Shown: positions 1-64,000 of the stretch, in pieces
Layout: the number at the start of each line of letters is the position of its first letter
How positions within the stretch are numbered: position 1 is the first letter of the stretch
DNA from: Prevotella melaninogenica
GTDB taxonomy: Bacteria; Bacteroidota; Bacteroidia; Bacteroidales; Bacteroidaceae
Assembly: GCF_003609775.1 (NCBI RefSeq)
Contig: NZ_AP018050.1
Coordinates: 744,001 to 808,000, forward strand
DNA: 64,000 nt
Reading direction: 5' to 3'
The notes under the pieces: model-generated
Databases searched by the model: none
Told to the model about the DNA's origin: nothing
Seen by the model: the letters and a program-made list of their open reading frames with translations, nothing else
Translations under genes and position numbers: made by a program

Positions 1-488
1 ATATACTTGTGTTCTGTAGCCTGACCAGCGAGTGCGATGTCCCACTTTGAAATCTTATTATCAGCGAACAAGTCGTTCAATGCGCATCCGAAGCAGCTCT
101 CCATAGCGGCAGAAGAACTCATACCTGCACCGAGAGGAACGTCACCAGCAAAAGCAATGTTGAAACCCTTTACGTCAACACCAAGTGCTTTGAACTCCTG
201 TACCATACCATAAATGAAGCGTGCCCATGTTGCGCGTGGACCCTCTGGGTCGTTAACCTTGAACTCTACACGATCCTTGAGGTCGATAGAGTAGCACATA
301 ACAGTATCTGTACCATTAGGGCGAACCTCAGCCATGATGCCCTTGTCTACTGCACCTGGGAATACGAAACCACCGTTATAGTCAGTGTGCTCGCCAATGA
401 GGTTGATACGTCCTGGTGAGAAATAGATGTTTCCAGTCTTGCCGTCGAAATGCTTAATAAAACGACTTCTTACGAATTCTATGTCCAT
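1..488 (-). CDS. galK: galactokinase, N-terminal part (cut by window edge)
   Basis: Galactokinase phosphorylates galactose at C1 in the Leloir pathway (cytoplasm). The first 162 residues are visible. They contain the GHMP-kinase galactose-binding signature GRINLIGEHTDYNGG near residues 27-41 and the ATP-binding loop PLGAGMSSSAA near 119-129. The start is ATG at 488; the gene runs off the left edge. It is the last gene of a minus-strand set galM, symporter, galK (89 bp from the symporter). The same sequence is at 39202-39689, where the rest of the gene can be read. Confidence 0.95.
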   Translation of the reverse strand, partial: MDIEFVRSRFIKHFDGKTGNIYFSPGRINLIGEHTDYNGGFVFPGAVDKGIMAEVRPNGTDTVMCYSIDLKDRVEFKVNDPEGPRATWARFIYGMVQEFKALGVDVKGFNIAFAGDVPLGAGMSSSAAMESCFGCALNDLFADNKISKWDIALAGQATEHKY

Positions 489-576
489 GTTAGTAATATT
501 TGATGATTGTTAGGATATAATTAAATTATCTCGATATAATGGCAAGCGTGATGCCTGCCATTATAAAGATGTCTGT

Positions 577-1860
577 TTAAGCCTTCTTTGAAGGATGTGA
601 GCCAATCAAAGCGTAGAAGAGCATGTAAGCCAACATACCAACGATGAGCCAGTAGCTCTGGATGTCGCCTACCTTTGTAGCCATAATGTTCTGAATCAAT
701 GGCATAACACCACCACCAACAACCATGGTCATGAAGAGACCAGAAGCTGTAGCTGTGTACTTACCAAGACCCTCTGTAGCGAGGTTGAAGATAACACCCC
801 ACATTACTGATGTACAGATACCGCAAAGGATGATGAGTAATACCTTTGTTGGAACCTCAGCCTCAATCCATGTGCTCTCTGCAATATTAGGAATTGTAAG
901 GCTCATTGTATTTGCTTCTGGCATGAAGATAGCCACAATAAGAAGTACGAGAGCCAAGGCTGTTGTCACTGTAAGCTGTGTACGTGAAGATACCTTACCG
1001 CTGATGAAGGCACTTACGAAACGACCAACGAGCATCAACAACCAGTAGATACCAGCGATAAGACCTGCGATGGCAGCACTACCGAGTACACCACCTTCTG
1101 CAACTGGCTGACTGAGGTAGAACAGGAGCTGACCTGGAATACCCACCTCAATACCTACGTAGAAGAAGATTGCAATGATACCGAGCAACAACTGGCGATA
1201 GCCTAATGCGCCCTTGATACCACCAACAACATCAGCCTTCTCTGTCTCTGGCTCAGTCAACTGTGTAAACCAAACGATAAAGAATGATGCTGCAAAGATA
1301 ACCAATGCGATAAGCAACAATGGAGATACAACCTCAAGTGATGTACTCTTAGTAATCTCACCAATCATAGAACCTGCAACCATCGGAGTCAGTGTTGCTG
1401 CGAGTGAGTTCAATGATGCACCAGTCTGGATAAGCTGGTTACCACGGTTACCACCACCACCAAGAAGGTTCAACATTGGGTTTACTACAGTGTTCAAGAT
1501 ACAAACACAGAAACCACAAACGAAGGCACCAACAAGGTAAACTACGTATGTGCTGATTTCGTTTCCATCCATTCTACTGGAACCATATTGGATGGCAATA
1601 CCGATGAAACCAAGTGCCAAAGCAACAAGAGCAGTCTTCTTGTAACCATACTTTGTAATCATCATACCTGCTGGAATACCCATGAAGAGGTAAGCCAAGA
1701 AGTTCATCATGTTACCCATCATACCAGCCCAGTCATAGTGCTGTTTCCAAATTGTACCAAATGGTGCTGCCATGTTGGTAACGAAAGAGATCATAGCAAA
1801 TAGGAACATCATGGTGATAATTGCCACCAAGGTTCCTTTTTTGTTAGTTTGATTTTCCAT
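577..1860 (-). CDS. MFS sugar:H+ symporter (glucose/galactose, FucP/GluP type)
   Basis: A 427-residue inner-membrane permease with about 12 hydrophobic segments along its whole length. It has the FHS-type N-terminus (FLFAMISFVTNM) and a cytoplasmic loop GYKKTALVAL after the second helix, as in the fucose/glucose/galactose symporter family. Position between galM and galK points to galactose or glucose uptake; the substrate is inferred from context. It lies 42 bp downstream of galM and is probably co-transcribed from the galM promoter. The intact frame here contrasts with the duplicate at 39778-41064, which has several indels. Confidence 0.88.
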   Translation of the reverse strand: MENQTNKKGTLVAIITMMFLFAMISFVTNMAAPFGTIWKQHYDWAGMMGNMMNFLAYLFMGIPAGMMITKYGYKKTALVALALGFIGIAIQYGSSRMDGNEISTYVVYLVGAFVCGFCVCILNTVVNPMLNLLGGGGNRGNQLIQTGASLNSLAATLTPMVAGSMIGEITKSTSLEVVSPLLLIALVIFAASFFIVWFTQLTEPETEKADVVGGIKGALGYRQLLLGIIAIFFYVGIEVGIPGQLLFYLSQPVAEGGVLGSAAIAGLIAGIYWLLMLVGRFVSAFISGKVSSRTQLTVTTALALVLLIVAIFMPEANTMSLTIPNIAESTWIEAEVPTKVLLIILCGICTSVMWGVIFNLATEGLGKYTATASGLFMTMVVGGGVMPLIQNIMATKVGDIQSYWLIVGMLAYMLFYALIGSHPSKKA

Positions 1861-1902
1861 TTTGATATTTCAATTTTTATTTATTATTTCGTTTTTGGAT
1901 GC

Positions 1903-2994
1903 TTATTTCTCTACACCAAACTTATAGATAGTTCTCTGTGTGTACTCCTTGCATGGCTCTAAGATGACTGAAGGGAAATAAGGATGGTTTGGACTGTCTG
2001 GGAAGTGCTGTGCTTCGAAGCAGATAGCACTGCGTCGTGGGAAGGTTGCACCATGCTGACCCTTATATCCGTCAGCCCAGTTGTGGGTATATACCTGAAC
2101 ACCTGGCTCTGTTGTATAAACCTCCATAGTTCTGCCACTCTTTGGTTCTTTGATGCGTGCAGCGAATGATAGCTCGCCTTCTTCCTTCTTATTCAGTACG
2201 AAACAGTGGTCGTAACCTGCGCCATTCTTAATCTGCTCGTGGTCAGCATCGATATCCTGACCTACTGGCTTTGGTTCACGGAAGTCGAATGGAGTACCAG
2301 CTACCTTCAAAATCTCACCTGTTGGAATTGATGTTTCATCAATAGGGAGGTAGAAGTCAGCATTAATCTGGCACTCTAAATCGTCAATTGTTGGTGTTGG
2401 ATTAGCAATACCTGCCAAAGAGAAGAAACCATGACTGGTAAGGTTGATGATTGTCTTCTTGTTAGTCTTTGCAGAATACTTGATAATGAGTTCGTCGTTA
2501 TCAGAGAATGAATAGGCTACCCAAACTTCAACTTCGCCTGTATAGCCTTCCTCACCGTACGAAGAAGTGTACTTTAACACAACGGCGTGGTCGTTAACCT
2601 GTACGGCATCCCAAACCTTTGCATTAAAGCCCTCCTTACCTCCATGCAGAGAGTTAGGACCATTATTAATAGCAAGTTTATATTCCTTTCCGTTCAACTG
2701 GAAACGACCTTTGGCAATACGATTACCATAACGGCCAATAAGGGTTGAAAGATAAGGTTCTGGTGAATTGATGACCTCTTGTATATTGTCATGTCCTTGT
2801 ATGATATTTGCCAAGTTTCCTTCTTTATCAGGAACCATAATAGCAACAATCGCACCACCGTAATTAGTGACTGCAACCTCATTGCCTTTGGCATTTCTAA
2901 GTACATAGAGATCGGTTTTCTTACCATCTATCGTAGTCTGGAAGTCCTCTTTCTTCAGACCACACACGTAGTGTGTCTCTTCGGCATTTACCAT
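1903..2994 (-). CDS. galM: aldose 1-epimerase (mutarotase)
   Basis: A 363-residue protein that interconverts alpha and beta anomers of galactose or glucose, feeding galactokinase. Family motifs are present in order: NGPNSLHGG, LTSHGFFSLAG with the second catalytic His, YDHCFVLN, and the C-terminal CFEAQHFPDSPNHP containing the catalytic Glu. Length is normal for the family and no signal peptide is evident, so it is probably cytoplasmic. It is the first gene of the galM/symporter/galK set, with promoter-like boxes 35-70 bp upstream. The duplicate at 41107-42201 has three single-base insertions. Confidence 0.95.
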   Translation of the reverse strand: MVNAEETHYVCGLKKEDFQTTIDGKKTDLYVLRNAKGNEVAVTNYGGAIVAIMVPDKEGNLANIIQGHDNIQEVINSPEPYLSTLIGRYGNRIAKGRFQLNGKEYKLAINNGPNSLHGGKEGFNAKVWDAVQVNDHAVVLKYTSSYGEEGYTGEVEVWVAYSFSDNDELIIKYSAKTNKKTIINLTSHGFFSLAGIANPTPTIDDLECQINADFYLPIDETSIPTGEILKVAGTPFDFREPKPVGQDIDADHEQIKNGAGYDHCFVLNKKEEGELSFAARIKEPKSGRTMEVYTTEPGVQVYTHNWADGYKGQHGATFPRRSAICFEAQHFPDSPNHPYFPSVILEPCKEYTQRTIYKFGVEK

Positions 2995-3028
2995 GATGTT
3001 CTGTTTTTAGTTACTATTTCAAGACCTG

Positions 3029-3064
3029 CAAAGTAAATAAAAATAAACGATAACTGCAAACTTA
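3029..3064 (-). promoter_or_regulatory. candidate promoter of the galM operon
   Basis: On the minus strand TAAGTTTG (3057-3064) matches the Bacteroidota minus-7 consensus TAnnTTTG. A near match, TTACTTTG, lies at 3029-3036. Both are within 70 bp of the galM start at 2994. Transcription start is not determinable from sequence alone. Confidence 0.5.
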
Positions 3065-3116
3065 ACTTTGAAAATAATAGGGTATGGTGTGTTAAAAACA
3101 ATTAACATAACAAGGT

Positions 3117-3181
3117 TTTAACCCAAATCAGTCATTAGATATTGTTAGAAACGATATCTCTATTGACTGATTTGGGTTAAA
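3117..3181. terminator. long hairpin downstream of the 320-residue lipoprotein gene
   Basis: Perfect 18-bp inverted arms (3117-3134 and 3164-3181, TTTAACCCAAATCAGTCA and its complement), with AGATAT/ATATCT nested in the loop. It lies between the lipoprotein stop at 3267 and the galM promoter, so it probably ends the lipoprotein transcript, although no strong U-tract follows. The duplicate is at 42324-42388. Confidence 0.6.
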
Positions 3182-3266
3182 CTCAATTTAATTACAAAAG
3201 TCTTATAGCAATCTTTGTAAGTGTGAGTTGATTACTCAAATTACAAGTTTGTGCCTTTGTTTTCTG

Positions 3267-4229
3267 TTAAAACTCCTCAGAATAGGCTCTGATTTTACCT
3301 GGACAGGGTTTAAGCAAAGGATAGTCTGAGCTCTCTTGGAACTTTGTTAGCTTTTGCATAATAGCATCCCTATCCTCTTGACTCTTCATCCGAAGCATGT
3401 CTTTGATAAAAGGTACTGTCGGACTATCTGGGTAAGCCTTCATGAATCGTTTCCACTCTTCTTTAACTTCTTTGTCTATGTTTTCATAATACACAGGAGT
3501 ATTGTCTACGCCAAATAAATAGGCAGACTGAAGGAATATATAGTCATCTTGTAGTCTACAGAAAAATTCTTTCTTTGTTGGATATGTTTTTACGTAAGCT
3601 TCGTGTCGAGCAAGCAGGTTACCCAACCTTCGCCACGATATTACGAGGACAGCATCTGGGGCAATGTTCTCTGCATCCTTTATCAGGTACCAATAGTCCT
3701 GATAGTACTTAGGCAATAGTTTGACATACTGAATGTATGTTTTAGTTTGAAGGTTCATTTCTACGATTCCTTCTCCTAAATCTACTATTTCTATCCCTGC
3801 GTTCTTATAGAACAGCTCCTTCTTTTTAATGGAATCGTGTGGCACTATTTCATTACCCATGCTGTCTATTTTATACTCGAAATAGTGCCCAAGGAAATGA
3901 CTCTCACGGTCATTGATCTTATTCAGCTCTTTTTGCACTTCCGTACTAAACTCATCAAAGATTCGACAACGCTCCTCTGGTGATGCGCCCTTAAATTGGA
4001 TGTCAATTATTTGCTGATGAAGCTTGATTCGCTTCAAGGGATCAGTCGTTTTTGCAAGGATTTGCTTAACGCTATCAACCTTAGCCTTTTGTTGGATACT
4101 ATCGATATTTATTTCCTGCTTTGTACTATCGATGTTCTGACCATCTTTATCTGTTTGCTTGGAAGGGCTGTTTTGACAAGCTGTCAATAGTACAATTCCT
4201 AATAAGAATAGATATATGATTCGTTTCAT
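3267..4229 (-). CDS. hypothetical lipoprotein, 320 aa
   Basis: I do not recognise the family. The N-terminus is a lipoprotein signal: basic MKR, a hydrophobic stretch, then the lipobox LTAC with Cys19. Residues about 30-60 are polar and repetitive (SIQQKAKVDSVKQ and similar), probably a linker from the membrane anchor. The rest is mixed alpha/beta with many charged residues and no evident motif. It is monocistronic: its own minus-7 box is at 4292-4299 and a hairpin follows it. The duplicate at 42474-43436 has two compensating indels. Confidence 0.75.
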   Translation of the reverse strand: MKRIIYLFLLGIVLLTACQNSPSKQTDKDGQNIDSTKQEINIDSIQQKAKVDSVKQILAKTTDPLKRIKLHQQIIDIQFKGASPEERCRIFDEFSTEVQKELNKINDRESHFLGHYFEYKIDSMGNEIVPHDSIKKKELFYKNAGIEIVDLGEGIVEMNLQTKTYIQYVKLLPKYYQDYWYLIKDAENIAPDAVLVISWRRLGNLLARHEAYVKTYPTKKEFFCRLQDDYIFLQSAYLFGVDNTPVYYENIDKEVKEEWKRFMKAYPDSPTVPFIKDMLRMKSQEDRDAIMQKLTKFQESSDYPLLKPCPGKIRAYSEEF

Positions 4230-4291
4230 AAGATTAATGTTTGAAAGTTTTATTAATGATAAATTTTGTTCTCAGTTTCTTTTCTTCTGTG

Positions 4292-4299
4292 CAAAGATA
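4292..4299 (-). promoter_or_regulatory. minus-7 box for the 320-aa lipoprotein gene
   Basis: TATCTTTG on the minus strand matches TAnnTTTG, 63 bp upstream of the start codon at 4229. Confidence 0.5.
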
Positions 4300-4974
4300 T
4301 ATATAAAAAAGGAGGAAACTCTCAATTGTTAGTTTTTTATTTTCTCATGTGTTAATATTTATTGATAAGTTCTTTTGTATCAAGTTTTTTTTATATGTAT
4401 TTTAGCTTGTTCTTTTGTGGTTCACTTTACTGAATACCTAAACTTAATACGCTTGTATAAGCATCTGTTTAGAGTACTTTTGTGTGAAATATTATGACAT
4501 TTTTTGATCCTATAAGCTTGTTTTCAGTCGAAAAACAGCGTTTTCACTTAGGTTTGTAACTATCAGATAATCAAGCGGTTGTCTGATTGTAAAAGAAAAG
4601 ATGCTTAATTGCATTTCAAAAGGGCGTTACTTAGACCTCAAAAGGGCATCTTTTGCAAGTCAATTAAGCCTTAATTCGAATGCAATTAAGCACCAATTAA
4701 AAATCAGTTTATGATTTTTCTTTACAAAGTAAGTATGAGTGCGGTTACCCTTTAGTTTTGATTGCTAATTTACTTTCTGAAAGTCCAAAGTCCTTAACAG
4801 ATGATGTCCGATAAGATTTATCCGTATATGTTAGGCTTTTGGGGGCTTACTTATATCTCATTTTAATGGGAATAGCAATCATTCCTACCATCTTTTTTTG
4901 ATTTGAATTTATTTTTATAAGTAGTATTCCTACAACTCATTTTACTCAGATAAGCATAGAATAGTTAAATGTAA
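4300..4974. other. intergenic region, AT-rich, no gene seen
   Basis: About 675 bp without a convincing reading frame on either strand. It contains the dispersed repeat listed at 4616-4669. Nothing else is recognisable. Confidence 0.5.
4616..4669 (+). repeat. dispersed intergenic repeat, copy 1
   Basis: A 54-bp block with TCAAAAGGGCGTTA followed by CTCAAAAGGGCATCTTTTG and CAATTA. The same block, diverged, occurs inverted at 34196-34249 in an unrelated intergenic region, and again at 43823-43876 in the duplicated segment. Confidence 0.7.
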
Positions 4975-5013
4975 AAAGAGCACAGTAGGATTAGAAAACC
5001 TGCTGTGCTCTTT
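4975..5013. terminator. bidirectional terminator after the 69-aa gene
   Basis: 15-bp inverted arms (4975-4989 and 4999-5013, AAAGAGCACAGTAGG with one mismatch) around a 9-nt loop. A-rich sequence lies on the left and a T-run on the right, so it would work in either direction. It sits just past the stop at 5020. Confidence 0.8.
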
Positions 5014-5019
5014 GTTTTT

Positions 5020-5229
5020 TTAGATATTCTTTATGAATTCTATCACATCTTGTATGGCTTTTTGCTTCCAAAGAATATAAGTAAAACCGCCAACTGATAT
5101 AATAGAGAGGGTGATGTTGATAAGACAAGATTTGAAATCCATTTCTTTCCAGTTCTTAAATAACCCCCACACGCTCTTGACAGTTATATAAACTAAAACG
5201 GCACAAAGTGCAAATGCAAATATTATCAT
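5020..5229 (-). CDS. small two-helix membrane protein, 69 aa
   Basis: Unrecognised. Two hydrophobic segments (about residues 2-22 and 36-54) flank a short basic/acidic loop, KNWKEMDFKSC. It begins 17 bp after the stop of the 317-aa lipoprotein and ends at a terminator, so the two form a two-gene unit. A small hydrophobic partner downstream of a secreted lipoprotein could be an accessory or immunity-type protein; this is inference from position only. Confidence 0.7.
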   Translation of the reverse strand: MIIFAFALCAVLVYITVKSVWGLFKNWKEMDFKSCLINITLSIISVGGFTYILWKQKAIQDVIEFIKNI

Positions 5230-5246
5230 ATTATTTCTTAGTTCTT

Positions 5247-6200
5247 TTACTGTTTTCTTTTCTTTACTTCTTGCTGCTTTTCTAATTCACGCAATTTTTC
5301 TTCAATCGTATTATTCTCCAACTGTTTTACCATTTCGGGAGAAGCATAAATAGAACAGTCTGTATTACCGTGCCTGTAAATACACCATCCAAATTCTGCT
5401 ACAGCTATTCCTACACCGACTGGACCTAAAGCTCTCTTAGCAACAATCTTAAAATTTTTTTTAATAACAACTTTTGACCATTTGGCGTTTGCAAATGCAA
5501 CTACATTTGTAAATATGTCTGCTCCTATGGCTTCTAAAGCACAGTCAAAAATAACCTTTAGATTACTTTGTTTAGCAAAATTGTCTTTGGCATAACATGG
5601 TGTCGCTAAGAAATTAAATGTTTGTCTTTCATTCTTTGAAACTTGTAACTCTGCACGTTGAATGTCTTGATTACCTAAAATCATTGCTACAAGAATAACA
5701 TCCTCGTCGCTTGCTCCTGTCTCTGCTATTATTTGATTAAGTTCTTCTTCTGTTATATCTTGCTCCAGCAAGTATCCCCTACTTACGCCCAACATAGGAT
5801 TTAAAACATTTTTGATTTCCACAGTTGAAACAATAATATCATTTTCTCCACTTTGCATGTTTGGTACTATGGAAAAATCTGCAGCAGTTATTCTATGAAA
5901 ATCTGATACATCCTGTACCGTTCGTACGTATTTAAGTAACTTTTTCTGTATCTCTGTTGCATCTTCAGGGAAATCAGCATGTAATGTTACATAATTACTC
6001 GTATTGATGGAGTCTTTGGCATTGCTCGCTCTGGTCTTTCCTGTTGGAATGAGTTGAGTTGATGCAATGGCAGGGACATTGAGAGTCAGTGCCTTAAAAA
6101 AGTTTCTGGTTTCGTCCTTTACCACTTCACCTCCTTGGTTTGATTCGATGTTTGTACATCCTATTGAAGCTATCACTAAAATGACACAGTATAGAATCAT
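5247..6200 (-). CDS. hypothetical lipoprotein with a C-terminal hydrophobic helix, 317 aa
   Basis: Unrecognised family. Residues 1-15 form a lipoprotein signal ending in the lipobox ASIGC (Cys15). The middle is a polar domain. Towards the C-terminus a Lys-rich stretch (VVIKKNFKIVAKRALG) leads into the hydrophobic GPVGVGIAVAEFGWCIY and a second Cys (TDCSIY), then a charged coiled tail with EEKLRELEKQQEVKKRKQ. The Lys-rich plus glycine-rich helix with nearby cysteines resembles membrane-active peptides, but I cannot assign a function. A minus-7 box lies at 6277-6284; the 69-aa membrane protein follows. Confidence 0.7.
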   Translation of the reverse strand: MILYCVILVIASIGCTNIESNQGGEVVKDETRNFFKALTLNVPAIASTQLIPTGKTRASNAKDSINTSNYVTLHADFPEDATEIQKKLLKYVRTVQDVSDFHRITAADFSIVPNMQSGENDIIVSTVEIKNVLNPMLGVSRGYLLEQDITEEELNQIIAETGASDEDVILVAMILGNQDIQRAELQVSKNERQTFNFLATPCYAKDNFAKQSNLKVIFDCALEAIGADIFTNVVAFANAKWSKVVIKKNFKIVAKRALGPVGVGIAVAEFGWCIYRHGNTDCSIYASPEMVKQLENNTIEEKLRELEKQQEVKKRKQ

Positions 6201-6242
6201 TTCGTTTGTTTGTTCATTTGTTTCATTTTCTTTGATTTTTAG

Positions 6243-6572
6243 TTGATTAAATTAAGAGATAATCGATTATCTACTGCAAAGATAAATAAAAATAACATTC
6301 ATGTCAAGTGTATTGATAATAAATTTGCTATCTTTATCAAATCTATACTATGCCATCTTCTTACAGCACTTATCTGTGACTTTTACAAGGCCATTATTCA
6401 AAGACTCGACGTAAAGAAGTTCGGACTCAATGCAACAAGTCGCATAAAAGCGTTTGTCTTCAGGTTTATTTCTGTACCAGCCAAGTGGATCAGGACATCA
6501 AGGCGGTATGTGCTGAATATCTATACCTGTAATAATGCTTACGCAGATGTTTTCCAGACTGATTTTGGATAA
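6243..6572 (+). pseudogene. IS1380-type transposase C-terminal remnant
   Basis: The last part of this frame reads LNATSRIKAFVFRF, then SVPAKWIRTSRRYVLNIYT and a YADVF ending, matching the C-terminus of IS1380/IS4-like transposases common in Bacteroidota as I remember them. The N-terminal two-thirds and any DDE residues are absent and no intact IS ends are visible, so this is a dead fragment on the strand opposite its neighbours. Residues before about 35 probably do not belong to it. Confidence 0.55.
6277..6284 (-). promoter_or_regulatory. minus-7 box for the 317-aa/69-aa pair
   Basis: TATCTTTG on the minus strand matches TAnnTTTG, 77 bp upstream of the start at 6200. Confidence 0.5.
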
Positions 6573-6909
6573 TGACTACAACTTATGGGAATGATATTAT
6601 GTATTGCCTCAAGTCACATTGTGGGGTAAGGGGATATTGTAGGCAGAAGTGGGTGCTTCAAGTTCAAATTTAATCATATATTATTCTCCTTTTCGTTTTG
6701 CAAATATAACTCTTTGCGTTGATATGTGTAAGAGAATAAATGAAAAAGCAGCAAATGATTGCTCATTTGCTGCTGTATGGTAATAAGGTTTTCTATATAA
6801 GCCCTCAATGTTTTTCTTGTAAGTTTCTGTTCTTATTCATCTTTCTTTGTCAGACGAACATACAACAAGTAAAAATATATGGTGTGGCTTAGGAAAACCG
6901 ATGTGTCTG
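6573..6909. other. intergenic region with a terminator-like hairpin
   Basis: No gene seen. It holds a perfect 12-bp inverted repeat at 6747-6774 (AGCAGCAAATGA and its complement, 4-nt loop) preceded by A-rich sequence, 136 bp past the LRR gene stop; plausible end of the LRR transcript. Confidence 0.6.
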
Positions 6910-7591
6910 TTATTTAATGATTATCTTTTTACCATTGACAATATAAACACCCTTAGGTAAAGCATTAATTTCGTCGGTGCTTGCTTTACTTAGCCGTTTT
7001 GTTCCATCTATTGTATAGACATCAGCAAGTCCTGCTTTATTATAAACAGTGTTTGTAATGCCAGTAGTATTATCCTCTATTAATAAGAAATCTTTCCATT
7101 GGTATGCTTGTTTATATGCGTCAAGACTATTCTTAGGAACAATAAGTTTACATTTAGATTTATTAATGTTGGTAAAAACACCTGATTCACAGGTTGGAGG
7201 TACGACTGCCTCACTTGAAATCTGTGTTATACTGGTACAGTAATCAAATGCGTATTCTCCTATAGCCTTAACACTATCTCCGATATGTACTTTTTGTAGG
7301 TTGGTGCATCCGCTAAAAGCTTCGCCACCTATTGTCGTAACACTATTAGGAATGGTTACAGAAGTTAGAGAACTGCAACCCATGAAAGCATTGTAGCCAA
7401 TTGTAGTAACACTATTTGGAATGGTTACAGAGGTTAGAGAGCTACAAATACTGAAAGCAGCCTTTCCAATTGTCGTAACACTATTTGGAATGGTTACAGA
7501 AGTTAGAGAGCGACAACCGTTGAAAGCATTGTCGCCAATTGTTGTAACACTATTGGGAATGGTTACAGAAGTTAGAGAACTACATCCAGCG
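6910..7591 (-). pseudogene. BspA-like LRR protein, C-terminal part (gene split by the cfxA element)
   Basis: The frame reads tandem 23-residue repeats of the form SLTSVTIPNSVTTIG..AF.GC, typical of BspA-like surface LRR proteins. It continues upstream of the first ATG (7383) right to the element border at 7591, giving at least four more repeat units. After the repeats comes a domain with VVPPTCES and a C-terminal tail DVYTIDGTKRL...LPKGVYIVNGKKIIIK, which looks like a sorting or por-secretion-like tail. The start and signal peptide are missing here; at the clean locus they lie at 56853-57171. Confidence 0.85.
7581..7591. repeat. left flanking direct repeat / att core of element copy 1
   Basis: TACATCCAGCG borders the left end of the element and recurs at the right end (17645-17655). 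The TA on the right side is also part of the terminal inverted repeat, so the strict duplication is 9-11 bp. Confidence 0.7.
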
Positions 7592-7975
7592 TATTTACAA
7601 CCGATTATTACTCAATATTTTATAGATAATAAGTCAGAAATATGGTTGTTATTTTTAATTGCACATTCTAAAAGGTGAAGATTTAACGCTTTTATTGATT
7701 ATTAACTCAAAAAGGACATCAACTTGGGTCGTTTCTTCTCTTTTCCTTGCTATTCGTTTCCGATATTCCACTTTTGTTTTGGTCTATCTCATATGTACTG
7801 CAAAGGTATTGATTTTTGTTTGATATTGCTCCTTGCTTGCTCCTTGTCGTAGATTAATTTTCACACAGGAATTTTTGTTCTCTTTCTATAGGGGCTTGAA
7901 ACAATCCATTTATTGGAAACAATTAAAGACGGAGCTGGTTTGCCCCAGTGCTTTTTAAGAAACAGGGCAATTATT
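7592..7975. other. left end of element, no gene; outward promoter candidate
   Basis: 384 bp with no convincing gene. On the minus strand TACCTTTG at 7801-7808 fits the minus-7 consensus and would direct transcription out of the element towards the LRR fragment. Very short frames after it are not supported. Confidence 0.4.
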
Positions 7976-8197
7976 TTATCTCCACAAAGGCTCTTGTTCC
8001 CAATTATGAGGAAAGCCTAATAAACGAGTTCTTACTGATGGGTATTTCGATAAAAGCTGCTTGAAATCTGCAACAAAAGTGTTGCCCATAGAAATGGAGT
8101 TAAGCCAATACACCACATAGCAGAGTTGCGGATAAAGTGTTTGTTCACGGAACGAGAAATCCGTAATCCATGTGTTTGGCATACGCATAGGCATCAT
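7976..8197 (-). pseudogene. Abi_2-family (abortive infection) protein, C-terminal remnant
   Basis: The 73-residue frame carries QLCYVVYWLNSI, LLSKYPSV and the terminal GFPHNWEQEPLW, which I recognise as the C-terminal signature of AbiD/AbiF-like proteins (Abi_2), RNase-fold phage-exclusion factors. The N-terminal two-thirds is missing: upstream sequence turns into the cfxA leader. It is a scar of a former cargo gene at the element's left end. Confidence 0.6.
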
Positions 8198-8275
8198 TGG
8201 CTTGACAGGAAAGACCCGATTTGACAGTCTTGAATGATGGGCGCAGCAATTACGAAGTACGGGTCTGGGTACGGA

Positions 8276-8320
8276 TTAAAAGGCTAAGTGATTATTTCCA
8301 GTCATTTAGCCTTTTTAATT
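8276..8320. terminator. hairpin between Abi_2 remnant and cfxA promoter
   Basis: Inverted arms ATTAAAAGGCTAA (8276-8288) and TTAGCCTTTTTAAT (8307-8320) with a T-rich right arm. It would stop plus-strand transcription entering cfxA from the left. Confidence 0.6.
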
Positions 8321-8396
8321 ATCTAATTTTTCCCCACATTTTCCCCACAGCTGTCTATTTATATATTTTAGAAACATATTTTTCCGTAAAGTTATG

Positions 8397-8404
8397 TACC
8401 TTTG
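8397..8404 (+). promoter_or_regulatory. cfxA promoter, minus-7 box
   Basis: TACCTTTG fits TAnnTTTG 47 bp upstream of the cfxA ATG, giving a short leader. No clear minus-33 TTTG is visible at the expected spacing. Confidence 0.6.
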
Positions 8405-8451
8405 TCGGCAAATAAAGATATTCTCGTCAAACAAATATAAATAATATAAAC

Positions 8452-9417
8452 ATGGAAAAAAACAGAAAAAAACAAATCGTAGTTTTGAGTATAGCTTTAG
8501 TTTGCATTTTCATCTTGGTATTTTCATTGTTCCATAAATCAGCGACAAAAGATAGCGCAAATCCTCCTTTAACAAATGTTTTGACTGATAGCATTTCTCA
8601 AATTGTCTCAGCTTGTCCTGGCGAAATTGGTGTGGCGGTTATTGTTAATAACAGAGATACGGTTAAGGTCAATAATAAGAGTGTTTATCCTATGATGAGT
8701 GTGTTTAAGGTTCATCAGGCATTAGCTCTTTGTAATGACTTTGACAATAAAGGAATTTCACTTGATACCTTAGTAAATATAAATAGGGATAAACTTGACC
8801 CAAAGACTTGGAGTCCTATGCTGAAAGATTATTCAGGGCCAGTCATATCATTGACAGTGAGAGATTTGCTGCGTTATACTCTTACTCAGAGTGACAACAA
8901 TGCAAGCAACCTTATGTTTAAGGATATGGTTAATGTCGCTCAAACAGATAGTTTTATAGCCACACTCATTCCTCGTTCAAGTTTTCAGATAGCTTATACG
9001 GAAGAGGAAATGTCGGCTGACCATAACAAGGCTTACTCTAACTATACATCTCCTCTTGGTGCTGCAATGTTGATGAATCGTTTGTTTACTGAAGGTCTTA
9101 TCGATGATGAGAAACAAAGTTTCATTAAGAATACGTTAAAAGAATGCAAAACAGGTGTAGATAGGATAGCAGCTCCACTTCTTGATAAAGAAGGGGTTGT
9201 TATAGCGCATAAGACAGGTTCAGGTTATGTTAATGAAAATGGTGTTCTTGCAGCTCACAATGATGTTGCCTATATATGTCTGCCTAATAATATCAGTTAT
9301 ACCTTAGCGGTATTTGTTAAGGATTTCAAGGGAAATGAATCACAAGCGTCACAATATGTTGCGCATATATCAGCTGTAGTATATTCTTTATTAATGCAAA
9401 CTTCAGTAAAATCTTAA
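8452..9417 (+). CDS. cfxA: class A beta-lactamase CfxA (CfxA2-like)
   Basis: A 321-residue periplasmic or membrane-anchored serine beta-lactamase that hydrolyses penicillins and many cephalosporins. Residues 8-27 are a hydrophobic signal/anchor. The catalytic SVFK is at 83-86, the SDN loop at 147-149, an acidic omega-loop EEEMSADHN near 184-192 and KTG at 254-256. GSGYVN and KGNESQ correspond, from memory, to Tyr239 and Glu272 in Ambler numbering, which is the CfxA2 pattern. It is the only plus-strand gene of the element, AT-rich compared with the mob-to-int block, with its own promoter and terminator, so it looks like an acquired cassette. Confidence 0.96.
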   Translation: MEKNRKKQIVVLSIALVCIFILVFSLFHKSATKDSANPPLTNVLTDSISQIVSACPGEIGVAVIVNNRDTVKVNNKSVYPMMSVFKVHQALALCNDFDNKGISLDTLVNINRDKLDPKTWSPMLKDYSGPVISLTVRDLLRYTLTQSDNNASNLMFKDMVNVAQTDSFIATLIPRSSFQIAYTEEEMSADHNKAYSNYTSPLGAAMLMNRLFTEGLIDDEKQSFIKNTLKECKTGVDRIAAPLLDKEGVVIAHKTGSGYVNENGVLAAHNDVAYICLPNNISYTLAVFVKDFKGNESQASQYVAHISAVVYSLLMQTSVKS

Positions 9418-9449
9418 ACTGCACTTGCTTTGATAATTAATGATAAACA

Positions 9450-9489
9450 ATCTAAAAGCACTCTAATCGTTATCGGAGTGCTTTTAGAT
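9450..9489. terminator. bidirectional terminator between cfxA and mob
   Basis: Perfect 14-bp arms ATCTAAAAGCACTC (9450-9463) and its complement (9476-9489). It separates the convergent cfxA and mob genes. Confidence 0.85.
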
Positions 9490-9509
9490 TACTAATCAAA
9501 TTGCTTCTA

Positions 9510-10912
9510 TTATAATTTGAATCCTCTACTTTTTCTTTCTTCCTGTTGCGGCACTCTTGCTCCATATCTAAGCCTGTGCCATTGCTCCCTGAACCAGTCG
9601 GCAATCGGCTTCCTGTTTATTGTCAGGTTCAGCCTGCTTTCATCGTCAGGGTCATTTTCCACCCTTAAAATATCATCCTTTATATCAAAGTTCCGCCTGT
9701 GTTGCTCGGAATAGATTTTACCGCTACATTTCAGGGCTTCTTTTTTGACTATAAGACTTTCAGTCATTTCTTTAGAGAATCCCAGCATGGCACAAAACTT
9801 TTCCATGCGCAGCATTTCCCTGAACATCGAAACCACCTGAAAGCCTTGTCTATGATTCTGGCGAGCCGTGACAGTTCTTTTTCTTTCATGTCAAGTTCCT
9901 GCCTGTGCATTTCTCTGAGATTGTGGATTTGCGTATCATGCTGTTTCTGCATCTGCTGTACTTGGCTCTGCAATTTTTCAATATTGGTGTTCCGTTTTGA
10001 AACCTCGTCTTGCAGTTTTTCGTTGGCACGTTCCAGTTCTTTCAGTTTTCCACTCCCGAAAAGAGAAGCAACTCCACTAGTTATGGCTGTCGCTGCCGTG
10101 GTGGCTGTCTTCTTTAACTTGTCAGTGCGTATTTCTGATTTCACCTGTTTCAGTTCCTGCTCGGCAAGATTTATCTGTTCTTCTTTGTGCCGTTTGGCTG
10201 CATCCATGCGTTGCAGTTCAGCTTTCTGCTTCTCAATGATAAAGTCGTTCCGTTCCAGATGCTCCTTACCAGTGACAGCCTTTGACTGCCCGCGTTCCAT
10301 CAGCAGGATGTCGGATGCAAGGGTCTGCATCTGCATCATGTCATCGTCATTGAGCTTTCGGCTCTTTCCTGTTTCGTGGTTCATCCAGTCGAAAACGATA
10401 TGGGCATGATAGTTCGGCTTGAACCATCTGTCCCCGACTTTGAAGCTTTCCCTGTCTTCCGCTTCCGGCTGACCGTTCAGCCAATGCCCTTCATCCTTGT
10501 GCAGGAAGATTTGCAGCGGTGTGATTCCCCAGCGTCTTTGACACTCCTCACCGAATTTACGCACGTCTGCCAGTGTGGTGTCCGACCTGACAAGCAGCAC
10601 TCCTTCACGTATGGGGGAGCATCCCGCAATCTTGACTATTTTACCGTTCTTGCCTTTGCGTTCACGCTCCTTTTCCTGCATGGCACGTCCGGTCTTTTCC
10701 TTTACCATCTGTCTGATATTGTCATAATGCATCCGCAAATCCGGACTGCCGAAGTCGGGATTTATCCACTGTTCGTTATCGGTGGATAGTTCAGGAACGA
10801 CATAGATTCTGGACTCTCCGATGTGGCGCATGTATTCGGCAGTCCTCCTGTTGTGAGCCTCGCTCGATGCGATGTTGCAGGGCTTGATATGTATGCTTGA
10901 TTTTGTTGCCAT
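9510..10912 (-). CDS. MobV-type relaxase (mobilization protein), frame broken near 9825
   Basis: Nicks oriT and pilots single-stranded transfer during mobilization. The first frame (10912 to 9764, 382 aa) starts MATKSSIHIKPCN. It has a His-rich catalytic region with LHKDEGHW (H138, H143) and NYHAHIVFDW (N167, H169, H171), the metal-binding motif of the MobV/Pre group, then a long coiled coil (about 220-360). Near 9825 the frame should move to a second one (9836 to 9510) that continues FREMLRMEKFCAML to a basic end ERKSRGFKL. One missing base explains the break. The corresponding site in the error-rich copy 3 has an extra base that joins the two frames. The intact product would be about 465 residues. 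Confidence 0.8.
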
Positions 10913-10977
10913 AGATACTTGTTTTTTGGTTTGTACTTTATTGTTTGCTTTTCCGCTGTCCGTAAACGCATGGGGTT

Positions 10978-11157
10978 CTTAGGGGTGCAACCCATAAGCG
11001 GAGATTGCAAAGAGAGGGTCACTCTTTGCTCTGGGTTCTCAGGGGAGAAACGCCCTGAGTGGGTCATTAGGGTAAAACCCTAATCCCCTCGGGAGAGCCC
11101 ACAACTACGTAAGCGGAGCGTGTAGTTATAGTGGGCTATATCAATGGCAAGCCATTG
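10978..11157. other. candidate origin of transfer (oriT): hairpin cluster upstream of mob
   Basis: Six inverted repeats in 180 bp: 10978-10998 (imperfect), 11007-11029 (GCAAAGAG arms), 11038-11059 (CTCAGGG arms), 11067-11083 (TTAGGGT/ACCCTAA), 11097-11136 (GCCCAC...GTGGGC with ACTAC/GTAGT) and 11142-11157 (CAATGGC/GCCATTG). The motif TAAGCGGAG occurs twice. The region lies directly upstream of the relaxase, the usual place for oriT in small Bacteroidota mobilizable elements. The nic site is not identified. Confidence 0.55.
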
Positions 11158-11194
11158 TCTGCAAACTCCAGCCTACGGCTTCCGCTCTCCTCCG

Positions 11195-12310
11195 TCAGGG
11201 AGGTTTTTCATCATCGTTGCCGATTGGAGATGCACCGACCAGCACAAGGTCTAAATCGTCTATCAGTTTTTGCAGGACGGGATTCTTCTCTATCATCCGC
11301 TGGAGGATTCTCTCAGCCTCGACCAAGTGGTTGGCTGTACTCATCACCTTGCCCTCCCGTATCTGAAAGATAATCCAATCGGCTATGTCGATATGGGCTT
11401 CTTTTTGTTTCGGGGTGGCATTCCTTTCGATGATGTCCGAAACCACCACCTTACAAAAGTACATGCTCTCGGCTCGCTGTTTCCACTCGGCATAAGCATC
11501 GGCATCGGGAAAGAGAAGCACGGTTCGCCCTGACAGTACACGGAGTTTCTCTTCTCTCATCTGACTCTTACCACCCGTAGCCAGCCATACATAATCGGGG
11601 AAGATAGCAGAACCGATAACGGCACTCTTCTCGGATTCCACCAAGACCACCACCTTGTCGGGATGCGTTTTCAACAAGTGTTCCCCGAAAAGGCATTGGG
11701 ATAGTTGCCAATCCTCTGCCAACACACGCTGCTTTTTCAATATGCTGTGTATCCAGTTCACTGCCGATGTCTGTCCTCCCTTGATACGGTGTCCGTCTTC
11801 GGGATTGTACTGCATCACCTTTCCCGTGCGTACCTTGCCCGTCCTGTCTATCTGCCAAAAGATAACAGAGCCGTCACGGGTAGCCCCCAAACGGTATTCC
11901 TCCAACAACCGCTTCAACACCTCTTTCGCCTTGTCGCCATAGTAGGAAGTAAGGAGTGTGAAGAGGAAACGGAAGAAATTGCTACGCTCGCTTTGCGACT
12001 TCTCCACATAGTGAGGGGGAATATAGCCGATGGCTGTCGGCTTACTTTGCTGCTTCACTTTCTTCTGCTCTGCTCTTTGCCTGTCAAAAGAGAAATCATT
12101 GGTAGTTCTGTGTTCAGGATGCTCTTGAAAATACTCTTTCGGAGTGTAGTGATACCCACAACCGCTTTCGTGGTTACATCTGCCGACCGATGGATGCAAC
12201 GGCACATTATTTTCGTCCACGTAATAGACGAAAGAATGCCTGTCTCCGCATTTGGGGCAGGTATGCCGTGTTGCCGTTCCTTTATACTTCTGTAATGAAT
12301 AATTGCCCAT
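11195..12310 (-). CDS. zinc-finger/TOPRIM primase-like protein
   Basis: A 371-residue protein with an N-terminal zinc-binding region (C18, C21, C45, C51, as in CHC2-like primase fingers). A TOPRIM-like core follows: VVVLVESEKSAVIG holds the acidic pair E225/E227 and TVLLFPDADA holds D269/D271. Such proteins occur next to RepA-like ATPases on Bacteroides plasmids and integrative elements, where a role in priming replication of the excised circle is expected. It lies 3 bp after the RepA-like gene, in one operon with the HTH gene. Confidence 0.7.
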   Translation of the reverse strand: MGNYSLQKYKGTATRHTCPKCGDRHSFVYYVDENNVPLHPSVGRCNHESGCGYHYTPKEYFQEHPEHRTTNDFSFDRQRAEQKKVKQQSKPTAIGYIPPHYVEKSQSERSNFFRFLFTLLTSYYGDKAKEVLKRLLEEYRLGATRDGSVIFWQIDRTGKVRTGKVMQYNPEDGHRIKGGQTSAVNWIHSILKKQRVLAEDWQLSQCLFGEHLLKTHPDKVVVLVESEKSAVIGSAIFPDYVWLATGGKSQMREEKLRVLSGRTVLLFPDADAYAEWKQRAESMYFCKVVVSDIIERNATPKQKEAHIDIADWIIFQIREGKVMSTANHLVEAERILQRMIEKNPVLQKLIDDLDLVLVGASPIGNDDEKPP

Positions 12311-12313
12311 AGC

Positions 12314-13420
12314 TTAGTCCGTTTTTGATGGTTGATTGTCGGCTGTCCCATCCTGTCCCATTGTCCCACACTCTAAGGGTTGGGACAGTGGGACACTTGG
12401 GACACCTGCGTTTTTACTCTCTTTGCTGCGCTGGATGATACGGTTTACGGTGGACTTGCCACAATTCACCTGTGAGGCTATCTCCCTGACGGACTTGCCC
12501 GATTGGGAGAGTTGCAGAATTTGGCAATCCCTTTGGCTTGATTCATTGTCGCCCAATTTTTTCAAGTGTTCCTTTTCCGTGGAATAGCCCCTGAACACGA
12601 ACTGCAAGAAAGCATCCACCTTGTCAATCTCGTAAACGATTACATTATCCGCATCATGAGAGAACGTGCCATAGCGCACTTTAAGCTGCTTCACATAGCG
12701 AAGCCCTCCGTCTTGGGCACTTTTTCCAATGGTGAACACGCTGTCAAAGAAATTGTAGAGCCGTTTGCTTCCGGCAAGGTCGTTGGATGTGATGGGACAA
12801 TCCAAAGAGCGTTTGGGCGTATGTGCTAGGACAAGGATAGAGAGCGCATATCTCTTTTTGAGATTGTTCAGCTGAATCATCAGCCGTCCTGCGGCATCGC
12901 CTTTCTCCATGGCGCAACACAGGTAGGTAAGATTGTCAATGATGAAAATCTTGCAGTCGGTCTGCACAGCCATCTGTTCAATGCCGCCTATGATAGCTTC
13001 CTCAAAGTTGGCATCCAAAAGCTGGTTGCAGTCAATAGACACCCGATAGAGTTTGTCGGGAAAGGTGTAGAGCTCTCCATGCTCGTTGGTATAGCGGAGC
13101 TGGAACTGCTTTTCGGACAGTTCAAAGTCCAGATACAGCACATTGTCGGTTCGGGCGATGCGGTCGGCTATCTGCACGGCAAGGATGGACTTGCCCACGT
13201 TGGAATCGGCAAACAAGCAGGAGAGTTCCCCCTCGTACCAAAAGCTGTCCCACAGCGCACGGGGCGTAGGCAATAACGATGCTTCAAGAATGGTTTGGTT
13301 TGCCGTCTTGATATTCATCATGCCTACACTGTCGGGCATACCGTTATGCGCTTGGGATGCTTTTGTGAGGTCGCCACGTATCAGGTTGATATAGTTCTTA
13401 TCCTCTTCCATATCATTCAC
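12314..13420 (-). CDS. RepA-like AAA/RecA-fold ATPase (replicative helicase type)
   Basis: A 368-residue protein. Walker A ADSNVGKS is at 71-78 and Walker B KIFIIDN at 157-163; the middle resembles hexameric RepA/DnaB-type plasmid helicases. The C-terminus has a resolvase-like HTH, KSVREIASQV followed by GKSTVNRIIQ. The first codon of the longest frame is GTG at 13420, overlapping the TGA stop of the preceding HTH gene (GTGA), so translation is probably coupled; an ATG at 13411 is the alternative start. Likely role: unwinding or replicating the excised element. Confidence 0.75.
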   Translation of the reverse strand: MNDMEEDKNYINLIRGDLTKASQAHNGMPDSVGMMNIKTANQTILEASLLPTPRALWDSFWYEGELSCLFADSNVGKSILAVQIADRIARTDNVLYLDFELSEKQFQLRYTNEHGELYTFPDKLYRVSIDCNQLLDANFEEAIIGGIEQMAVQTDCKIFIIDNLTYLCCAMEKGDAAGRLMIQLNNLKKRYALSILVLAHTPKRSLDCPITSNDLAGSKRLYNFFDSVFTIGKSAQDGGLRYVKQLKVRYGTFSHDADNVIVYEIDKVDAFLQFVFRGYSTEKEHLKKLGDNESSQRDCQILQLSQSGKSVREIASQVNCGKSTVNRIIQRSKESKNAGVPSVPLSQPLECGTMGQDGTADNQPSKTD

Positions 13421-13791
13421 CAGTTACGTGGGTTGGGCTTGCGACGGTGGGAAGAGGATAAGGACTTGTTCAGTTCCTCGTCTGACAACGGTATGGGATT
13501 CTTTCGGGCGGTTTCCAGCCACTTGTCCAGTTCGTCACGGTAAAGGCAATAGCGTTTGCCGGGCTTGGTGGCAGGGATTGTCCCTTCTGACAGTTTCATG
13601 TAGAGCGTACCCTTAGGGATACCTAAATACTCTGCTGCCTCGTCCACAGACATGGGCACGTGGGTGTCCACCGTTTTGGCATTGTTCACACTGCGCTGCT
13701 CGGCGAGCAGGCTTTTCAGGCTCATCACTTCGTCTCGAAGCTGAGCGACAACCTCGGGGAGGTCGTTGAAGGTAAGAATTGATTTTTCCAT
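13417..13791 (-). CDS. HTH (excisionase-like) DNA-binding protein, 124 aa
   Basis: A helix-turn-helix of the MerR/excisionase type, MSVDEAAEYLGIPKGTLYMK, then a wing GKRYCLYRDELDKWLE; the N-terminal part is a short coiled coil. The frame extends upstream to 13860, but I chose the internal ATG at 13791 because the conserved promoter block at 13823-13893 lies inside the longer frame. It is the first gene of the HTH/RepA/TOPRIM operon. It could be an excision factor, a replication regulator or both. Confidence 0.75.
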   Translation of the reverse strand: MEKSILTFNDLPEVVAQLRDEVMSLKSLLAEQRSVNNAKTVDTHVPMSVDEAAEYLGIPKGTLYMKLSEGTIPATKPGKRYCLYRDELDKWLETARKNPIPLSDEELNKSLSSSHRRKPNPRNW

Positions 13792-13822
13792 TCGCGTACT
13801 CGTCTCTTTTGTAAGACTTGGC

Positions 13823-13893
13823 GCAAAGGACTGAAATGATATATCCGTGAATATCTCCACGACACGTCATTGCAAAATAATTCCCGAATAATT
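13823..13893 (-). promoter_or_regulatory. promoter/operator block of the HTH operon, shared with the integrase gene
   Basis: On the minus strand a TCCTTTGC minus-7-like box (13823-13830) is preceded by a block also found before the integrase (16272-16340). Shared strings on the plus strand are GCAAAGGA, ATATCCGTGAATA, CTCCACGA, TCATT and AAATAATT, in the same order and nearly the same spacing. Confidence 0.6.
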
Positions 13894-13990
13894 AAGCCCA
13901 GCCATAAATGACGGGTAAAATTACTCGGGAAACGATGTAAAACAGGCGGTTATGAGTTACCGGATGGTTGTCGTTGGTGTCGTGATTATC

Positions 13991-14848
13991 CTAATTCCGC
14001 ACATAATCCTCGGGATAGTGGAAATCAAGTTTGCCGTTTTCGGGTTCATCAATGGGAATTTCCGTCTTTAACGGCTCTACCTTGAAATTCTTGATGGTTG
14101 ATAAGTCTGTATCAGCAAACGATTTCGGGAAAAGGGCTTTGATGAACTTGGCACGGTTATCCCCATTGTAGTATCTCTTGTACAGGAAACGCTCAGAGAT
14201 ATTCCATACGAAGTGACGGAGTGGAATGTTGTTGATGTCTTTGGTAAACGGTCTTTGTATGGGCTTCGGGGTATAAGTGTTAAGATTCATCCATTTGTCC
14301 ACCTCAGTACAGATGTGGTTCACGGTTTCTTGGTCGGCAATGCGAGGCAGGTAATAATGGCAATACTCCATGACCATGCGGATGCGCTCTTCCTTTTCCC
14401 GTTGCTCTCTGCTTGCGTAATTGGCACGGTTCTTTTCGTGAAGATCCGGGGCGATAGTAAGCTCTATCGGTTGTGTTTGGATAAGTGTCTCTTCTTTTGT
14501 CGGGGATGATTCGGGTACAGGCTCAGGGACTGATGTAGGTCCAGGCACAGATGTGGCTTCTTCAAGTGTATTTTGTGACAGTTCTTCCTGCACCTCTATG
14601 GCTTCGGCAATCGTTTCTTTCTTGCCGAACTTGATTTTGTAGATTTCGTATGTATCAAAGATAAGTGTCTGAAAGGAGAGATAGAGCAACCATCCCAACA
14701 GGTTACAGCATACGAATACTATCCACCTGACAAAGTTGTCTTGGTTGAAGCTGTCCGCTATTACCAGCGTGGCAATGGAAGATATTAGGACGATGGCGAA
14801 GCCGACAAAGCCCAAGATGATGTATTTGTCCTTGATTGATGATTCCAT
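13991..14848 (-). CDS. hypothetical membrane protein, 285 aa
   Basis: Unrecognised. Two N-terminal transmembrane segments (about residues 9-32 and 41-64, counted from MESSIKD) are followed by a Pro/Glu/Thr-rich linker and a C-terminal soluble domain with FVWNISERFLYKRYYNG. The longer frame starts at 14911, but a perfect minus-7 box (14888-14895) lies within that extension, so the ATG at 14848 is preferred. Found between integrase and replication genes; no function assigned. Confidence 0.65.
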   Translation of the reverse strand: MESSIKDKYIILGFVGFAIVLISSIATLVIADSFNQDNFVRWIVFVCCNLLGWLLYLSFQTLIFDTYEIYKIKFGKKETIAEAIEVQEELSQNTLEEATSVPGPTSVPEPVPESSPTKEETLIQTQPIELTIAPDLHEKNRANYASREQREKEERIRMVMEYCHYYLPRIADQETVNHICTEVDKWMNLNTYTPKPIQRPFTKDINNIPLRHFVWNISERFLYKRYYNGDNRAKFIKALFPKSFADTDLSTIKNFKVEPLKTEIPIDEPENGKLDFHYPEDYVRN

Positions 14849-14887
14849 ATTTCGTTGAGAGATTGAATGTTCCTGTATTATTTTGTG

Positions 14888-14895
14888 CAAAGTTA
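14888..14895 (-). promoter_or_regulatory. minus-7 box for the membrane protein gene
   Basis: TAACTTTG on the minus strand is a full TAnnTTTG match, 40 bp upstream of the chosen start. Confidence 0.5.
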
Positions 14896-15032
14896 ATGCT
14901 ATTTTTCCCAATTACTGCCCGTTATTTGCGGTTAGAACGGTCTTTTTCAATGTATTTCACGAAATGTCATCATATCATACTCTGTTTCATACTCTGAGGG
15001 GCTTATAAATGGTGGCATCAAGCCAAAAACAT

Positions 15033-15072
15033 AGAGGGGCGATTATAGCCTTGTAGCCATAACCGCCCCTCT
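15033..15072. terminator. terminator-like hairpin after the integrase gene
   Basis: Arms AGAGGGGCG...TTAT and its near-complement CGCCCCTCT around GCCTTGTAGC, 24 bp past the integrase stop. Confidence 0.7.
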
Positions 15073-15095
15073 GAATACCTGTCAATGTGAGACAT

Positions 15096-16214
15096 TTATG
15101 CCTCCTTGCGCTTCAAGGTTATCTTGTCCACCACCTGACACATCTGCTGCGCTGCTATCTTGGAATAGATTTGTGTGGTGGTAATGTTCTTATGTCCGAG
15201 ATAGGCTTGGATGACAGCCATGTCCGTTCCCATTTCCACGTGCAGGCTTCCGAAGCTGTGGCGGGTACAGTGAAAGGTGATTTTCTTGGTTATCCCTGCT
15301 GCCGTGAGCCACCGTTGGAGTGGTCCTTGCAGCATCTTGTCCTTGAAATCCTCAAAGATAAGTCCCTCGCCCCGTTCTCCCAGCAGTCCATAGGCTTCAT
15401 CACTGATGGGGTTATGCACTATTTCTTTGGTTTTCTGCATACGGGTGGTAACGAACATCCTGCCGTTGGTGTATGGTTGTATCTGCTGCCACGTGAGCTG
15501 TCTGATGTCGCTCTTTCTCAGTCCCGTAAGACAGGCGAAAAGAAAAGCTTTTTTCAAGACCTCCTCCTCACAGGGTGTTTCGGCAAGCCGTATCAGTTCC
15601 TCTTGGCTCAAATGCTCCCTGATGGTGGGAATGCACTCGATGCGGTCTAAGAAGCCGTTTGGGTTCTCCTTTATCTTCCTGTCACGGTAAGCGGTGTGCA
15701 GCACGGCACGGAAAGTTGACCAATAGCCTGCTGCGGAGTTGATGTGCAGCTTTTGGTTGGTGTGGATGGATTGGGGTGCATCAAGCAGGTATTCCATGAA
15801 CTTGCGGCACAAATCCACATCCACCTCCTCAAAGGTGCATTTGCCGTTCACGAACCGCTGGAAATGCTTGTATACGTGCTGCCACTTGATATTCTTGCGG
15901 TCAGCCAGTCCTTTGAAATAGGCAAGGAAATCGCCCTTCATCTTGGTCTTGTCAAAAAAGCCGTTGTTTTCATTGAAAATGGCTTCGTAGCGCTGGTTGC
16001 GCAGGATGACCGCTTTCTTCATCATGCGTGCGTTGAAGTCCCGTTCCTGCTGGTTTGCAGGTTTGGCGAAGATGTAAATTCCTAAGGCTTCACGTGTAAT
16101 CACTCTCATGGTGACATTGTCACGGTAGCCGGGATAGTAGTCAAGGCATAGTGAATACTGTGTCCCGTTCTTAATCTTGCGCTTACGCAAGGTAACTGTT
16201 TTGCATTTACTCAT
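15096..16214 (-). CDS. tyrosine recombinase / integrase of the element
   Basis: 372 residues; catalyses site-specific integration and excision. The core-binding domain is about 95-200. The catalytic set is complete: R233 in TGLRKSD, K263 in QKTKE, H315 and R318 in HCTRHSF, H341 in LGHKNI and the nucleophile Y350 in QIYSKI. Its length and RKR-rich N-terminus match integrases of Bacteroides mobilizable transposons. It has its own promoter block (16272-16340), matching that of the HTH gene, and a terminator downstream. Confidence 0.93.
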   Translation of the reverse strand: MSKCKTVTLRKRKIKNGTQYSLCLDYYPGYRDNVTMRVITREALGIYIFAKPANQQERDFNARMMKKAVILRNQRYEAIFNENNGFFDKTKMKGDFLAYFKGLADRKNIKWQHVYKHFQRFVNGKCTFEEVDVDLCRKFMEYLLDAPQSIHTNQKLHINSAAGYWSTFRAVLHTAYRDRKIKENPNGFLDRIECIPTIREHLSQEELIRLAETPCEEEVLKKAFLFACLTGLRKSDIRQLTWQQIQPYTNGRMFVTTRMQKTKEIVHNPISDEAYGLLGERGEGLIFEDFKDKMLQGPLQRWLTAAGITKKITFHCTRHSFGSLHVEMGTDMAVIQAYLGHKNITTTQIYSKIAAQQMCQVVDKITLKRKEA

Positions 16215-16271
16215 AATAATTATGTTTTAATTGGTTGTATACATTTTGGAGTTGTATCCATGTTTCCGATG

Positions 16272-16340
16272 GCAAAGGAACAACGTGAAATATCCGTGAA
16301 TACCTCCACGATACATCATTTTGAAATAATTTTCGATAAT
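16272..16340 (-). promoter_or_regulatory. promoter/operator block of the integrase gene
   Basis: Minus-7-like TTCCTTTG followed upstream by the block shared with 13823-13893. It lies 58 bp upstream of the integrase start at 16214. Confidence 0.6.
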
Positions 16341-16355
16341 CCCGATTTTTCACGG

Positions 16356-17291
16356 TTATTTGTTCCTTTCAGCCATGACACGCTCCACATCTGAGCGCAA
16401 AAGCAGGTTTTTCACACCCACCTTTATCTTTTCGATGTGCTTCACCTTGACGATATGGCAGATGTTGGCTGACGAAAGACCATAGATTTGCTGCACCTGC
16501 TCAACGGTATAGTAGCGTTCATCGTTCACAAGGTCAGTTCTGCGGAGTTCGTTCAAATGTGATTTGGAGTAATAGGTACGCCCGTACTCTCTTTTAGTGG
16601 GTATCTTATGGCGATAGGTGTAGGCACGGAGTGCGGTCGGCTTCATGCCGAACAGTTCCTCCACCTCCTCGGTCAGTAGCCAGTCGGTAATTTCGCTAAT
16701 ATCAACTGCCACACCGAAAAACTCGTCAATATGCTTCTTGCTGTAATAGTTCTTTCCTGCGATACGGCAGATGGGGATATGGTTACGCTTGGCGGAAGTG
16801 TAAAGCCATGACTGCTTTACCTTAAAAAGGGACATCACCTCCTCGCCCGAATAGAAGTCCAACACTTCTTCGCTTTCCTTTTCCCTTTTTTCTCTTTTGG
16901 CAGGTAAGGAAGATGAAGATGATTTCCTTGGTGTGGAGGTGTTGCCGGGCAGGATGCGGTGATAGGGATTGCCCTCCAACATCTGCTCGATGTCGGCTCT
17001 GCGGATGAATGCCATGCGGTTGCTGATGCGTGAGGCTTTCAGCTTGCCGATGGCTACAAGTTTGTAAATGTACTGTCGGGAACAGCCCATGAGGATGGCT
17101 GCTTTGGAAAAGGTGAGATACTCCTGATGCTGTATCTCCATCAAGGGTTGGGCGACTTTGAAGAGGTTGTTCTTCTGCATCACTCTGGCTCGTTTGGCTT
17201 CTGCCTGACAAGCCTCACTGCAATATCTTTGCATACCGCTTCGGGTTACAAAGGACTTGCCGCAAAAACTGCATTTTCTGGTTGCTTTCAT
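16356..17291 (-). CDS. zinc-finger protein with several HTH modules, 311 aa
   Basis: The N-terminus has a zinc-finger-like pattern C7-x2-C10...C24-x3-C28. Then come about four helix-turn-helix units of the excisionase type: LTFSKAAILMGCSRQYIYKL (about 59-78), YSGEEVMSLFKVKQSWLYT, LLTEEVEELFGMKPTALRAY and YTVEQVQQIYGLSSANICHI. It sits between the integrase and the right end with its repeats, so a role as an accessory factor in recombination or target choice is plausible. Tn4555 is reported to encode a targeting protein; homology to it is not tested here. Confidence 0.7.
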   Translation of the reverse strand: MKATRKCSFCGKSFVTRSGMQRYCSEACQAEAKRARVMQKNNLFKVAQPLMEIQHQEYLTFSKAAILMGCSRQYIYKLVAIGKLKASRISNRMAFIRRADIEQMLEGNPYHRILPGNTSTPRKSSSSSLPAKREKREKESEEVLDFYSGEEVMSLFKVKQSWLYTSAKRNHIPICRIAGKNYYSKKHIDEFFGVAVDISEITDWLLTEEVEELFGMKPTALRAYTYRHKIPTKREYGRTYYSKSHLNELRRTDLVNDERYYTVEQVQQIYGLSSANICHIVKVKHIEKIKVGVKNLLLRSDVERVMAERNK

Positions 17292-17342
17292 ACCGTTTTA
17301 TCGTTTAATGGTTCATTTCTTCAATCCTATATCTCTGAAATG

Positions 17343-17480
17343 GTAAACGGATGTGAACGGAAGTCAACCATTGTCGCTTTTCTACACAGTGTGACTGTTT
17401 CCGCATATCGGGGCGGTTATTGTCGCTTGTCGTAAACGGTTGTAAACCCTTGTCAACTGTCTGCACGGTGTGACAAAAAA
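17343..17480. repeat. imperfect direct repeats near the right end (candidate recombinase arm sites)
   Basis: Two units, 17343-17400 and 17432-17480, share GTAAACGG, GTCAAC and CA(C)GGTGTGAC-type strings in the same order, and ATTGTCGCTT also occurs twice between them. They lie 160-300 bp from the element's right end, with no gene in 17292-17646. Confidence 0.45.
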
Positions 17481-17644
17481 CAAGCCCCGCAAATTCTCCA
17501 CGTCAGAAATACGTCTCAAAAATATGTGGAAATTTGGGAAGCGACAAATGGCAACCGAAAAGTGTTAAATTTTAGAATATGCTGGTAATTAAAGATTTAC
17601 ACTCGGATATTTCTGATTAGTTTTGGTTGTTCTATGGTTATAAA

Positions 17645-17724
17645 TACATCCAGCGAAAGCATACTCTCCAATTGTCGTAATACTATTTGGAATGGTTACA
17701 GAAGTTAGCGCGCTACAATTGAAG
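17645..17724. repeat. right direct repeat plus one LRR repeat separating element copies 1 and 2
   Basis: TACATCCAGCG (17645-17655) is followed by 69 bp up to the next element. On the minus strand they encode FNCSALTSVTIPNSITTIG and EYAFAGC, one 23-residue BspA-type LRR unit. It is about 90% identical to the first repeat right of the element at 56864 onwards, but not the same repeat. Confidence 0.75.
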
Positions 17725-18108
17725 TATTTACAACCGATTATTACTCAATATTTTATAGATAATAAGTCAGAAATATGGTTGTTATTTTTAATTGCACATT
17801 CTAAAAGGTGAAGATTTAACGCTTTTATTGATTATTAACTCAAAAAGGACATCAACTTGGGTCGTTTCTTCTCTTTTCCTTGCTATTCGTTTCCGATATT
17901 CCACTTTTGTTTTGGTCTATCTCATATGTACTGCAAAGGTATTGATTTTTGTTTGATATTGCTCCTTGCTTGCTCCTTGTCGTAGATTAATTTTCACACA
18001 GGAATTTTTGTTCTCTTTCTATAGGGGCTTGAAACAATCCATTTATTGGAAACAATTAAAGACGGAGCTGGTTTGCCCCAGTGCTTTTTAAGAAACAGGG
18101 CAATTATT

Positions 18109-18330
18109 TTATCTCCACAAAGGCTCTTGTTCCCAATTATGAGGAAAGCCTAATAAACGAGTTCTTACTGATGGGTATTTCGATAAAAGCTGCTTGAAAT
18201 CTGCAACAAAAGTGTTGCCCATAGAAATGGAGTTAAGCCAATACACCACATAGCAGAGTTGCGGATAAAGTGTTTGTTCACGGAACGAGAAATCCGTAAT
18301 CCATGTGTTTGGCATACGCATAGGCATCAT
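18109..18330 (-). pseudogene. Abi_2 C-terminal remnant, element copy 2
   Basis: Same 73-residue frame as at 7976. The 384 bp to its left again hold only the outward minus-7 candidate (17934-17941). Confidence 0.55.
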
Positions 18331-18584
18331 TGGCTTGACAGGAAAGACCCGATTTGACAGTCTTGAATGATGGGCGCAGCAATTACGAAGTACGGGTCTG
18401 GGTACGGATTAAAAGGCTAAGTGATTATTTCCAGTCATTTAGCCTTTTTAATTATCTAATTTTTCCCCACATTTTCCCCACAGCTGTCTATTTATATATT
18501 TTAGAAACATATTTTTCCGTAAAGTTATGTACCTTTGTCGGCAAATAAAGATATTCTCGTCAAACAAATATAAATAATATAAAC

Positions 18585-19550
18585 ATGGAAAAAAACAGAA
18601 AAAAACAAATCGTAGTTTTGAGTATAGCTTTAGTTTGCATTTTCATCTTGGTATTTTCATTGTTCCATAAATCAGCGACAAAAGATAGCGCAAATCCTCC
18701 TTTAACAAATGTTTTGACTGATAGCATTTCTCAAATTGTCTCAGCTTGTCCTGGCGAAATTGGTGTGGCGGTTATTGTTAATAACAGAGATACGGTTAAG
18801 GTCAATAATAAGAGTGTTTATCCTATGATGAGTGTGTTTAAGGTTCATCAGGCATTAGCTCTTTGTAATGACTTTGACAATAAAGGAATTTCACTTGATA
18901 CCTTAGTAAATATAAATAGGGATAAACTTGACCCAAAGACTTGGAGTCCTATGCTGAAAGATTATTCAGGGCCAGTCATATCATTGACAGTGAGAGATTT
19001 GCTGCGTTATACTCTTACTCAGAGTGACAACAATGCAAGCAACCTTATGTTTAAGGATATGGTTAATGTCGCTCAAACAGATAGTTTTATAGCCACACTC
19101 ATTCCTCGTTCAAGTTTTCAGATAGCTTATACGGAAGAGGAAATGTCGGCTGACCATAACAAGGCTTACTCTAACTATACATCTCCTCTTGGTGCTGCAA
19201 TGTTGATGAATCGTTTGTTTACTGAAGGTCTTATCGATGATGAGAAACAAAGTTTCATTAAGAATACGTTAAAAGAATGCAAAACAGGTGTAGATAGGAT
19301 AGCAGCTCCACTTCTTGATAAAGAAGGGGTTGTTATAGCGCATAAGACAGGTTCAGGTTATGTTAATGAAAATGGTGTTCTTGCAGCTCACAATGATGTT
19401 GCCTATATATGTCTGCCTAATAATATCAGTTATACCTTAGCGGTATTTGTTAAGGATTTCAAGGGAAATGAATCACAAGCGTCACAATATGTTGCGCATA
19501 TATCAGCTGTAGTATATTCTTTATTAATGCAAACTTCAGTAAAATCTTAA
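18585..19550 (+). CDS. cfxA: class A beta-lactamase CfxA, element copy 2
   Basis: Identical protein to 8452-9417, with the same minus-7 box (18530-18537) and terminator (19583-19622). If the array is real, this is a second functional gene dose. Confidence 0.95.
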   Translation: MEKNRKKQIVVLSIALVCIFILVFSLFHKSATKDSANPPLTNVLTDSISQIVSACPGEIGVAVIVNNRDTVKVNNKSVYPMMSVFKVHQALALCNDFDNKGISLDTLVNINRDKLDPKTWSPMLKDYSGPVISLTVRDLLRYTLTQSDNNASNLMFKDMVNVAQTDSFIATLIPRSSFQIAYTEEEMSADHNKAYSNYTSPLGAAMLMNRLFTEGLIDDEKQSFIKNTLKECKTGVDRIAAPLLDKEGVVIAHKTGSGYVNENGVLAAHNDVAYICLPNNISYTLAVFVKDFKGNESQASQYVAHISAVVYSLLMQTSVKS

Positions 19551-19582
19551 ACTGCACTTGCTTTGATAATTAATGATAAACA

Positions 19583-19622
19583 ATCTAAAAGCACTCTAAT
19601 CGTTATCGGAGTGCTTTTAGAT
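19583..19622. terminator. cfxA/mob terminator, copy 2
   Basis: Same 14-bp perfect hairpin as at 9450-9489. Confidence 0.8.
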
Positions 19623-19642
19623 TACTAATCAAATTGCTTCTA

Positions 19643-21045
19643 TTATAATTTGAATCCTCTACTTTTTCTTTCTTCCTGTTGCGGCACTCTTGCTCCATAT
19701 CTAAGCCTGTGCCATTGCTCCCTGAACCAGTCGGCAATCGGCTTCCTGTTTATTGTCAGGTTCAGCCTGCTTTCATCGTCAGGGTCATTTTCCACCCTTA
19801 AAATATCATCCTTTATATCAAAGTTCCGCCTGTGTTGCTCGGAATAGATTTTACCGCTACATTTCAGGGCTTCTTTTTTGACTATAAGACTTTCAGTCAT
19901 TTCTTTAGAGAATCCCAGCATGGCACAAAACTTTTCCATGCGCAGCATTTCCCTGAACATCGAAACCACCTGAAAGCCTTGTCTATGATTCTGGCGAGCC
20001 GTGACAGTTCTTTTTCTTTCATGTCAAGTTCCTGCCTGTGCATTTCTCTGAGATTGTGGATTTGCGTATCATGCTGTTTCTGCATCTGCTGTACTTGGCT
20101 CTGCAATTTTTCAATATTGGTGTTCCGTTTTGAAACCTCGTCTTGCAGTTTTTCGTTGGCACGTTCCAGTTCTTTCAGTTTTCCACTCCCGAAAAGAGAA
20201 GCAACTCCACTAGTTATGGCTGTCGCTGCCGTGGTGGCTGTCTTCTTTAACTTGTCAGTGCGTATTTCTGATTTCACCTGTTTCAGTTCCTGCTCGGCAA
20301 GATTTATCTGTTCTTCTTTGTGCCGTTTGGCTGCATCCATGCGTTGCAGTTCAGCTTTCTGCTTCTCAATGATAAAGTCGTTCCGTTCCAGATGCTCCTT
20401 ACCAGTGACAGCCTTTGACTGCCCGCGTTCCATCAGCAGGATGTCGGATGCAAGGGTCTGCATCTGCATCATGTCATCGTCATTGAGCTTTCGGCTCTTT
20501 CCTGTTTCGTGGTTCATCCAGTCGAAAACGATATGGGCATGATAGTTCGGCTTGAACCATCTGTCCCCGACTTTGAAGCTTTCCCTGTCTTCCGCTTCCG
20601 GCTGACCGTTCAGCCAATGCCCTTCATCCTTGTGCAGGAAGATTTGCAGCGGTGTGATTCCCCAGCGTCTTTGACACTCCTCACCGAATTTACGCACGTC
20701 TGCCAGTGTGGTGTCCGACCTGACAAGCAGCACTCCTTCACGTATGGGGGAGCATCCCGCAATCTTGACTATTTTACCGTTCTTGCCTTTGCGTTCACGC
20801 TCCTTTTCCTGCATGGCACGTCCGGTCTTTTCCTTTACCATCTGTCTGATATTGTCATAATGCATCCGCAAATCCGGACTGCCGAAGTCGGGATTTATCC
20901 ACTGTTCGTTATCGGTGGATAGTTCAGGAACGACATAGATTCTGGACTCTCCGATGTGGCGCATGTATTCGGCAGTCCTCCTGTTGTGAGCCTCGCTCGA
21001 TGCGATGTTGCAGGGCTTGATATGTATGCTTGATTTTGTTGCCAT
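19643..21045 (-). CDS. MobV-type relaxase, copy 2, same frame break
   Basis: Carries the same missing base as copy 1 (near 19958): 382-aa frame from 21045 to 19897, then the C-terminal frame 19969 to 19643. Confidence 0.78.
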
Positions 21046-21110
21046 AGATACTTGTTTTTTGGTTTGTACTTTATTGTTTGCTTTTCCGCTGTCCGTAAAC
21101 GCATGGGGTT

Positions 21111-21290
21111 CTTAGGGGTGCAACCCATAAGCGGAGATTGCAAAGAGAGGGTCACTCTTTGCTCTGGGTTCTCAGGGGAGAAACGCCCTGAGTGGGTCAT
21201 TAGGGTAAAACCCTAATCCCCTCGGGAGAGCCCACAACTACGTAAGCGGAGCGTGTAGTTATAGTGGGCTATATCAATGGCAAGCCATTG
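21111..21290. other. candidate oriT hairpin cluster, copy 2
   Basis: Same six inverted repeats as at 10978-11157. Confidence 0.5.
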
Positions 21291-21327
21291 TCTGCAAACT
21301 CCAGCCTACGGCTTCCGCTCTCCTCCG

Positions 21328-22443
21328 TCAGGGAGGTTTTTCATCATCGTTGCCGATTGGAGATGCACCGACCAGCACAAGGTCTAAATCGTCTATCAGT
21401 TTTTGCAGGACGGGATTCTTCTCTATCATCCGCTGGAGGATTCTCTCAGCCTCGACCAAGTGGTTGGCTGTACTCATCACCTTGCCCTCCCGTATCTGAA
21501 AGATAATCCAATCGGCTATGTCGATATGGGCTTCTTTTTGTTTCGGGGTGGCATTCCTTTCGATGATGTCCGAAACCACCACCTTACAAAAGTACATGCT
21601 CTCGGCTCGCTGTTTCCACTCGGCATAAGCATCGGCATCGGGAAAGAGAAGCACGGTTCGCCCTGACAGTACACGGAGTTTCTCTTCTCTCATCTGACTC
21701 TTACCACCCGTAGCCAGCCATACATAATCGGGGAAGATAGCAGAACCGATAACGGCACTCTTCTCGGATTCCACCAAGACCACCACCTTGTCGGGATGCG
21801 TTTTCAACAAGTGTTCCCCGAAAAGGCATTGGGATAGTTGCCAATCCTCTGCCAACACACGCTGCTTTTTCAATATGCTGTGTATCCAGTTCACTGCCGA
21901 TGTCTGTCCTCCCTTGATACGGTGTCCGTCTTCGGGATTGTACTGCATCACCTTTCCCGTGCGTACCTTGCCCGTCCTGTCTATCTGCCAAAAGATAACA
22001 GAGCCGTCACGGGTAGCCCCCAAACGGTATTCCTCCAACAACCGCTTCAACACCTCTTTCGCCTTGTCGCCATAGTAGGAAGTAAGGAGTGTGAAGAGGA
22101 AACGGAAGAAATTGCTACGCTCGCTTTGCGACTTCTCCACATAGTGAGGGGGAATATAGCCGATGGCTGTCGGCTTACTTTGCTGCTTCACTTTCTTCTG
22201 CTCTGCTCTTTGCCTGTCAAAAGAGAAATCATTGGTAGTTCTGTGTTCAGGATGCTCTTGAAAATACTCTTTCGGAGTGTAGTGATACCCACAACCGCTT
22301 TCGTGGTTACATCTGCCGACCGATGGATGCAACGGCACATTATTTTCGTCCACGTAATAGACGAAAGAATGCCTGTCTCCGCATTTGGGGCAGGTATGCC
22401 GTGTTGCCGTTCCTTTATACTTCTGTAATGAATAATTGCCCAT
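21328..22443 (-). CDS. zinc-finger/TOPRIM primase-like protein, copy 2
   Basis: Identical frame to 11195-12310. Confidence 0.7.
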   Translation of the reverse strand: MGNYSLQKYKGTATRHTCPKCGDRHSFVYYVDENNVPLHPSVGRCNHESGCGYHYTPKEYFQEHPEHRTTNDFSFDRQRAEQKKVKQQSKPTAIGYIPPHYVEKSQSERSNFFRFLFTLLTSYYGDKAKEVLKRLLEEYRLGATRDGSVIFWQIDRTGKVRTGKVMQYNPEDGHRIKGGQTSAVNWIHSILKKQRVLAEDWQLSQCLFGEHLLKTHPDKVVVLVESEKSAVIGSAIFPDYVWLATGGKSQMREEKLRVLSGRTVLLFPDADAYAEWKQRAESMYFCKVVVSDIIERNATPKQKEAHIDIADWIIFQIREGKVMSTANHLVEAERILQRMIEKNPVLQKLIDDLDLVLVGASPIGNDDEKPP

Positions 22444-22446
22444 AGC

Positions 22447-23553
22447 TTAGTCCGTTTTTGATGGTTGATTGTCGGCTGTCCCATCCTGTCCCATTGTCCC
22501 ACACTCTAAGGGTTGGGACAGTGGGACACTTGGGACACCTGCGTTTTTACTCTCTTTGCTGCGCTGGATGATACGGTTTACGGTGGACTTGCCACAATTC
22601 ACCTGTGAGGCTATCTCCCTGACGGACTTGCCCGATTGGGAGAGTTGCAGAATTTGGCAATCCCTTTGGCTTGATTCATTGTCGCCCAATTTTTTCAAGT
22701 GTTCCTTTTCCGTGGAATAGCCCCTGAACACGAACTGCAAGAAAGCATCCACCTTGTCAATCTCGTAAACGATTACATTATCCGCATCATGAGAGAACGT
22801 GCCATAGCGCACTTTAAGCTGCTTCACATAGCGAAGCCCTCCGTCTTGGGCACTTTTTCCAATGGTGAACACGCTGTCAAAGAAATTGTAGAGCCGTTTG
22901 CTTCCGGCAAGGTCGTTGGATGTGATGGGACAATCCAAAGAGCGTTTGGGCGTATGTGCTAGGACAAGGATAGAGAGCGCATATCTCTTTTTGAGATTGT
23001 TCAGCTGAATCATCAGCCGTCCTGCGGCATCGCCTTTCTCCATGGCGCAACACAGGTAGGTAAGATTGTCAATGATGAAAATCTTGCAGTCGGTCTGCAC
23101 AGCCATCTGTTCAATGCCGCCTATGATAGCTTCCTCAAAGTTGGCATCCAAAAGCTGGTTGCAGTCAATAGACACCCGATAGAGTTTGTCGGGAAAGGTG
23201 TAGAGCTCTCCATGCTCGTTGGTATAGCGGAGCTGGAACTGCTTTTCGGACAGTTCAAAGTCCAGATACAGCACATTGTCGGTTCGGGCGATGCGGTCGG
23301 CTATCTGCACGGCAAGGATGGACTTGCCCACGTTGGAATCGGCAAACAAGCAGGAGAGTTCCCCCTCGTACCAAAAGCTGTCCCACAGCGCACGGGGCGT
23401 AGGCAATAACGATGCTTCAAGAATGGTTTGGTTTGCCGTCTTGATATTCATCATGCCTACACTGTCGGGCATACCGTTATGCGCTTGGGATGCTTTTGTG
23501 AGGTCGCCACGTATCAGGTTGATATAGTTCTTATCCTCTTCCATATCATTCAC
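22447..23553 (-). CDS. RepA-like ATPase, copy 2
   Basis: Identical frame to 12314-13420, including the GTG start overlapping the HTH gene stop. Confidence 0.75.
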   Translation of the reverse strand: MNDMEEDKNYINLIRGDLTKASQAHNGMPDSVGMMNIKTANQTILEASLLPTPRALWDSFWYEGELSCLFADSNVGKSILAVQIADRIARTDNVLYLDFELSEKQFQLRYTNEHGELYTFPDKLYRVSIDCNQLLDANFEEAIIGGIEQMAVQTDCKIFIIDNLTYLCCAMEKGDAAGRLMIQLNNLKKRYALSILVLAHTPKRSLDCPITSNDLAGSKRLYNFFDSVFTIGKSAQDGGLRYVKQLKVRYGTFSHDADNVIVYEIDKVDAFLQFVFRGYSTEKEHLKKLGDNESSQRDCQILQLSQSGKSVREIASQVNCGKSTVNRIIQRSKESKNAGVPSVPLSQPLECGTMGQDGTADNQPSKTD

Positions 23554-23924
23554 CAGTTACGTGGGTTGGGCTTGCGACGGTGGGAAGAGGATAAGGACTT
23601 GTTCAGTTCCTCGTCTGACAACGGTATGGGATTCTTTCGGGCGGTTTCCAGCCACTTGTCCAGTTCGTCACGGTAAAGGCAATAGCGTTTGCCGGGCTTG
23701 GTGGCAGGGATTGTCCCTTCTGACAGTTTCATGTAGAGCGTACCCTTAGGGATACCTAAATACTCTGCTGCCTCGTCCACAGACATGGGCACGTGGGTGT
23801 CCACCGTTTTGGCATTGTTCACACTGCGCTGCTCGGCGAGCAGGCTTTTCAGGCTCATCACTTCGTCTCGAAGCTGAGCGACAACCTCGGGGAGGTCGTT
23901 GAAGGTAAGAATTGATTTTTCCAT
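23550..23924 (-). CDS. HTH (excisionase-like) protein, copy 2
   Basis: Identical to 13417-13791. Its promoter block is at 23956-24026. Confidence 0.75.
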   Translation of the reverse strand: MEKSILTFNDLPEVVAQLRDEVMSLKSLLAEQRSVNNAKTVDTHVPMSVDEAAEYLGIPKGTLYMKLSEGTIPATKPGKRYCLYRDELDKWLETARKNPIPLSDEELNKSLSSSHRRKPNPRNW

Positions 23925-24123
23925 TCGCGTACTCGTCTCTTTTGTAAGACTTGGCGCAAAGGACTGAAATGATATATCCGTGAATATCTCCACGACACGT
24001 CATTGCAAAATAATTCCCGAATAATTAAGCCCAGCCATAAATGACGGGTAAAATTACTCGGGAAACGATGTAAAACAGGCGGTTATGAGTTACCGGATGG
24101 TTGTCGTTGGTGTCGTGATTATC

Positions 24124-24981
24124 CTAATTCCGCACATAATCCTCGGGATAGTGGAAATCAAGTTTGCCGTTTTCGGGTTCATCAATGGGAATTTCCGTCT
24201 TTAACGGCTCTACCTTGAAATTCTTGATGGTTGATAAGTCTGTATCAGCAAACGATTTCGGGAAAAGGGCTTTGATGAACTTGGCACGGTTATCCCCATT
24301 GTAGTATCTCTTGTACAGGAAACGCTCAGAGATATTCCATACGAAGTGACGGAGTGGAATGTTGTTGATGTCTTTGGTAAACGGTCTTTGTATGGGCTTC
24401 GGGGTATAAGTGTTAAGATTCATCCATTTGTCCACCTCAGTACAGATGTGGTTCACGGTTTCTTGGTCGGCAATGCGAGGCAGGTAATAATGGCAATACT
24501 CCATGACCATGCGGATGCGCTCTTCCTTTTCCCGTTGCTCTCTGCTTGCGTAATTGGCACGGTTCTTTTCGTGAAGATCCGGGGCGATAGTAAGCTCTAT
24601 CGGTTGTGTTTGGATAAGTGTCTCTTCTTTTGTCGGGGATGATTCGGGTACAGGCTCAGGGACTGATGTAGGTCCAGGCACAGATGTGGCTTCTTCAAGT
24701 GTATTTTGTGACAGTTCTTCCTGCACCTCTATGGCTTCGGCAATCGTTTCTTTCTTGCCGAACTTGATTTTGTAGATTTCGTATGTATCAAAGATAAGTG
24801 TCTGAAAGGAGAGATAGAGCAACCATCCCAACAGGTTACAGCATACGAATACTATCCACCTGACAAAGTTGTCTTGGTTGAAGCTGTCCGCTATTACCAG
24901 CGTGGCAATGGAAGATATTAGGACGATGGCGAAGCCGACAAAGCCCAAGATGATGTATTTGTCCTTGATTGATGATTCCAT
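24124..24981 (-). CDS. hypothetical membrane protein, copy 2
   Basis: Identical to 13991-14848; minus-7 box at 25021-25028. Confidence 0.65.
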   Translation of the reverse strand: MESSIKDKYIILGFVGFAIVLISSIATLVIADSFNQDNFVRWIVFVCCNLLGWLLYLSFQTLIFDTYEIYKIKFGKKETIAEAIEVQEELSQNTLEEATSVPGPTSVPEPVPESSPTKEETLIQTQPIELTIAPDLHEKNRANYASREQREKEERIRMVMEYCHYYLPRIADQETVNHICTEVDKWMNLNTYTPKPIQRPFTKDINNIPLRHFVWNISERFLYKRYYNGDNRAKFIKALFPKSFADTDLSTIKNFKVEPLKTEIPIDEPENGKLDFHYPEDYVRN

Positions 24982-25165
24982 ATTTCGTTGAGAGATTGAA
25001 TGTTCCTGTATTATTTTGTGCAAAGTTAATGCTATTTTTCCCAATTACTGCCCGTTATTTGCGGTTAGAACGGTCTTTTTCAATGTATTTCACGAAATGT
25101 CATCATATCATACTCTGTTTCATACTCTGAGGGGCTTATAAATGGTGGCATCAAGCCAAAAACAT

Positions 25166-25205
25166 AGAGGGGCGATTATAGCCTTGTAGCCATAACCGCC
25201 CCTCT
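25166..25205. terminator. integrase terminator, copy 2
   Basis: Same hairpin as at 15033-15072. Confidence 0.7.
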
Positions 25206-25228
25206 GAATACCTGTCAATGTGAGACAT

Positions 25229-26347
25229 TTATGCCTCCTTGCGCTTCAAGGTTATCTTGTCCACCACCTGACACATCTGCTGCGCTGCTATCTTGGAATA
25301 GATTTGTGTGGTGGTAATGTTCTTATGTCCGAGATAGGCTTGGATGACAGCCATGTCCGTTCCCATTTCCACGTGCAGGCTTCCGAAGCTGTGGCGGGTA
25401 CAGTGAAAGGTGATTTTCTTGGTTATCCCTGCTGCCGTGAGCCACCGTTGGAGTGGTCCTTGCAGCATCTTGTCCTTGAAATCCTCAAAGATAAGTCCCT
25501 CGCCCCGTTCTCCCAGCAGTCCATAGGCTTCATCACTGATGGGGTTATGCACTATTTCTTTGGTTTTCTGCATACGGGTGGTAACGAACATCCTGCCGTT
25601 GGTGTATGGTTGTATCTGCTGCCACGTGAGCTGTCTGATGTCGCTCTTTCTCAGTCCCGTAAGACAGGCGAAAAGAAAAGCTTTTTTCAAGACCTCCTCC
25701 TCACAGGGTGTTTCGGCAAGCCGTATCAGTTCCTCTTGGCTCAAATGCTCCCTGATGGTGGGAATGCACTCGATGCGGTCTAAGAAGCCGTTTGGGTTCT
25801 CCTTTATCTTCCTGTCACGGTAAGCGGTGTGCAGCACGGCACGGAAAGTTGACCAATAGCCTGCTGCGGAGTTGATGTGCAGCTTTTGGTTGGTGTGGAT
25901 GGATTGGGGTGCATCAAGCAGGTATTCCATGAACTTGCGGCACAAATCCACATCCACCTCCTCAAAGGTGCATTTGCCGTTCACGAACCGCTGGAAATGC
26001 TTGTATACGTGCTGCCACTTGATATTCTTGCGGTCAGCCAGTCCTTTGAAATAGGCAAGGAAATCGCCCTTCATCTTGGTCTTGTCAAAAAAGCCGTTGT
26101 TTTCATTGAAAATGGCTTCGTAGCGCTGGTTGCGCAGGATGACCGCTTTCTTCATCATGCGTGCGTTGAAGTCCCGTTCCTGCTGGTTTGCAGGTTTGGC
26201 GAAGATGTAAATTCCTAAGGCTTCACGTGTAATCACTCTCATGGTGACATTGTCACGGTAGCCGGGATAGTAGTCAAGGCATAGTGAATACTGTGTCCCG
26301 TTCTTAATCTTGCGCTTACGCAAGGTAACTGTTTTGCATTTACTCAT
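25229..26347 (-). CDS. tyrosine recombinase, copy 2
   Basis: Identical to 15096-16214 with all catalytic residues; promoter block at 26405-26473. Confidence 0.92.
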   Translation of the reverse strand: MSKCKTVTLRKRKIKNGTQYSLCLDYYPGYRDNVTMRVITREALGIYIFAKPANQQERDFNARMMKKAVILRNQRYEAIFNENNGFFDKTKMKGDFLAYFKGLADRKNIKWQHVYKHFQRFVNGKCTFEEVDVDLCRKFMEYLLDAPQSIHTNQKLHINSAAGYWSTFRAVLHTAYRDRKIKENPNGFLDRIECIPTIREHLSQEELIRLAETPCEEEVLKKAFLFACLTGLRKSDIRQLTWQQIQPYTNGRMFVTTRMQKTKEIVHNPISDEAYGLLGERGEGLIFEDFKDKMLQGPLQRWLTAAGITKKITFHCTRHSFGSLHVEMGTDMAVIQAYLGHKNITTTQIYSKIAAQQMCQVVDKITLKRKEA

Positions 26348-26488
26348 AATAATTATGTTTTAATTGGTTGTATACATTTTGGAGTTGTATCCATGTTTCC
26401 GATGGCAAAGGAACAACGTGAAATATCCGTGAATACCTCCACGATACATCATTTTGAAATAATTTTCGATAATCCCGATTTTTCACGG

Positions 26489-27424
26489 TTATTTGTTCCT
26501 TTCAGCCATGACACGCTCCACATCTGAGCGCAAAAGCAGGTTTTTCACACCCACCTTTATCTTTTCGATGTGCTTCACCTTGACGATATGGCAGATGTTG
26601 GCTGACGAAAGACCATAGATTTGCTGCACCTGCTCAACGGTATAGTAGCGTTCATCGTTCACAAGGTCAGTTCTGCGGAGTTCGTTCAAATGTGATTTGG
26701 AGTAATAGGTACGCCCGTACTCTCTTTTAGTGGGTATCTTATGGCGATAGGTGTAGGCACGGAGTGCGGTCGGCTTCATGCCGAACAGTTCCTCCACCTC
26801 CTCGGTCAGTAGCCAGTCGGTAATTTCGCTAATATCAACTGCCACACCGAAAAACTCGTCAATATGCTTCTTGCTGTAATAGTTCTTTCCTGCGATACGG
26901 CAGATGGGGATATGGTTACGCTTGGCGGAAGTGTAAAGCCATGACTGCTTTACCTTAAAAAGGGACATCACCTCCTCGCCCGAATAGAAGTCCAACACTT
27001 CTTCGCTTTCCTTTTCCCTTTTTTCTCTTTTGGCAGGTAAGGAAGATGAAGATGATTTCCTTGGTGTGGAGGTGTTGCCGGGCAGGATGCGGTGATAGGG
27101 ATTGCCCTCCAACATCTGCTCGATGTCGGCTCTGCGGATGAATGCCATGCGGTTGCTGATGCGTGAGGCTTTCAGCTTGCCGATGGCTACAAGTTTGTAA
27201 ATGTACTGTCGGGAACAGCCCATGAGGATGGCTGCTTTGGAAAAGGTGAGATACTCCTGATGCTGTATCTCCATCAAGGGTTGGGCGACTTTGAAGAGGT
27301 TGTTCTTCTGCATCACTCTGGCTCGTTTGGCTTCTGCCTGACAAGCCTCACTGCAATATCTTTGCATACCGCTTCGGGTTACAAAGGACTTGCCGCAAAA
27401 ACTGCATTTTCTGGTTGCTTTCAT
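26489..27424 (-). CDS. zinc-finger multi-HTH protein, copy 2
   Basis: Identical to 16356-17291. The right-end direct repeats follow at 27476-27613. Confidence 0.7.
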   Translation of the reverse strand: MKATRKCSFCGKSFVTRSGMQRYCSEACQAEAKRARVMQKNNLFKVAQPLMEIQHQEYLTFSKAAILMGCSRQYIYKLVAIGKLKASRISNRMAFIRRADIEQMLEGNPYHRILPGNTSTPRKSSSSSLPAKREKREKESEEVLDFYSGEEVMSLFKVKQSWLYTSAKRNHIPICRIAGKNYYSKKHIDEFFGVAVDISEITDWLLTEEVEELFGMKPTALRAYTYRHKIPTKREYGRTYYSKSHLNELRRTDLVNDERYYTVEQVQQIYGLSSANICHIVKVKHIEKIKVGVKNLLLRSDVERVMAERNK

Positions 27425-27777
27425 ACCGTTTTATCGTTTAATGGTTCATTTCTTCAATCCTATATCTCTGAAATGGTAAACGGATGTGAACGGAAGTCAA
27501 CCATTGTCGCTTTTCTACACAGTGTGACTGTTTCCGCATATCGGGGCGGTTATTGTCGCTTGTCGTAAACGGTTGTAAACCCTTGTCAACTGTCTGCACG
27601 GTGTGACAAAAAACAAGCCCCGCAAATTCTCCACGTCAGAAATACGTCTCAAAAATATGTGGAAATTTGGGAAGCGACAAATGGCAACCGAAAAGTGTTA
27701 AATTTTAGAATATGCTGGTAATTAAAGATTTACACTCGGATATTTCTGATTAGTTTTGGTTGTTCTATGGTTATAAA

Positions 27778-27857
27778 TACATCCAGCGAAAGCATACTCT
27801 CCAATTGTCGTAACACTATTTGGAATGGTTACAGAAGTTAGCGCGCTACAATTGAAG
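27778..27857. repeat. direct repeat plus one LRR repeat between copies 2 and 3
   Basis: Same 80 bp as at 17645-17724 with a single difference: C at 27814 where the first spacer has T at 17681. Confidence 0.75.
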
Positions 27858-28241
27858 TATTTACAACCGATTATTACTCAATATTTTATAGATAATAAGT
27901 CAGAAATATGGTTGTTATTTTTAATTGCACATTCTAAAAGGTGAAGATTTAACGCTTTTATTGATTATTAACTCAAAAAGGACATCAACTTGGGTCGTTT
28001 CTTCTCTTTTCCTTGCTATTCGTTTCCGATATTCCACTTTTGTTTTGGTCTATCTCATATGTACTGCAAAGGTATTGATTTTTGTTTGATATTGCTCCTT
28101 GCTTGCTCCTTGTCGTAGATTAATTTTCACACAGGAATTTTTGTTCTCTTTCTATAGGGCTTGAAACAATCCATTTATTGGAAAACAATTAAAGACGGAG
28201 CTGGTTTGCCCCAGTGCTTTTTAAGAAACAGGGCAATTATT

Positions 28242-28464
28242 TTATCTCCACAAAGGCTCTTGTTCCCAATTATGAGGAAAGCCTAATAAACGAGTTTCTT
28301 ACTGATGGGTATTTCGATAAAAGCTGCTTGAAATCTGCAACAAAAGTGTTGCCCATAGAAATGGAGTTAAGCCAATACACCACATAGCAGAGTTGCGGAT
28401 AAAGTGTTTGTTCACGGAACGAGAAATCCGTAATCCATGTGTTTGGCATACGCATAGGCATCAT
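28242..28464 (-). pseudogene. Abi_2 remnant, copy 3, frameshifted
   Basis: As at 7976, with an extra T near 28296 that breaks the C-terminal GFPHNW motif frame. Confidence 0.5.
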
Positions 28465-28719
28465 TGGCTTGACAGGAAAGACCCGATTTGACAGTCTTGA
28501 ATGATGGGCGCAGCAATTACGAAGTACGGGTCTGGGTACGGATTAAAAAGGCTAAGTGATTATTTCCAGTCATTTAGCCTTTTTAATTATCTAATTTTTC
28601 CCCACATTTTCCCCACAGCTGTCTATTTATATATTTTAGAAACATATTTTTCCGTAAAGTTATGTACCTTTGTCGGCAAATAAAGATATTCTCGTCAAAC
28701 AAATATAAATAATATAAAC

Positions 28720-29686
28720 ATGGAAAAAAACAGAAAAAAACAAATCGTAGTTTTGAGTATAGCTTTAGTTTGCATTTTCATCTTGGTATTTTCATTGTTC
28801 CATAAATCAGCGAACAAAAGATAGCGCAAATCCTCCTTTAAACAAATGTTTTGACTGATAGCATTTCTCAAATTGTCTCAGCTTGTCCTGGCGAAATTGG
28901 TGTGGCGGTTATTGTTAATAACAGAGATACGGTTAAGGTCAATAATAAGAGTGTTTATCCTATGATGAGTGTGTTTAAGGTTCCATCAGGCATTAGCTCT
29001 TTGTAATGACTTTGACAATAAAGGAATTTCACTTGATACCTTAGTAAAATATAAATAGGGATAAACTTGACCCAAAGACTTGGATCCTATGCTGAAAGAT
29101 TATTCAGGGGCCAGTCATATCATTGACAGTGAGAGATTTGCTGCGTTATACTCTTACTGCAGAGTGACAACAATGCAAGCAACCTTATGTTTAAGGATAT
29201 GGTTAATGTCGCTCAAACAGATAGTTTTATAGCCACACTCATTCCTCGTTCAAGTTTTCAGATAGCTTATACGGAAGAGGAAATGTCGGCTGACCATAAC
29301 AAGGCTTACTCTAACTAACATCTCCTCTTGGTGCTGCAATGTTGATGAATCGTTTGTTTACTGAAGGTCTTATCGATGATGAGAAACAAAGTTTCATTAA
29401 GAATACGTTAAAAGAATGCAAACAGGTGTAGATAGGATAGCAGCTCCACTTCTTGATAAAGAAGGGGTTGTTATAGCGCATAAGAAGGTTCAGGTTATGT
29501 TAATGAAAATGGTGTTCTTGCAGCTCACAATGATGTTGCCTATATATGTCTGCCTAATAATATCAGTTATACCTTAGCGGTATTTGTTAAGGATTTCAAG
29601 GAAATGAATCACAAGCGTCACAATATGTTGCGCATATATCAGCTGTAGTATATTCTTTATTAATGCAAACTTCAGTAAAATCTTAA
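28720..29686 (+). pseudogene. cfxA: cfxA, copy 3, at least ten indels
   Basis: Compared with 8452-9417, bases are inserted or deleted near 28813, 28842, 28982, 29048, 29084, 29109, 29158, 29317, 29421, 29485 and 29600. No long frame remains. Density above 1% within one conserved gene, with a normal stop still present, argues for sequencing error and against decay. Confidence 0.85.
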
Positions 29687-29780
29687 AACTGCACTTGCTT
29701 TGATAATTAATGATAAACAATCTAAAAGCACTCTAATCGTTATCGGAGTGCTTTTTAGATTACTAATCAAATTGCTTCTA

Positions 29781-31194
29781 TTATAATTTGAATCCTCTAC
29801 TTTTTCTTTCTTCCTGTTGCGGCACTCTTGCTCCATATCTAAGCCTGTGCCATTGCTCCCTGAACCAGTCGGCAATCGGCTCCTGTTTATTGTCAGGTTC
29901 AGCCTGCTTTCATCGTCAGGGTCATTTTCCACCTTAAAATATCATCCTTTATATCAAAGTTCCGCCTGTGTTGCTCGGAATAGATTTTACCGCTACATTT
30001 CAGGGCTTCTTTTTTGACTATAAGACTTTCAGTCATTTCTTTAGAGAATCCCAGCATGGCACAAAACTTTTCCAATGCGCAGCATTTCCCTGAAACATCG
30101 AAACCACCTGAAAGCCTTGTCTATGATTCTGGCGAGCCGTGACAGTTCTTTTTCTTTCATGTCAAGTTCCTGCCTGTGCATTTCTCTGAGATTGTGGATT
30201 TGCGTATCATGCTGTTTCTTGCATCTGCTGTACTTGGCTCTGCAATTTTTCAATATTGGTGTTCCGTTTTGAAACCTCGTCTTGCAGTTTTTCGTTGCAC
30301 GTTCCAGTTCTTTCAGTTTTCCACTCCCGAAAAGAGAAGCAACTCCACTAGTTATGGCTGTCGCTGCCGTGGTGGCTGTCTTCTTTAACTTGTCAGTGCG
30401 TATTTCTGATTTCACCTGTTTCAGTTCCTGCCTCGGCAAGATTTATCTGTTCTTCTTTGTGCCGTTTGCTGCATCCATGCGTTGCAGTTCAGCTTTCTGC
30501 TTCTCAATGATAAAGTCGTTCCGTTCAAGATGCTCCTTACCAGTGACAGCCTTTGACTGCCCGCGTTCCATCGAGCAGGATGTCGGATGCAAGGGTCTGC
30601 ATCTGCATCATGTCATCGTCATTGAGCTTTCGGCTCTTTCCTGTTTCGTGGTTCATCCAGTCGAAAACGATATGGGCATGATAGTTCGGCTTGAACCATC
30701 TGTCCCCGACTTTGAAGCTTTCCCTGTCTTCCGCTTCCGGCTGACCGTTCAGCCCAATGCCCTTCATCCTTGTGCAGGAAGATTTGCAGCGGTGTGATTC
30801 CCCAGCGTCTTTGACACTCCTCACCGAATTTACGCACGTCTGCCAGTGTGGTGTCCGACCTGACAAGCAGCACTCCTTCACGTATGGGGAGCATCCCGCA
30901 ATCTTGACTATTTTACCGTTCTTGCCTTTGCGTTCACGCTCCTTTTCCTGCATGGCACGTCCGGTCTTTTCCTTTACCATCTGGTCTGATATTGTCATAA
31001 TGCATCCGCAAATCCGGACTGCCGAAGTCGGGATTTATCCACTGTTCGTTATCGGTGGATAGTTCAGGAACGACATAGATTCTGGACTCTCGATGTGGCG
31101 CATGTATTCGGCAGTCCTCCTGTTGTGAGCCTCGCTCGATGCGATGTTGCAGGGCTTGATATGTATGCTTGATTTTGTTGCCATAGATACTTGT
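29781..31194 (-). pseudogene. MobV-type relaxase, copy 3, frameshifted
   Basis: Broken by many indels. At 30092-30097 it reads GAAACA where the clean copies have GAACA. This extra base joins the N-terminal and C-terminal frames that are disconnected in the clean copies (IIDKAFRWFRCFREMLR). Confidence 0.75.
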
Positions 31195-31466
31195 TTTTTG
31201 GTTTGTACTTTATTGTTGCTTTTCCGCTGTCCGTAAACGCATGGGGTTCTTAGGGGTGCAACCCATAAGCGGAGATTGCAAAGAGAGGGTCACTCTTTGC
31301 TCTGGGTTCTCAGGGGAAGAAACGCCCTGAGTGGGTCATTAGGGTAAAACCCTAATCCCTCGGGAGAGCCCACAACTACGTAAGCGGAGCGTGTAGTTAT
31401 TAGTGGGCTATATCAATGCAAAGCCATTGTCTGCAAACTCCAGCCTACGGCTTCCGCTCTCCTCCG

Positions 31467-32583
31467 TCAGGGAGGTTTTTCATCATCGTTTGCCGATTGG
31501 AGATGCACCGACCAGCACAAGGTCTAAATCGTCTATCAGTTTTTGCAGGACGGGATTCTTCTCTATCATCCGCTGGAGGATTCTCTCAGCCTCGACCAAG
31601 TGGTTGGCTTGTACTCATCACCTTGCCCTCCCGTATCTGAAAGATAATCCAATCGGCTATGTCGATATGGGCTTCTTTTTGTTTCGGGGTGGCATTCCTT
31701 TCGATTGATGTCCGAAACCACCACCTTACAAAAGTACATGCTCTCGGCTCGCTGTTTCCACTCGGCATAAGCATCGGCATCGGGAAAGAGAAGCACGGTT
31801 CGCCCTGACAGTACACGGAGTTTCTCTTCTCTCAATCTGACTCTTACCACCCGTAGCCAGCCATACATAATCGGGGAAGATAGCAGAACCGATAACGGCA
31901 CTCTTCTCGGATTCCACCAAGACCACCACCTTGTCGGGATGCGTTTTCAACAAGTGTTCCCCGAAAAGGCATTGGGATAGTTGCCAATCCTCTGCCAACA
32001 CACGCTGCTTTTTCAATATGCTGTGTATCCAGTTCACTGCCGATGTCTGTCCTCCCTTGATACGGTGTCCGTCTTCGGGATTGTACTGCATCACCTTTCC
32101 CGTGCGTACCTTGCCCGTCCTGTCTATCTGCCAAAGATAACAGAGCCGTCACGGGTAGCCCCCAAACGGTATTCCTCCAACAACCGCTTCAACACCTCTT
32201 TCGCCTTGTCGCCATAGTAGGAAGTAAGGAGTGTGAAGAGGAAACGGAAGAAATTGCTACGCTCGCTTTGCGACTTCTCCACATAGTGAGGGGAATATAG
32301 CCGATGGCTGTCGGCTTACTTTGCTGCTTCACTTTCTCTGCTGCTCTGCTCTTTGCCTGTCAAAAGAGAAATCATTGGTAGTTCTGTTTCAGGATGCTCT
32401 TGAAAATACTCTTTCGGAGTGTAGTGATACCCACAACCGCTTTCGTGGTTACATCTGCCGACCGATGGATGCAACGGCACATTATTTTCGTCCACGTAAT
32501 AGACGAAAGAATGCCTGTCTCCGCATTTGGGCAGGTATGCCGTGTTGCCGTTCCTTTATACTCTGTAATGAATAATTGCCCAT
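31467..32583 (-). pseudogene. TOPRIM primase-like gene, copy 3, frameshifted
   Basis: Recognisable pieces of the 371-aa protein in three frames. The candidate oriT hairpins upstream of mob lie at about 31259-31440, also with indels. Confidence 0.7.
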
Positions 32584-32586
32584 AGC

Positions 32587-33689
32587 TTAGTCCGTTTTTG
32601 ATGGTTGATTGTCGGCTGTCCCATCCTGTCCCATTGTCCCACACTCTAAGGTTGGGACAGTGGGACACTTGGGACACCTGCGTTTTTACTCTCTTTGCTG
32701 CGCTGGATGATACGGTTTACGTGGACTTGCCACAATTCACCTGTGAGGCTATCTCCCTGACGGACTTGCCCGATTGGGAGAGTTGCAGAATTTGGCAATC
32801 CCTTTGGCTTGATTCATTGTCGCCCAATTTTTTCAAGTGTTCCTTTTCCGTGGAATAGCCCCTGAACACGAACTGCAAGAAAGCATCCACCTTGTCAATC
32901 TCGTAAACGATTACATTATCCGCATCATGAGAGAACGTGCCATAGCGCACTTTAAGCTGCTTCACATAGCGAAGCCCTCCGTCTTGGGCACTTTTTCCAA
33001 TGGTGAACACGCTGTCAAAGAAATTGTAGAGCCGTTTGCTTCCGGCAAGGTCGTTGGATGTGATGGGACAATCCAAAGAGCGTTTGGGCGTATGTGCTAG
33101 GACAAGGATAGAGAGCGCATATCTCTTTTTGAGATTGTTCAGCTGAATCATCAGCCGTCCTGCGGCATCGCCTTTCTCCATGGCGCAACACAGGTAGGTA
33201 AGATTGTCAATGATGAAAATCTTGCAGTCGGTCTGCACAGCCATCTGTTCAATGCCGCCTATGATAGCTTCCTCAAAGTTGGCATCCAAAAGCTGGTTGC
33301 AGTCAATAGACACCCGATAGAGTTTGTCGGGAAAGGTGTAGAGCTCTCCATGCTCGTTGGTATAGCGGAGCTGGAACTGCTTTTCGACAGTTCAAAGTCC
33401 AGATACAGCACATTGTCGGTTCGGGCGATGCGGTCGGCTATCTGCACGGCAAGGATGGACTTGCCCACGTTGGAATCGGCAAACAAGCAGGAGAGTTCCC
33501 CCTCGTACCAAAAGCTGTCCCACAGCGCACGGGCGTAGGCAATAACGATGCTTCAAGAATGGTTTGGTTTGCCGTCTTGATATTCATCATGCCTACACTG
33601 TCGGGCATACCGTTATGCGCTTGGGATGCTTTTGTGAGGTCGCCACGTATCAGGTTGATATAGTTCTTATCCTCTTCCATATCATTCAC
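32587..33689 (-). pseudogene. RepA-like ATPase gene, copy 3, frameshifted
   Basis: A long clean middle part (32717-33313) remains; indels occur on both sides, including one before Walker A and one in the C-terminal HTH. Confidence 0.7.
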
Positions 33690-33936
33690 CAGTTACGTGG
33701 GTTGGGCTTGCGACGGTGGGAAGAGGATAAGACTTGTTCAGTCCTCGTCTGACAACGGTATGGGATTCTTTCGGGCGGTTTCCAGCCACTTGTCCAGTTC
33801 GTCACGGTAAAGGCAATAGCGTTTGCCGGGCTTGGTGGCAGGGATTGTCCCTTCTGACAGTTTCATGTAGAGCGTACCCTTAGGATACCTAAATACTCTG
33901 CTGCCTCGTCCACAGACATGGGCACGGGTGTCCACC
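33686..33936 (-). pseudogene. HTH (excisionase-like) gene, copy 3, N-terminus lost at the junction
   Basis: The C-terminal HTH and wing are readable with indels; the N-terminal coiled-coil part is replaced by unrelated sequence after 33936. Confidence 0.7.
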
Positions 33937-33960
33937 TTTTTATTATATCAAACGATACAC

Positions 33961-34003
33961 AGAGCAGTTCTAAGTTTGCAGTAAGAAACTTAGAGTAGCT
34001 CTG
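33961..34003 (+). terminator. orphan terminator hairpin
   Basis: Outer arms AGAGC/GCTCT and inner arms TCTAAGTTT/AAACTTAGA, followed by a GTTTTTT tract. No plus-strand gene precedes it in this arrangement, in line with a rearranged or chimeric junction at 33936. Confidence 0.65.
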
Positions 34004-34195
34004 TTTTTTATTTCTTAAAGCCAAATCGGTCATTTGAGTCTAAACATATATTGTTTTATTATCGAGCAGATTGGCTGTTTTTGTAACGCAGGTATAGCGG
34101 ACAACGTCTGTTACTTCAAACTTTAGAAGACTCCTTTTTGTCCGATATTTTCACATACTGATTTTGTAAAGACCACCAAACGGCTTGTAGATAAC

Positions 34196-34249
34196 GCCTA
34201 ATTGGCTTCCAAAAGATGCCCTTTTGAGGTCTTATTAACGCCCTTTTGA
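34196..34249 (-). repeat. dispersed intergenic repeat, inverted copy
   Basis: On the minus strand TCAAAAGGGCGTTA, then CTCAAAAGGGCATCTTTTG and CCAATTAGGC, matching 4616-4669 over 54 bp with a few differences. Confidence 0.7.
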
Positions 34250-34544
34250 ACCCTTACTAAGCACCTTTTTAAAAGCTTACTTTGCAACTACTTGGTAACA
34301 AGAAACTTACAGAGGCGTTGTGAGAAGTCGATTTTAAGCTATTTCCCTATCTCTTCTTTGATATTTTGTTAATATATTTCTTTGTGCTTTTGAGGCTAAA
34401 TCTCACACGGAGGAACGGGGGTGTCGGAGGGCTTTTTACCTTGACATAGATTGATATGAGTTGTTGAAAGATCGAGTAATATGCTCGATAGTTACCCCCA
34501 ATCAGTCATTATTCTACAAAAATGACATTAATGATGAAAAAAAG

Positions 34545-34574
34545 AAAGGTGTTCAGAAAACTCTGAACACCTTT
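34545..34574. terminator. rpiB terminator
   Basis: 13-bp perfect arms AAAGGTGTTCAGA with a 4-nt loop, T-run on the plus side and A-run on the other, 47 bp past the rpiB stop. Confidence 0.8.
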
Positions 34575-34620
34575 TTTTTATTTTCCTTTGTTTGTATTAT
34601 TCAATCAGACAAAGCTGAGA

Positions 34621-35066
34621 TTAGCCTTGCTGAACAGGAATCTTTTTAACGCGACGCTCGTGTCTACCACCCTCAAAGCTTGCTTGAAGAATGCATCGAG
34701 AATCTTCTCAGCAGTCTTGTTGTCGATAAAACGGCCAGGGAGGACAATAACGTTTGCGTCATTATGCTGACGAGTCAGCTCAGCAACGTCCTTATTCCAT
34801 ACCAAACCTGCACGTACACCTTGGTGCTTGTTGAGTGAGATTGCCATACCCTCACCGCTACCACAGATAGCAATACCAGGGTAAACTTCACCGCTTTCAA
34901 TGGCTTCAGCCAATGGGTGAGCATAATCAGGATAGTCGCAACTCAAATCACTATTACAGCCAAAATCCTTATATGCATACTTGTGTTTCTTCCAAATACT
35001 GGATTACGAACTGCTTTCAATGGATAGCCTGCGTGGTCGCAAGCAACTCCTACTCTTAATTTCCAT
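34621..35066 (-). pseudogene. rpiB: ribose-5-phosphate isomerase B, frame broken by indels
   Basis: Interconverts ribose 5-phosphate and ribulose 5-phosphate (pentose phosphate pathway). The central part is clean (34605-34946 frame) with YPDYAHPLAEAI, GIAICGSGEGMAI and RQHNDANVIVLPGR. The start is seen at 35066 as ATGGAAATTAAG, with VACDHAGYPLK in another frame; the correct end, GGRHERRVKKIPVQQG, is in a third. At least two indels. They fall in the error-rich interval, so the real gene is probably intact. It follows tkt by about 65 bp in the same direction. Confidence 0.8.
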
Positions 35067-35130
35067 AAGCTGTTTAGGTTTTTATGAGCCTCTGCCTTCG
35101 GTGAGGAATTTAGAGACTCAGGTTAAACGT

Positions 35131-37146
35131 TTATGCTAAAAATGCTTTTACTTGCTCGTAAACATTCTCAGGAGTGAAGCCTAACTTCTCATCTAAGACT
35201 GTATAAGGTGCTGAGAATCCGAAGCTGTTAAGGCCGAATACCTTACCATTGGCACCAACTAATCCTTCGAGAGTTACTGGAAGGCCAGCTGTAAGACCGA
35301 AGATCTTGGCATCTCTTGGCAGAATCTGCTCCTGATATTCCTTGCTCTGACGGCGGAAGAGTCCCTCTGATGGTGCGCTAACAACGCGTACCTTCACTCC
35401 GTCCTTACGCAACAACTCTGCTCCAGCAACACAGGTAGAAACCTCAGAACCACTTGCAACGAGGATAACATCAAACTGCTCATCAGAGCCAGTTACGACG
35501 TATGCACCCTTGCGAGTCTGCTGATAGTCTGTTCCTTCTGGCAAACTCTTCACGTTCTGACGTGAGAAGATGAGTGCTGTTGGGGTATCCATGTTCTCCC
35601 ATAGCCATCTGCCAGCATACGGTTGCTGCATCACTGTCGGCTGGACGAAGTACACGAACAGAATCCTGTCCAGCGTGGTTTTGCAACTTCTCCATCAAGC
35701 GAATCTGTGCTTCCTGCTCTACTGGTTCATGGGTAGGACCATCCTCACCAACGCGGAATGCATCATGACTCCATACAAACTTAACTGGAGTGCGCATGAG
35801 GGCAGCCCATACGGATAGCTGGTTTCATGTAGTCTGAGAATACAAAGAAGGTTCCCATTGCGGTGATAACACCACCATGAAGCATCATACCGATACACAT
35901 ACATGCCATTGCCAACTCGCTAACACTGCCTGGAAGAAGGCACCGCTGAAGTCGTCACGTGTGAGTGCGTGAGTCTTGTTGAGGAAACCATCTGTCTTAT
36001 CAGAGTTGCTGAGGTCGGCTGATGACACGATCATGTTAGGAACCTGCTCAGCGATAACACCGAGACAAGCTGCAGAACCATTACGTGTAGGAATGTCGCG
36101 CTTCTGTACAAGGCCACTCCAATCAATCTTTGGAGCCTTGCCAGAGAACCATTCACGCATCTGTGCTGCCTTTTCTGGGTTCTCTTTCTCCCAAGCTGCT
36201 TCAGCTGCATGACGCTCAGCAACAATCTTTCTGAGTTCTGCTGCACGGTCATCATAGAGCTTCTGAACCTCTGGGAAAATCTTGAATGGGTCCTCAACGT
36301 CACCACCAAGATTCTTTACTGTATTTGTATAGGCGTCACCACCCAATGGTGCGCCATGTGTTTTAATGCTATGTTCGTAGCTACTACCGTCTGCCTGCAA
36401 AGCACCCTTACCCATGATGGTCTCACCAATGATAAGAGTTGGGCGACGTTCTTCCTTGTTAGCAGCAACAAGTGCCTCACGGATAGCGTCTGGATCGTTA
36501 CCATCAATCTTCAATACGTTCCAGCCCCATGCTTGATACTTCATTGCTGTATCCTCAGACATAACGGCTCCACACTCAGTTGAGAGCTGAATGTCATTGG
36601 CATCGTAGAACATGATGAGGTTGTTAAGACCCAAGTTGCCAGCCAAGCGACCTACTTCTGCGCTGATACCTTCTTGGACACCACCATCAGAGATGTAGGC
36701 ATAAATCTTATGCTGCATCATAGTGCTGCCAAGGCGCGCCTCAAGGAACTTCTCAGCTACGGCTGCACCAGCTGCGTATGCATGACCTTGACCAAGTGGA
36801 CCAGAAGAGTTTTCGATACCATGTGCGATGTCTCTTTCAGGATGTCCCGGAGTGATTGACCCCCACTGACGGAATTGTTTAATATCGTCAACCGTGAACT
36901 TTCTCTGAAGGGTCAATGCCGCATAAGCATTGGTGACATGTGACCAGGGTCAAGATAGAATCGGTCACGTCCTGCCCACTCAGGCTGTTCTGGGTCGAAG
37001 ACGAGAAATTCAGAGAAAAGGATGTTTTATAAGTCCGCACCACCCATAGCTCCACCAGGATGACCTGATTTAGCTTTTTCAACCATTGACACTGCGAGAA
37101 TTCTAATGTTATCCGCTGCTCTGTTCATCAATTTCTTGTCATTCAT
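35131..37146 (-). pseudogene. tkt: transketolase, frame broken by several indels
   Basis: Thiamine-diphosphate enzyme transferring two-carbon units in the pentose phosphate pathway. Reading pieces give MNDKKLMNRAADNIRILA (start 37146), SGHPGGAMGGADL, SSGPLGQGHAYA, DGGVQEGISAE in the cofactor region, WSHDAFRVGEDGPTHEP and SRQNVKSLPEGTDY, then a normal C-terminus at 35131. Total length fits about 670 residues. Frame changes lie near 35640, 35790, 35900, 36905 and 37030. All are in the error-rich interval, and transketolase is usually essential for pentose metabolism, so decay is unlikely. Confidence 0.88.
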
Positions 37147-37174
37147 AAATAGATAGGATTTTTAAATTATAATG

Positions 37175-37182
37175 CAAATATA
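37175..37182 (-). promoter_or_regulatory. minus-7 box of the tkt-rpiB unit
   Basis: TATATTTG on the minus strand fits TAnnTTTG with a leader of about 22 nt to the tkt start. Confidence 0.5.
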
Positions 37183-37530
37183 AAGATAAATATGGAGACA
37201 TCAAAATAATAAACTTACTATTTTCCCAAAATATCCAAAATTGCCCAAAGCATTGTATTCGCTTTGCTTTGTTTAGTTGGTGAGTGGCTGTTTTATGGCT
37301 ATTTTGTTGAAGTGCTATTCTTCTTCGGCTACAAACGGTTTTACCTGTGAGAGATGTATTTTTCTTCTCTTTTTTGCCTCTTTTTATCCCCCTTTTATAT
37401 GGTGTTAACGCTTCGCACCTATTGTGGAGGCTTCACACGATTGGTGCTGGACGTTAGCACCAGTCGTCTTGTGGGTGCGTAAGTATGCTATCAGCCACAA
37501 GAGAAACAGTAATTGATGGATAATTCTATG

Positions 37531-37592
37531 ATAAAAAGGGTATATCTGAATGTTCGTCAATGACGTTTTTACATTCGATATACCCTTTTATC
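37531..37592. terminator. terminator of the Nudix regulator gene
   Basis: Arms of about 20 bp ending in AAAAGGGTATAT/ATATACCCTTTT; 40 bp downstream of the stop at 37632. Confidence 0.7.
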
Positions 37593-37631
37593 TTTTTTCT
37601 TAGCTAAACATTTATATCGTTCGCCTTACTA

Positions 37632-38309
37632 TTAATGATTATAGTGAGGCGTCTGTATATGCTTGTTTATTAATGCGATACAGTGCAGCACACCACGTTT
37701 GCTCGTAATCTTATCAATGAACTTTGTCTTCTCGATGAAGTCAATTTGTTTGATACGCTTACGGAAGTTACGCTTGTCGATTTCAACACCCATGATTGCT
37801 TCGTGGACATTCTGAAGCTGTGTGAGCGTGAAGAGCTCTGGGAGAAGATTGAAACCGAGTGGGTCTTTGTTGATGAGTTTGCGGAGTTGGCTTAATGCTA
37901 TCTGTACCATTTCGATGTGGTCACCAAACAACTCTGGCAACTTGTTGATGTCAACCCATTGTAAATCATTTTCTTCTAATAGCTTATGGTCGTAGTCAGA
38001 CACATTGATGAGCGCGCAATAAGCAATTGAGATGACACGATCACCTGGGTCACGATCGGTTTCACCGAAAGCACCCACCTGTCGCATATAAATATCATTG
38101 ATGCCTGTACACTGGAAAAGAACTCTGTTAGCAGCTTCTTTCAAACTTTCATTCTCTCTTACGAATCCACCATAGAGAGATAATTTGCCGCTGTACGGCT
38201 CAACTTTACGTTTACCAACGAGTAGCTGTAGCTTTTTGTTTTCGAACCCGAGTACGATGCAGTCAACCGAAACTAAAAGTTTGGGTTCTCCTTTATAGTA
38301 TTTATTCAT
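37632..38309 (-). CDS. NrtR/AraR-like Nudix-domain transcriptional regulator
   Basis: A 225-residue protein: an N-terminal Nudix fold (residues about 8-140) and a C-terminal winged helix (about 150-215, FNLLPELFTLTQLQNVHEAI). The Nudix box keeps the glycine and first glutamate (GFVRENE, 48-54) but REUxEE is R-V-L-F-Q-C at 62-67. The metal-binding glutamates are lost, so it probably senses a ligand and does not hydrolyse it. The Bacteroides member AraR regulates arabinose and pentose use; location between tkt-rpiB and galK fits a sugar regulator. It is the one long gene of the error-rich interval with an unbroken frame. Confidence 0.82.
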   Translation of the reverse strand: MNKYYKGEPKLLVSVDCIVLGFENKKLQLLVGKRKVEPYSGKLSLYGGFVRENESLKEAANRVLFQCTGINDIYMRQVGAFGETDRDPGDRVISIAYCALINVSDYDHKLLEENDLQWVDINKLPELFGDHIEMVQIALSQLRKLINKDPLGFNLLPELFTLTQLQNVHEAIMGVEIDKRNFRKRIKQIDFIEKTKFIDKITSKRGVLHCIALINKHIQTPHYNH

Positions 38310-38444
38310 GTTGTAGGTTTTGATTTAGAGATGTAAACTTGTTTTGTTTTTTGGTTACGTAGTAATAATTTTTCTGTTATGTATTGGAATTTAAAGTTAT
38401 TCTTGTGTTGGATTACTTCTTGTATTTATGATTCTTATTTTTAG

Positions 38445-38482
38445 ATAAGGGCTGAACTTCTTATAGAGAATCCAGCCCTTAT
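38445..38482. terminator. galK terminator
   Basis: Perfect 10-bp arms ATAAGGGCTG and complement, 50 bp past the galK stop. The remaining sequence 38310-38444 shows nothing. Confidence 0.75.
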
Positions 38483-38532
38483 ACTAATTAAATATCAATG
38501 AAAGTGGCCCCTTGTTAGATGCTATTATGTTC

Positions 38533-39689
38533 TTAGCAAACCTTGTGAGAACCTTCACTGATAACCACTGGATAAACTTCTGGAGCATGACCATACTTTG
38601 CTGTGAACTTCTCAGTTGCGTCAGCAATGAACTTGTCATACAACTCGTCCTTAACGAGGTTGATGGTACAGCCACCGAAGCCACCACCCATGATACGAGA
38701 ACCAGTCACGCCATTCTCCTTAGCAACGTCGTTGAGGAAGTCAAGCTCTTCGCAGCTTACCTCATACTCCTTGCTGAGTCCGTGGTGAGTCTCATACATC
38801 TTCTGACCTACAGTCTCATAGTCACCAGCAACAAGTGCGTCGCAAACAGCGAGTACGCGCTCCTTCTCACCGAGAACGAAGTGTGCACGCTGGTAGTCCT
38901 CAGCACTTACCTTGTCCTTAACAGCCTCTAACTCGTCCCAGTTAACATCACGCAATGTCTCATACTTCTTCTCTGGGAACTGCTCAGCGATAGCTGCAAC
39001 AACATTCTTCTTCTGCGACGATCGTTATATGGGCTACCAACGAGTTCGTGCTTAACCTTTGAGTTTACAAGAACAAGCTTGTAACCCTGTGGATTGAATG
39101 GGAAATACTCGAACTCACGGCTGCGGCAATCAAGACGCATCAACTTGCCTTCCTGACCGAATACACTTGCAAACTGGTCCATGATACCACAGTTCACACC
39201 GATATACTTGTGTTCTGTAGCCTGACCAGCGAGTGCGATGTCCCACTTTGAAATCTTATTATCAGCGAACAAGTCGTTCAATGCGCATCCGAAGCAGCTC
39301 TCCATAGCGGCAGAAGAACTCATACCTGCACCGAGAGGAACGTCACCAGCAAAAGCAATGTTGAAACCCTTTACGTCAACACCAAGTGCTTTGAACTCCT
39401 GTACCATACCATAAATGAAGCGTGCCCATGTTGCGCGTGGACCCTCTGGGTCGTTAACCTTGAACTCTACACGATCCTTGAGGTCGATAGAGTAGCACAT
39501 AACAGTATCTGTACCATTAGGGCGAACCTCAGCCATGATGCCCTTGTCTACTGCACCTGGGAATACGAAACCACCGTTATAGTCAGTGTGCTCGCCAATG
39601 AGGTTGATACGTCCTGGTGAGAAATAGATGTTTCCAGTCTTGCCGTCGAAATGCTTAATAAAACGACTTCTTACGAATTCTATGTCCAT
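38533..39689 (-). pseudogene. galK: galactokinase, frame broken near 39020
   Basis: The only near-full view of galK. The N-terminal half (39689 to about 39020) is clean and equals 1-488 where they overlap. It contains GRINLIGEHTDYN, PLGAGMSSSAA and NCGIMDQFASVFG. One indel at about 39018 (HELVGSPYNDRR then an Arg-rich run) moves the frame to 38955-38533, which carries GVTGSRIMGGGFGGCTINL, the third GHMP motif. The total length fits a normal galactokinase of about 385 residues. Confidence 0.9.
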
Positions 39690-39777
39690 GTTAGTAATAT
39701 TTGATGATTGTTAGGATATAATTAAATTATCTCGATATAATGGCAAGCGTGATGCCTGCCATTATAAAGATGTCTGT

Positions 39778-41064
39778 TTAAGCCTTCTTTGAAGGATGTG
39801 AGCCAATCAAAGCGTAGAAGAGCATGTAAGCCAACATACCAACGATGAGCCAGTAGCTCTGGATGTCGCCTACCTTTGTAGCCATAATGTTCTGAATCAA
39901 TGGCATAACACCACCACCAACAACCATGGTCATGAAGAGACCAGAAGCTGTAGCTGTGTACTTACCAAGACCCTCTGTAGCGAGGTTGAAGATAACACCC
40001 CACATTACTGATGTACAGATACCGCAAAGGATGATGAGTAATACCTTTGTTGGAACCTCAGCCTCAATCCATGTGCTCTCTGCAATATTAGGAATTGTAA
40101 GGCTCATTGTATTTGCTTCTGGCATGAAGATAGCCACAATAAGAAGTACGAGAGCCAAGGCTGTTGTCACTGTAAGCTGTGTACGTGAAGATACCTTACC
40201 GCTGATGAAGGCACTTACGAAACGACCAACGAGCATCAACAACCAGTAGATACCAGCGATAAGACCTGCGATGGCAGCACTACCGAGTACACCACCTTCT
40301 GCAACTGGCTGACTGAGGTAGAACAGGAGCTGACCTGGAATACCCACCTCAATACCTACGTAGAAGAAGATTGCAATGATAACCCGAGCAACAACTGGCG
40401 ATAGCCTAATGCGCCCTTGATACCACCAACAACATCAGCCTTCTCTGTCTCTGGCTCAGTCAACCTGTGTAAACCAAACGATAAAGAATGATGCTGCAAA
40501 GATACCAATGCGATAAGCAACAATGGAGATACAACCTCAAGTGATGTACTCTTAGTAATCTCACCAATCATAGAACCTGCAACCATCGGAGTCAGTGTTG
40601 CTGCGAGTGAGTTCAATGATGCACGCAGTCTGGATAAGCTGGTTACCCACGGTTACCACCACCACCAAGAAGGTTCAACATTGGGTTTACTACAGTGTTC
40701 AAGATACAAACACAGAAACCACAAACGAAGGCACCAACAAGGTAAACTACGTATGTGCTGATTTCGTTTCCATCCATTCTACTGGAACCATATGGATGGC
40801 AATACCGATGAAACCAAGTGCCAAAGCAACAAGAGCAGTCTTCTTGTAACCATACTTGTAATCATCATACCTGCTGGAATACCCATGAAGAGGTAAGCCA
40901 AGAAGTTCATCATGTTACCCATCATACCAGCCCAGTCATAGTGCTGTTTCCAAATTGTACCAAATGGTGCTGCCATGTTGGTAACGAAAGAGATCATAGC
41001 AAAATAGGAACATCATGGTGATAATTGCCACCAAGGTTCCTTTTTTGTTAGTTTGATTTTCCAT
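39778..41064 (-). pseudogene. sugar symporter, duplicate with indels
   Basis: Same gene as 577-1860. Indels near 40381, 40465, 40503, 40624, 40647, 40793, 40857 and 41003 split the frame into pieces (39778-40347, 40356-40616, 40779-40997). Confidence 0.88.
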
Positions 41065-41106
41065 TTTGATATTTCAATTTTTATTTATTATTTCGTTTTT
41101 GGATGC

Positions 41107-42201
41107 TTATTTCTCTACACCAAACTTATAGATAGTTCTCTGTGTGTACTCCTTGCATGGCTCTAAGATGACTGAAGGGAAATAAGGATGGTTTGGACTG
41201 TCTGGGAAGTGCTGTGCTTCGAAGCAGATAGCACTGCGTCGTGGGAAGGTTGCACCATGCTGACCCTTATATCCGTCAGCCCAGTTGTGGGGTATATACC
41301 TGAACACCTGGCTCTGTTGTATAAACCTCCATAGTTCTGCCACTCTTTGGTTCTTTGATGCGTGCAGCGAATGATAGCTCGCCTTCTTCCTTCTTATTCA
41401 GTACGAAACAGTGGTCGTAACCTGCGCCATTCTTAATCTGCTCGTGGTCAGCATCGAATATCCTGACCTACTGGCTTTGGTTCACGGAAGTTCGAATGGA
41501 GTACCAGCTACCTTCAAAATCTCACCTGTTGGAATTGATGTTTCATCAATAGGGAGGTAGAAGTCAGCATTAATCTGGCACTCTAAATCGTCAATTGTTG
41601 GTGTTGGATTAGCAATACCTGCCAAAGAGAAGAAACCATGACTGGTAAGGTTGATGATTGTCTTCTTGTTAGTCTTTGCAGAATACTTGATAATGAGTTC
41701 GTCGTTATCAGAGAATGAATAGGCTACCCAAACTTCAACTTCGCCTGTATAGCCTTCCTCACCGTACGAAGAAGTGTACTTTAACACAACGGCGTGGTCG
41801 TTAACCTGTACGGCATCCCAAACCTTTGCATTAAAGCCCTCCTTACCTCCATGCAGAGAGTTAGGACCATTATTAATAGCAAGTTTATATTCCTTTCCGT
41901 TCAACTGGAAACGACCTTTGGCAATACGATTACCATAACGGCCAATAAGGGTTGAAAGATAAGGTTCTGGTGAATTGATGACCTCTTGTATATTGTCATG
42001 TCCTTGTATGATATTTGCCAAGTTTCCTTCTTTATCAGGAACCATAATAGCAACAATCGCACCACCGTAATTAGTGACTGCAACCTCATTGCCTTTGGCA
42101 TTTCTAAGTACATAGAGATCGGTTTTCTTACCATCTATCGTAGTCTGGAAGTCCTCTTTCTTCAGACCACACACGTAGTGTGTCTCTTCGGCATTTACCA
42201 T
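41107..42201 (-). pseudogene. galM: galM, duplicate with three single-base insertions
   Basis: Same gene as 1903-2994; extra bases near 41290, 41458 and 41491 break the C-terminal third. Confidence 0.9.
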
Positions 42202-42323
42202 GATGTTCTGTTTTTAGTTACTATTTCAAGACCTGCAAAGTAAATAAAAATAAACGATAACTGCAAACTTAACTTTGAAAATAATAGGGTATGGTGTGTT
42301 AAAAACAATTAACATAACAAGGT

Positions 42324-42388
42324 TTTAACCCAAATCAGTCATTAGATATTGTTAGAAACGATATCTCTATTGACTGATTTGGGTTAAA
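42324..42388. terminator. long hairpin, duplicate
   Basis: Same as 3117-3181. Confidence 0.6.
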
Positions 42389-42473
42389 CTCAATTTAATT
42401 ACAAAAGTCTTATAGCAATCTTTGTAAGTGTGAGTTGATTACTCAAATTACAAGTTTGTGCCTTTGTTTTCTG

Positions 42474-43436
42474 TTAAAACTCCTCAGAATAGGCTCTGAT
42501 TTTACCTGGACAGGGTTTAAGCAAAGGATAGTCTGAGCTCTCTTGGAACTTTGTTAGCTTTTGCATAATAGCATCCCTATCCTCTTGACTCTTCATCCGA
42601 AGCATGTCTTTGATAAAAGGTACTGTCGGACTATCTGGGTAAGCCTTCATGAATCGTTTCCACTCTTCTTTAACTTCTTTGTCTATGTTTTCATAATACA
42701 CAGGAGTATTGTCTACGCCAAATAAATAGGCAGACTGAAGGAATATATAGTCATCTTGTAGTCTACAGAAAATTCTTTCTTTGTTGGATATGTTTTTACG
42801 TAAGCTTCGTGTCGAGCAAGCAGGTTACCCCAACCTTCGCCACGATATTACGAGGACAGCATCTGGGGCAATGTTCTCTGCATCCTTTATCAGGTACCAA
42901 TAGTCCTGATAGTACTTAGGCAATAGTTTGACATACTGAATGTATGTTTTAGTTTGAAGGTTCATTTCTACGATTCCTTCTCCTAAATCTACTATTTCTA
43001 TCCCTGCGTTCTTATAGAACAGCTCCTTCTTTTTAATGGAATCGTGTGGCACTATTTCATTACCCATGCTGTCTATTTTATACTCGAAATAGTGCCCAAG
43101 GAAATGACTCTCACGGTCATTGATCTTATTCAGCTCTTTTTGCACTTCCGTACTAAACTCATCAAAGATTCGACAACGCTCCTCTGGTGATGCGCCCTTA
43201 AATTGGATGTCAATTATTTGCTGATGAAGCTTGATTCGCTTCAAGGGATCAGTCGTTTTTGCAAGGATTTGCTTAACGCTATCAACCTTAGCCTTTTGTT
43301 GGATACTATCGATATTTATTTCCTGCTTTGTACTATCGATGTTCTGACCATCTTTATCTGTTTGCTTGGAAGGGCTGTTTTGACAAGCTGTCAATAGTAC
43401 AATTCCTAATAAGAATAGATATATGATTCGTTTCAT
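42474..43436 (-). pseudogene. 320-aa lipoprotein, duplicate with two compensating indels
   Basis: Same gene as 3267-4229; one A is missing near 42772 and one C is added near 42830, leaving about 20 residues out of frame. Confidence 0.75.
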
Positions 43437-43822
43437 AAGATTAATGTTTGAAAGTTTTATTAATGATAAATTTTGTTCTCAGTTTCTTTTCTTCTGTGCA
43501 AAGATATATATAAAAAAGGAGGAAACTCTCAATTGTTAGTTTTTTATTTTCTCATGTGTTAATATTTATTGATAAGTTCTTTTGTATCAAGTTTTTTTTA
43601 TATGTATTTTAGCTTGTTCTTTTGTGGTTCACTTTACTGAATACCTAAACTTAATACGCTTGTATAAGCATCTGTTTAGAGTACTTTTGTGTGAAATATT
43701 ATGACATTTTTTGATCCTATAAGCTTGTTTTCAGTCGAAAAACAGCGTTTTCACTTAGGTTTGTAACTATCAGATAATCAAGCGGTTGTCTGATTGTAAA
43801 AGAAAAGATGCTTAATTGCATT

Positions 43823-43876
43823 TCAAAAGGGCGTTACTTAGACCTCAAAAGGGCATCTTTTGCAAGTCAATTAAGC
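43823..43876 (+). repeat. dispersed intergenic repeat, copy in duplicate segment
   Basis: Equals 4616-4669. The surrounding intergenic stretch 43437-44182 holds no gene. Confidence 0.7.
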
Positions 43877-44227
43877 CTTAATTCGAATGCAATTAAGCAC
43901 CAATTAAAAAATCAGTTTATGATTTTTCTTTACAAAGTAAGTATGAGTGCGGTTACCCTTTAGTTTTGATTGCTAATTTACTTTCTGAAAGTCCAAAGTC
44001 CTTAACAGATGATGTCCGATAAGATTTATCCGTATATGTTAGGCTTTTGGGGGCTTACTTATATCTCATTTTAATGGGAATAGCAATCATTCCTACCATC
44101 TTTTTTTGATTTGAATTTATTTTTATAAGTAGTATTCCTACAACTCATTTTACTCAGATAAGCATAGAATAGTTAAATGTAAAAAGAGCACAGTAGGATT
44201 AGAAAACCTGCTGTGCTCTTTGTTTTT

Positions 44228-44437
44228 TTAGATATTCTTTATGAATTCTATCACATCTTGTATGGCTTTTTGCTTCCAAAGAATATAAGTAAAACCGCCA
44301 ACTGATATAATAGAGAGGGTGATGTTGATAAGACAAGATTTGAAATCCATTTCTTTCCAGTTCTTAAATAACCCCCACACGCTCTTGACAGTTATATAAA
44401 CTAAAACGGCACAAAGTGCAAATGCAAATATTATCAT
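44228..44437 (-). CDS. small two-helix membrane protein, duplicate
   Basis: Identical to 5020-5229; preceded on its left by the same terminator (44183-44221). Confidence 0.7.
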   Translation of the reverse strand: MIIFAFALCAVLVYITVKSVWGLFKNWKEMDFKSCLINITLSIISVGGFTYILWKQKAIQDVIEFIKNI

Positions 44438-44454
44438 ATTATTTCTTAGTTCTT

Positions 44455-45408
44455 TTACTGTTTTCTTTTCTTTACTTCTTGCTGCTTTTCTAATTCACGC
44501 AATTTTTCTTCAATCGTATTATTCTCCAACTGTTTTACCATTTCGGGAGAAGCATAAATAGAACAGTCTGTATTACCGTGCCTGTAAATACACCATCCAA
44601 ATTCTGCTACAGCTATTCCTACACCGACTGGACCTAAAGCTCTCTTAGCAACAATCTTAAAATTTTTTTTAATAACAACTTTTGACCATTTGGCGTTTGC
44701 AAATGCAACTACATTTGTAAATATGTCTGCTCCTATGGCTTCTAAAGCACAGTCAAAAATAACCTTTAGATTACTTTGTTTAGCAAAATTGTCTTTGGCA
44801 TAACATGGTGTCGCTAAGAAATTAAATGTTTGTCTTTCATTCTTTGAAACTTGTAACTCTGCACGTTGAATGTCTTGATTACCTAAAATCATTGCTACAA
44901 GAATAACATCCTCGTCGCTTGCTCCTGTCTCTGCTATTATTTGATTAAGTTCTTCTTCTGTTATATCTTGCTCCAGCAAGTATCCCCTACTTACGCCCAA
45001 CATAGGATTTAAAACATTTTTGATTTCCACAGTTGAAACAATAATATCATTTTCTCCACTTTGCATGTTTGGTACTATGGAAAAATCTGCAGCAGTTATT
45101 CTATGAAAATCTGATACATCCTGTACCGTTCGTACGTATTTAAGTAACTTTTTCTGTATCTCTGTTGCATCTTCAGGGAAATCAGCATGTAATGTTACAT
45201 AATTACTCGTATTGATGGAGTCTTTGGCATTGCTCGCTCTGGTCTTTCCTGTTGGAATGAGTTGAGTTGATGCAATGGCAGGGACATTGAGAGTCAGTGC
45301 CTTAAAAAAGTTTCTGGTTTCGTCCTTTACCACTTCACCTCCTTGGTTTGATTCGATGTTTGTACATCCTATTGAAGCTATCACTAAAATGACACAGTAT
45401 AGAATCAT
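44455..45408 (-). CDS. 317-aa lipoprotein, duplicate
   Basis: Identical to 5247-6200. Confidence 0.7.
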   Translation of the reverse strand: MILYCVILVIASIGCTNIESNQGGEVVKDETRNFFKALTLNVPAIASTQLIPTGKTRASNAKDSINTSNYVTLHADFPEDATEIQKKLLKYVRTVQDVSDFHRITAADFSIVPNMQSGENDIIVSTVEIKNVLNPMLGVSRGYLLEQDITEEELNQIIAETGASDEDVILVAMILGNQDIQRAELQVSKNERQTFNFLATPCYAKDNFAKQSNLKVIFDCALEAIGADIFTNVVAFANAKWSKVVIKKNFKIVAKRALGPVGVGIAVAEFGWCIYRHGNTDCSIYASPEMVKQLENNTIEEKLRELEKQQEVKKRKQ

Positions 45409-45450
45409 TTCGTTTGTTTGTTCATTTGTTTCATTTTCTTTGATTTTTAG

Positions 45451-45780
45451 TTGATTAAATTAAGAGATAATCGATTATCTACTGCAAAGATAAATAAAAA
45501 TAACATTCATGTCAAGTGTATTGATAATAAATTTGCTATCTTTATCAAATCTATACTATGCCATCTTCTTACAGCACTTATCTGTGACTTTTACAAGGCC
45601 ATTATTCAAAGACTCGACGTAAAGAAGTTCGGACTCAATGCAACAAGTCGCATAAAAGCGTTTGTCTTCAGGTTTATTTCTGTACCAGCCAAGTGGATCA
45701 GGACATCAAGGCGGTATGTGCTGAATATCTATACCTGTAATAATGCTTACGCAGATGTTTTCCAGACTGATTTTGGATAA
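45451..45780 (+). pseudogene. IS1380-type transposase remnant, duplicate
   Basis: Identical to 6243-6572. The 337 bp that follow hold the hairpin at 45955-45982 and no gene. Confidence 0.5.
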
Positions 45781-46117
45781 TGACTACAACTTATGGGAAT
45801 GATATTATGTATTGCCTCAAGTCACATTGTGGGGTAAGGGGATATTGTAGGCAGAAGTGGGTGCTTCAAGTTCAAATTTAATCATATATTATTCTCCTTT
45901 TCGTTTTGCAAATATAACTCTTTGCGTTGATATGTGTAAGAGAATAAATGAAAAAGCAGCAAATGATTGCTCATTTGCTGCTGTATGGTAATAAGGTTTT
46001 CTATATAAGCCCTCAATGTTTTTCTTGTAAGTTTCTGTTCTTATTCATCTTTCTTTGTCAGACGAACATACAACAAGTAAAAATATATGGTGTGGCTTAG
46101 GAAAACCGATGTGTCTG

Positions 46118-46799
46118 TTATTTAATGATTATCTTTTTACCATTGACAATATAAACACCCTTAGGTAAAGCATTAATTTCGTCGGTGCTTGCTTTACTTA
46201 GCCGTTTTGTTCCATCTATTGTATAGACATCAGCAAGTCCTGCTTTATTATAAACAGTGTTTGTAATGCCAGTAGTATTATCCTCTATTAATAAGAAATC
46301 TTTCCATTGGTATGCTTGTTTATATGCGTCAAGACTATTCTTAGGAACAATAAGTTTACATTTAGATTTATTAATGTTGGTAAAAACACCTGATTCACAG
46401 GTTGGAGGTACGACTGCCTCACTTGAAATCTGTGTTATACTGGTACAGTAATCAAATGCGTATTCTCCTATAGCCTTAACACTATCTCCGATATGTACTT
46501 TTTGTAGGTTGGTGCATCCGCTAAAAGCTTCGCCACCTATTGTCGTAACACTATTAGGAATGGTTACAGAAGTTAGAGAACTGCAACCCATGAAAGCATT
46601 GTAGCCAATTGTAGTAACACTATTTGGAATGGTTACAGAGGTTAGAGAGCTACAAATACTGAAAGCAGCCTTTCCAATTGTCGTAACACTATTTGGAATG
46701 GTTACAGAAGTTAGAGAGCGACAACCGTTGAAAGCATTGTCGCCAATTGTTGTAACACTATTGGGAATGGTTACAGAAGTTAGAGAACTACATCCAGCG
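46118..46799 (-). pseudogene. BspA-like LRR gene, C-terminal part at the clean locus
   Basis: Same as 6910-7591. Here the missing 5' part is found across the element at 56853-57171. 671 nt on this side (46118-46788) plus 319 nt on the other give 990 nt, an uninterrupted frame of 329 residues reading EAAFAGCSSLTSV across the joint. Confidence 0.88.
46789..46799. repeat. left direct repeat of element copy 4
   Basis: TACATCCAGCG, repeated at 56853-56863. Confidence 0.75.
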
Positions 46800-47183
46800 T
46801 ATTTACAACCGATTATTACTCAATATTTTATAGATAATAAGTCAGAAATATGGTTGTTATTTTTAATTGCACATTCTAAAAGGTGAAGATTTAACGCTTT
46901 TATTGATTATTAACTCAAAAAGGACATCAACTTGGGTCGTTTCTTCTCTTTTCCTTGCTATTCGTTTCCGATATTCCACTTTTGTTTTGGTCTATCTCAT
47001 ATGTACTGCAAAGGTATTGATTTTTGTTTGATATTGCTCCTTGCTTGCTCCTTGTCGTAGATTAATTTTCACACAGGAATTTTTGTTCTCTTTCTATAGG
47101 GGCTTGAAACAATCCATTTATTGGAAACAATTAAAGACGGAGCTGGTTTGCCCCAGTGCTTTTTAAGAAACAGGGCAATTATT

Positions 47184-47405
47184 TTATCTCCACAAAGGCT
47201 CTTGTTCCCAATTATGAGGAAAGCCTAATAAACGAGTTCTTACTGATGGGTATTTCGATAAAAGCTGCTTGAAATCTGCAACAAAAGTGTTGCCCATAGA
47301 AATGGAGTTAAGCCAATACACCACATAGCAGAGTTGCGGATAAAGTGTTTGTTCACGGAACGAGAAATCCGTAATCCATGTGTTTGGCATACGCATAGGC
47401 ATCAT
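47184..47405 (-). pseudogene. Abi_2 C-terminal remnant, element copy 4
   Basis: Identical to 7976-8197; left-end outward minus-7 candidate at 47009-47016. Confidence 0.55.
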
Positions 47406-47659
47406 TGGCTTGACAGGAAAGACCCGATTTGACAGTCTTGAATGATGGGCGCAGCAATTACGAAGTACGGGTCTGGGTACGGATTAAAAGGCTAAGTGAT
47501 TATTTCCAGTCATTTAGCCTTTTTAATTATCTAATTTTTCCCCACATTTTCCCCACAGCTGTCTATTTATATATTTTAGAAACATATTTTTCCGTAAAGT
47601 TATGTACCTTTGTCGGCAAATAAAGATATTCTCGTCAAACAAATATAAATAATATAAAC

Positions 47660-48625
47660 ATGGAAAAAAACAGAAAAAAACAAATCGTAGTTTTGAGTAT
47701 AGCTTTAGTTTGCATTTTCATCTTGGTATTTTCATTGTTCCATAAATCAGCGACAAAAGATAGCGCAAATCCTCCTTTAACAAATGTTTTGACTGATAGC
47801 ATTTCTCAAATTGTCTCAGCTTGTCCTGGCGAAATTGGTGTGGCGGTTATTGTTAATAACAGAGATACGGTTAAGGTCAATAATAAGAGTGTTTATCCTA
47901 TGATGAGTGTGTTTAAGGTTCATCAGGCATTAGCTCTTTGTAATGACTTTGACAATAAAGGAATTTCACTTGATACCTTAGTAAATATAAATAGGGATAA
48001 ACTTGACCCAAAGACTTGGAGTCCTATGCTGAAAGATTATTCAGGGCCAGTCATATCATTGACAGTGAGAGATTTGCTGCGTTATACTCTTACTCAGAGT
48101 GACAACAATGCAAGCAACCTTATGTTTAAGGATATGGTTAATGTCGCTCAAACAGATAGTTTTATAGCCACACTCATTCCTCGTTCAAGTTTTCAGATAG
48201 CTTATACGGAAGAGGAAATGTCGGCTGACCATAACAAGGCTTACTCTAACTATACATCTCCTCTTGGTGCTGCAATGTTGATGAATCGTTTGTTTACTGA
48301 AGGTCTTATCGATGATGAGAAACAAAGTTTCATTAAGAATACGTTAAAAGAATGCAAAACAGGTGTAGATAGGATAGCAGCTCCACTTCTTGATAAAGAA
48401 GGGGTTGTTATAGCGCATAAGACAGGTTCAGGTTATGTTAATGAAAATGGTGTTCTTGCAGCTCACAATGATGTTGCCTATATATGTCTGCCTAATAATA
48501 TCAGTTATACCTTAGCGGTATTTGTTAAGGATTTCAAGGGAAATGAATCACAAGCGTCACAATATGTTGCGCATATATCAGCTGTAGTATATTCTTTATT
48601 AATGCAAACTTCAGTAAAATCTTAA
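47660..48625 (+). CDS. cfxA: class A beta-lactamase CfxA, element copy 4
   Basis: Identical to 8452-9417, minus-7 box at 47605-47612. This is the copy with the most secure chromosomal context. Confidence 0.96.
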   Translation: MEKNRKKQIVVLSIALVCIFILVFSLFHKSATKDSANPPLTNVLTDSISQIVSACPGEIGVAVIVNNRDTVKVNNKSVYPMMSVFKVHQALALCNDFDNKGISLDTLVNINRDKLDPKTWSPMLKDYSGPVISLTVRDLLRYTLTQSDNNASNLMFKDMVNVAQTDSFIATLIPRSSFQIAYTEEEMSADHNKAYSNYTSPLGAAMLMNRLFTEGLIDDEKQSFIKNTLKECKTGVDRIAAPLLDKEGVVIAHKTGSGYVNENGVLAAHNDVAYICLPNNISYTLAVFVKDFKGNESQASQYVAHISAVVYSLLMQTSVKS

Positions 48626-48657
48626 ACTGCACTTGCTTTGATAATTAATGATAAACA

Positions 48658-48697
48658 ATCTAAAAGCACTCTAATCGTTATCGGAGTGCTTTTAGAT
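48658..48697. terminator. cfxA/mob terminator, copy 4
   Basis: Same hairpin as at 9450-9489. Confidence 0.8.
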
Positions 48698-48717
48698 TAC
48701 TAATCAAATTGCTTCTA

Positions 48718-50120
48718 TTATAATTTGAATCCTCTACTTTTTCTTTCTTCCTGTTGCGGCACTCTTGCTCCATATCTAAGCCTGTGCCATTGCTCCCTGA
48801 ACCAGTCGGCAATCGGCTTCCTGTTTATTGTCAGGTTCAGCCTGCTTTCATCGTCAGGGTCATTTTCCACCCTTAAAATATCATCCTTTATATCAAAGTT
48901 CCGCCTGTGTTGCTCGGAATAGATTTTACCGCTACATTTCAGGGCTTCTTTTTTGACTATAAGACTTTCAGTCATTTCTTTAGAGAATCCCAGCATGGCA
49001 CAAAACTTTTCCATGCGCAGCATTTCCCTGAACATCGAAACCACCTGAAAGCCTTGTCTATGATTCTGGCGAGCCGTGACAGTTCTTTTTCTTTCATGTC
49101 AAGTTCCTGCCTGTGCATTTCTCTGAGATTGTGGATTTGCGTATCATGCTGTTTCTGCATCTGCTGTACTTGGCTCTGCAATTTTTCAATATTGGTGTTC
49201 CGTTTTGAAACCTCGTCTTGCAGTTTTTCGTTGGCACGTTCCAGTTCTTTCAGTTTTCCACTCCCGAAAAGAGAAGCAACTCCACTAGTTATGGCTGTCG
49301 CTGCCGTGGTGGCTGTCTTCTTTAACTTGTCAGTGCGTATTTCTGATTTCACCTGTTTCAGTTCCTGCTCGGCAAGATTTATCTGTTCTTCTTTGTGCCG
49401 TTTGGCTGCATCCATGCGTTGCAGTTCAGCTTTCTGCTTCTCAATGATAAAGTCGTTCCGTTCCAGATGCTCCTTACCAGTGACAGCCTTTGACTGCCCG
49501 CGTTCCATCAGCAGGATGTCGGATGCAAGGGTCTGCATCTGCATCATGTCATCGTCATTGAGCTTTCGGCTCTTTCCTGTTTCGTGGTTCATCCAGTCGA
49601 AAACGATATGGGCATGATAGTTCGGCTTGAACCATCTGTCCCCGACTTTGAAGCTTTCCCTGTCTTCCGCTTCCGGCTGACCGTTCAGCCAATGCCCTTC
49701 ATCCTTGTGCAGGAAGATTTGCAGCGGTGTGATTCCCCAGCGTCTTTGACACTCCTCACCGAATTTACGCACGTCTGCCAGTGTGGTGTCCGACCTGACA
49801 AGCAGCACTCCTTCACGTATGGGGGAGCATCCCGCAATCTTGACTATTTTACCGTTCTTGCCTTTGCGTTCACGCTCCTTTTCCTGCATGGCACGTCCGG
49901 TCTTTTCCTTTACCATCTGTCTGATATTGTCATAATGCATCCGCAAATCCGGACTGCCGAAGTCGGGATTTATCCACTGTTCGTTATCGGTGGATAGTTC
50001 AGGAACGACATAGATTCTGGACTCTCCGATGTGGCGCATGTATTCGGCAGTCCTCCTGTTGTGAGCCTCGCTCGATGCGATGTTGCAGGGCTTGATATGT
50101 ATGCTTGATTTTGTTGCCAT
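48718..50120 (-). CDS. MobV-type relaxase, copy 4, same frame break
   Basis: 382-aa frame 50120 to 48972, then the C-terminal frame 49044 to 48718; same missing base as copies 1 and 2. Confidence 0.78.
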
Positions 50121-50185
50121 AGATACTTGTTTTTTGGTTTGTACTTTATTGTTTGCTTTTCCGCTGTCCGTAAACGCATGGGGTT

Positions 50186-50365
50186 CTTAGGGGTGCAACC
50201 CATAAGCGGAGATTGCAAAGAGAGGGTCACTCTTTGCTCTGGGTTCTCAGGGGAGAAACGCCCTGAGTGGGTCATTAGGGTAAAACCCTAATCCCCTCGG
50301 GAGAGCCCACAACTACGTAAGCGGAGCGTGTAGTTATAGTGGGCTATATCAATGGCAAGCCATTG
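50186..50365. other. candidate oriT hairpin cluster, copy 4
   Basis: Same six inverted repeats as at 10978-11157. Confidence 0.5.
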
Positions 50366-50402
50366 TCTGCAAACTCCAGCCTACGGCTTCCGCTCTCCTC
50401 CG

Positions 50403-51518
50403 TCAGGGAGGTTTTTCATCATCGTTGCCGATTGGAGATGCACCGACCAGCACAAGGTCTAAATCGTCTATCAGTTTTTGCAGGACGGGATTCTTCTCTA
50501 TCATCCGCTGGAGGATTCTCTCAGCCTCGACCAAGTGGTTGGCTGTACTCATCACCTTGCCCTCCCGTATCTGAAAGATAATCCAATCGGCTATGTCGAT
50601 ATGGGCTTCTTTTTGTTTCGGGGTGGCATTCCTTTCGATGATGTCCGAAACCACCACCTTACAAAAGTACATGCTCTCGGCTCGCTGTTTCCACTCGGCA
50701 TAAGCATCGGCATCGGGAAAGAGAAGCACGGTTCGCCCTGACAGTACACGGAGTTTCTCTTCTCTCATCTGACTCTTACCACCCGTAGCCAGCCATACAT
50801 AATCGGGGAAGATAGCAGAACCGATAACGGCACTCTTCTCGGATTCCACCAAGACCACCACCTTGTCGGGATGCGTTTTCAACAAGTGTTCCCCGAAAAG
50901 GCATTGGGATAGTTGCCAATCCTCTGCCAACACACGCTGCTTTTTCAATATGCTGTGTATCCAGTTCACTGCCGATGTCTGTCCTCCCTTGATACGGTGT
51001 CCGTCTTCGGGATTGTACTGCATCACCTTTCCCGTGCGTACCTTGCCCGTCCTGTCTATCTGCCAAAAGATAACAGAGCCGTCACGGGTAGCCCCCAAAC
51101 GGTATTCCTCCAACAACCGCTTCAACACCTCTTTCGCCTTGTCGCCATAGTAGGAAGTAAGGAGTGTGAAGAGGAAACGGAAGAAATTGCTACGCTCGCT
51201 TTGCGACTTCTCCACATAGTGAGGGGGAATATAGCCGATGGCTGTCGGCTTACTTTGCTGCTTCACTTTCTTCTGCTCTGCTCTTTGCCTGTCAAAAGAG
51301 AAATCATTGGTAGTTCTGTGTTCAGGATGCTCTTGAAAATACTCTTTCGGAGTGTAGTGATACCCACAACCGCTTTCGTGGTTACATCTGCCGACCGATG
51401 GATGCAACGGCACATTATTTTCGTCCACGTAATAGACGAAAGAATGCCTGTCTCCGCATTTGGGGCAGGTATGCCGTGTTGCCGTTCCTTTATACTTCTG
51501 TAATGAATAATTGCCCAT
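50403..51518 (-). CDS. zinc-finger/TOPRIM primase-like protein, copy 4
   Basis: Identical to 11195-12310. Confidence 0.7.
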   Translation of the reverse strand: MGNYSLQKYKGTATRHTCPKCGDRHSFVYYVDENNVPLHPSVGRCNHESGCGYHYTPKEYFQEHPEHRTTNDFSFDRQRAEQKKVKQQSKPTAIGYIPPHYVEKSQSERSNFFRFLFTLLTSYYGDKAKEVLKRLLEEYRLGATRDGSVIFWQIDRTGKVRTGKVMQYNPEDGHRIKGGQTSAVNWIHSILKKQRVLAEDWQLSQCLFGEHLLKTHPDKVVVLVESEKSAVIGSAIFPDYVWLATGGKSQMREEKLRVLSGRTVLLFPDADAYAEWKQRAESMYFCKVVVSDIIERNATPKQKEAHIDIADWIIFQIREGKVMSTANHLVEAERILQRMIEKNPVLQKLIDDLDLVLVGASPIGNDDEKPP

Positions 51519-51521
51519 AGC

Positions 51522-52628
51522 TTAGTCCGTTTTTGATGGTTGATTGTCGGCTGTCCCATCCTGTCCCATTGTCCCACACTCTAAGGGTTGGGACAGTGGG
51601 ACACTTGGGACACCTGCGTTTTTACTCTCTTTGCTGCGCTGGATGATACGGTTTACGGTGGACTTGCCACAATTCACCTGTGAGGCTATCTCCCTGACGG
51701 ACTTGCCCGATTGGGAGAGTTGCAGAATTTGGCAATCCCTTTGGCTTGATTCATTGTCGCCCAATTTTTTCAAGTGTTCCTTTTCCGTGGAATAGCCCCT
51801 GAACACGAACTGCAAGAAAGCATCCACCTTGTCAATCTCGTAAACGATTACATTATCCGCATCATGAGAGAACGTGCCATAGCGCACTTTAAGCTGCTTC
51901 ACATAGCGAAGCCCTCCGTCTTGGGCACTTTTTCCAATGGTGAACACGCTGTCAAAGAAATTGTAGAGCCGTTTGCTTCCGGCAAGGTCGTTGGATGTGA
52001 TGGGACAATCCAAAGAGCGTTTGGGCGTATGTGCTAGGACAAGGATAGAGAGCGCATATCTCTTTTTGAGATTGTTCAGCTGAATCATCAGCCGTCCTGC
52101 GGCATCGCCTTTCTCCATGGCGCAACACAGGTAGGTAAGATTGTCAATGATGAAAATCTTGCAGTCGGTCTGCACAGCCATCTGTTCAATGCCGCCTATG
52201 ATAGCTTCCTCAAAGTTGGCATCCAAAAGCTGGTTGCAGTCAATAGACACCCGATAGAGTTTGTCGGGAAAGGTGTAGAGCTCTCCATGCTCGTTGGTAT
52301 AGCGGAGCTGGAACTGCTTTTCGGACAGTTCAAAGTCCAGATACAGCACATTGTCGGTTCGGGCGATGCGGTCGGCTATCTGCACGGCAAGGATGGACTT
52401 GCCCACGTTGGAATCGGCAAACAAGCAGGAGAGTTCCCCCTCGTACCAAAAGCTGTCCCACAGCGCACGGGGCGTAGGCAATAACGATGCTTCAAGAATG
52501 GTTTGGTTTGCCGTCTTGATATTCATCATGCCTACACTGTCGGGCATACCGTTATGCGCTTGGGATGCTTTTGTGAGGTCGCCACGTATCAGGTTGATAT
52601 AGTTCTTATCCTCTTCCATATCATTCAC
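51522..52628 (-). CDS. RepA-like ATPase, copy 4
   Basis: Identical to 12314-13420. Confidence 0.75.
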   Translation of the reverse strand: MNDMEEDKNYINLIRGDLTKASQAHNGMPDSVGMMNIKTANQTILEASLLPTPRALWDSFWYEGELSCLFADSNVGKSILAVQIADRIARTDNVLYLDFELSEKQFQLRYTNEHGELYTFPDKLYRVSIDCNQLLDANFEEAIIGGIEQMAVQTDCKIFIIDNLTYLCCAMEKGDAAGRLMIQLNNLKKRYALSILVLAHTPKRSLDCPITSNDLAGSKRLYNFFDSVFTIGKSAQDGGLRYVKQLKVRYGTFSHDADNVIVYEIDKVDAFLQFVFRGYSTEKEHLKKLGDNESSQRDCQILQLSQSGKSVREIASQVNCGKSTVNRIIQRSKESKNAGVPSVPLSQPLECGTMGQDGTADNQPSKTD

Positions 52629-52999
52629 CAGTTACGTGGGTTGGGCTTGCGACGGTGGGAAGAGGATAAGGACTTGTTCAGTTCCTCGTCTGACAACGGT
52701 ATGGGATTCTTTCGGGCGGTTTCCAGCCACTTGTCCAGTTCGTCACGGTAAAGGCAATAGCGTTTGCCGGGCTTGGTGGCAGGGATTGTCCCTTCTGACA
52801 GTTTCATGTAGAGCGTACCCTTAGGGATACCTAAATACTCTGCTGCCTCGTCCACAGACATGGGCACGTGGGTGTCCACCGTTTTGGCATTGTTCACACT
52901 GCGCTGCTCGGCGAGCAGGCTTTTCAGGCTCATCACTTCGTCTCGAAGCTGAGCGACAACCTCGGGGAGGTCGTTGAAGGTAAGAATTGATTTTTCCAT
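52625..52999 (-). CDS. HTH (excisionase-like) protein, copy 4
   Basis: Identical to 13417-13791; promoter block at 53031-53101. Confidence 0.75.
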   Translation of the reverse strand: MEKSILTFNDLPEVVAQLRDEVMSLKSLLAEQRSVNNAKTVDTHVPMSVDEAAEYLGIPKGTLYMKLSEGTIPATKPGKRYCLYRDELDKWLETARKNPIPLSDEELNKSLSSSHRRKPNPRNW

Positions 53000-53198
53000 T
53001 CGCGTACTCGTCTCTTTTGTAAGACTTGGCGCAAAGGACTGAAATGATATATCCGTGAATATCTCCACGACACGTCATTGCAAAATAATTCCCGAATAAT
53101 TAAGCCCAGCCATAAATGACGGGTAAAATTACTCGGGAAACGATGTAAAACAGGCGGTTATGAGTTACCGGATGGTTGTCGTTGGTGTCGTGATTATC

Positions 53199-54056
53199 CT
53201 AATTCCGCACATAATCCTCGGGATAGTGGAAATCAAGTTTGCCGTTTTCGGGTTCATCAATGGGAATTTCCGTCTTTAACGGCTCTACCTTGAAATTCTT
53301 GATGGTTGATAAGTCTGTATCAGCAAACGATTTCGGGAAAAGGGCTTTGATGAACTTGGCACGGTTATCCCCATTGTAGTATCTCTTGTACAGGAAACGC
53401 TCAGAGATATTCCATACGAAGTGACGGAGTGGAATGTTGTTGATGTCTTTGGTAAACGGTCTTTGTATGGGCTTCGGGGTATAAGTGTTAAGATTCATCC
53501 ATTTGTCCACCTCAGTACAGATGTGGTTCACGGTTTCTTGGTCGGCAATGCGAGGCAGGTAATAATGGCAATACTCCATGACCATGCGGATGCGCTCTTC
53601 CTTTTCCCGTTGCTCTCTGCTTGCGTAATTGGCACGGTTCTTTTCGTGAAGATCCGGGGCGATAGTAAGCTCTATCGGTTGTGTTTGGATAAGTGTCTCT
53701 TCTTTTGTCGGGGATGATTCGGGTACAGGCTCAGGGACTGATGTAGGTCCAGGCACAGATGTGGCTTCTTCAAGTGTATTTTGTGACAGTTCTTCCTGCA
53801 CCTCTATGGCTTCGGCAATCGTTTCTTTCTTGCCGAACTTGATTTTGTAGATTTCGTATGTATCAAAGATAAGTGTCTGAAAGGAGAGATAGAGCAACCA
53901 TCCCAACAGGTTACAGCATACGAATACTATCCACCTGACAAAGTTGTCTTGGTTGAAGCTGTCCGCTATTACCAGCGTGGCAATGGAAGATATTAGGACG
54001 ATGGCGAAGCCGACAAAGCCCAAGATGATGTATTTGTCCTTGATTGATGATTCCAT
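53199..54056 (-). CDS. hypothetical membrane protein, copy 4
   Basis: Identical to 13991-14848; minus-7 box at 54096-54103. Confidence 0.65.
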   Translation of the reverse strand: MESSIKDKYIILGFVGFAIVLISSIATLVIADSFNQDNFVRWIVFVCCNLLGWLLYLSFQTLIFDTYEIYKIKFGKKETIAEAIEVQEELSQNTLEEATSVPGPTSVPEPVPESSPTKEETLIQTQPIELTIAPDLHEKNRANYASREQREKEERIRMVMEYCHYYLPRIADQETVNHICTEVDKWMNLNTYTPKPIQRPFTKDINNIPLRHFVWNISERFLYKRYYNGDNRAKFIKALFPKSFADTDLSTIKNFKVEPLKTEIPIDEPENGKLDFHYPEDYVRN

Positions 54057-54240
54057 ATTTCGTTGAGAGATTGAATGTTCCTGTATTATTTTGTGCAAAG
54101 TTAATGCTATTTTTCCCAATTACTGCCCGTTATTTGCGGTTAGAACGGTCTTTTTCAATGTATTTCACGAAATGTCATCATATCATACTCTGTTTCATAC
54201 TCTGAGGGGCTTATAAATGGTGGCATCAAGCCAAAAACAT

Positions 54241-54280
54241 AGAGGGGCGATTATAGCCTTGTAGCCATAACCGCCCCTCT
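54241..54280. terminator. integrase terminator, copy 4
   Basis: Same hairpin as at 15033-15072. Confidence 0.7.
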
Positions 54281-54303
54281 GAATACCTGTCAATGTGAGA
54301 CAT

Positions 54304-55422
54304 TTATGCCTCCTTGCGCTTCAAGGTTATCTTGTCCACCACCTGACACATCTGCTGCGCTGCTATCTTGGAATAGATTTGTGTGGTGGTAATGTTCTTA
54401 TGTCCGAGATAGGCTTGGATGACAGCCATGTCCGTTCCCATTTCCACGTGCAGGCTTCCGAAGCTGTGGCGGGTACAGTGAAAGGTGATTTTCTTGGTTA
54501 TCCCTGCTGCCGTGAGCCACCGTTGGAGTGGTCCTTGCAGCATCTTGTCCTTGAAATCCTCAAAGATAAGTCCCTCGCCCCGTTCTCCCAGCAGTCCATA
54601 GGCTTCATCACTGATGGGGTTATGCACTATTTCTTTGGTTTTCTGCATACGGGTGGTAACGAACATCCTGCCGTTGGTGTATGGTTGTATCTGCTGCCAC
54701 GTGAGCTGTCTGATGTCGCTCTTTCTCAGTCCCGTAAGACAGGCGAAAAGAAAAGCTTTTTTCAAGACCTCCTCCTCACAGGGTGTTTCGGCAAGCCGTA
54801 TCAGTTCCTCTTGGCTCAAATGCTCCCTGATGGTGGGAATGCACTCGATGCGGTCTAAGAAGCCGTTTGGGTTCTCCTTTATCTTCCTGTCACGGTAAGC
54901 GGTGTGCAGCACGGCACGGAAAGTTGACCAATAGCCTGCTGCGGAGTTGATGTGCAGCTTTTGGTTGGTGTGGATGGATTGGGGTGCATCAAGCAGGTAT
55001 TCCATGAACTTGCGGCACAAATCCACATCCACCTCCTCAAAGGTGCATTTGCCGTTCACGAACCGCTGGAAATGCTTGTATACGTGCTGCCACTTGATAT
55101 TCTTGCGGTCAGCCAGTCCTTTGAAATAGGCAAGGAAATCGCCCTTCATCTTGGTCTTGTCAAAAAAGCCGTTGTTTTCATTGAAAATGGCTTCGTAGCG
55201 CTGGTTGCGCAGGATGACCGCTTTCTTCATCATGCGTGCGTTGAAGTCCCGTTCCTGCTGGTTTGCAGGTTTGGCGAAGATGTAAATTCCTAAGGCTTCA
55301 CGTGTAATCACTCTCATGGTGACATTGTCACGGTAGCCGGGATAGTAGTCAAGGCATAGTGAATACTGTGTCCCGTTCTTAATCTTGCGCTTACGCAAGG
55401 TAACTGTTTTGCATTTACTCAT
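54304..55422 (-). CDS. tyrosine recombinase, copy 4
   Basis: Identical to 15096-16214; promoter block at 55480-55548. Confidence 0.92.
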   Translation of the reverse strand: MSKCKTVTLRKRKIKNGTQYSLCLDYYPGYRDNVTMRVITREALGIYIFAKPANQQERDFNARMMKKAVILRNQRYEAIFNENNGFFDKTKMKGDFLAYFKGLADRKNIKWQHVYKHFQRFVNGKCTFEEVDVDLCRKFMEYLLDAPQSIHTNQKLHINSAAGYWSTFRAVLHTAYRDRKIKENPNGFLDRIECIPTIREHLSQEELIRLAETPCEEEVLKKAFLFACLTGLRKSDIRQLTWQQIQPYTNGRMFVTTRMQKTKEIVHNPISDEAYGLLGERGEGLIFEDFKDKMLQGPLQRWLTAAGITKKITFHCTRHSFGSLHVEMGTDMAVIQAYLGHKNITTTQIYSKIAAQQMCQVVDKITLKRKEA

Positions 55423-55563
55423 AATAATTATGTTTTAATTGGTTGTATACATTTTGGAGTTGTATCCATGTTTCCGATGGCAAAGGAACAACGTGAAATA
55501 TCCGTGAATACCTCCACGATACATCATTTTGAAATAATTTTCGATAATCCCGATTTTTCACGG

Positions 55564-56499
55564 TTATTTGTTCCTTTCAGCCATGACACGCTCCACATCT
55601 GAGCGCAAAAGCAGGTTTTTCACACCCACCTTTATCTTTTCGATGTGCTTCACCTTGACGATATGGCAGATGTTGGCTGACGAAAGACCATAGATTTGCT
55701 GCACCTGCTCAACGGTATAGTAGCGTTCATCGTTCACAAGGTCAGTTCTGCGGAGTTCGTTCAAATGTGATTTGGAGTAATAGGTACGCCCGTACTCTCT
55801 TTTAGTGGGTATCTTATGGCGATAGGTGTAGGCACGGAGTGCGGTCGGCTTCATGCCGAACAGTTCCTCCACCTCCTCGGTCAGTAGCCAGTCGGTAATT
55901 TCGCTAATATCAACTGCCACACCGAAAAACTCGTCAATATGCTTCTTGCTGTAATAGTTCTTTCCTGCGATACGGCAGATGGGGATATGGTTACGCTTGG
56001 CGGAAGTGTAAAGCCATGACTGCTTTACCTTAAAAAGGGACATCACCTCCTCGCCCGAATAGAAGTCCAACACTTCTTCGCTTTCCTTTTCCCTTTTTTC
56101 TCTTTTGGCAGGTAAGGAAGATGAAGATGATTTCCTTGGTGTGGAGGTGTTGCCGGGCAGGATGCGGTGATAGGGATTGCCCTCCAACATCTGCTCGATG
56201 TCGGCTCTGCGGATGAATGCCATGCGGTTGCTGATGCGTGAGGCTTTCAGCTTGCCGATGGCTACAAGTTTGTAAATGTACTGTCGGGAACAGCCCATGA
56301 GGATGGCTGCTTTGGAAAAGGTGAGATACTCCTGATGCTGTATCTCCATCAAGGGTTGGGCGACTTTGAAGAGGTTGTTCTTCTGCATCACTCTGGCTCG
56401 TTTGGCTTCTGCCTGACAAGCCTCACTGCAATATCTTTGCATACCGCTTCGGGTTACAAAGGACTTGCCGCAAAAACTGCATTTTCTGGTTGCTTTCAT
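55564..56499 (-). CDS. zinc-finger multi-HTH protein, copy 4
   Basis: Identical to 16356-17291; right-end direct repeats at 56551-56688. Confidence 0.7.
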   Translation of the reverse strand: MKATRKCSFCGKSFVTRSGMQRYCSEACQAEAKRARVMQKNNLFKVAQPLMEIQHQEYLTFSKAAILMGCSRQYIYKLVAIGKLKASRISNRMAFIRRADIEQMLEGNPYHRILPGNTSTPRKSSSSSLPAKREKREKESEEVLDFYSGEEVMSLFKVKQSWLYTSAKRNHIPICRIAGKNYYSKKHIDEFFGVAVDISEITDWLLTEEVEELFGMKPTALRAYTYRHKIPTKREYGRTYYSKSHLNELRRTDLVNDERYYTVEQVQQIYGLSSANICHIVKVKHIEKIKVGVKNLLLRSDVERVMAERNK

Positions 56500-56852
56500 A
56501 CCGTTTTATCGTTTAATGGTTCATTTCTTCAATCCTATATCTCTGAAATGGTAAACGGATGTGAACGGAAGTCAACCATTGTCGCTTTTCTACACAGTGT
56601 GACTGTTTCCGCATATCGGGGCGGTTATTGTCGCTTGTCGTAAACGGTTGTAAACCCTTGTCAACTGTCTGCACGGTGTGACAAAAAACAAGCCCCGCAA
56701 ATTCTCCACGTCAGAAATACGTCTCAAAAATATGTGGAAATTTGGGAAGCGACAAATGGCAACCGAAAAGTGTTAAATTTTAGAATATGCTGGTAATTAA
56801 AGATTTACACTCGGATATTTCTGATTAGTTTTGGTTGTTCTATGGTTATAAA

Positions 56853-57171
56853 TACATCCAGCGAAAGCAGCCTCTCCAATTGTCGTAACACTATTTGAAA
56901 TGGTTACAGAAGTTAGCGCGCTACAACCTGCGAAAGCACGGCCGCCAATCGTGGTAATACCATTACCTATTATAATTCGTTTAATATCATATCTGCCCCA
57001 TGGTGCTCTGTTGTCGAATGAATAATCATACATTTTCCCTTTTCCTGAAATGGTCAAAACACCATTATCAGTAAGGTGCCATCTTAGATTAGGTCCACAA
57101 GTACCAGACTCCTCGGCATTAGCCGATAAGCCCATGAGTAGGGCTATTAATAAGATGTAAATTTGTTTCAT
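56853..57171 (-). pseudogene. BspA-like LRR gene, N-terminal part (signal peptide and first repeats)
   Basis: Starts at 57171 with a Sec signal peptide, MKQIYILLIALLMGLSANA. A short domain follows (LRWHLTDNGVLTISGKGKM, typical of the N-terminus of these LRR proteins), then repeats GGRAFAGCSALTSVTISNS and TTIGEAAFAGC. The frame then enters the element and stops after about 17 foreign residues. With 46118-46788 it makes a 329-residue secreted LRR protein. A minus-7 box TATCTTTG is at 57221-57228. Confidence 0.88.
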
Positions 57172-57472
57172 ATTAGTACTTTTATATAAATAATATATTT
57201 GATTTACGGAAGTTCAAATGCAAAGATAAATAAAATTTATTATAAATGTTTTTCTATAAAAAGTTTATGTAGCATTTTGCTTCTTCTTCAAGATAGTTAT
57301 TGTTGAGAGATGGTCGTGAAATTATGAAAATCAACTTTGCTGTCACTCCTGTCACCACTTCTATACTCGTAATAATTTGATTATAAGTTTATTATATGAA
57401 ATGTTAAAAGTGACAGCAAACGAAAATTAAACTTATGTAGTAATATAAGCTTAGTAGATAATGATGGTTATA
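57172..57472. other. intergenic region between LRR gene and folC
   Basis: No gene. Contains the LRR promoter (57221-57228) and a widely spaced perfect 12-bp inverted repeat TTTGCTGTCACT (57336-57347 and 57409-57420) of unknown role. Confidence 0.5.
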
Positions 57473-58765
57473 CTACATCTTTTGTAAGCTTGTCAGCAAG
57501 TCGGCAACCACATAGCTGGAGCCGCCAATGAAGATAAAATCTTGTTCGTCAGCATCTTGAAGGGCAGCTTGGTAGGCTTCAAGGACGGTTGGGTAGACCT
57601 TTCCGTGTAGGTCGTAATCGTCGGCTGTTGCGGCAACTTTCTCTGCGGGGAAGGCACGATGTGTACTTGGTTGTGTCCAATAGTAAATGACATCATCGGG
57701 GAGCATGGACATAACAGTATGTAGGTCTTTATCATCCACCATACCAAAGACAATGCGCTTCTGCTTACATTGTTGACGTTTGATTTGTTGAGAGAGGTAA
57801 GTCCATCCGCCAGCATTGTGACCTGTGTCGCAAATGACCAATGGGGTTGCTTGTAGTTTCTGCCATCTACCCATCAGTCCTGTCAGTTCGCAAACATTGG
57901 CAAAGCCTTTAGCAATACTCTCTGCGTTCTTGACGACACCTTTATTATACAGTTGCATGACGGCTGTTAAGACTGTGTTAGCGTTTTTCTCTTGGTAGCT
58001 ACCACCCAATTCGCCAACAATATCACCGAAGAAACGAGTTTGATAAGCGATACCACCATCGGGGTTAAGGCGAGACGAAAGCACTGCGGGGATGTCTTCT
58101 GCAAAGACAATGAGCGCATCCTCTTTCTGTGCTTTTGCCTTGAAAACAATCTGTGTTTCAGGGACAGACTCACCAATAACGACCGGTACACGATGTTTGA
58201 TAATGCCAGCTTTCTCTGCTGCGATAGCTGCGAGTGTGTTGCCGAGGAACTGGGTGTGATCGAGTGATATATTGGTGATAATCGATAGGATAGGGGTGAT
58301 GATGTTCGTACAATCAAGTCTACCACCTAAGCCTACTTCGATGATGGCGATGTCTACCTTTTGTTCAGCAAAATACTTGAAAGCTAAGGCTGTTGTGAGT
58401 TCAAAGAAAGAAGGGTGCAGTGGCTCAAAGAAGTTGCGTTCCTGTTCGATAAAGTCTATAACCTCCTGCTCAGAAATCATTTCTCCATTGACTTTGATAC
58501 GCTCGCGGAAGTCAACGAGGTGAGGACTGGTATAGAGTCCGACCTTATATCCTTCCGCTTGGAGGATAGCAGCCAACGTGTGTGAGCACGAACCTTTTCC
58601 GTTGGTTCCTGCAACATGGATAGAAAGAAAGTGAGTATGTGGATGACCGAAGTGCTCGTCCAAAGCCTTTGTTGTCTCGAGTCCTTCTTTATAAGCAGAT
58701 GCTCCGACGTGTTCAAAGACGGGTGTGCTGTTGAATAGATATTCTACGGTTTCTTGGTAGTTCAT
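57473..58765 (-). CDS. folC: bifunctional folylpolyglutamate / dihydrofolate synthase
   Basis: Mur-ligase-family ATP-dependent enzyme adding glutamate to folates (and making dihydrofolate from dihydropteroate). 430 residues from MNYQETVEYLF. The P-loop GTNGKGS is at 53-59, then ALAFKYFAEQKVDIAIIEVGLGGRLD, ISLDHTQFLG with the ADP-binding His, and a C-terminal domain with CDTGHNAGG. The frame stays open to 58864, but the extension encodes HHHPTPNTQHPTP from a 7-bp tandem repeat, so the ATG at 58765 is preferred. It follows dnaJ in the same direction, after a hairpin and minisatellite. Confidence 0.93.
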   Translation of the reverse strand: MNYQETVEYLFNSTPVFEHVGASAYKEGLETTKALDEHFGHPHTHFLSIHVAGTNGKGSCSHTLAAILQAEGYKVGLYTSPHLVDFRERIKVNGEMISEQEVIDFIEQERNFFEPLHPSFFELTTALAFKYFAEQKVDIAIIEVGLGGRLDCTNIITPILSIITNISLDHTQFLGNTLAAIAAEKAGIIKHRVPVVIGESVPETQIVFKAKAQKEDALIVFAEDIPAVLSSRLNPDGGIAYQTRFFGDIVGELGGSYQEKNANTVLTAVMQLYNKGVVKNAESIAKGFANVCELTGLMGRWQKLQATPLVICDTGHNAGGWTYLSQQIKRQQCKQKRIVFGMVDDKDLHTVMSMLPDDVIYYWTQPSTHRAFPAEKVAATADDYDLHGKVYPTVLEAYQAALQDADEQDFIFIGGSSYVVADLLTSLQKM

Positions 58766-58798
58766 GGGTGTTGGGTGTTGGGTGTTGGGTGTTGGGTG
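58766..58798. repeat. 7-bp tandem repeat upstream of folC
   Basis: About four units of TGTTGGG lie directly before the folC start, where copy-number change could alter its leader. Confidence 0.6.
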
Positions 58799-58824
58799 AT
58801 GATGGAATGTAGGGAAATGATTTA

Positions 58825-58854
58825 GCCCCATTAGCCAAAGAAGTCTAATGGGGC
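58825..58854. terminator. hairpin between dnaJ and folC
   Basis: Perfect 10-bp arms GCCCCATTAG and complement with a 10-nt loop; no strong T-run on either side. Confidence 0.5.
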
Positions 58855-58902
58855 ATATAATCATTATTTCAATTTTGTTTGTAAACTCATTGCTAATTAA
58901 AA

Positions 58903-58988
58903 AACTCGTTTACTCGTCAACTTGTTTACTCGTCAACTTGTTTACTTGTCAACTTGTTTACTTGTCAACTCGTCAAACTCGTCAACTT
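58903..58988. repeat. minisatellite downstream of dnaJ
   Basis: About five units of a 16-bp motif, CAACTTGTTTACTCGT, alternating TCG and TTG variants, ending next to the dnaJ stop. Confidence 0.75.
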
Positions 58989-58990
58989 GC

Positions 58991-60154
58991 TTAACTGAAG
59001 AGTTTCTTAAAGTTCTCAAAGATAGAGCGTTTGGTGTTGTTGTCACCACGGAAGTTCTCGCTTTGGCGTAATTCTTCAATCATCTTCTTCTCTTCCTTAT
59101 TCAGTTCCTTTGGAACATAAATACTGATGTGAACCACCAAATCACCAGTACCGCTGCCATAACCTTGTACTGCAGGAAGACCCTTACCACGTAGGCGGAG
59201 TGTCTTGCCAGGCTGTGTTCCTGGTTCAATCTTAATCTTCACATTGCTGCCATCGATGGTTGGGATGTCAACCTGACCACCTAAAGTTGCTGTTGGGAAG
59301 TCGAGTAGGAGGTTATAGATGATGTTCTGACCGTCACGAATGAAGGTGTCATTGGTTTCCTCCTCGATATATACTTGGATATTACCAGCCACACCATTGT
59401 GTCTACCAGCATTACCCTTGCCCGGAACATTGACTACCATACCTTCAGCTACACCTGCTGGGATATTGATTTCAACTACTTCCTCGCCCTTTACAACGCC
59501 TTCGCCATGGCAGTGGGTACACTTGTTTTTAATGATAGTTCCCTCACCATTACATACATGACAGGTAGTCTGGGTCTGCATCATACCGAAGATACTCTGC
59601 TGTGTACGGATTTCAACGCCCGAACCATGACAGTTCTGACAGGTCTCTGTTCCGCTACCCTCCTCAGCACCAGAGCCATGACAATGTTCACAAGTTACGT
59701 CCTTGCGCACCTTGAACTTCTTGGTAACGCCCGTAGCAACCTCTTGTAATGATAGACGAACCTTTAAACGAAGGTCTGTTCCACGGTACTTTGGGGCTTG
59801 ATGTCCGCCACCTCCGAATCCGCCGAAACCTCCGCCACGTCCACCGAATACATCGCCAAACATAGAGAAGATATCGTCCATAGAGAAACCACCAGCTGAA
59901 CCGAATGGACTACCACCACCAAAGCCACCGCCAGGAGCATCGAAACCAAACTGGTCATACTGTTGGCGTTTCTGTGGATCGTGCAGTACATCATAAGCTT
60001 CGGCAGCCTCTTTAAACTTTGCTTCAGCCTCAGGATCATCTGGATTACGGTCAGGATGATACTTGATAGCAAGTTTTCTGTATGCTTTCTTTATCTCGTC
60101 TTCAGAGGCACCTTTACTTACTCCGAGTACCTCATAGTAATCTCTTTTTGCCAT
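58991..60154 (-). CDS. dnaJ: chaperone DnaJ (Hsp40)
   Basis: 387 residues. J-domain with HPD at 33-35, which stimulates the DnaK ATPase. A Gly/Phe-rich linker spans about 75-118. Four CxxCxGxG zinc motifs follow ([32 protein letters not shown]), then the C-terminal substrate-binding domains. It begins 4 bp after grpE, so the two are one operon; dnaK is elsewhere. Confidence 0.98.
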
Positions 60155-60158
60155 CTTA

Positions 60159-60737
60159 CTATTGTCCTACTGCTACCTTTGCGTGACGAATAACCTTATC
60201 ATTGAGTGTATAGCCTGTCTGTACACAGTCGATAACCTTGCCCTTCTTGTCATCGCCCATGCCGGGAACCATTGCGATTGCCTCATGGTAATCAACATTG
60301 AAGTCGGCATTCTCGGTCTCAATCTTGTTAACACCGAGTGTCTCCAAGGCCTTCAAAAACTTCTTATAGATAAGTTCAAAGCCTTCTTTAATCGCCTGTG
60401 GGTCCTCTGTCTTATCGGCAGTAGCACGCTCAAAGTCGTCAAGGATAGGCAGAATAGCAGCTACAGTCTTCTCACTTCCGTTGAGAATCAGCTCTGACTT
60501 CTCCTTCAGTGTACGCTTCTTGTAGTTCTCAAATTCGGCAACCAAACGGATATACTTGTCCTTCCACTGCTCAGCTTCGTTCTGTGCAGCTACCAATGGG
60601 TTGAGTTCTTCCTCTGCAGGAGTCTCCTCTCCGTTAGCATCTTCCGCCTGTGTTTCAGTCTCGTTCTGGGTTGTTTCTTCGTTATTCAACTCCAGCTCTT
60701 CGCCTTCAATCTTTATATTTTTCTCTTTCTTACTCAT
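60159..60737 (-). CDS. grpE: nucleotide exchange factor GrpE
   Basis: 192 residues, cytoplasmic, releases ADP from DnaK. A long acidic Glu/Thr/Asn-rich N-terminus (about 1-50) precedes the coiled coil and the signature ILDDFERA, then the C-terminal beta domain with HEAIAMVPG and [18 protein letters not shown]. It is the first gene of grpE-dnaJ. No CIRCE-type operator is seen in the 62 bp upstream. Confidence 0.97.
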
Positions 60738-60799
60738 AATTTTATTGCACTATTTGTCATGACATACACTTGCAAATAGTATGCCATGTTTTGACAATC

Positions 60800-62422
<1,623 letters not shown>

Positions 62423-62453
62423 CTAATACCTTATTATATAATAATTTGGCTGC

Positions 62454-62461
62454 AAAGGTAC
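62454..62461 (-). promoter_or_regulatory. minus-7 box of the ABC-F gene
   Basis: TACCTTTG on the minus strand, 38 bp upstream of the start. Confidence 0.55.
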
Positions 62462-62941
62462 GATTTTTATTTCAAATGACAAAGAAACAAGTCGATAGAT
62501 GAGTCTGTTGTTCTTTTGATATAAAACTCCTATTGCTTAAATGGCTATAAATGTTTATTGGTCTTCTCTATAGAATTAACTTATATGCAAAGGTGTTGAA
62601 AAAAACAAAAAAGAAAGTGTTGTTTTAATTTAAAATCTTGCGTGATTGAAATTATTTCAGTAATTTTGCAGCCGAAAAATTTCAAATTAATTACTAAAGG
62701 ATGTAGTTTAAGGATAAACATAATTAAGGACTAACAAAAACCTAATATATAATAAGGTAAAAGAAGCAGTGTGATACTGCATTGAGTTCTTCAATTAGGA
62801 TAACAGAAATAGGATAAAATACCAGTTTTCTATCACCTTAATACGCATACTTTCGAACAAGGGTGTAAATATTGTCATCCTAAATTTATAAATGTATATC
62901 ATTTAAAATAGTATTCAAAATAGCATTTTATATCATAAGTT
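62462..62941 (+). promoter_or_regulatory. divergent upstream region with promoter and long leader of the small-protein/fimbrillin unit
   Basis: TTG at 62638-62640 and TAATTTTG at 62661-62668 (20-bp spacing) form a good Bacteroidota promoter on the plus strand. The first coding start is at 62942, so the leader would be about 265 nt, AT-rich, with no reading frame of note. No known riboswitch pattern is recognised. Confidence 0.5.
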
Positions 62942-63166
62942 ATGAAACAGAATAAGATTAAATTGGGATATCAGAAGCCTCAGACAGAGATTATGAGTGT
63001 TAACAGTGAGAGTCTTTTGTTAGATGCGTCATACCATAGTCAGCACAATCCAGGCCGTCGTAAGAAAGGCCCTACTGCTAATAATGCAAAAGAAGCACTT
63101 GAGTGGTTTGAGGTTGGTGACGAGGCTTTGTCAAGCAATGGACATACTTCATTGTGGGAAGATTAA
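62942..63166 (+). CDS. small protein of unknown function, 74 aa
   Basis: Unrecognised. It has a KLGYQKPQTEIMSVNSESLL start, a basic middle (GRRKKGP) and an acidic, Trp-containing end (EWFEVGD...SLWED). No signal peptide is seen. The YxKPxTE...E.LL pattern is common to small Bacteroidota proteins of unknown role, as far as I recall. It stands 55 bp before a fimbrillin-like lipoprotein, behind a long leader. Confidence 0.65.
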   Translation: MKQNKIKLGYQKPQTEIMSVNSESLLLDASYHSQHNPGRRKKGPTANNAKEALEWFEVGDEALSSNGHTSLWED

Positions 63167-63221
63167 TCAAATGAGAGTTTTAATATAATTAAGTAATTAG
63201 TTTAAAAAGACTATATTAATA

Positions 63222-64000
63222 ATGAGAAAACATACTTTTAAGGTGCGCCTGCTATCTTTGGTAGCATTGTGTGGCATCGTAATGGCTTTTACATCTTGTT
63301 CTAACGAAGATGTAGCACAGAGCAATGTAGATACAAACACTGAAAACAACAGCAACCTTACTTCATTCGTGACAGGTGCTGCTGAAACTCGTACTTCACT
63401 CAACTATGATGATGGTGCTTTCTTCTGGGAGGCTGGTGATCATATCTACGTAAAGGATGATAACGGAACTTGGAACAAGAGTAGCAATGCTCCAACAGAG
63501 AAGACAGCCAGCTTTAAGTTCATGGTTCCTGGTAAGTACACAAATAGCACTACTTATAAGGTGTACTACCCTGGTAAGAATGGTCTTAACAACAATGTAA
63601 CTATCTCTGGCACACAGACTCAGGCACAGCCTAACAGTACTCTTCATATTGGTGAGGCAGGTGACTGTGGTACAGCAGATGCAACAGGTGGTAACGGCGT
63701 ATTTAATTTCCGTCTCGACCATCAGGCTGCTATTCTCGTGTTCCAGCCTTTTACAAACAATACAGCAGTAAAGAATTGTCAGCTGACAAAGATTGAAGTG
63801 ACATCTGACAATGACCTTACTGGTACTTACACACTTGACACAACAACAGGTGAGTTGACAGGTACGGGTAGCGGTAAGACTATTACAATGACAACAAAGG
63901 GTAGCGGTTCTTATGCAAATGGTTTCTCTATGAATACCAGCGCAGCAGATGTAAAAACCAATGGTGCCTATGTTGTTATCCGTCCAGGTACACACGCCTT
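63222..64000 (+). CDS. fimbrillin-like lipoprotein, N-terminal part (cut by window end)
   Basis: The frame is open from ATG 63222 to the window end. The signal reads MRKHTFKVRLLSLVALCG, then a lipobox AFTSC with Cys26. After a Ser/Asn-rich linker comes TRTSLNYDDGAFFWEAGDHIYV, the opening motif of the Bacteroidota fimbrillin/FimB-like family. It continues with KASFKFMVPG-type and NFRLDHQAAILVF segments of that beta fold. It is probably exported and matured at the cell surface as a fimbrial or adhesive subunit. The C-terminal part lies outside the window. Confidence 0.8.
   Translation, partial: MRKHTFKVRLLSLVALCGIVMAFTSCSNEDVAQSNVDTNTENNSNLTSFVTGAAETRTSLNYDDGAFFWEAGDHIYVKDDNGTWNKSSNAPTEKTASFKFMVPGKYTNSTTYKVYYPGKNGLNNNVTISGTQTQAQPNSTLHIGEAGDCGTADATGGNGVFNFRLDHQAAILVFQPFTNNTAVKNCQLTKIEVTSDNDLTGTYTLDTTTGELTGTGSGKTITMTTKGSGSYANGFSMNTSAADVKTNGAYVVIRPGTHA

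Follow-up and report, generated by a model that had tools for sequence, protein, structure and literature searches.

Tn4555, a mobilizable transposon (IME) of Bacteroides that carries cfxA, has been described as a 10-kb element in O. hominis (PMC13183296), and the att sites of MTnPi1-3, elements of Prevotella intermedia, are tabulated as TTAC NNNNN AA (PMC5704250). MTnPi1-3 resemble the element analyzed here in being mobilizable elements with a tyrosine recombinase, in occurring in several copies and in using short att sites, but unlike it they carry two integrase genes in tandem (PMC4755523); the term cfxA does not occur in the latter report, where the accessory genes of the MTn elements include one for a beta-lactamase family protein. 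For Tn4555, a targeting role of the TnpA protein and a preference for a target beside a 207-bp direct repeat have both been reported. At a single att site, integrative elements such as SGI1 can form tandem arrays, in which head-to-tail copies are separated by nothing but the att core. The locus presented here, in a 64,000-nucleotide window of Prevotella melaninogenica contig NZ_AP018050.1, shares with SGI1-type arrays the head-to-tail arrangement of integrated copies and differs from them in the apparent target, a separate leucine-rich repeat (LRR) unit for each copy rather than a shared att site. It also differs from Tn4555 as described, in that copies of the element stand in consecutive LRR units of a gene (Table 1).

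Table 1. Features of the Tn4555 locus (positions in the window)
Feature	Position	Strand	Remark
Interrupted BspA-like LRR gene, C-terminal part	6910..7590	-	LRR_5
Tn4555 copy E1, complete	7591..17647	+	GTATTTA...TAAATAC, 10,057 bp; identical to E2, E4 and the copy on contig C1
cfxA, class A beta-lactamase, in E1	8452..9417	+	
DUF6371 / PG0870-type protein, in E1	11195..12310	-	
AAA ATPase (AAA_25), in E1	12314..13411	-	
Xis-like excisionase, in E1	13417..13791	-	
TnpC, in E1	13991..14848	-	
Int, tyrosine recombinase, in E1	15096..16214	-	
TnpA, reported targeting protein, in E1	16356..17291	-	HTH_17 matches in three stretches
Spacer X, 76 bp	17648..17723	-	7-bp crossover segment and 69-bp LRR unit, minus-strand coding
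Tn4555 copy E2, complete	17724..27780	+	
Spacer X', 76 bp	27781..27856	-	one base different from X
Tn4555 copy E3, incomplete	27857..33941	+	probable unpolished contig end
Seam	33941..33942	.	interior of E3 abuts left flank (position -5265); probably two untrimmed contig ends
Left flank, second rendering	33942..46798	.	corresponds to -5265..7590, with 30 differences confined to 34266-43906
Tn4555 copy E4	46799..56855	+	probably the E1 locus rendered again; left flank shared with E1
LRR gene, N-terminal part, right of E4	56856..57171	-	hydrophobic start and first LRR units; taken as the same gene

Element identity and target preference

By its sequence, the element is identified as Tn4555. The element copy of B. 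thetaiotaomicron BFG-484 (NZ_CP103154.1) encodes TnpA, Int, TnpC, Xis-like, AAA and CfxA proteins identical to the present ones, and the record itself names two of them as Tn4555 TnpA and TnpC; the presence of cfxA is confirmed by an NF033100 score of 709.7 bits (cut-off 625). Plasmid copies have a 467-aa reading frame, annotated as a mobilization protein or as hypothetical, for which no identical frame was found here. The element shows the short crossover, or coupling, segment of Tn916-like insertion: the segments are 7 bp long and variable at both ends, and among the 20 elements with both ends readable they are the same on the two sides in 4.

Tn4555-family elements often land at one fixed point of LRR repeats, and this is a more useful result than the array itself. 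Among 59 distinct insertion flanks from other genomes, 25 gave BspA-type LRR_5 matches, vs. no more than 1 among 88 control stretches; with the remaining 34 flanks free of LRR_5, LRR targeting is a preference and not a rule. The interrupted gene runs opposite to the element at 22 of 23 LRR sites, the single exception (L112) being a true LRR gene, and 19 of the 22 antiparallel insertions share one base position within the repeat, with three off it. Both Tn4555 loci of the present genome, in which LRR_5 matches span 5,748 bases of 3.09 Mb, lie in LRR genes; the second one, on contig C1 and outside the window, is off the usual phase. In P. vespertina, a separate insertion is found in the corresponding gene. 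Targeting of LRR units may also explain the reported preference for a 207-bp repeat, as 207 = 3 x 69. No paper on cfxA elements that target LRR genes came up in our literature search.

Structure of the array

Within the window, the copies start 10,133 bp apart, and E1, E2, E4 and the C1 copy are identical; with 10 kb of identity, a chance test is needless. The initial annotation had described three copies with exactly one 69-bp LRR repeat between neighbors. The LRR unit itself stands, as the spacer translates in frame as one unit of 23 codons, yet the gap counted from the element's own ends is 76 bp, that is, a 7-bp crossover segment plus a single 69-bp unit. Also borne out are the distance between copies and the one-base difference between X and X' (17681 T vs. 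27814 C), while the view that neighboring copies share one phase in consecutive LRR units is supported and fits the element's general target preference. Of the three copies described, two are complete and identical; the third breaks off at 6.1 kb out of 10.06 kb and differs from E1 at 56 places. The one-base spacer difference favors three real copies over an assembler loop.

The 7 bp to the left of E1 read atccagc, and those to the left of both E2 and E3 read aattgaa, so the left junction of E2 is not a copy of that of E1. X has no identical match in its own genome outside the two spacers. The element-LRR-element junction itself looks real, and a true tandem of at least two copies is likely, though not proved, as the assembly has no match to the element-spacer-element sequence at any other position.

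Additional arrays were sought in 200 genomes of the genus with the pattern TAAATAC-N61..91-GTATTTACAAC and the reversed pattern as control, which matched in 3 (the present genome included) and 2 genomes, respectively. Two candidates, L118 and L119, likewise have a 76-bp spacing but lack element sequence within 3 kb and were counted as chance. With a stricter pattern, no other 76-bp junction was detected among 114 loci, the present genome excluded; two head-to-tail junctions with 7 and 10 bp were (L051 and L101), and a further junction, L020, does not continue as element.

Assembly of the locus

The earlier description of the array was silent on a feature with direct bearing on it: the left flank occurs twice in the window. 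Positions 33941-56926 repeat -5266..17718 over 22,984 bp with 99.8% identity, and this long, near-identical overlap ends at one seam, 33941|33942, as in a contig-end artifact. All 86 differences (56 of them in E3, the other 30 in the flank copy) lie within about 10 kb of the seam (28156-33937 and 34266-43906); 80 of them are indels, a type of difference present on both sides of the seam and absent elsewhere in the overlap. In E3 there are 52 indels, mostly of one base, and 4 substitutions, vs. none of either in the complete copies, with no steady rise toward the seam. Open reading frames of the flank are shorter in the second rendering than in the first. From this error pattern, the overlap looks like two unpolished contig ends joined without trimming, with E1 and E4 as apparent renderings of one locus. 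Against this reading, the seam (C2:777941) is internal to the record, which must therefore have been restarted elsewhere afterwards; no reading frame crosses the present C2 ends, an observation that neither supports nor opposes such restarting.

The two renderings conflict after the first copy, where one continues with X and another element and the other with Y and the right flank. Since the left flank is present twice, everything between the start of E3 and about 44 kb is unreliable, and if copies 1 and 4 are one locus seen twice, the cfxA copy number is unreadable from the assembly. Neither three copies nor an amplification of cfxA, which was suggested as a possible basis of variable beta-lactam resistance, finds support, given the low-quality contig-end marks of the third copy and the conflict between renderings.

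Taken as a whole, we consider it probable that Tn4555 inserted into successive LRR units and that contig ends were then joined untrimmed. The Tn4555 tyrosine recombinase, guided by TnpA through what would be recognition of the LRR code, would prefer genes for BspA-like surface proteins and insert into their 69-bp LRR units, usually at a single position and in a single orientation, with either end bearing a 7-bp crossover segment. The element would have entered one LRR unit and also the unit following it in the gene, which yields the element-LRR unit-element order that is read in the assembled sequence and presumably exists in the DNA. The repeats would then have broken the assembly, so that the chromosome contig began and ended inside the locus with overlapping, low-quality ends, one of which walked through the tandem whereas the other collapsed it to one copy; their untrimmed joining would account both for the poor state of the third copy and for the repeated left flank. 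The true structure is most likely left flank - E - X - E - Y - right flank, with two copies, possibly three. It should be noted that E4-Y could also be a genuine single-copy variant in the culture instead of a collapse.

Among other readings, the one that survives best, although we regard it as unlikely, holds that at least three clean tandem copies exist, E3 being poor only from its contig-end position and E4 representing collapse of the whole array. It overlaps with the "possibly three" of the preferred reading, and the likelihoods assigned here accordingly do not add up to one. The two spacers with their one-base difference speak for it, as does the left junction common to E2 and E3, expected if recombination between copies amplified the E-X unit; an assembler looping again through a two-copy array would, however, also yield E-X'-E, and the one base may be a consensus error. 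Improbable in our estimate is a single chromosomal copy, with E-X-E contributed by a small part of the population or by an extrachromosomal circle. B. fragilis has a circular record of the element, 10,057 bp in length (CP103138.1), and E4-Y is a single-copy arrangement, but an ordinary circle would have a short crossover segment and not 76 bp, and a circle formed by LRR crossover around one element would be expected to begin Y-type, whereas X and Y already disagree close to the start of X. It is also thought unlikely that two single-copy alleles were mixed, as a long-read assembler would presumably not join on about 70 bp. That the array is real as drawn, with at least three copies, the third truncated and decaying, and a true large duplication carrying a fourth, is how the sequence reads and agrees with the difference between X and X', but is very improbable, as natural decay is expected to consist mostly of substitutions and not to respect a seam, while the indels dominating E3 continue across the seam into chromosomal flank and end at 43906. 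Simple unequal LRR crossover around one insertion is ruled out by the differing left junctions of E1 and E2/E3.

Conclusions

The analysis carries a warning that the assembly gives an unreliable cfxA copy number. More tentatively, as a possibility to which we lend limited credence, the 69-bp LRR code of BspA-like surface proteins could serve Tn4555-family elements as a dispersed, phase-locked att site recognized through TnpA, and each LRR gene could be a ladder with one cfxA element per rung, gained or lost, shifting resistance dose and surface protein together. The results suggest a simple rule for the frequent landing site of a widespread resistance element, namely a fixed base of a protein-repeat code with many units per genome; the old question of what TnpA recognizes becomes directly testable, and insertions are predicted to often break surface LRR proteins.

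Identity of the element

The window carries Tn4555 as copies E1 to E4, and a further copy lies on the other large contig of this genome (C1). The 10,057-bp element, bounded by GTATTTA and TAAATAC, is identical in E1, E2, E4 and the C1 copy, whereas E3 breaks off after only 6.1 kb. Six of its proteins are identical to those of the Bacteroides thetaiotaomicron BFG-484 copy (NZ_CP103154.1), whose annotation names two of them Tn4555 TnpA and TnpC; TnpA shows HTH_17 matches in three stretches. The 467-aa mobilization/hypothetical protein of plasmid copies has no identical ORF at 9510-10912, where the longest ORF is 382 aa and all complete copies of this genome are concordant. A circular B. fragilis record of 10,057 bp (CP103138.1), its end junction without nearly 20 expected bases, looks like an excised circle of the element. 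Element ends also stand head to tail, with 7 and 10 bp between them, in a P. coprocola contig (L051, minus strand, 12536) and in a genome from the same family (L101, plus strand, 483), as either direct tandems or assembled circles.

Features of the locus and related stretches (window positions unless prefixed C1, with base 744001 of contig C2 counted as 1; negative positions precede the window)
Feature	Position	Strand	Remark
E1	7591-17647		complete
E2	17724-27780		complete
E3	27857-33941		truncated
E4	46799-56855		complete
C1 copy	C1:132803-142868	-	inside LRR gene; different left 7-bp segment
E1 proteins identical to BFG-484 copy	16356-17291, 15096-16214, 13991-14848, 13417-13791, 12314-13411, 8452-9417
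Long repeat	-5266 to 17718; 33941-56926		22,984 bp, 99.8%
Inverted-repeat arms	4596-4673, 34192-34269, 43803-43880		78 nt, 83% complementary
Stretch related to arms	C1:148490-148611
Tandem repeats of 7, 8 and 16 bp	58765-58993		at/upstream of ORF start
463-aa ORF	57473-58864	-

A probable assembly seam within the array

The initial annotation described a tandem array, and its 10,133-bp copy spacing is seen in the self-comparison of the window, which also reveals a long repeat absent from that annotation: E1 and its left flank (first rendering) recur as E4 and a second rendering of the flank. Differences lie on both sides of a seam at 33941|33942. Against E1, E3 shows 56 events, of which 27 are deletions, 25 insertions and 4 substitutions, at fairly even density, with no rise toward the seam. 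The second rendering of the flank carries 30 relative to the first: 16 insertions, 12 deletions and 2 of other kinds. Every one of these falls within 34266-43906, and the remaining stretch, as far as the right end of E4, is free of differences. Counting ORFs of at least 100 aa, the first rendering of the flank encodes 3376 aa (12 ORFs, the longest 671 aa) vs. 2459 aa for the second (13 ORFs, the longest 317 aa). Indels around a single seam, in mobile element and chromosomal flank alike, are typical of unpolished contig ends, and we infer that the chromosome's contig started at 33942 and finished at 33941, with the overlap left in. Since the seam is mid-record, the record would have been restarted afterwards, and the present ends of the contig weigh neither for nor against this. 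The renderings agree throughout the long repeat and then diverge, one continuing into X-E2-X'-E3 (X and X' being the 76-bp spacers) and the other into Y, the LRR unit right of E4, and the right flank. Among the small repeats of the locus, the inverted-repeat arms at 4596 and 43803 are one and the same stretch of the doubled flank.

The E-X-E junction

The E-X-E junction is the part of the array that survives scrutiny, giving a minimal array of two copies. X holds a 69-bp LRR unit (FNCSALTSVTIPNS[I/V]TTIGEYAFAG) and differs from Y over 69 bases at four inner positions and the last five bases. Used as a query against this genome, the junction yielded 13 matches, none identical over the unit outside the two spacers, so the reads behind X would have had the element on both sides. 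The proposed 69-bp gap holds in that one LRR unit is present, but the element-to-element distance is 76 bp (69 + 7).

Every complete copy is followed on its right by the 7-bp segment atccagc; the left segment is atccagc (E1, E4), aattgaa (E2, E3) or agagtta (C1 copy). In other genomes these segments vary, left equalling right in 4 of the 20 elements with both ends readable, as expected of a crossover or coupling segment. As E2 differs from E1 in a left segment that varies in this way, it seems to occupy a target site of its own, at a distance of one LRR unit; the reported placement of neighboring copies in the same phase of successive LRR repeats is real and consistent with target preference. 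The left junction common to E2 and E3 fits E-X amplification by recombination or an assembler loop. A short real array is likely, while the array as originally drawn is unreliable given the indels of E3, the seam and the doubled left flank.

Insertion into LRR genes

Both element loci of this genome lie in LRR genes, although LRR_5 matches span only 5,748 bases of its 3.09 Mb; the C1 insertion is away from the usual phase. In P. vespertina, the LRR gene of the matching neighborhood (flanks 79-85% identical) holds an element 371 bp longer, inserted in a different unit and with a different 7-bp segment, which we take as an independent event.

Element ends were searched with a pattern that misses more diverged ends; it recovered a right end from 53 of the 59 loci on named genome contigs, from 27 of 30 loci among the matches listed for 399 family genomes (52 with a match), and from 2 of 5 plasmid records out of 26 with a match. 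From 84 right ends, 7 were discarded for flanks under 120 bases, and dropping same-site repeats, own sites and two element-into-element junctions left 59 distinct flanks. The longest open stretch within at most 450 bases was submitted to Pfam for each (59 of 62 listed references), with 88 of 90 stretches from the same loci as controls, two near-duplicates being excluded. LRR_5 (E up to 0.01) occurred in 25/59 flanks and in at most 1/88 controls, whose 25 listed families of 66 do not include it. A small custom profile built from this genome's LRR units detected 23/59 right flanks vs. 1/245 control stretches, and 8/25 left flanks. The LRR gene runs antiparallel to the element in 22 of the 23 profile-positive flanks (parallel at a single locus, L112), and at these antiparallel sites the element end falls exactly 7 bp past the ...AF codons in 19, 1 bp off in one and elsewhere in two.

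A literature search, with most subscription journals outside its scope, found no paper stating LRR-directed Tn4555 insertion. According to a review, Tn4555 in B. fragilis favors a site on the upstream or downstream side of a 207-bp direct repeat, and insertion without tnpA is essentially random (PMC5704250). Since 207 = 3 x 69, that preferred site would itself be an LRR gene, and TnpA may steer the element to LRR code through a putative recognition of it.
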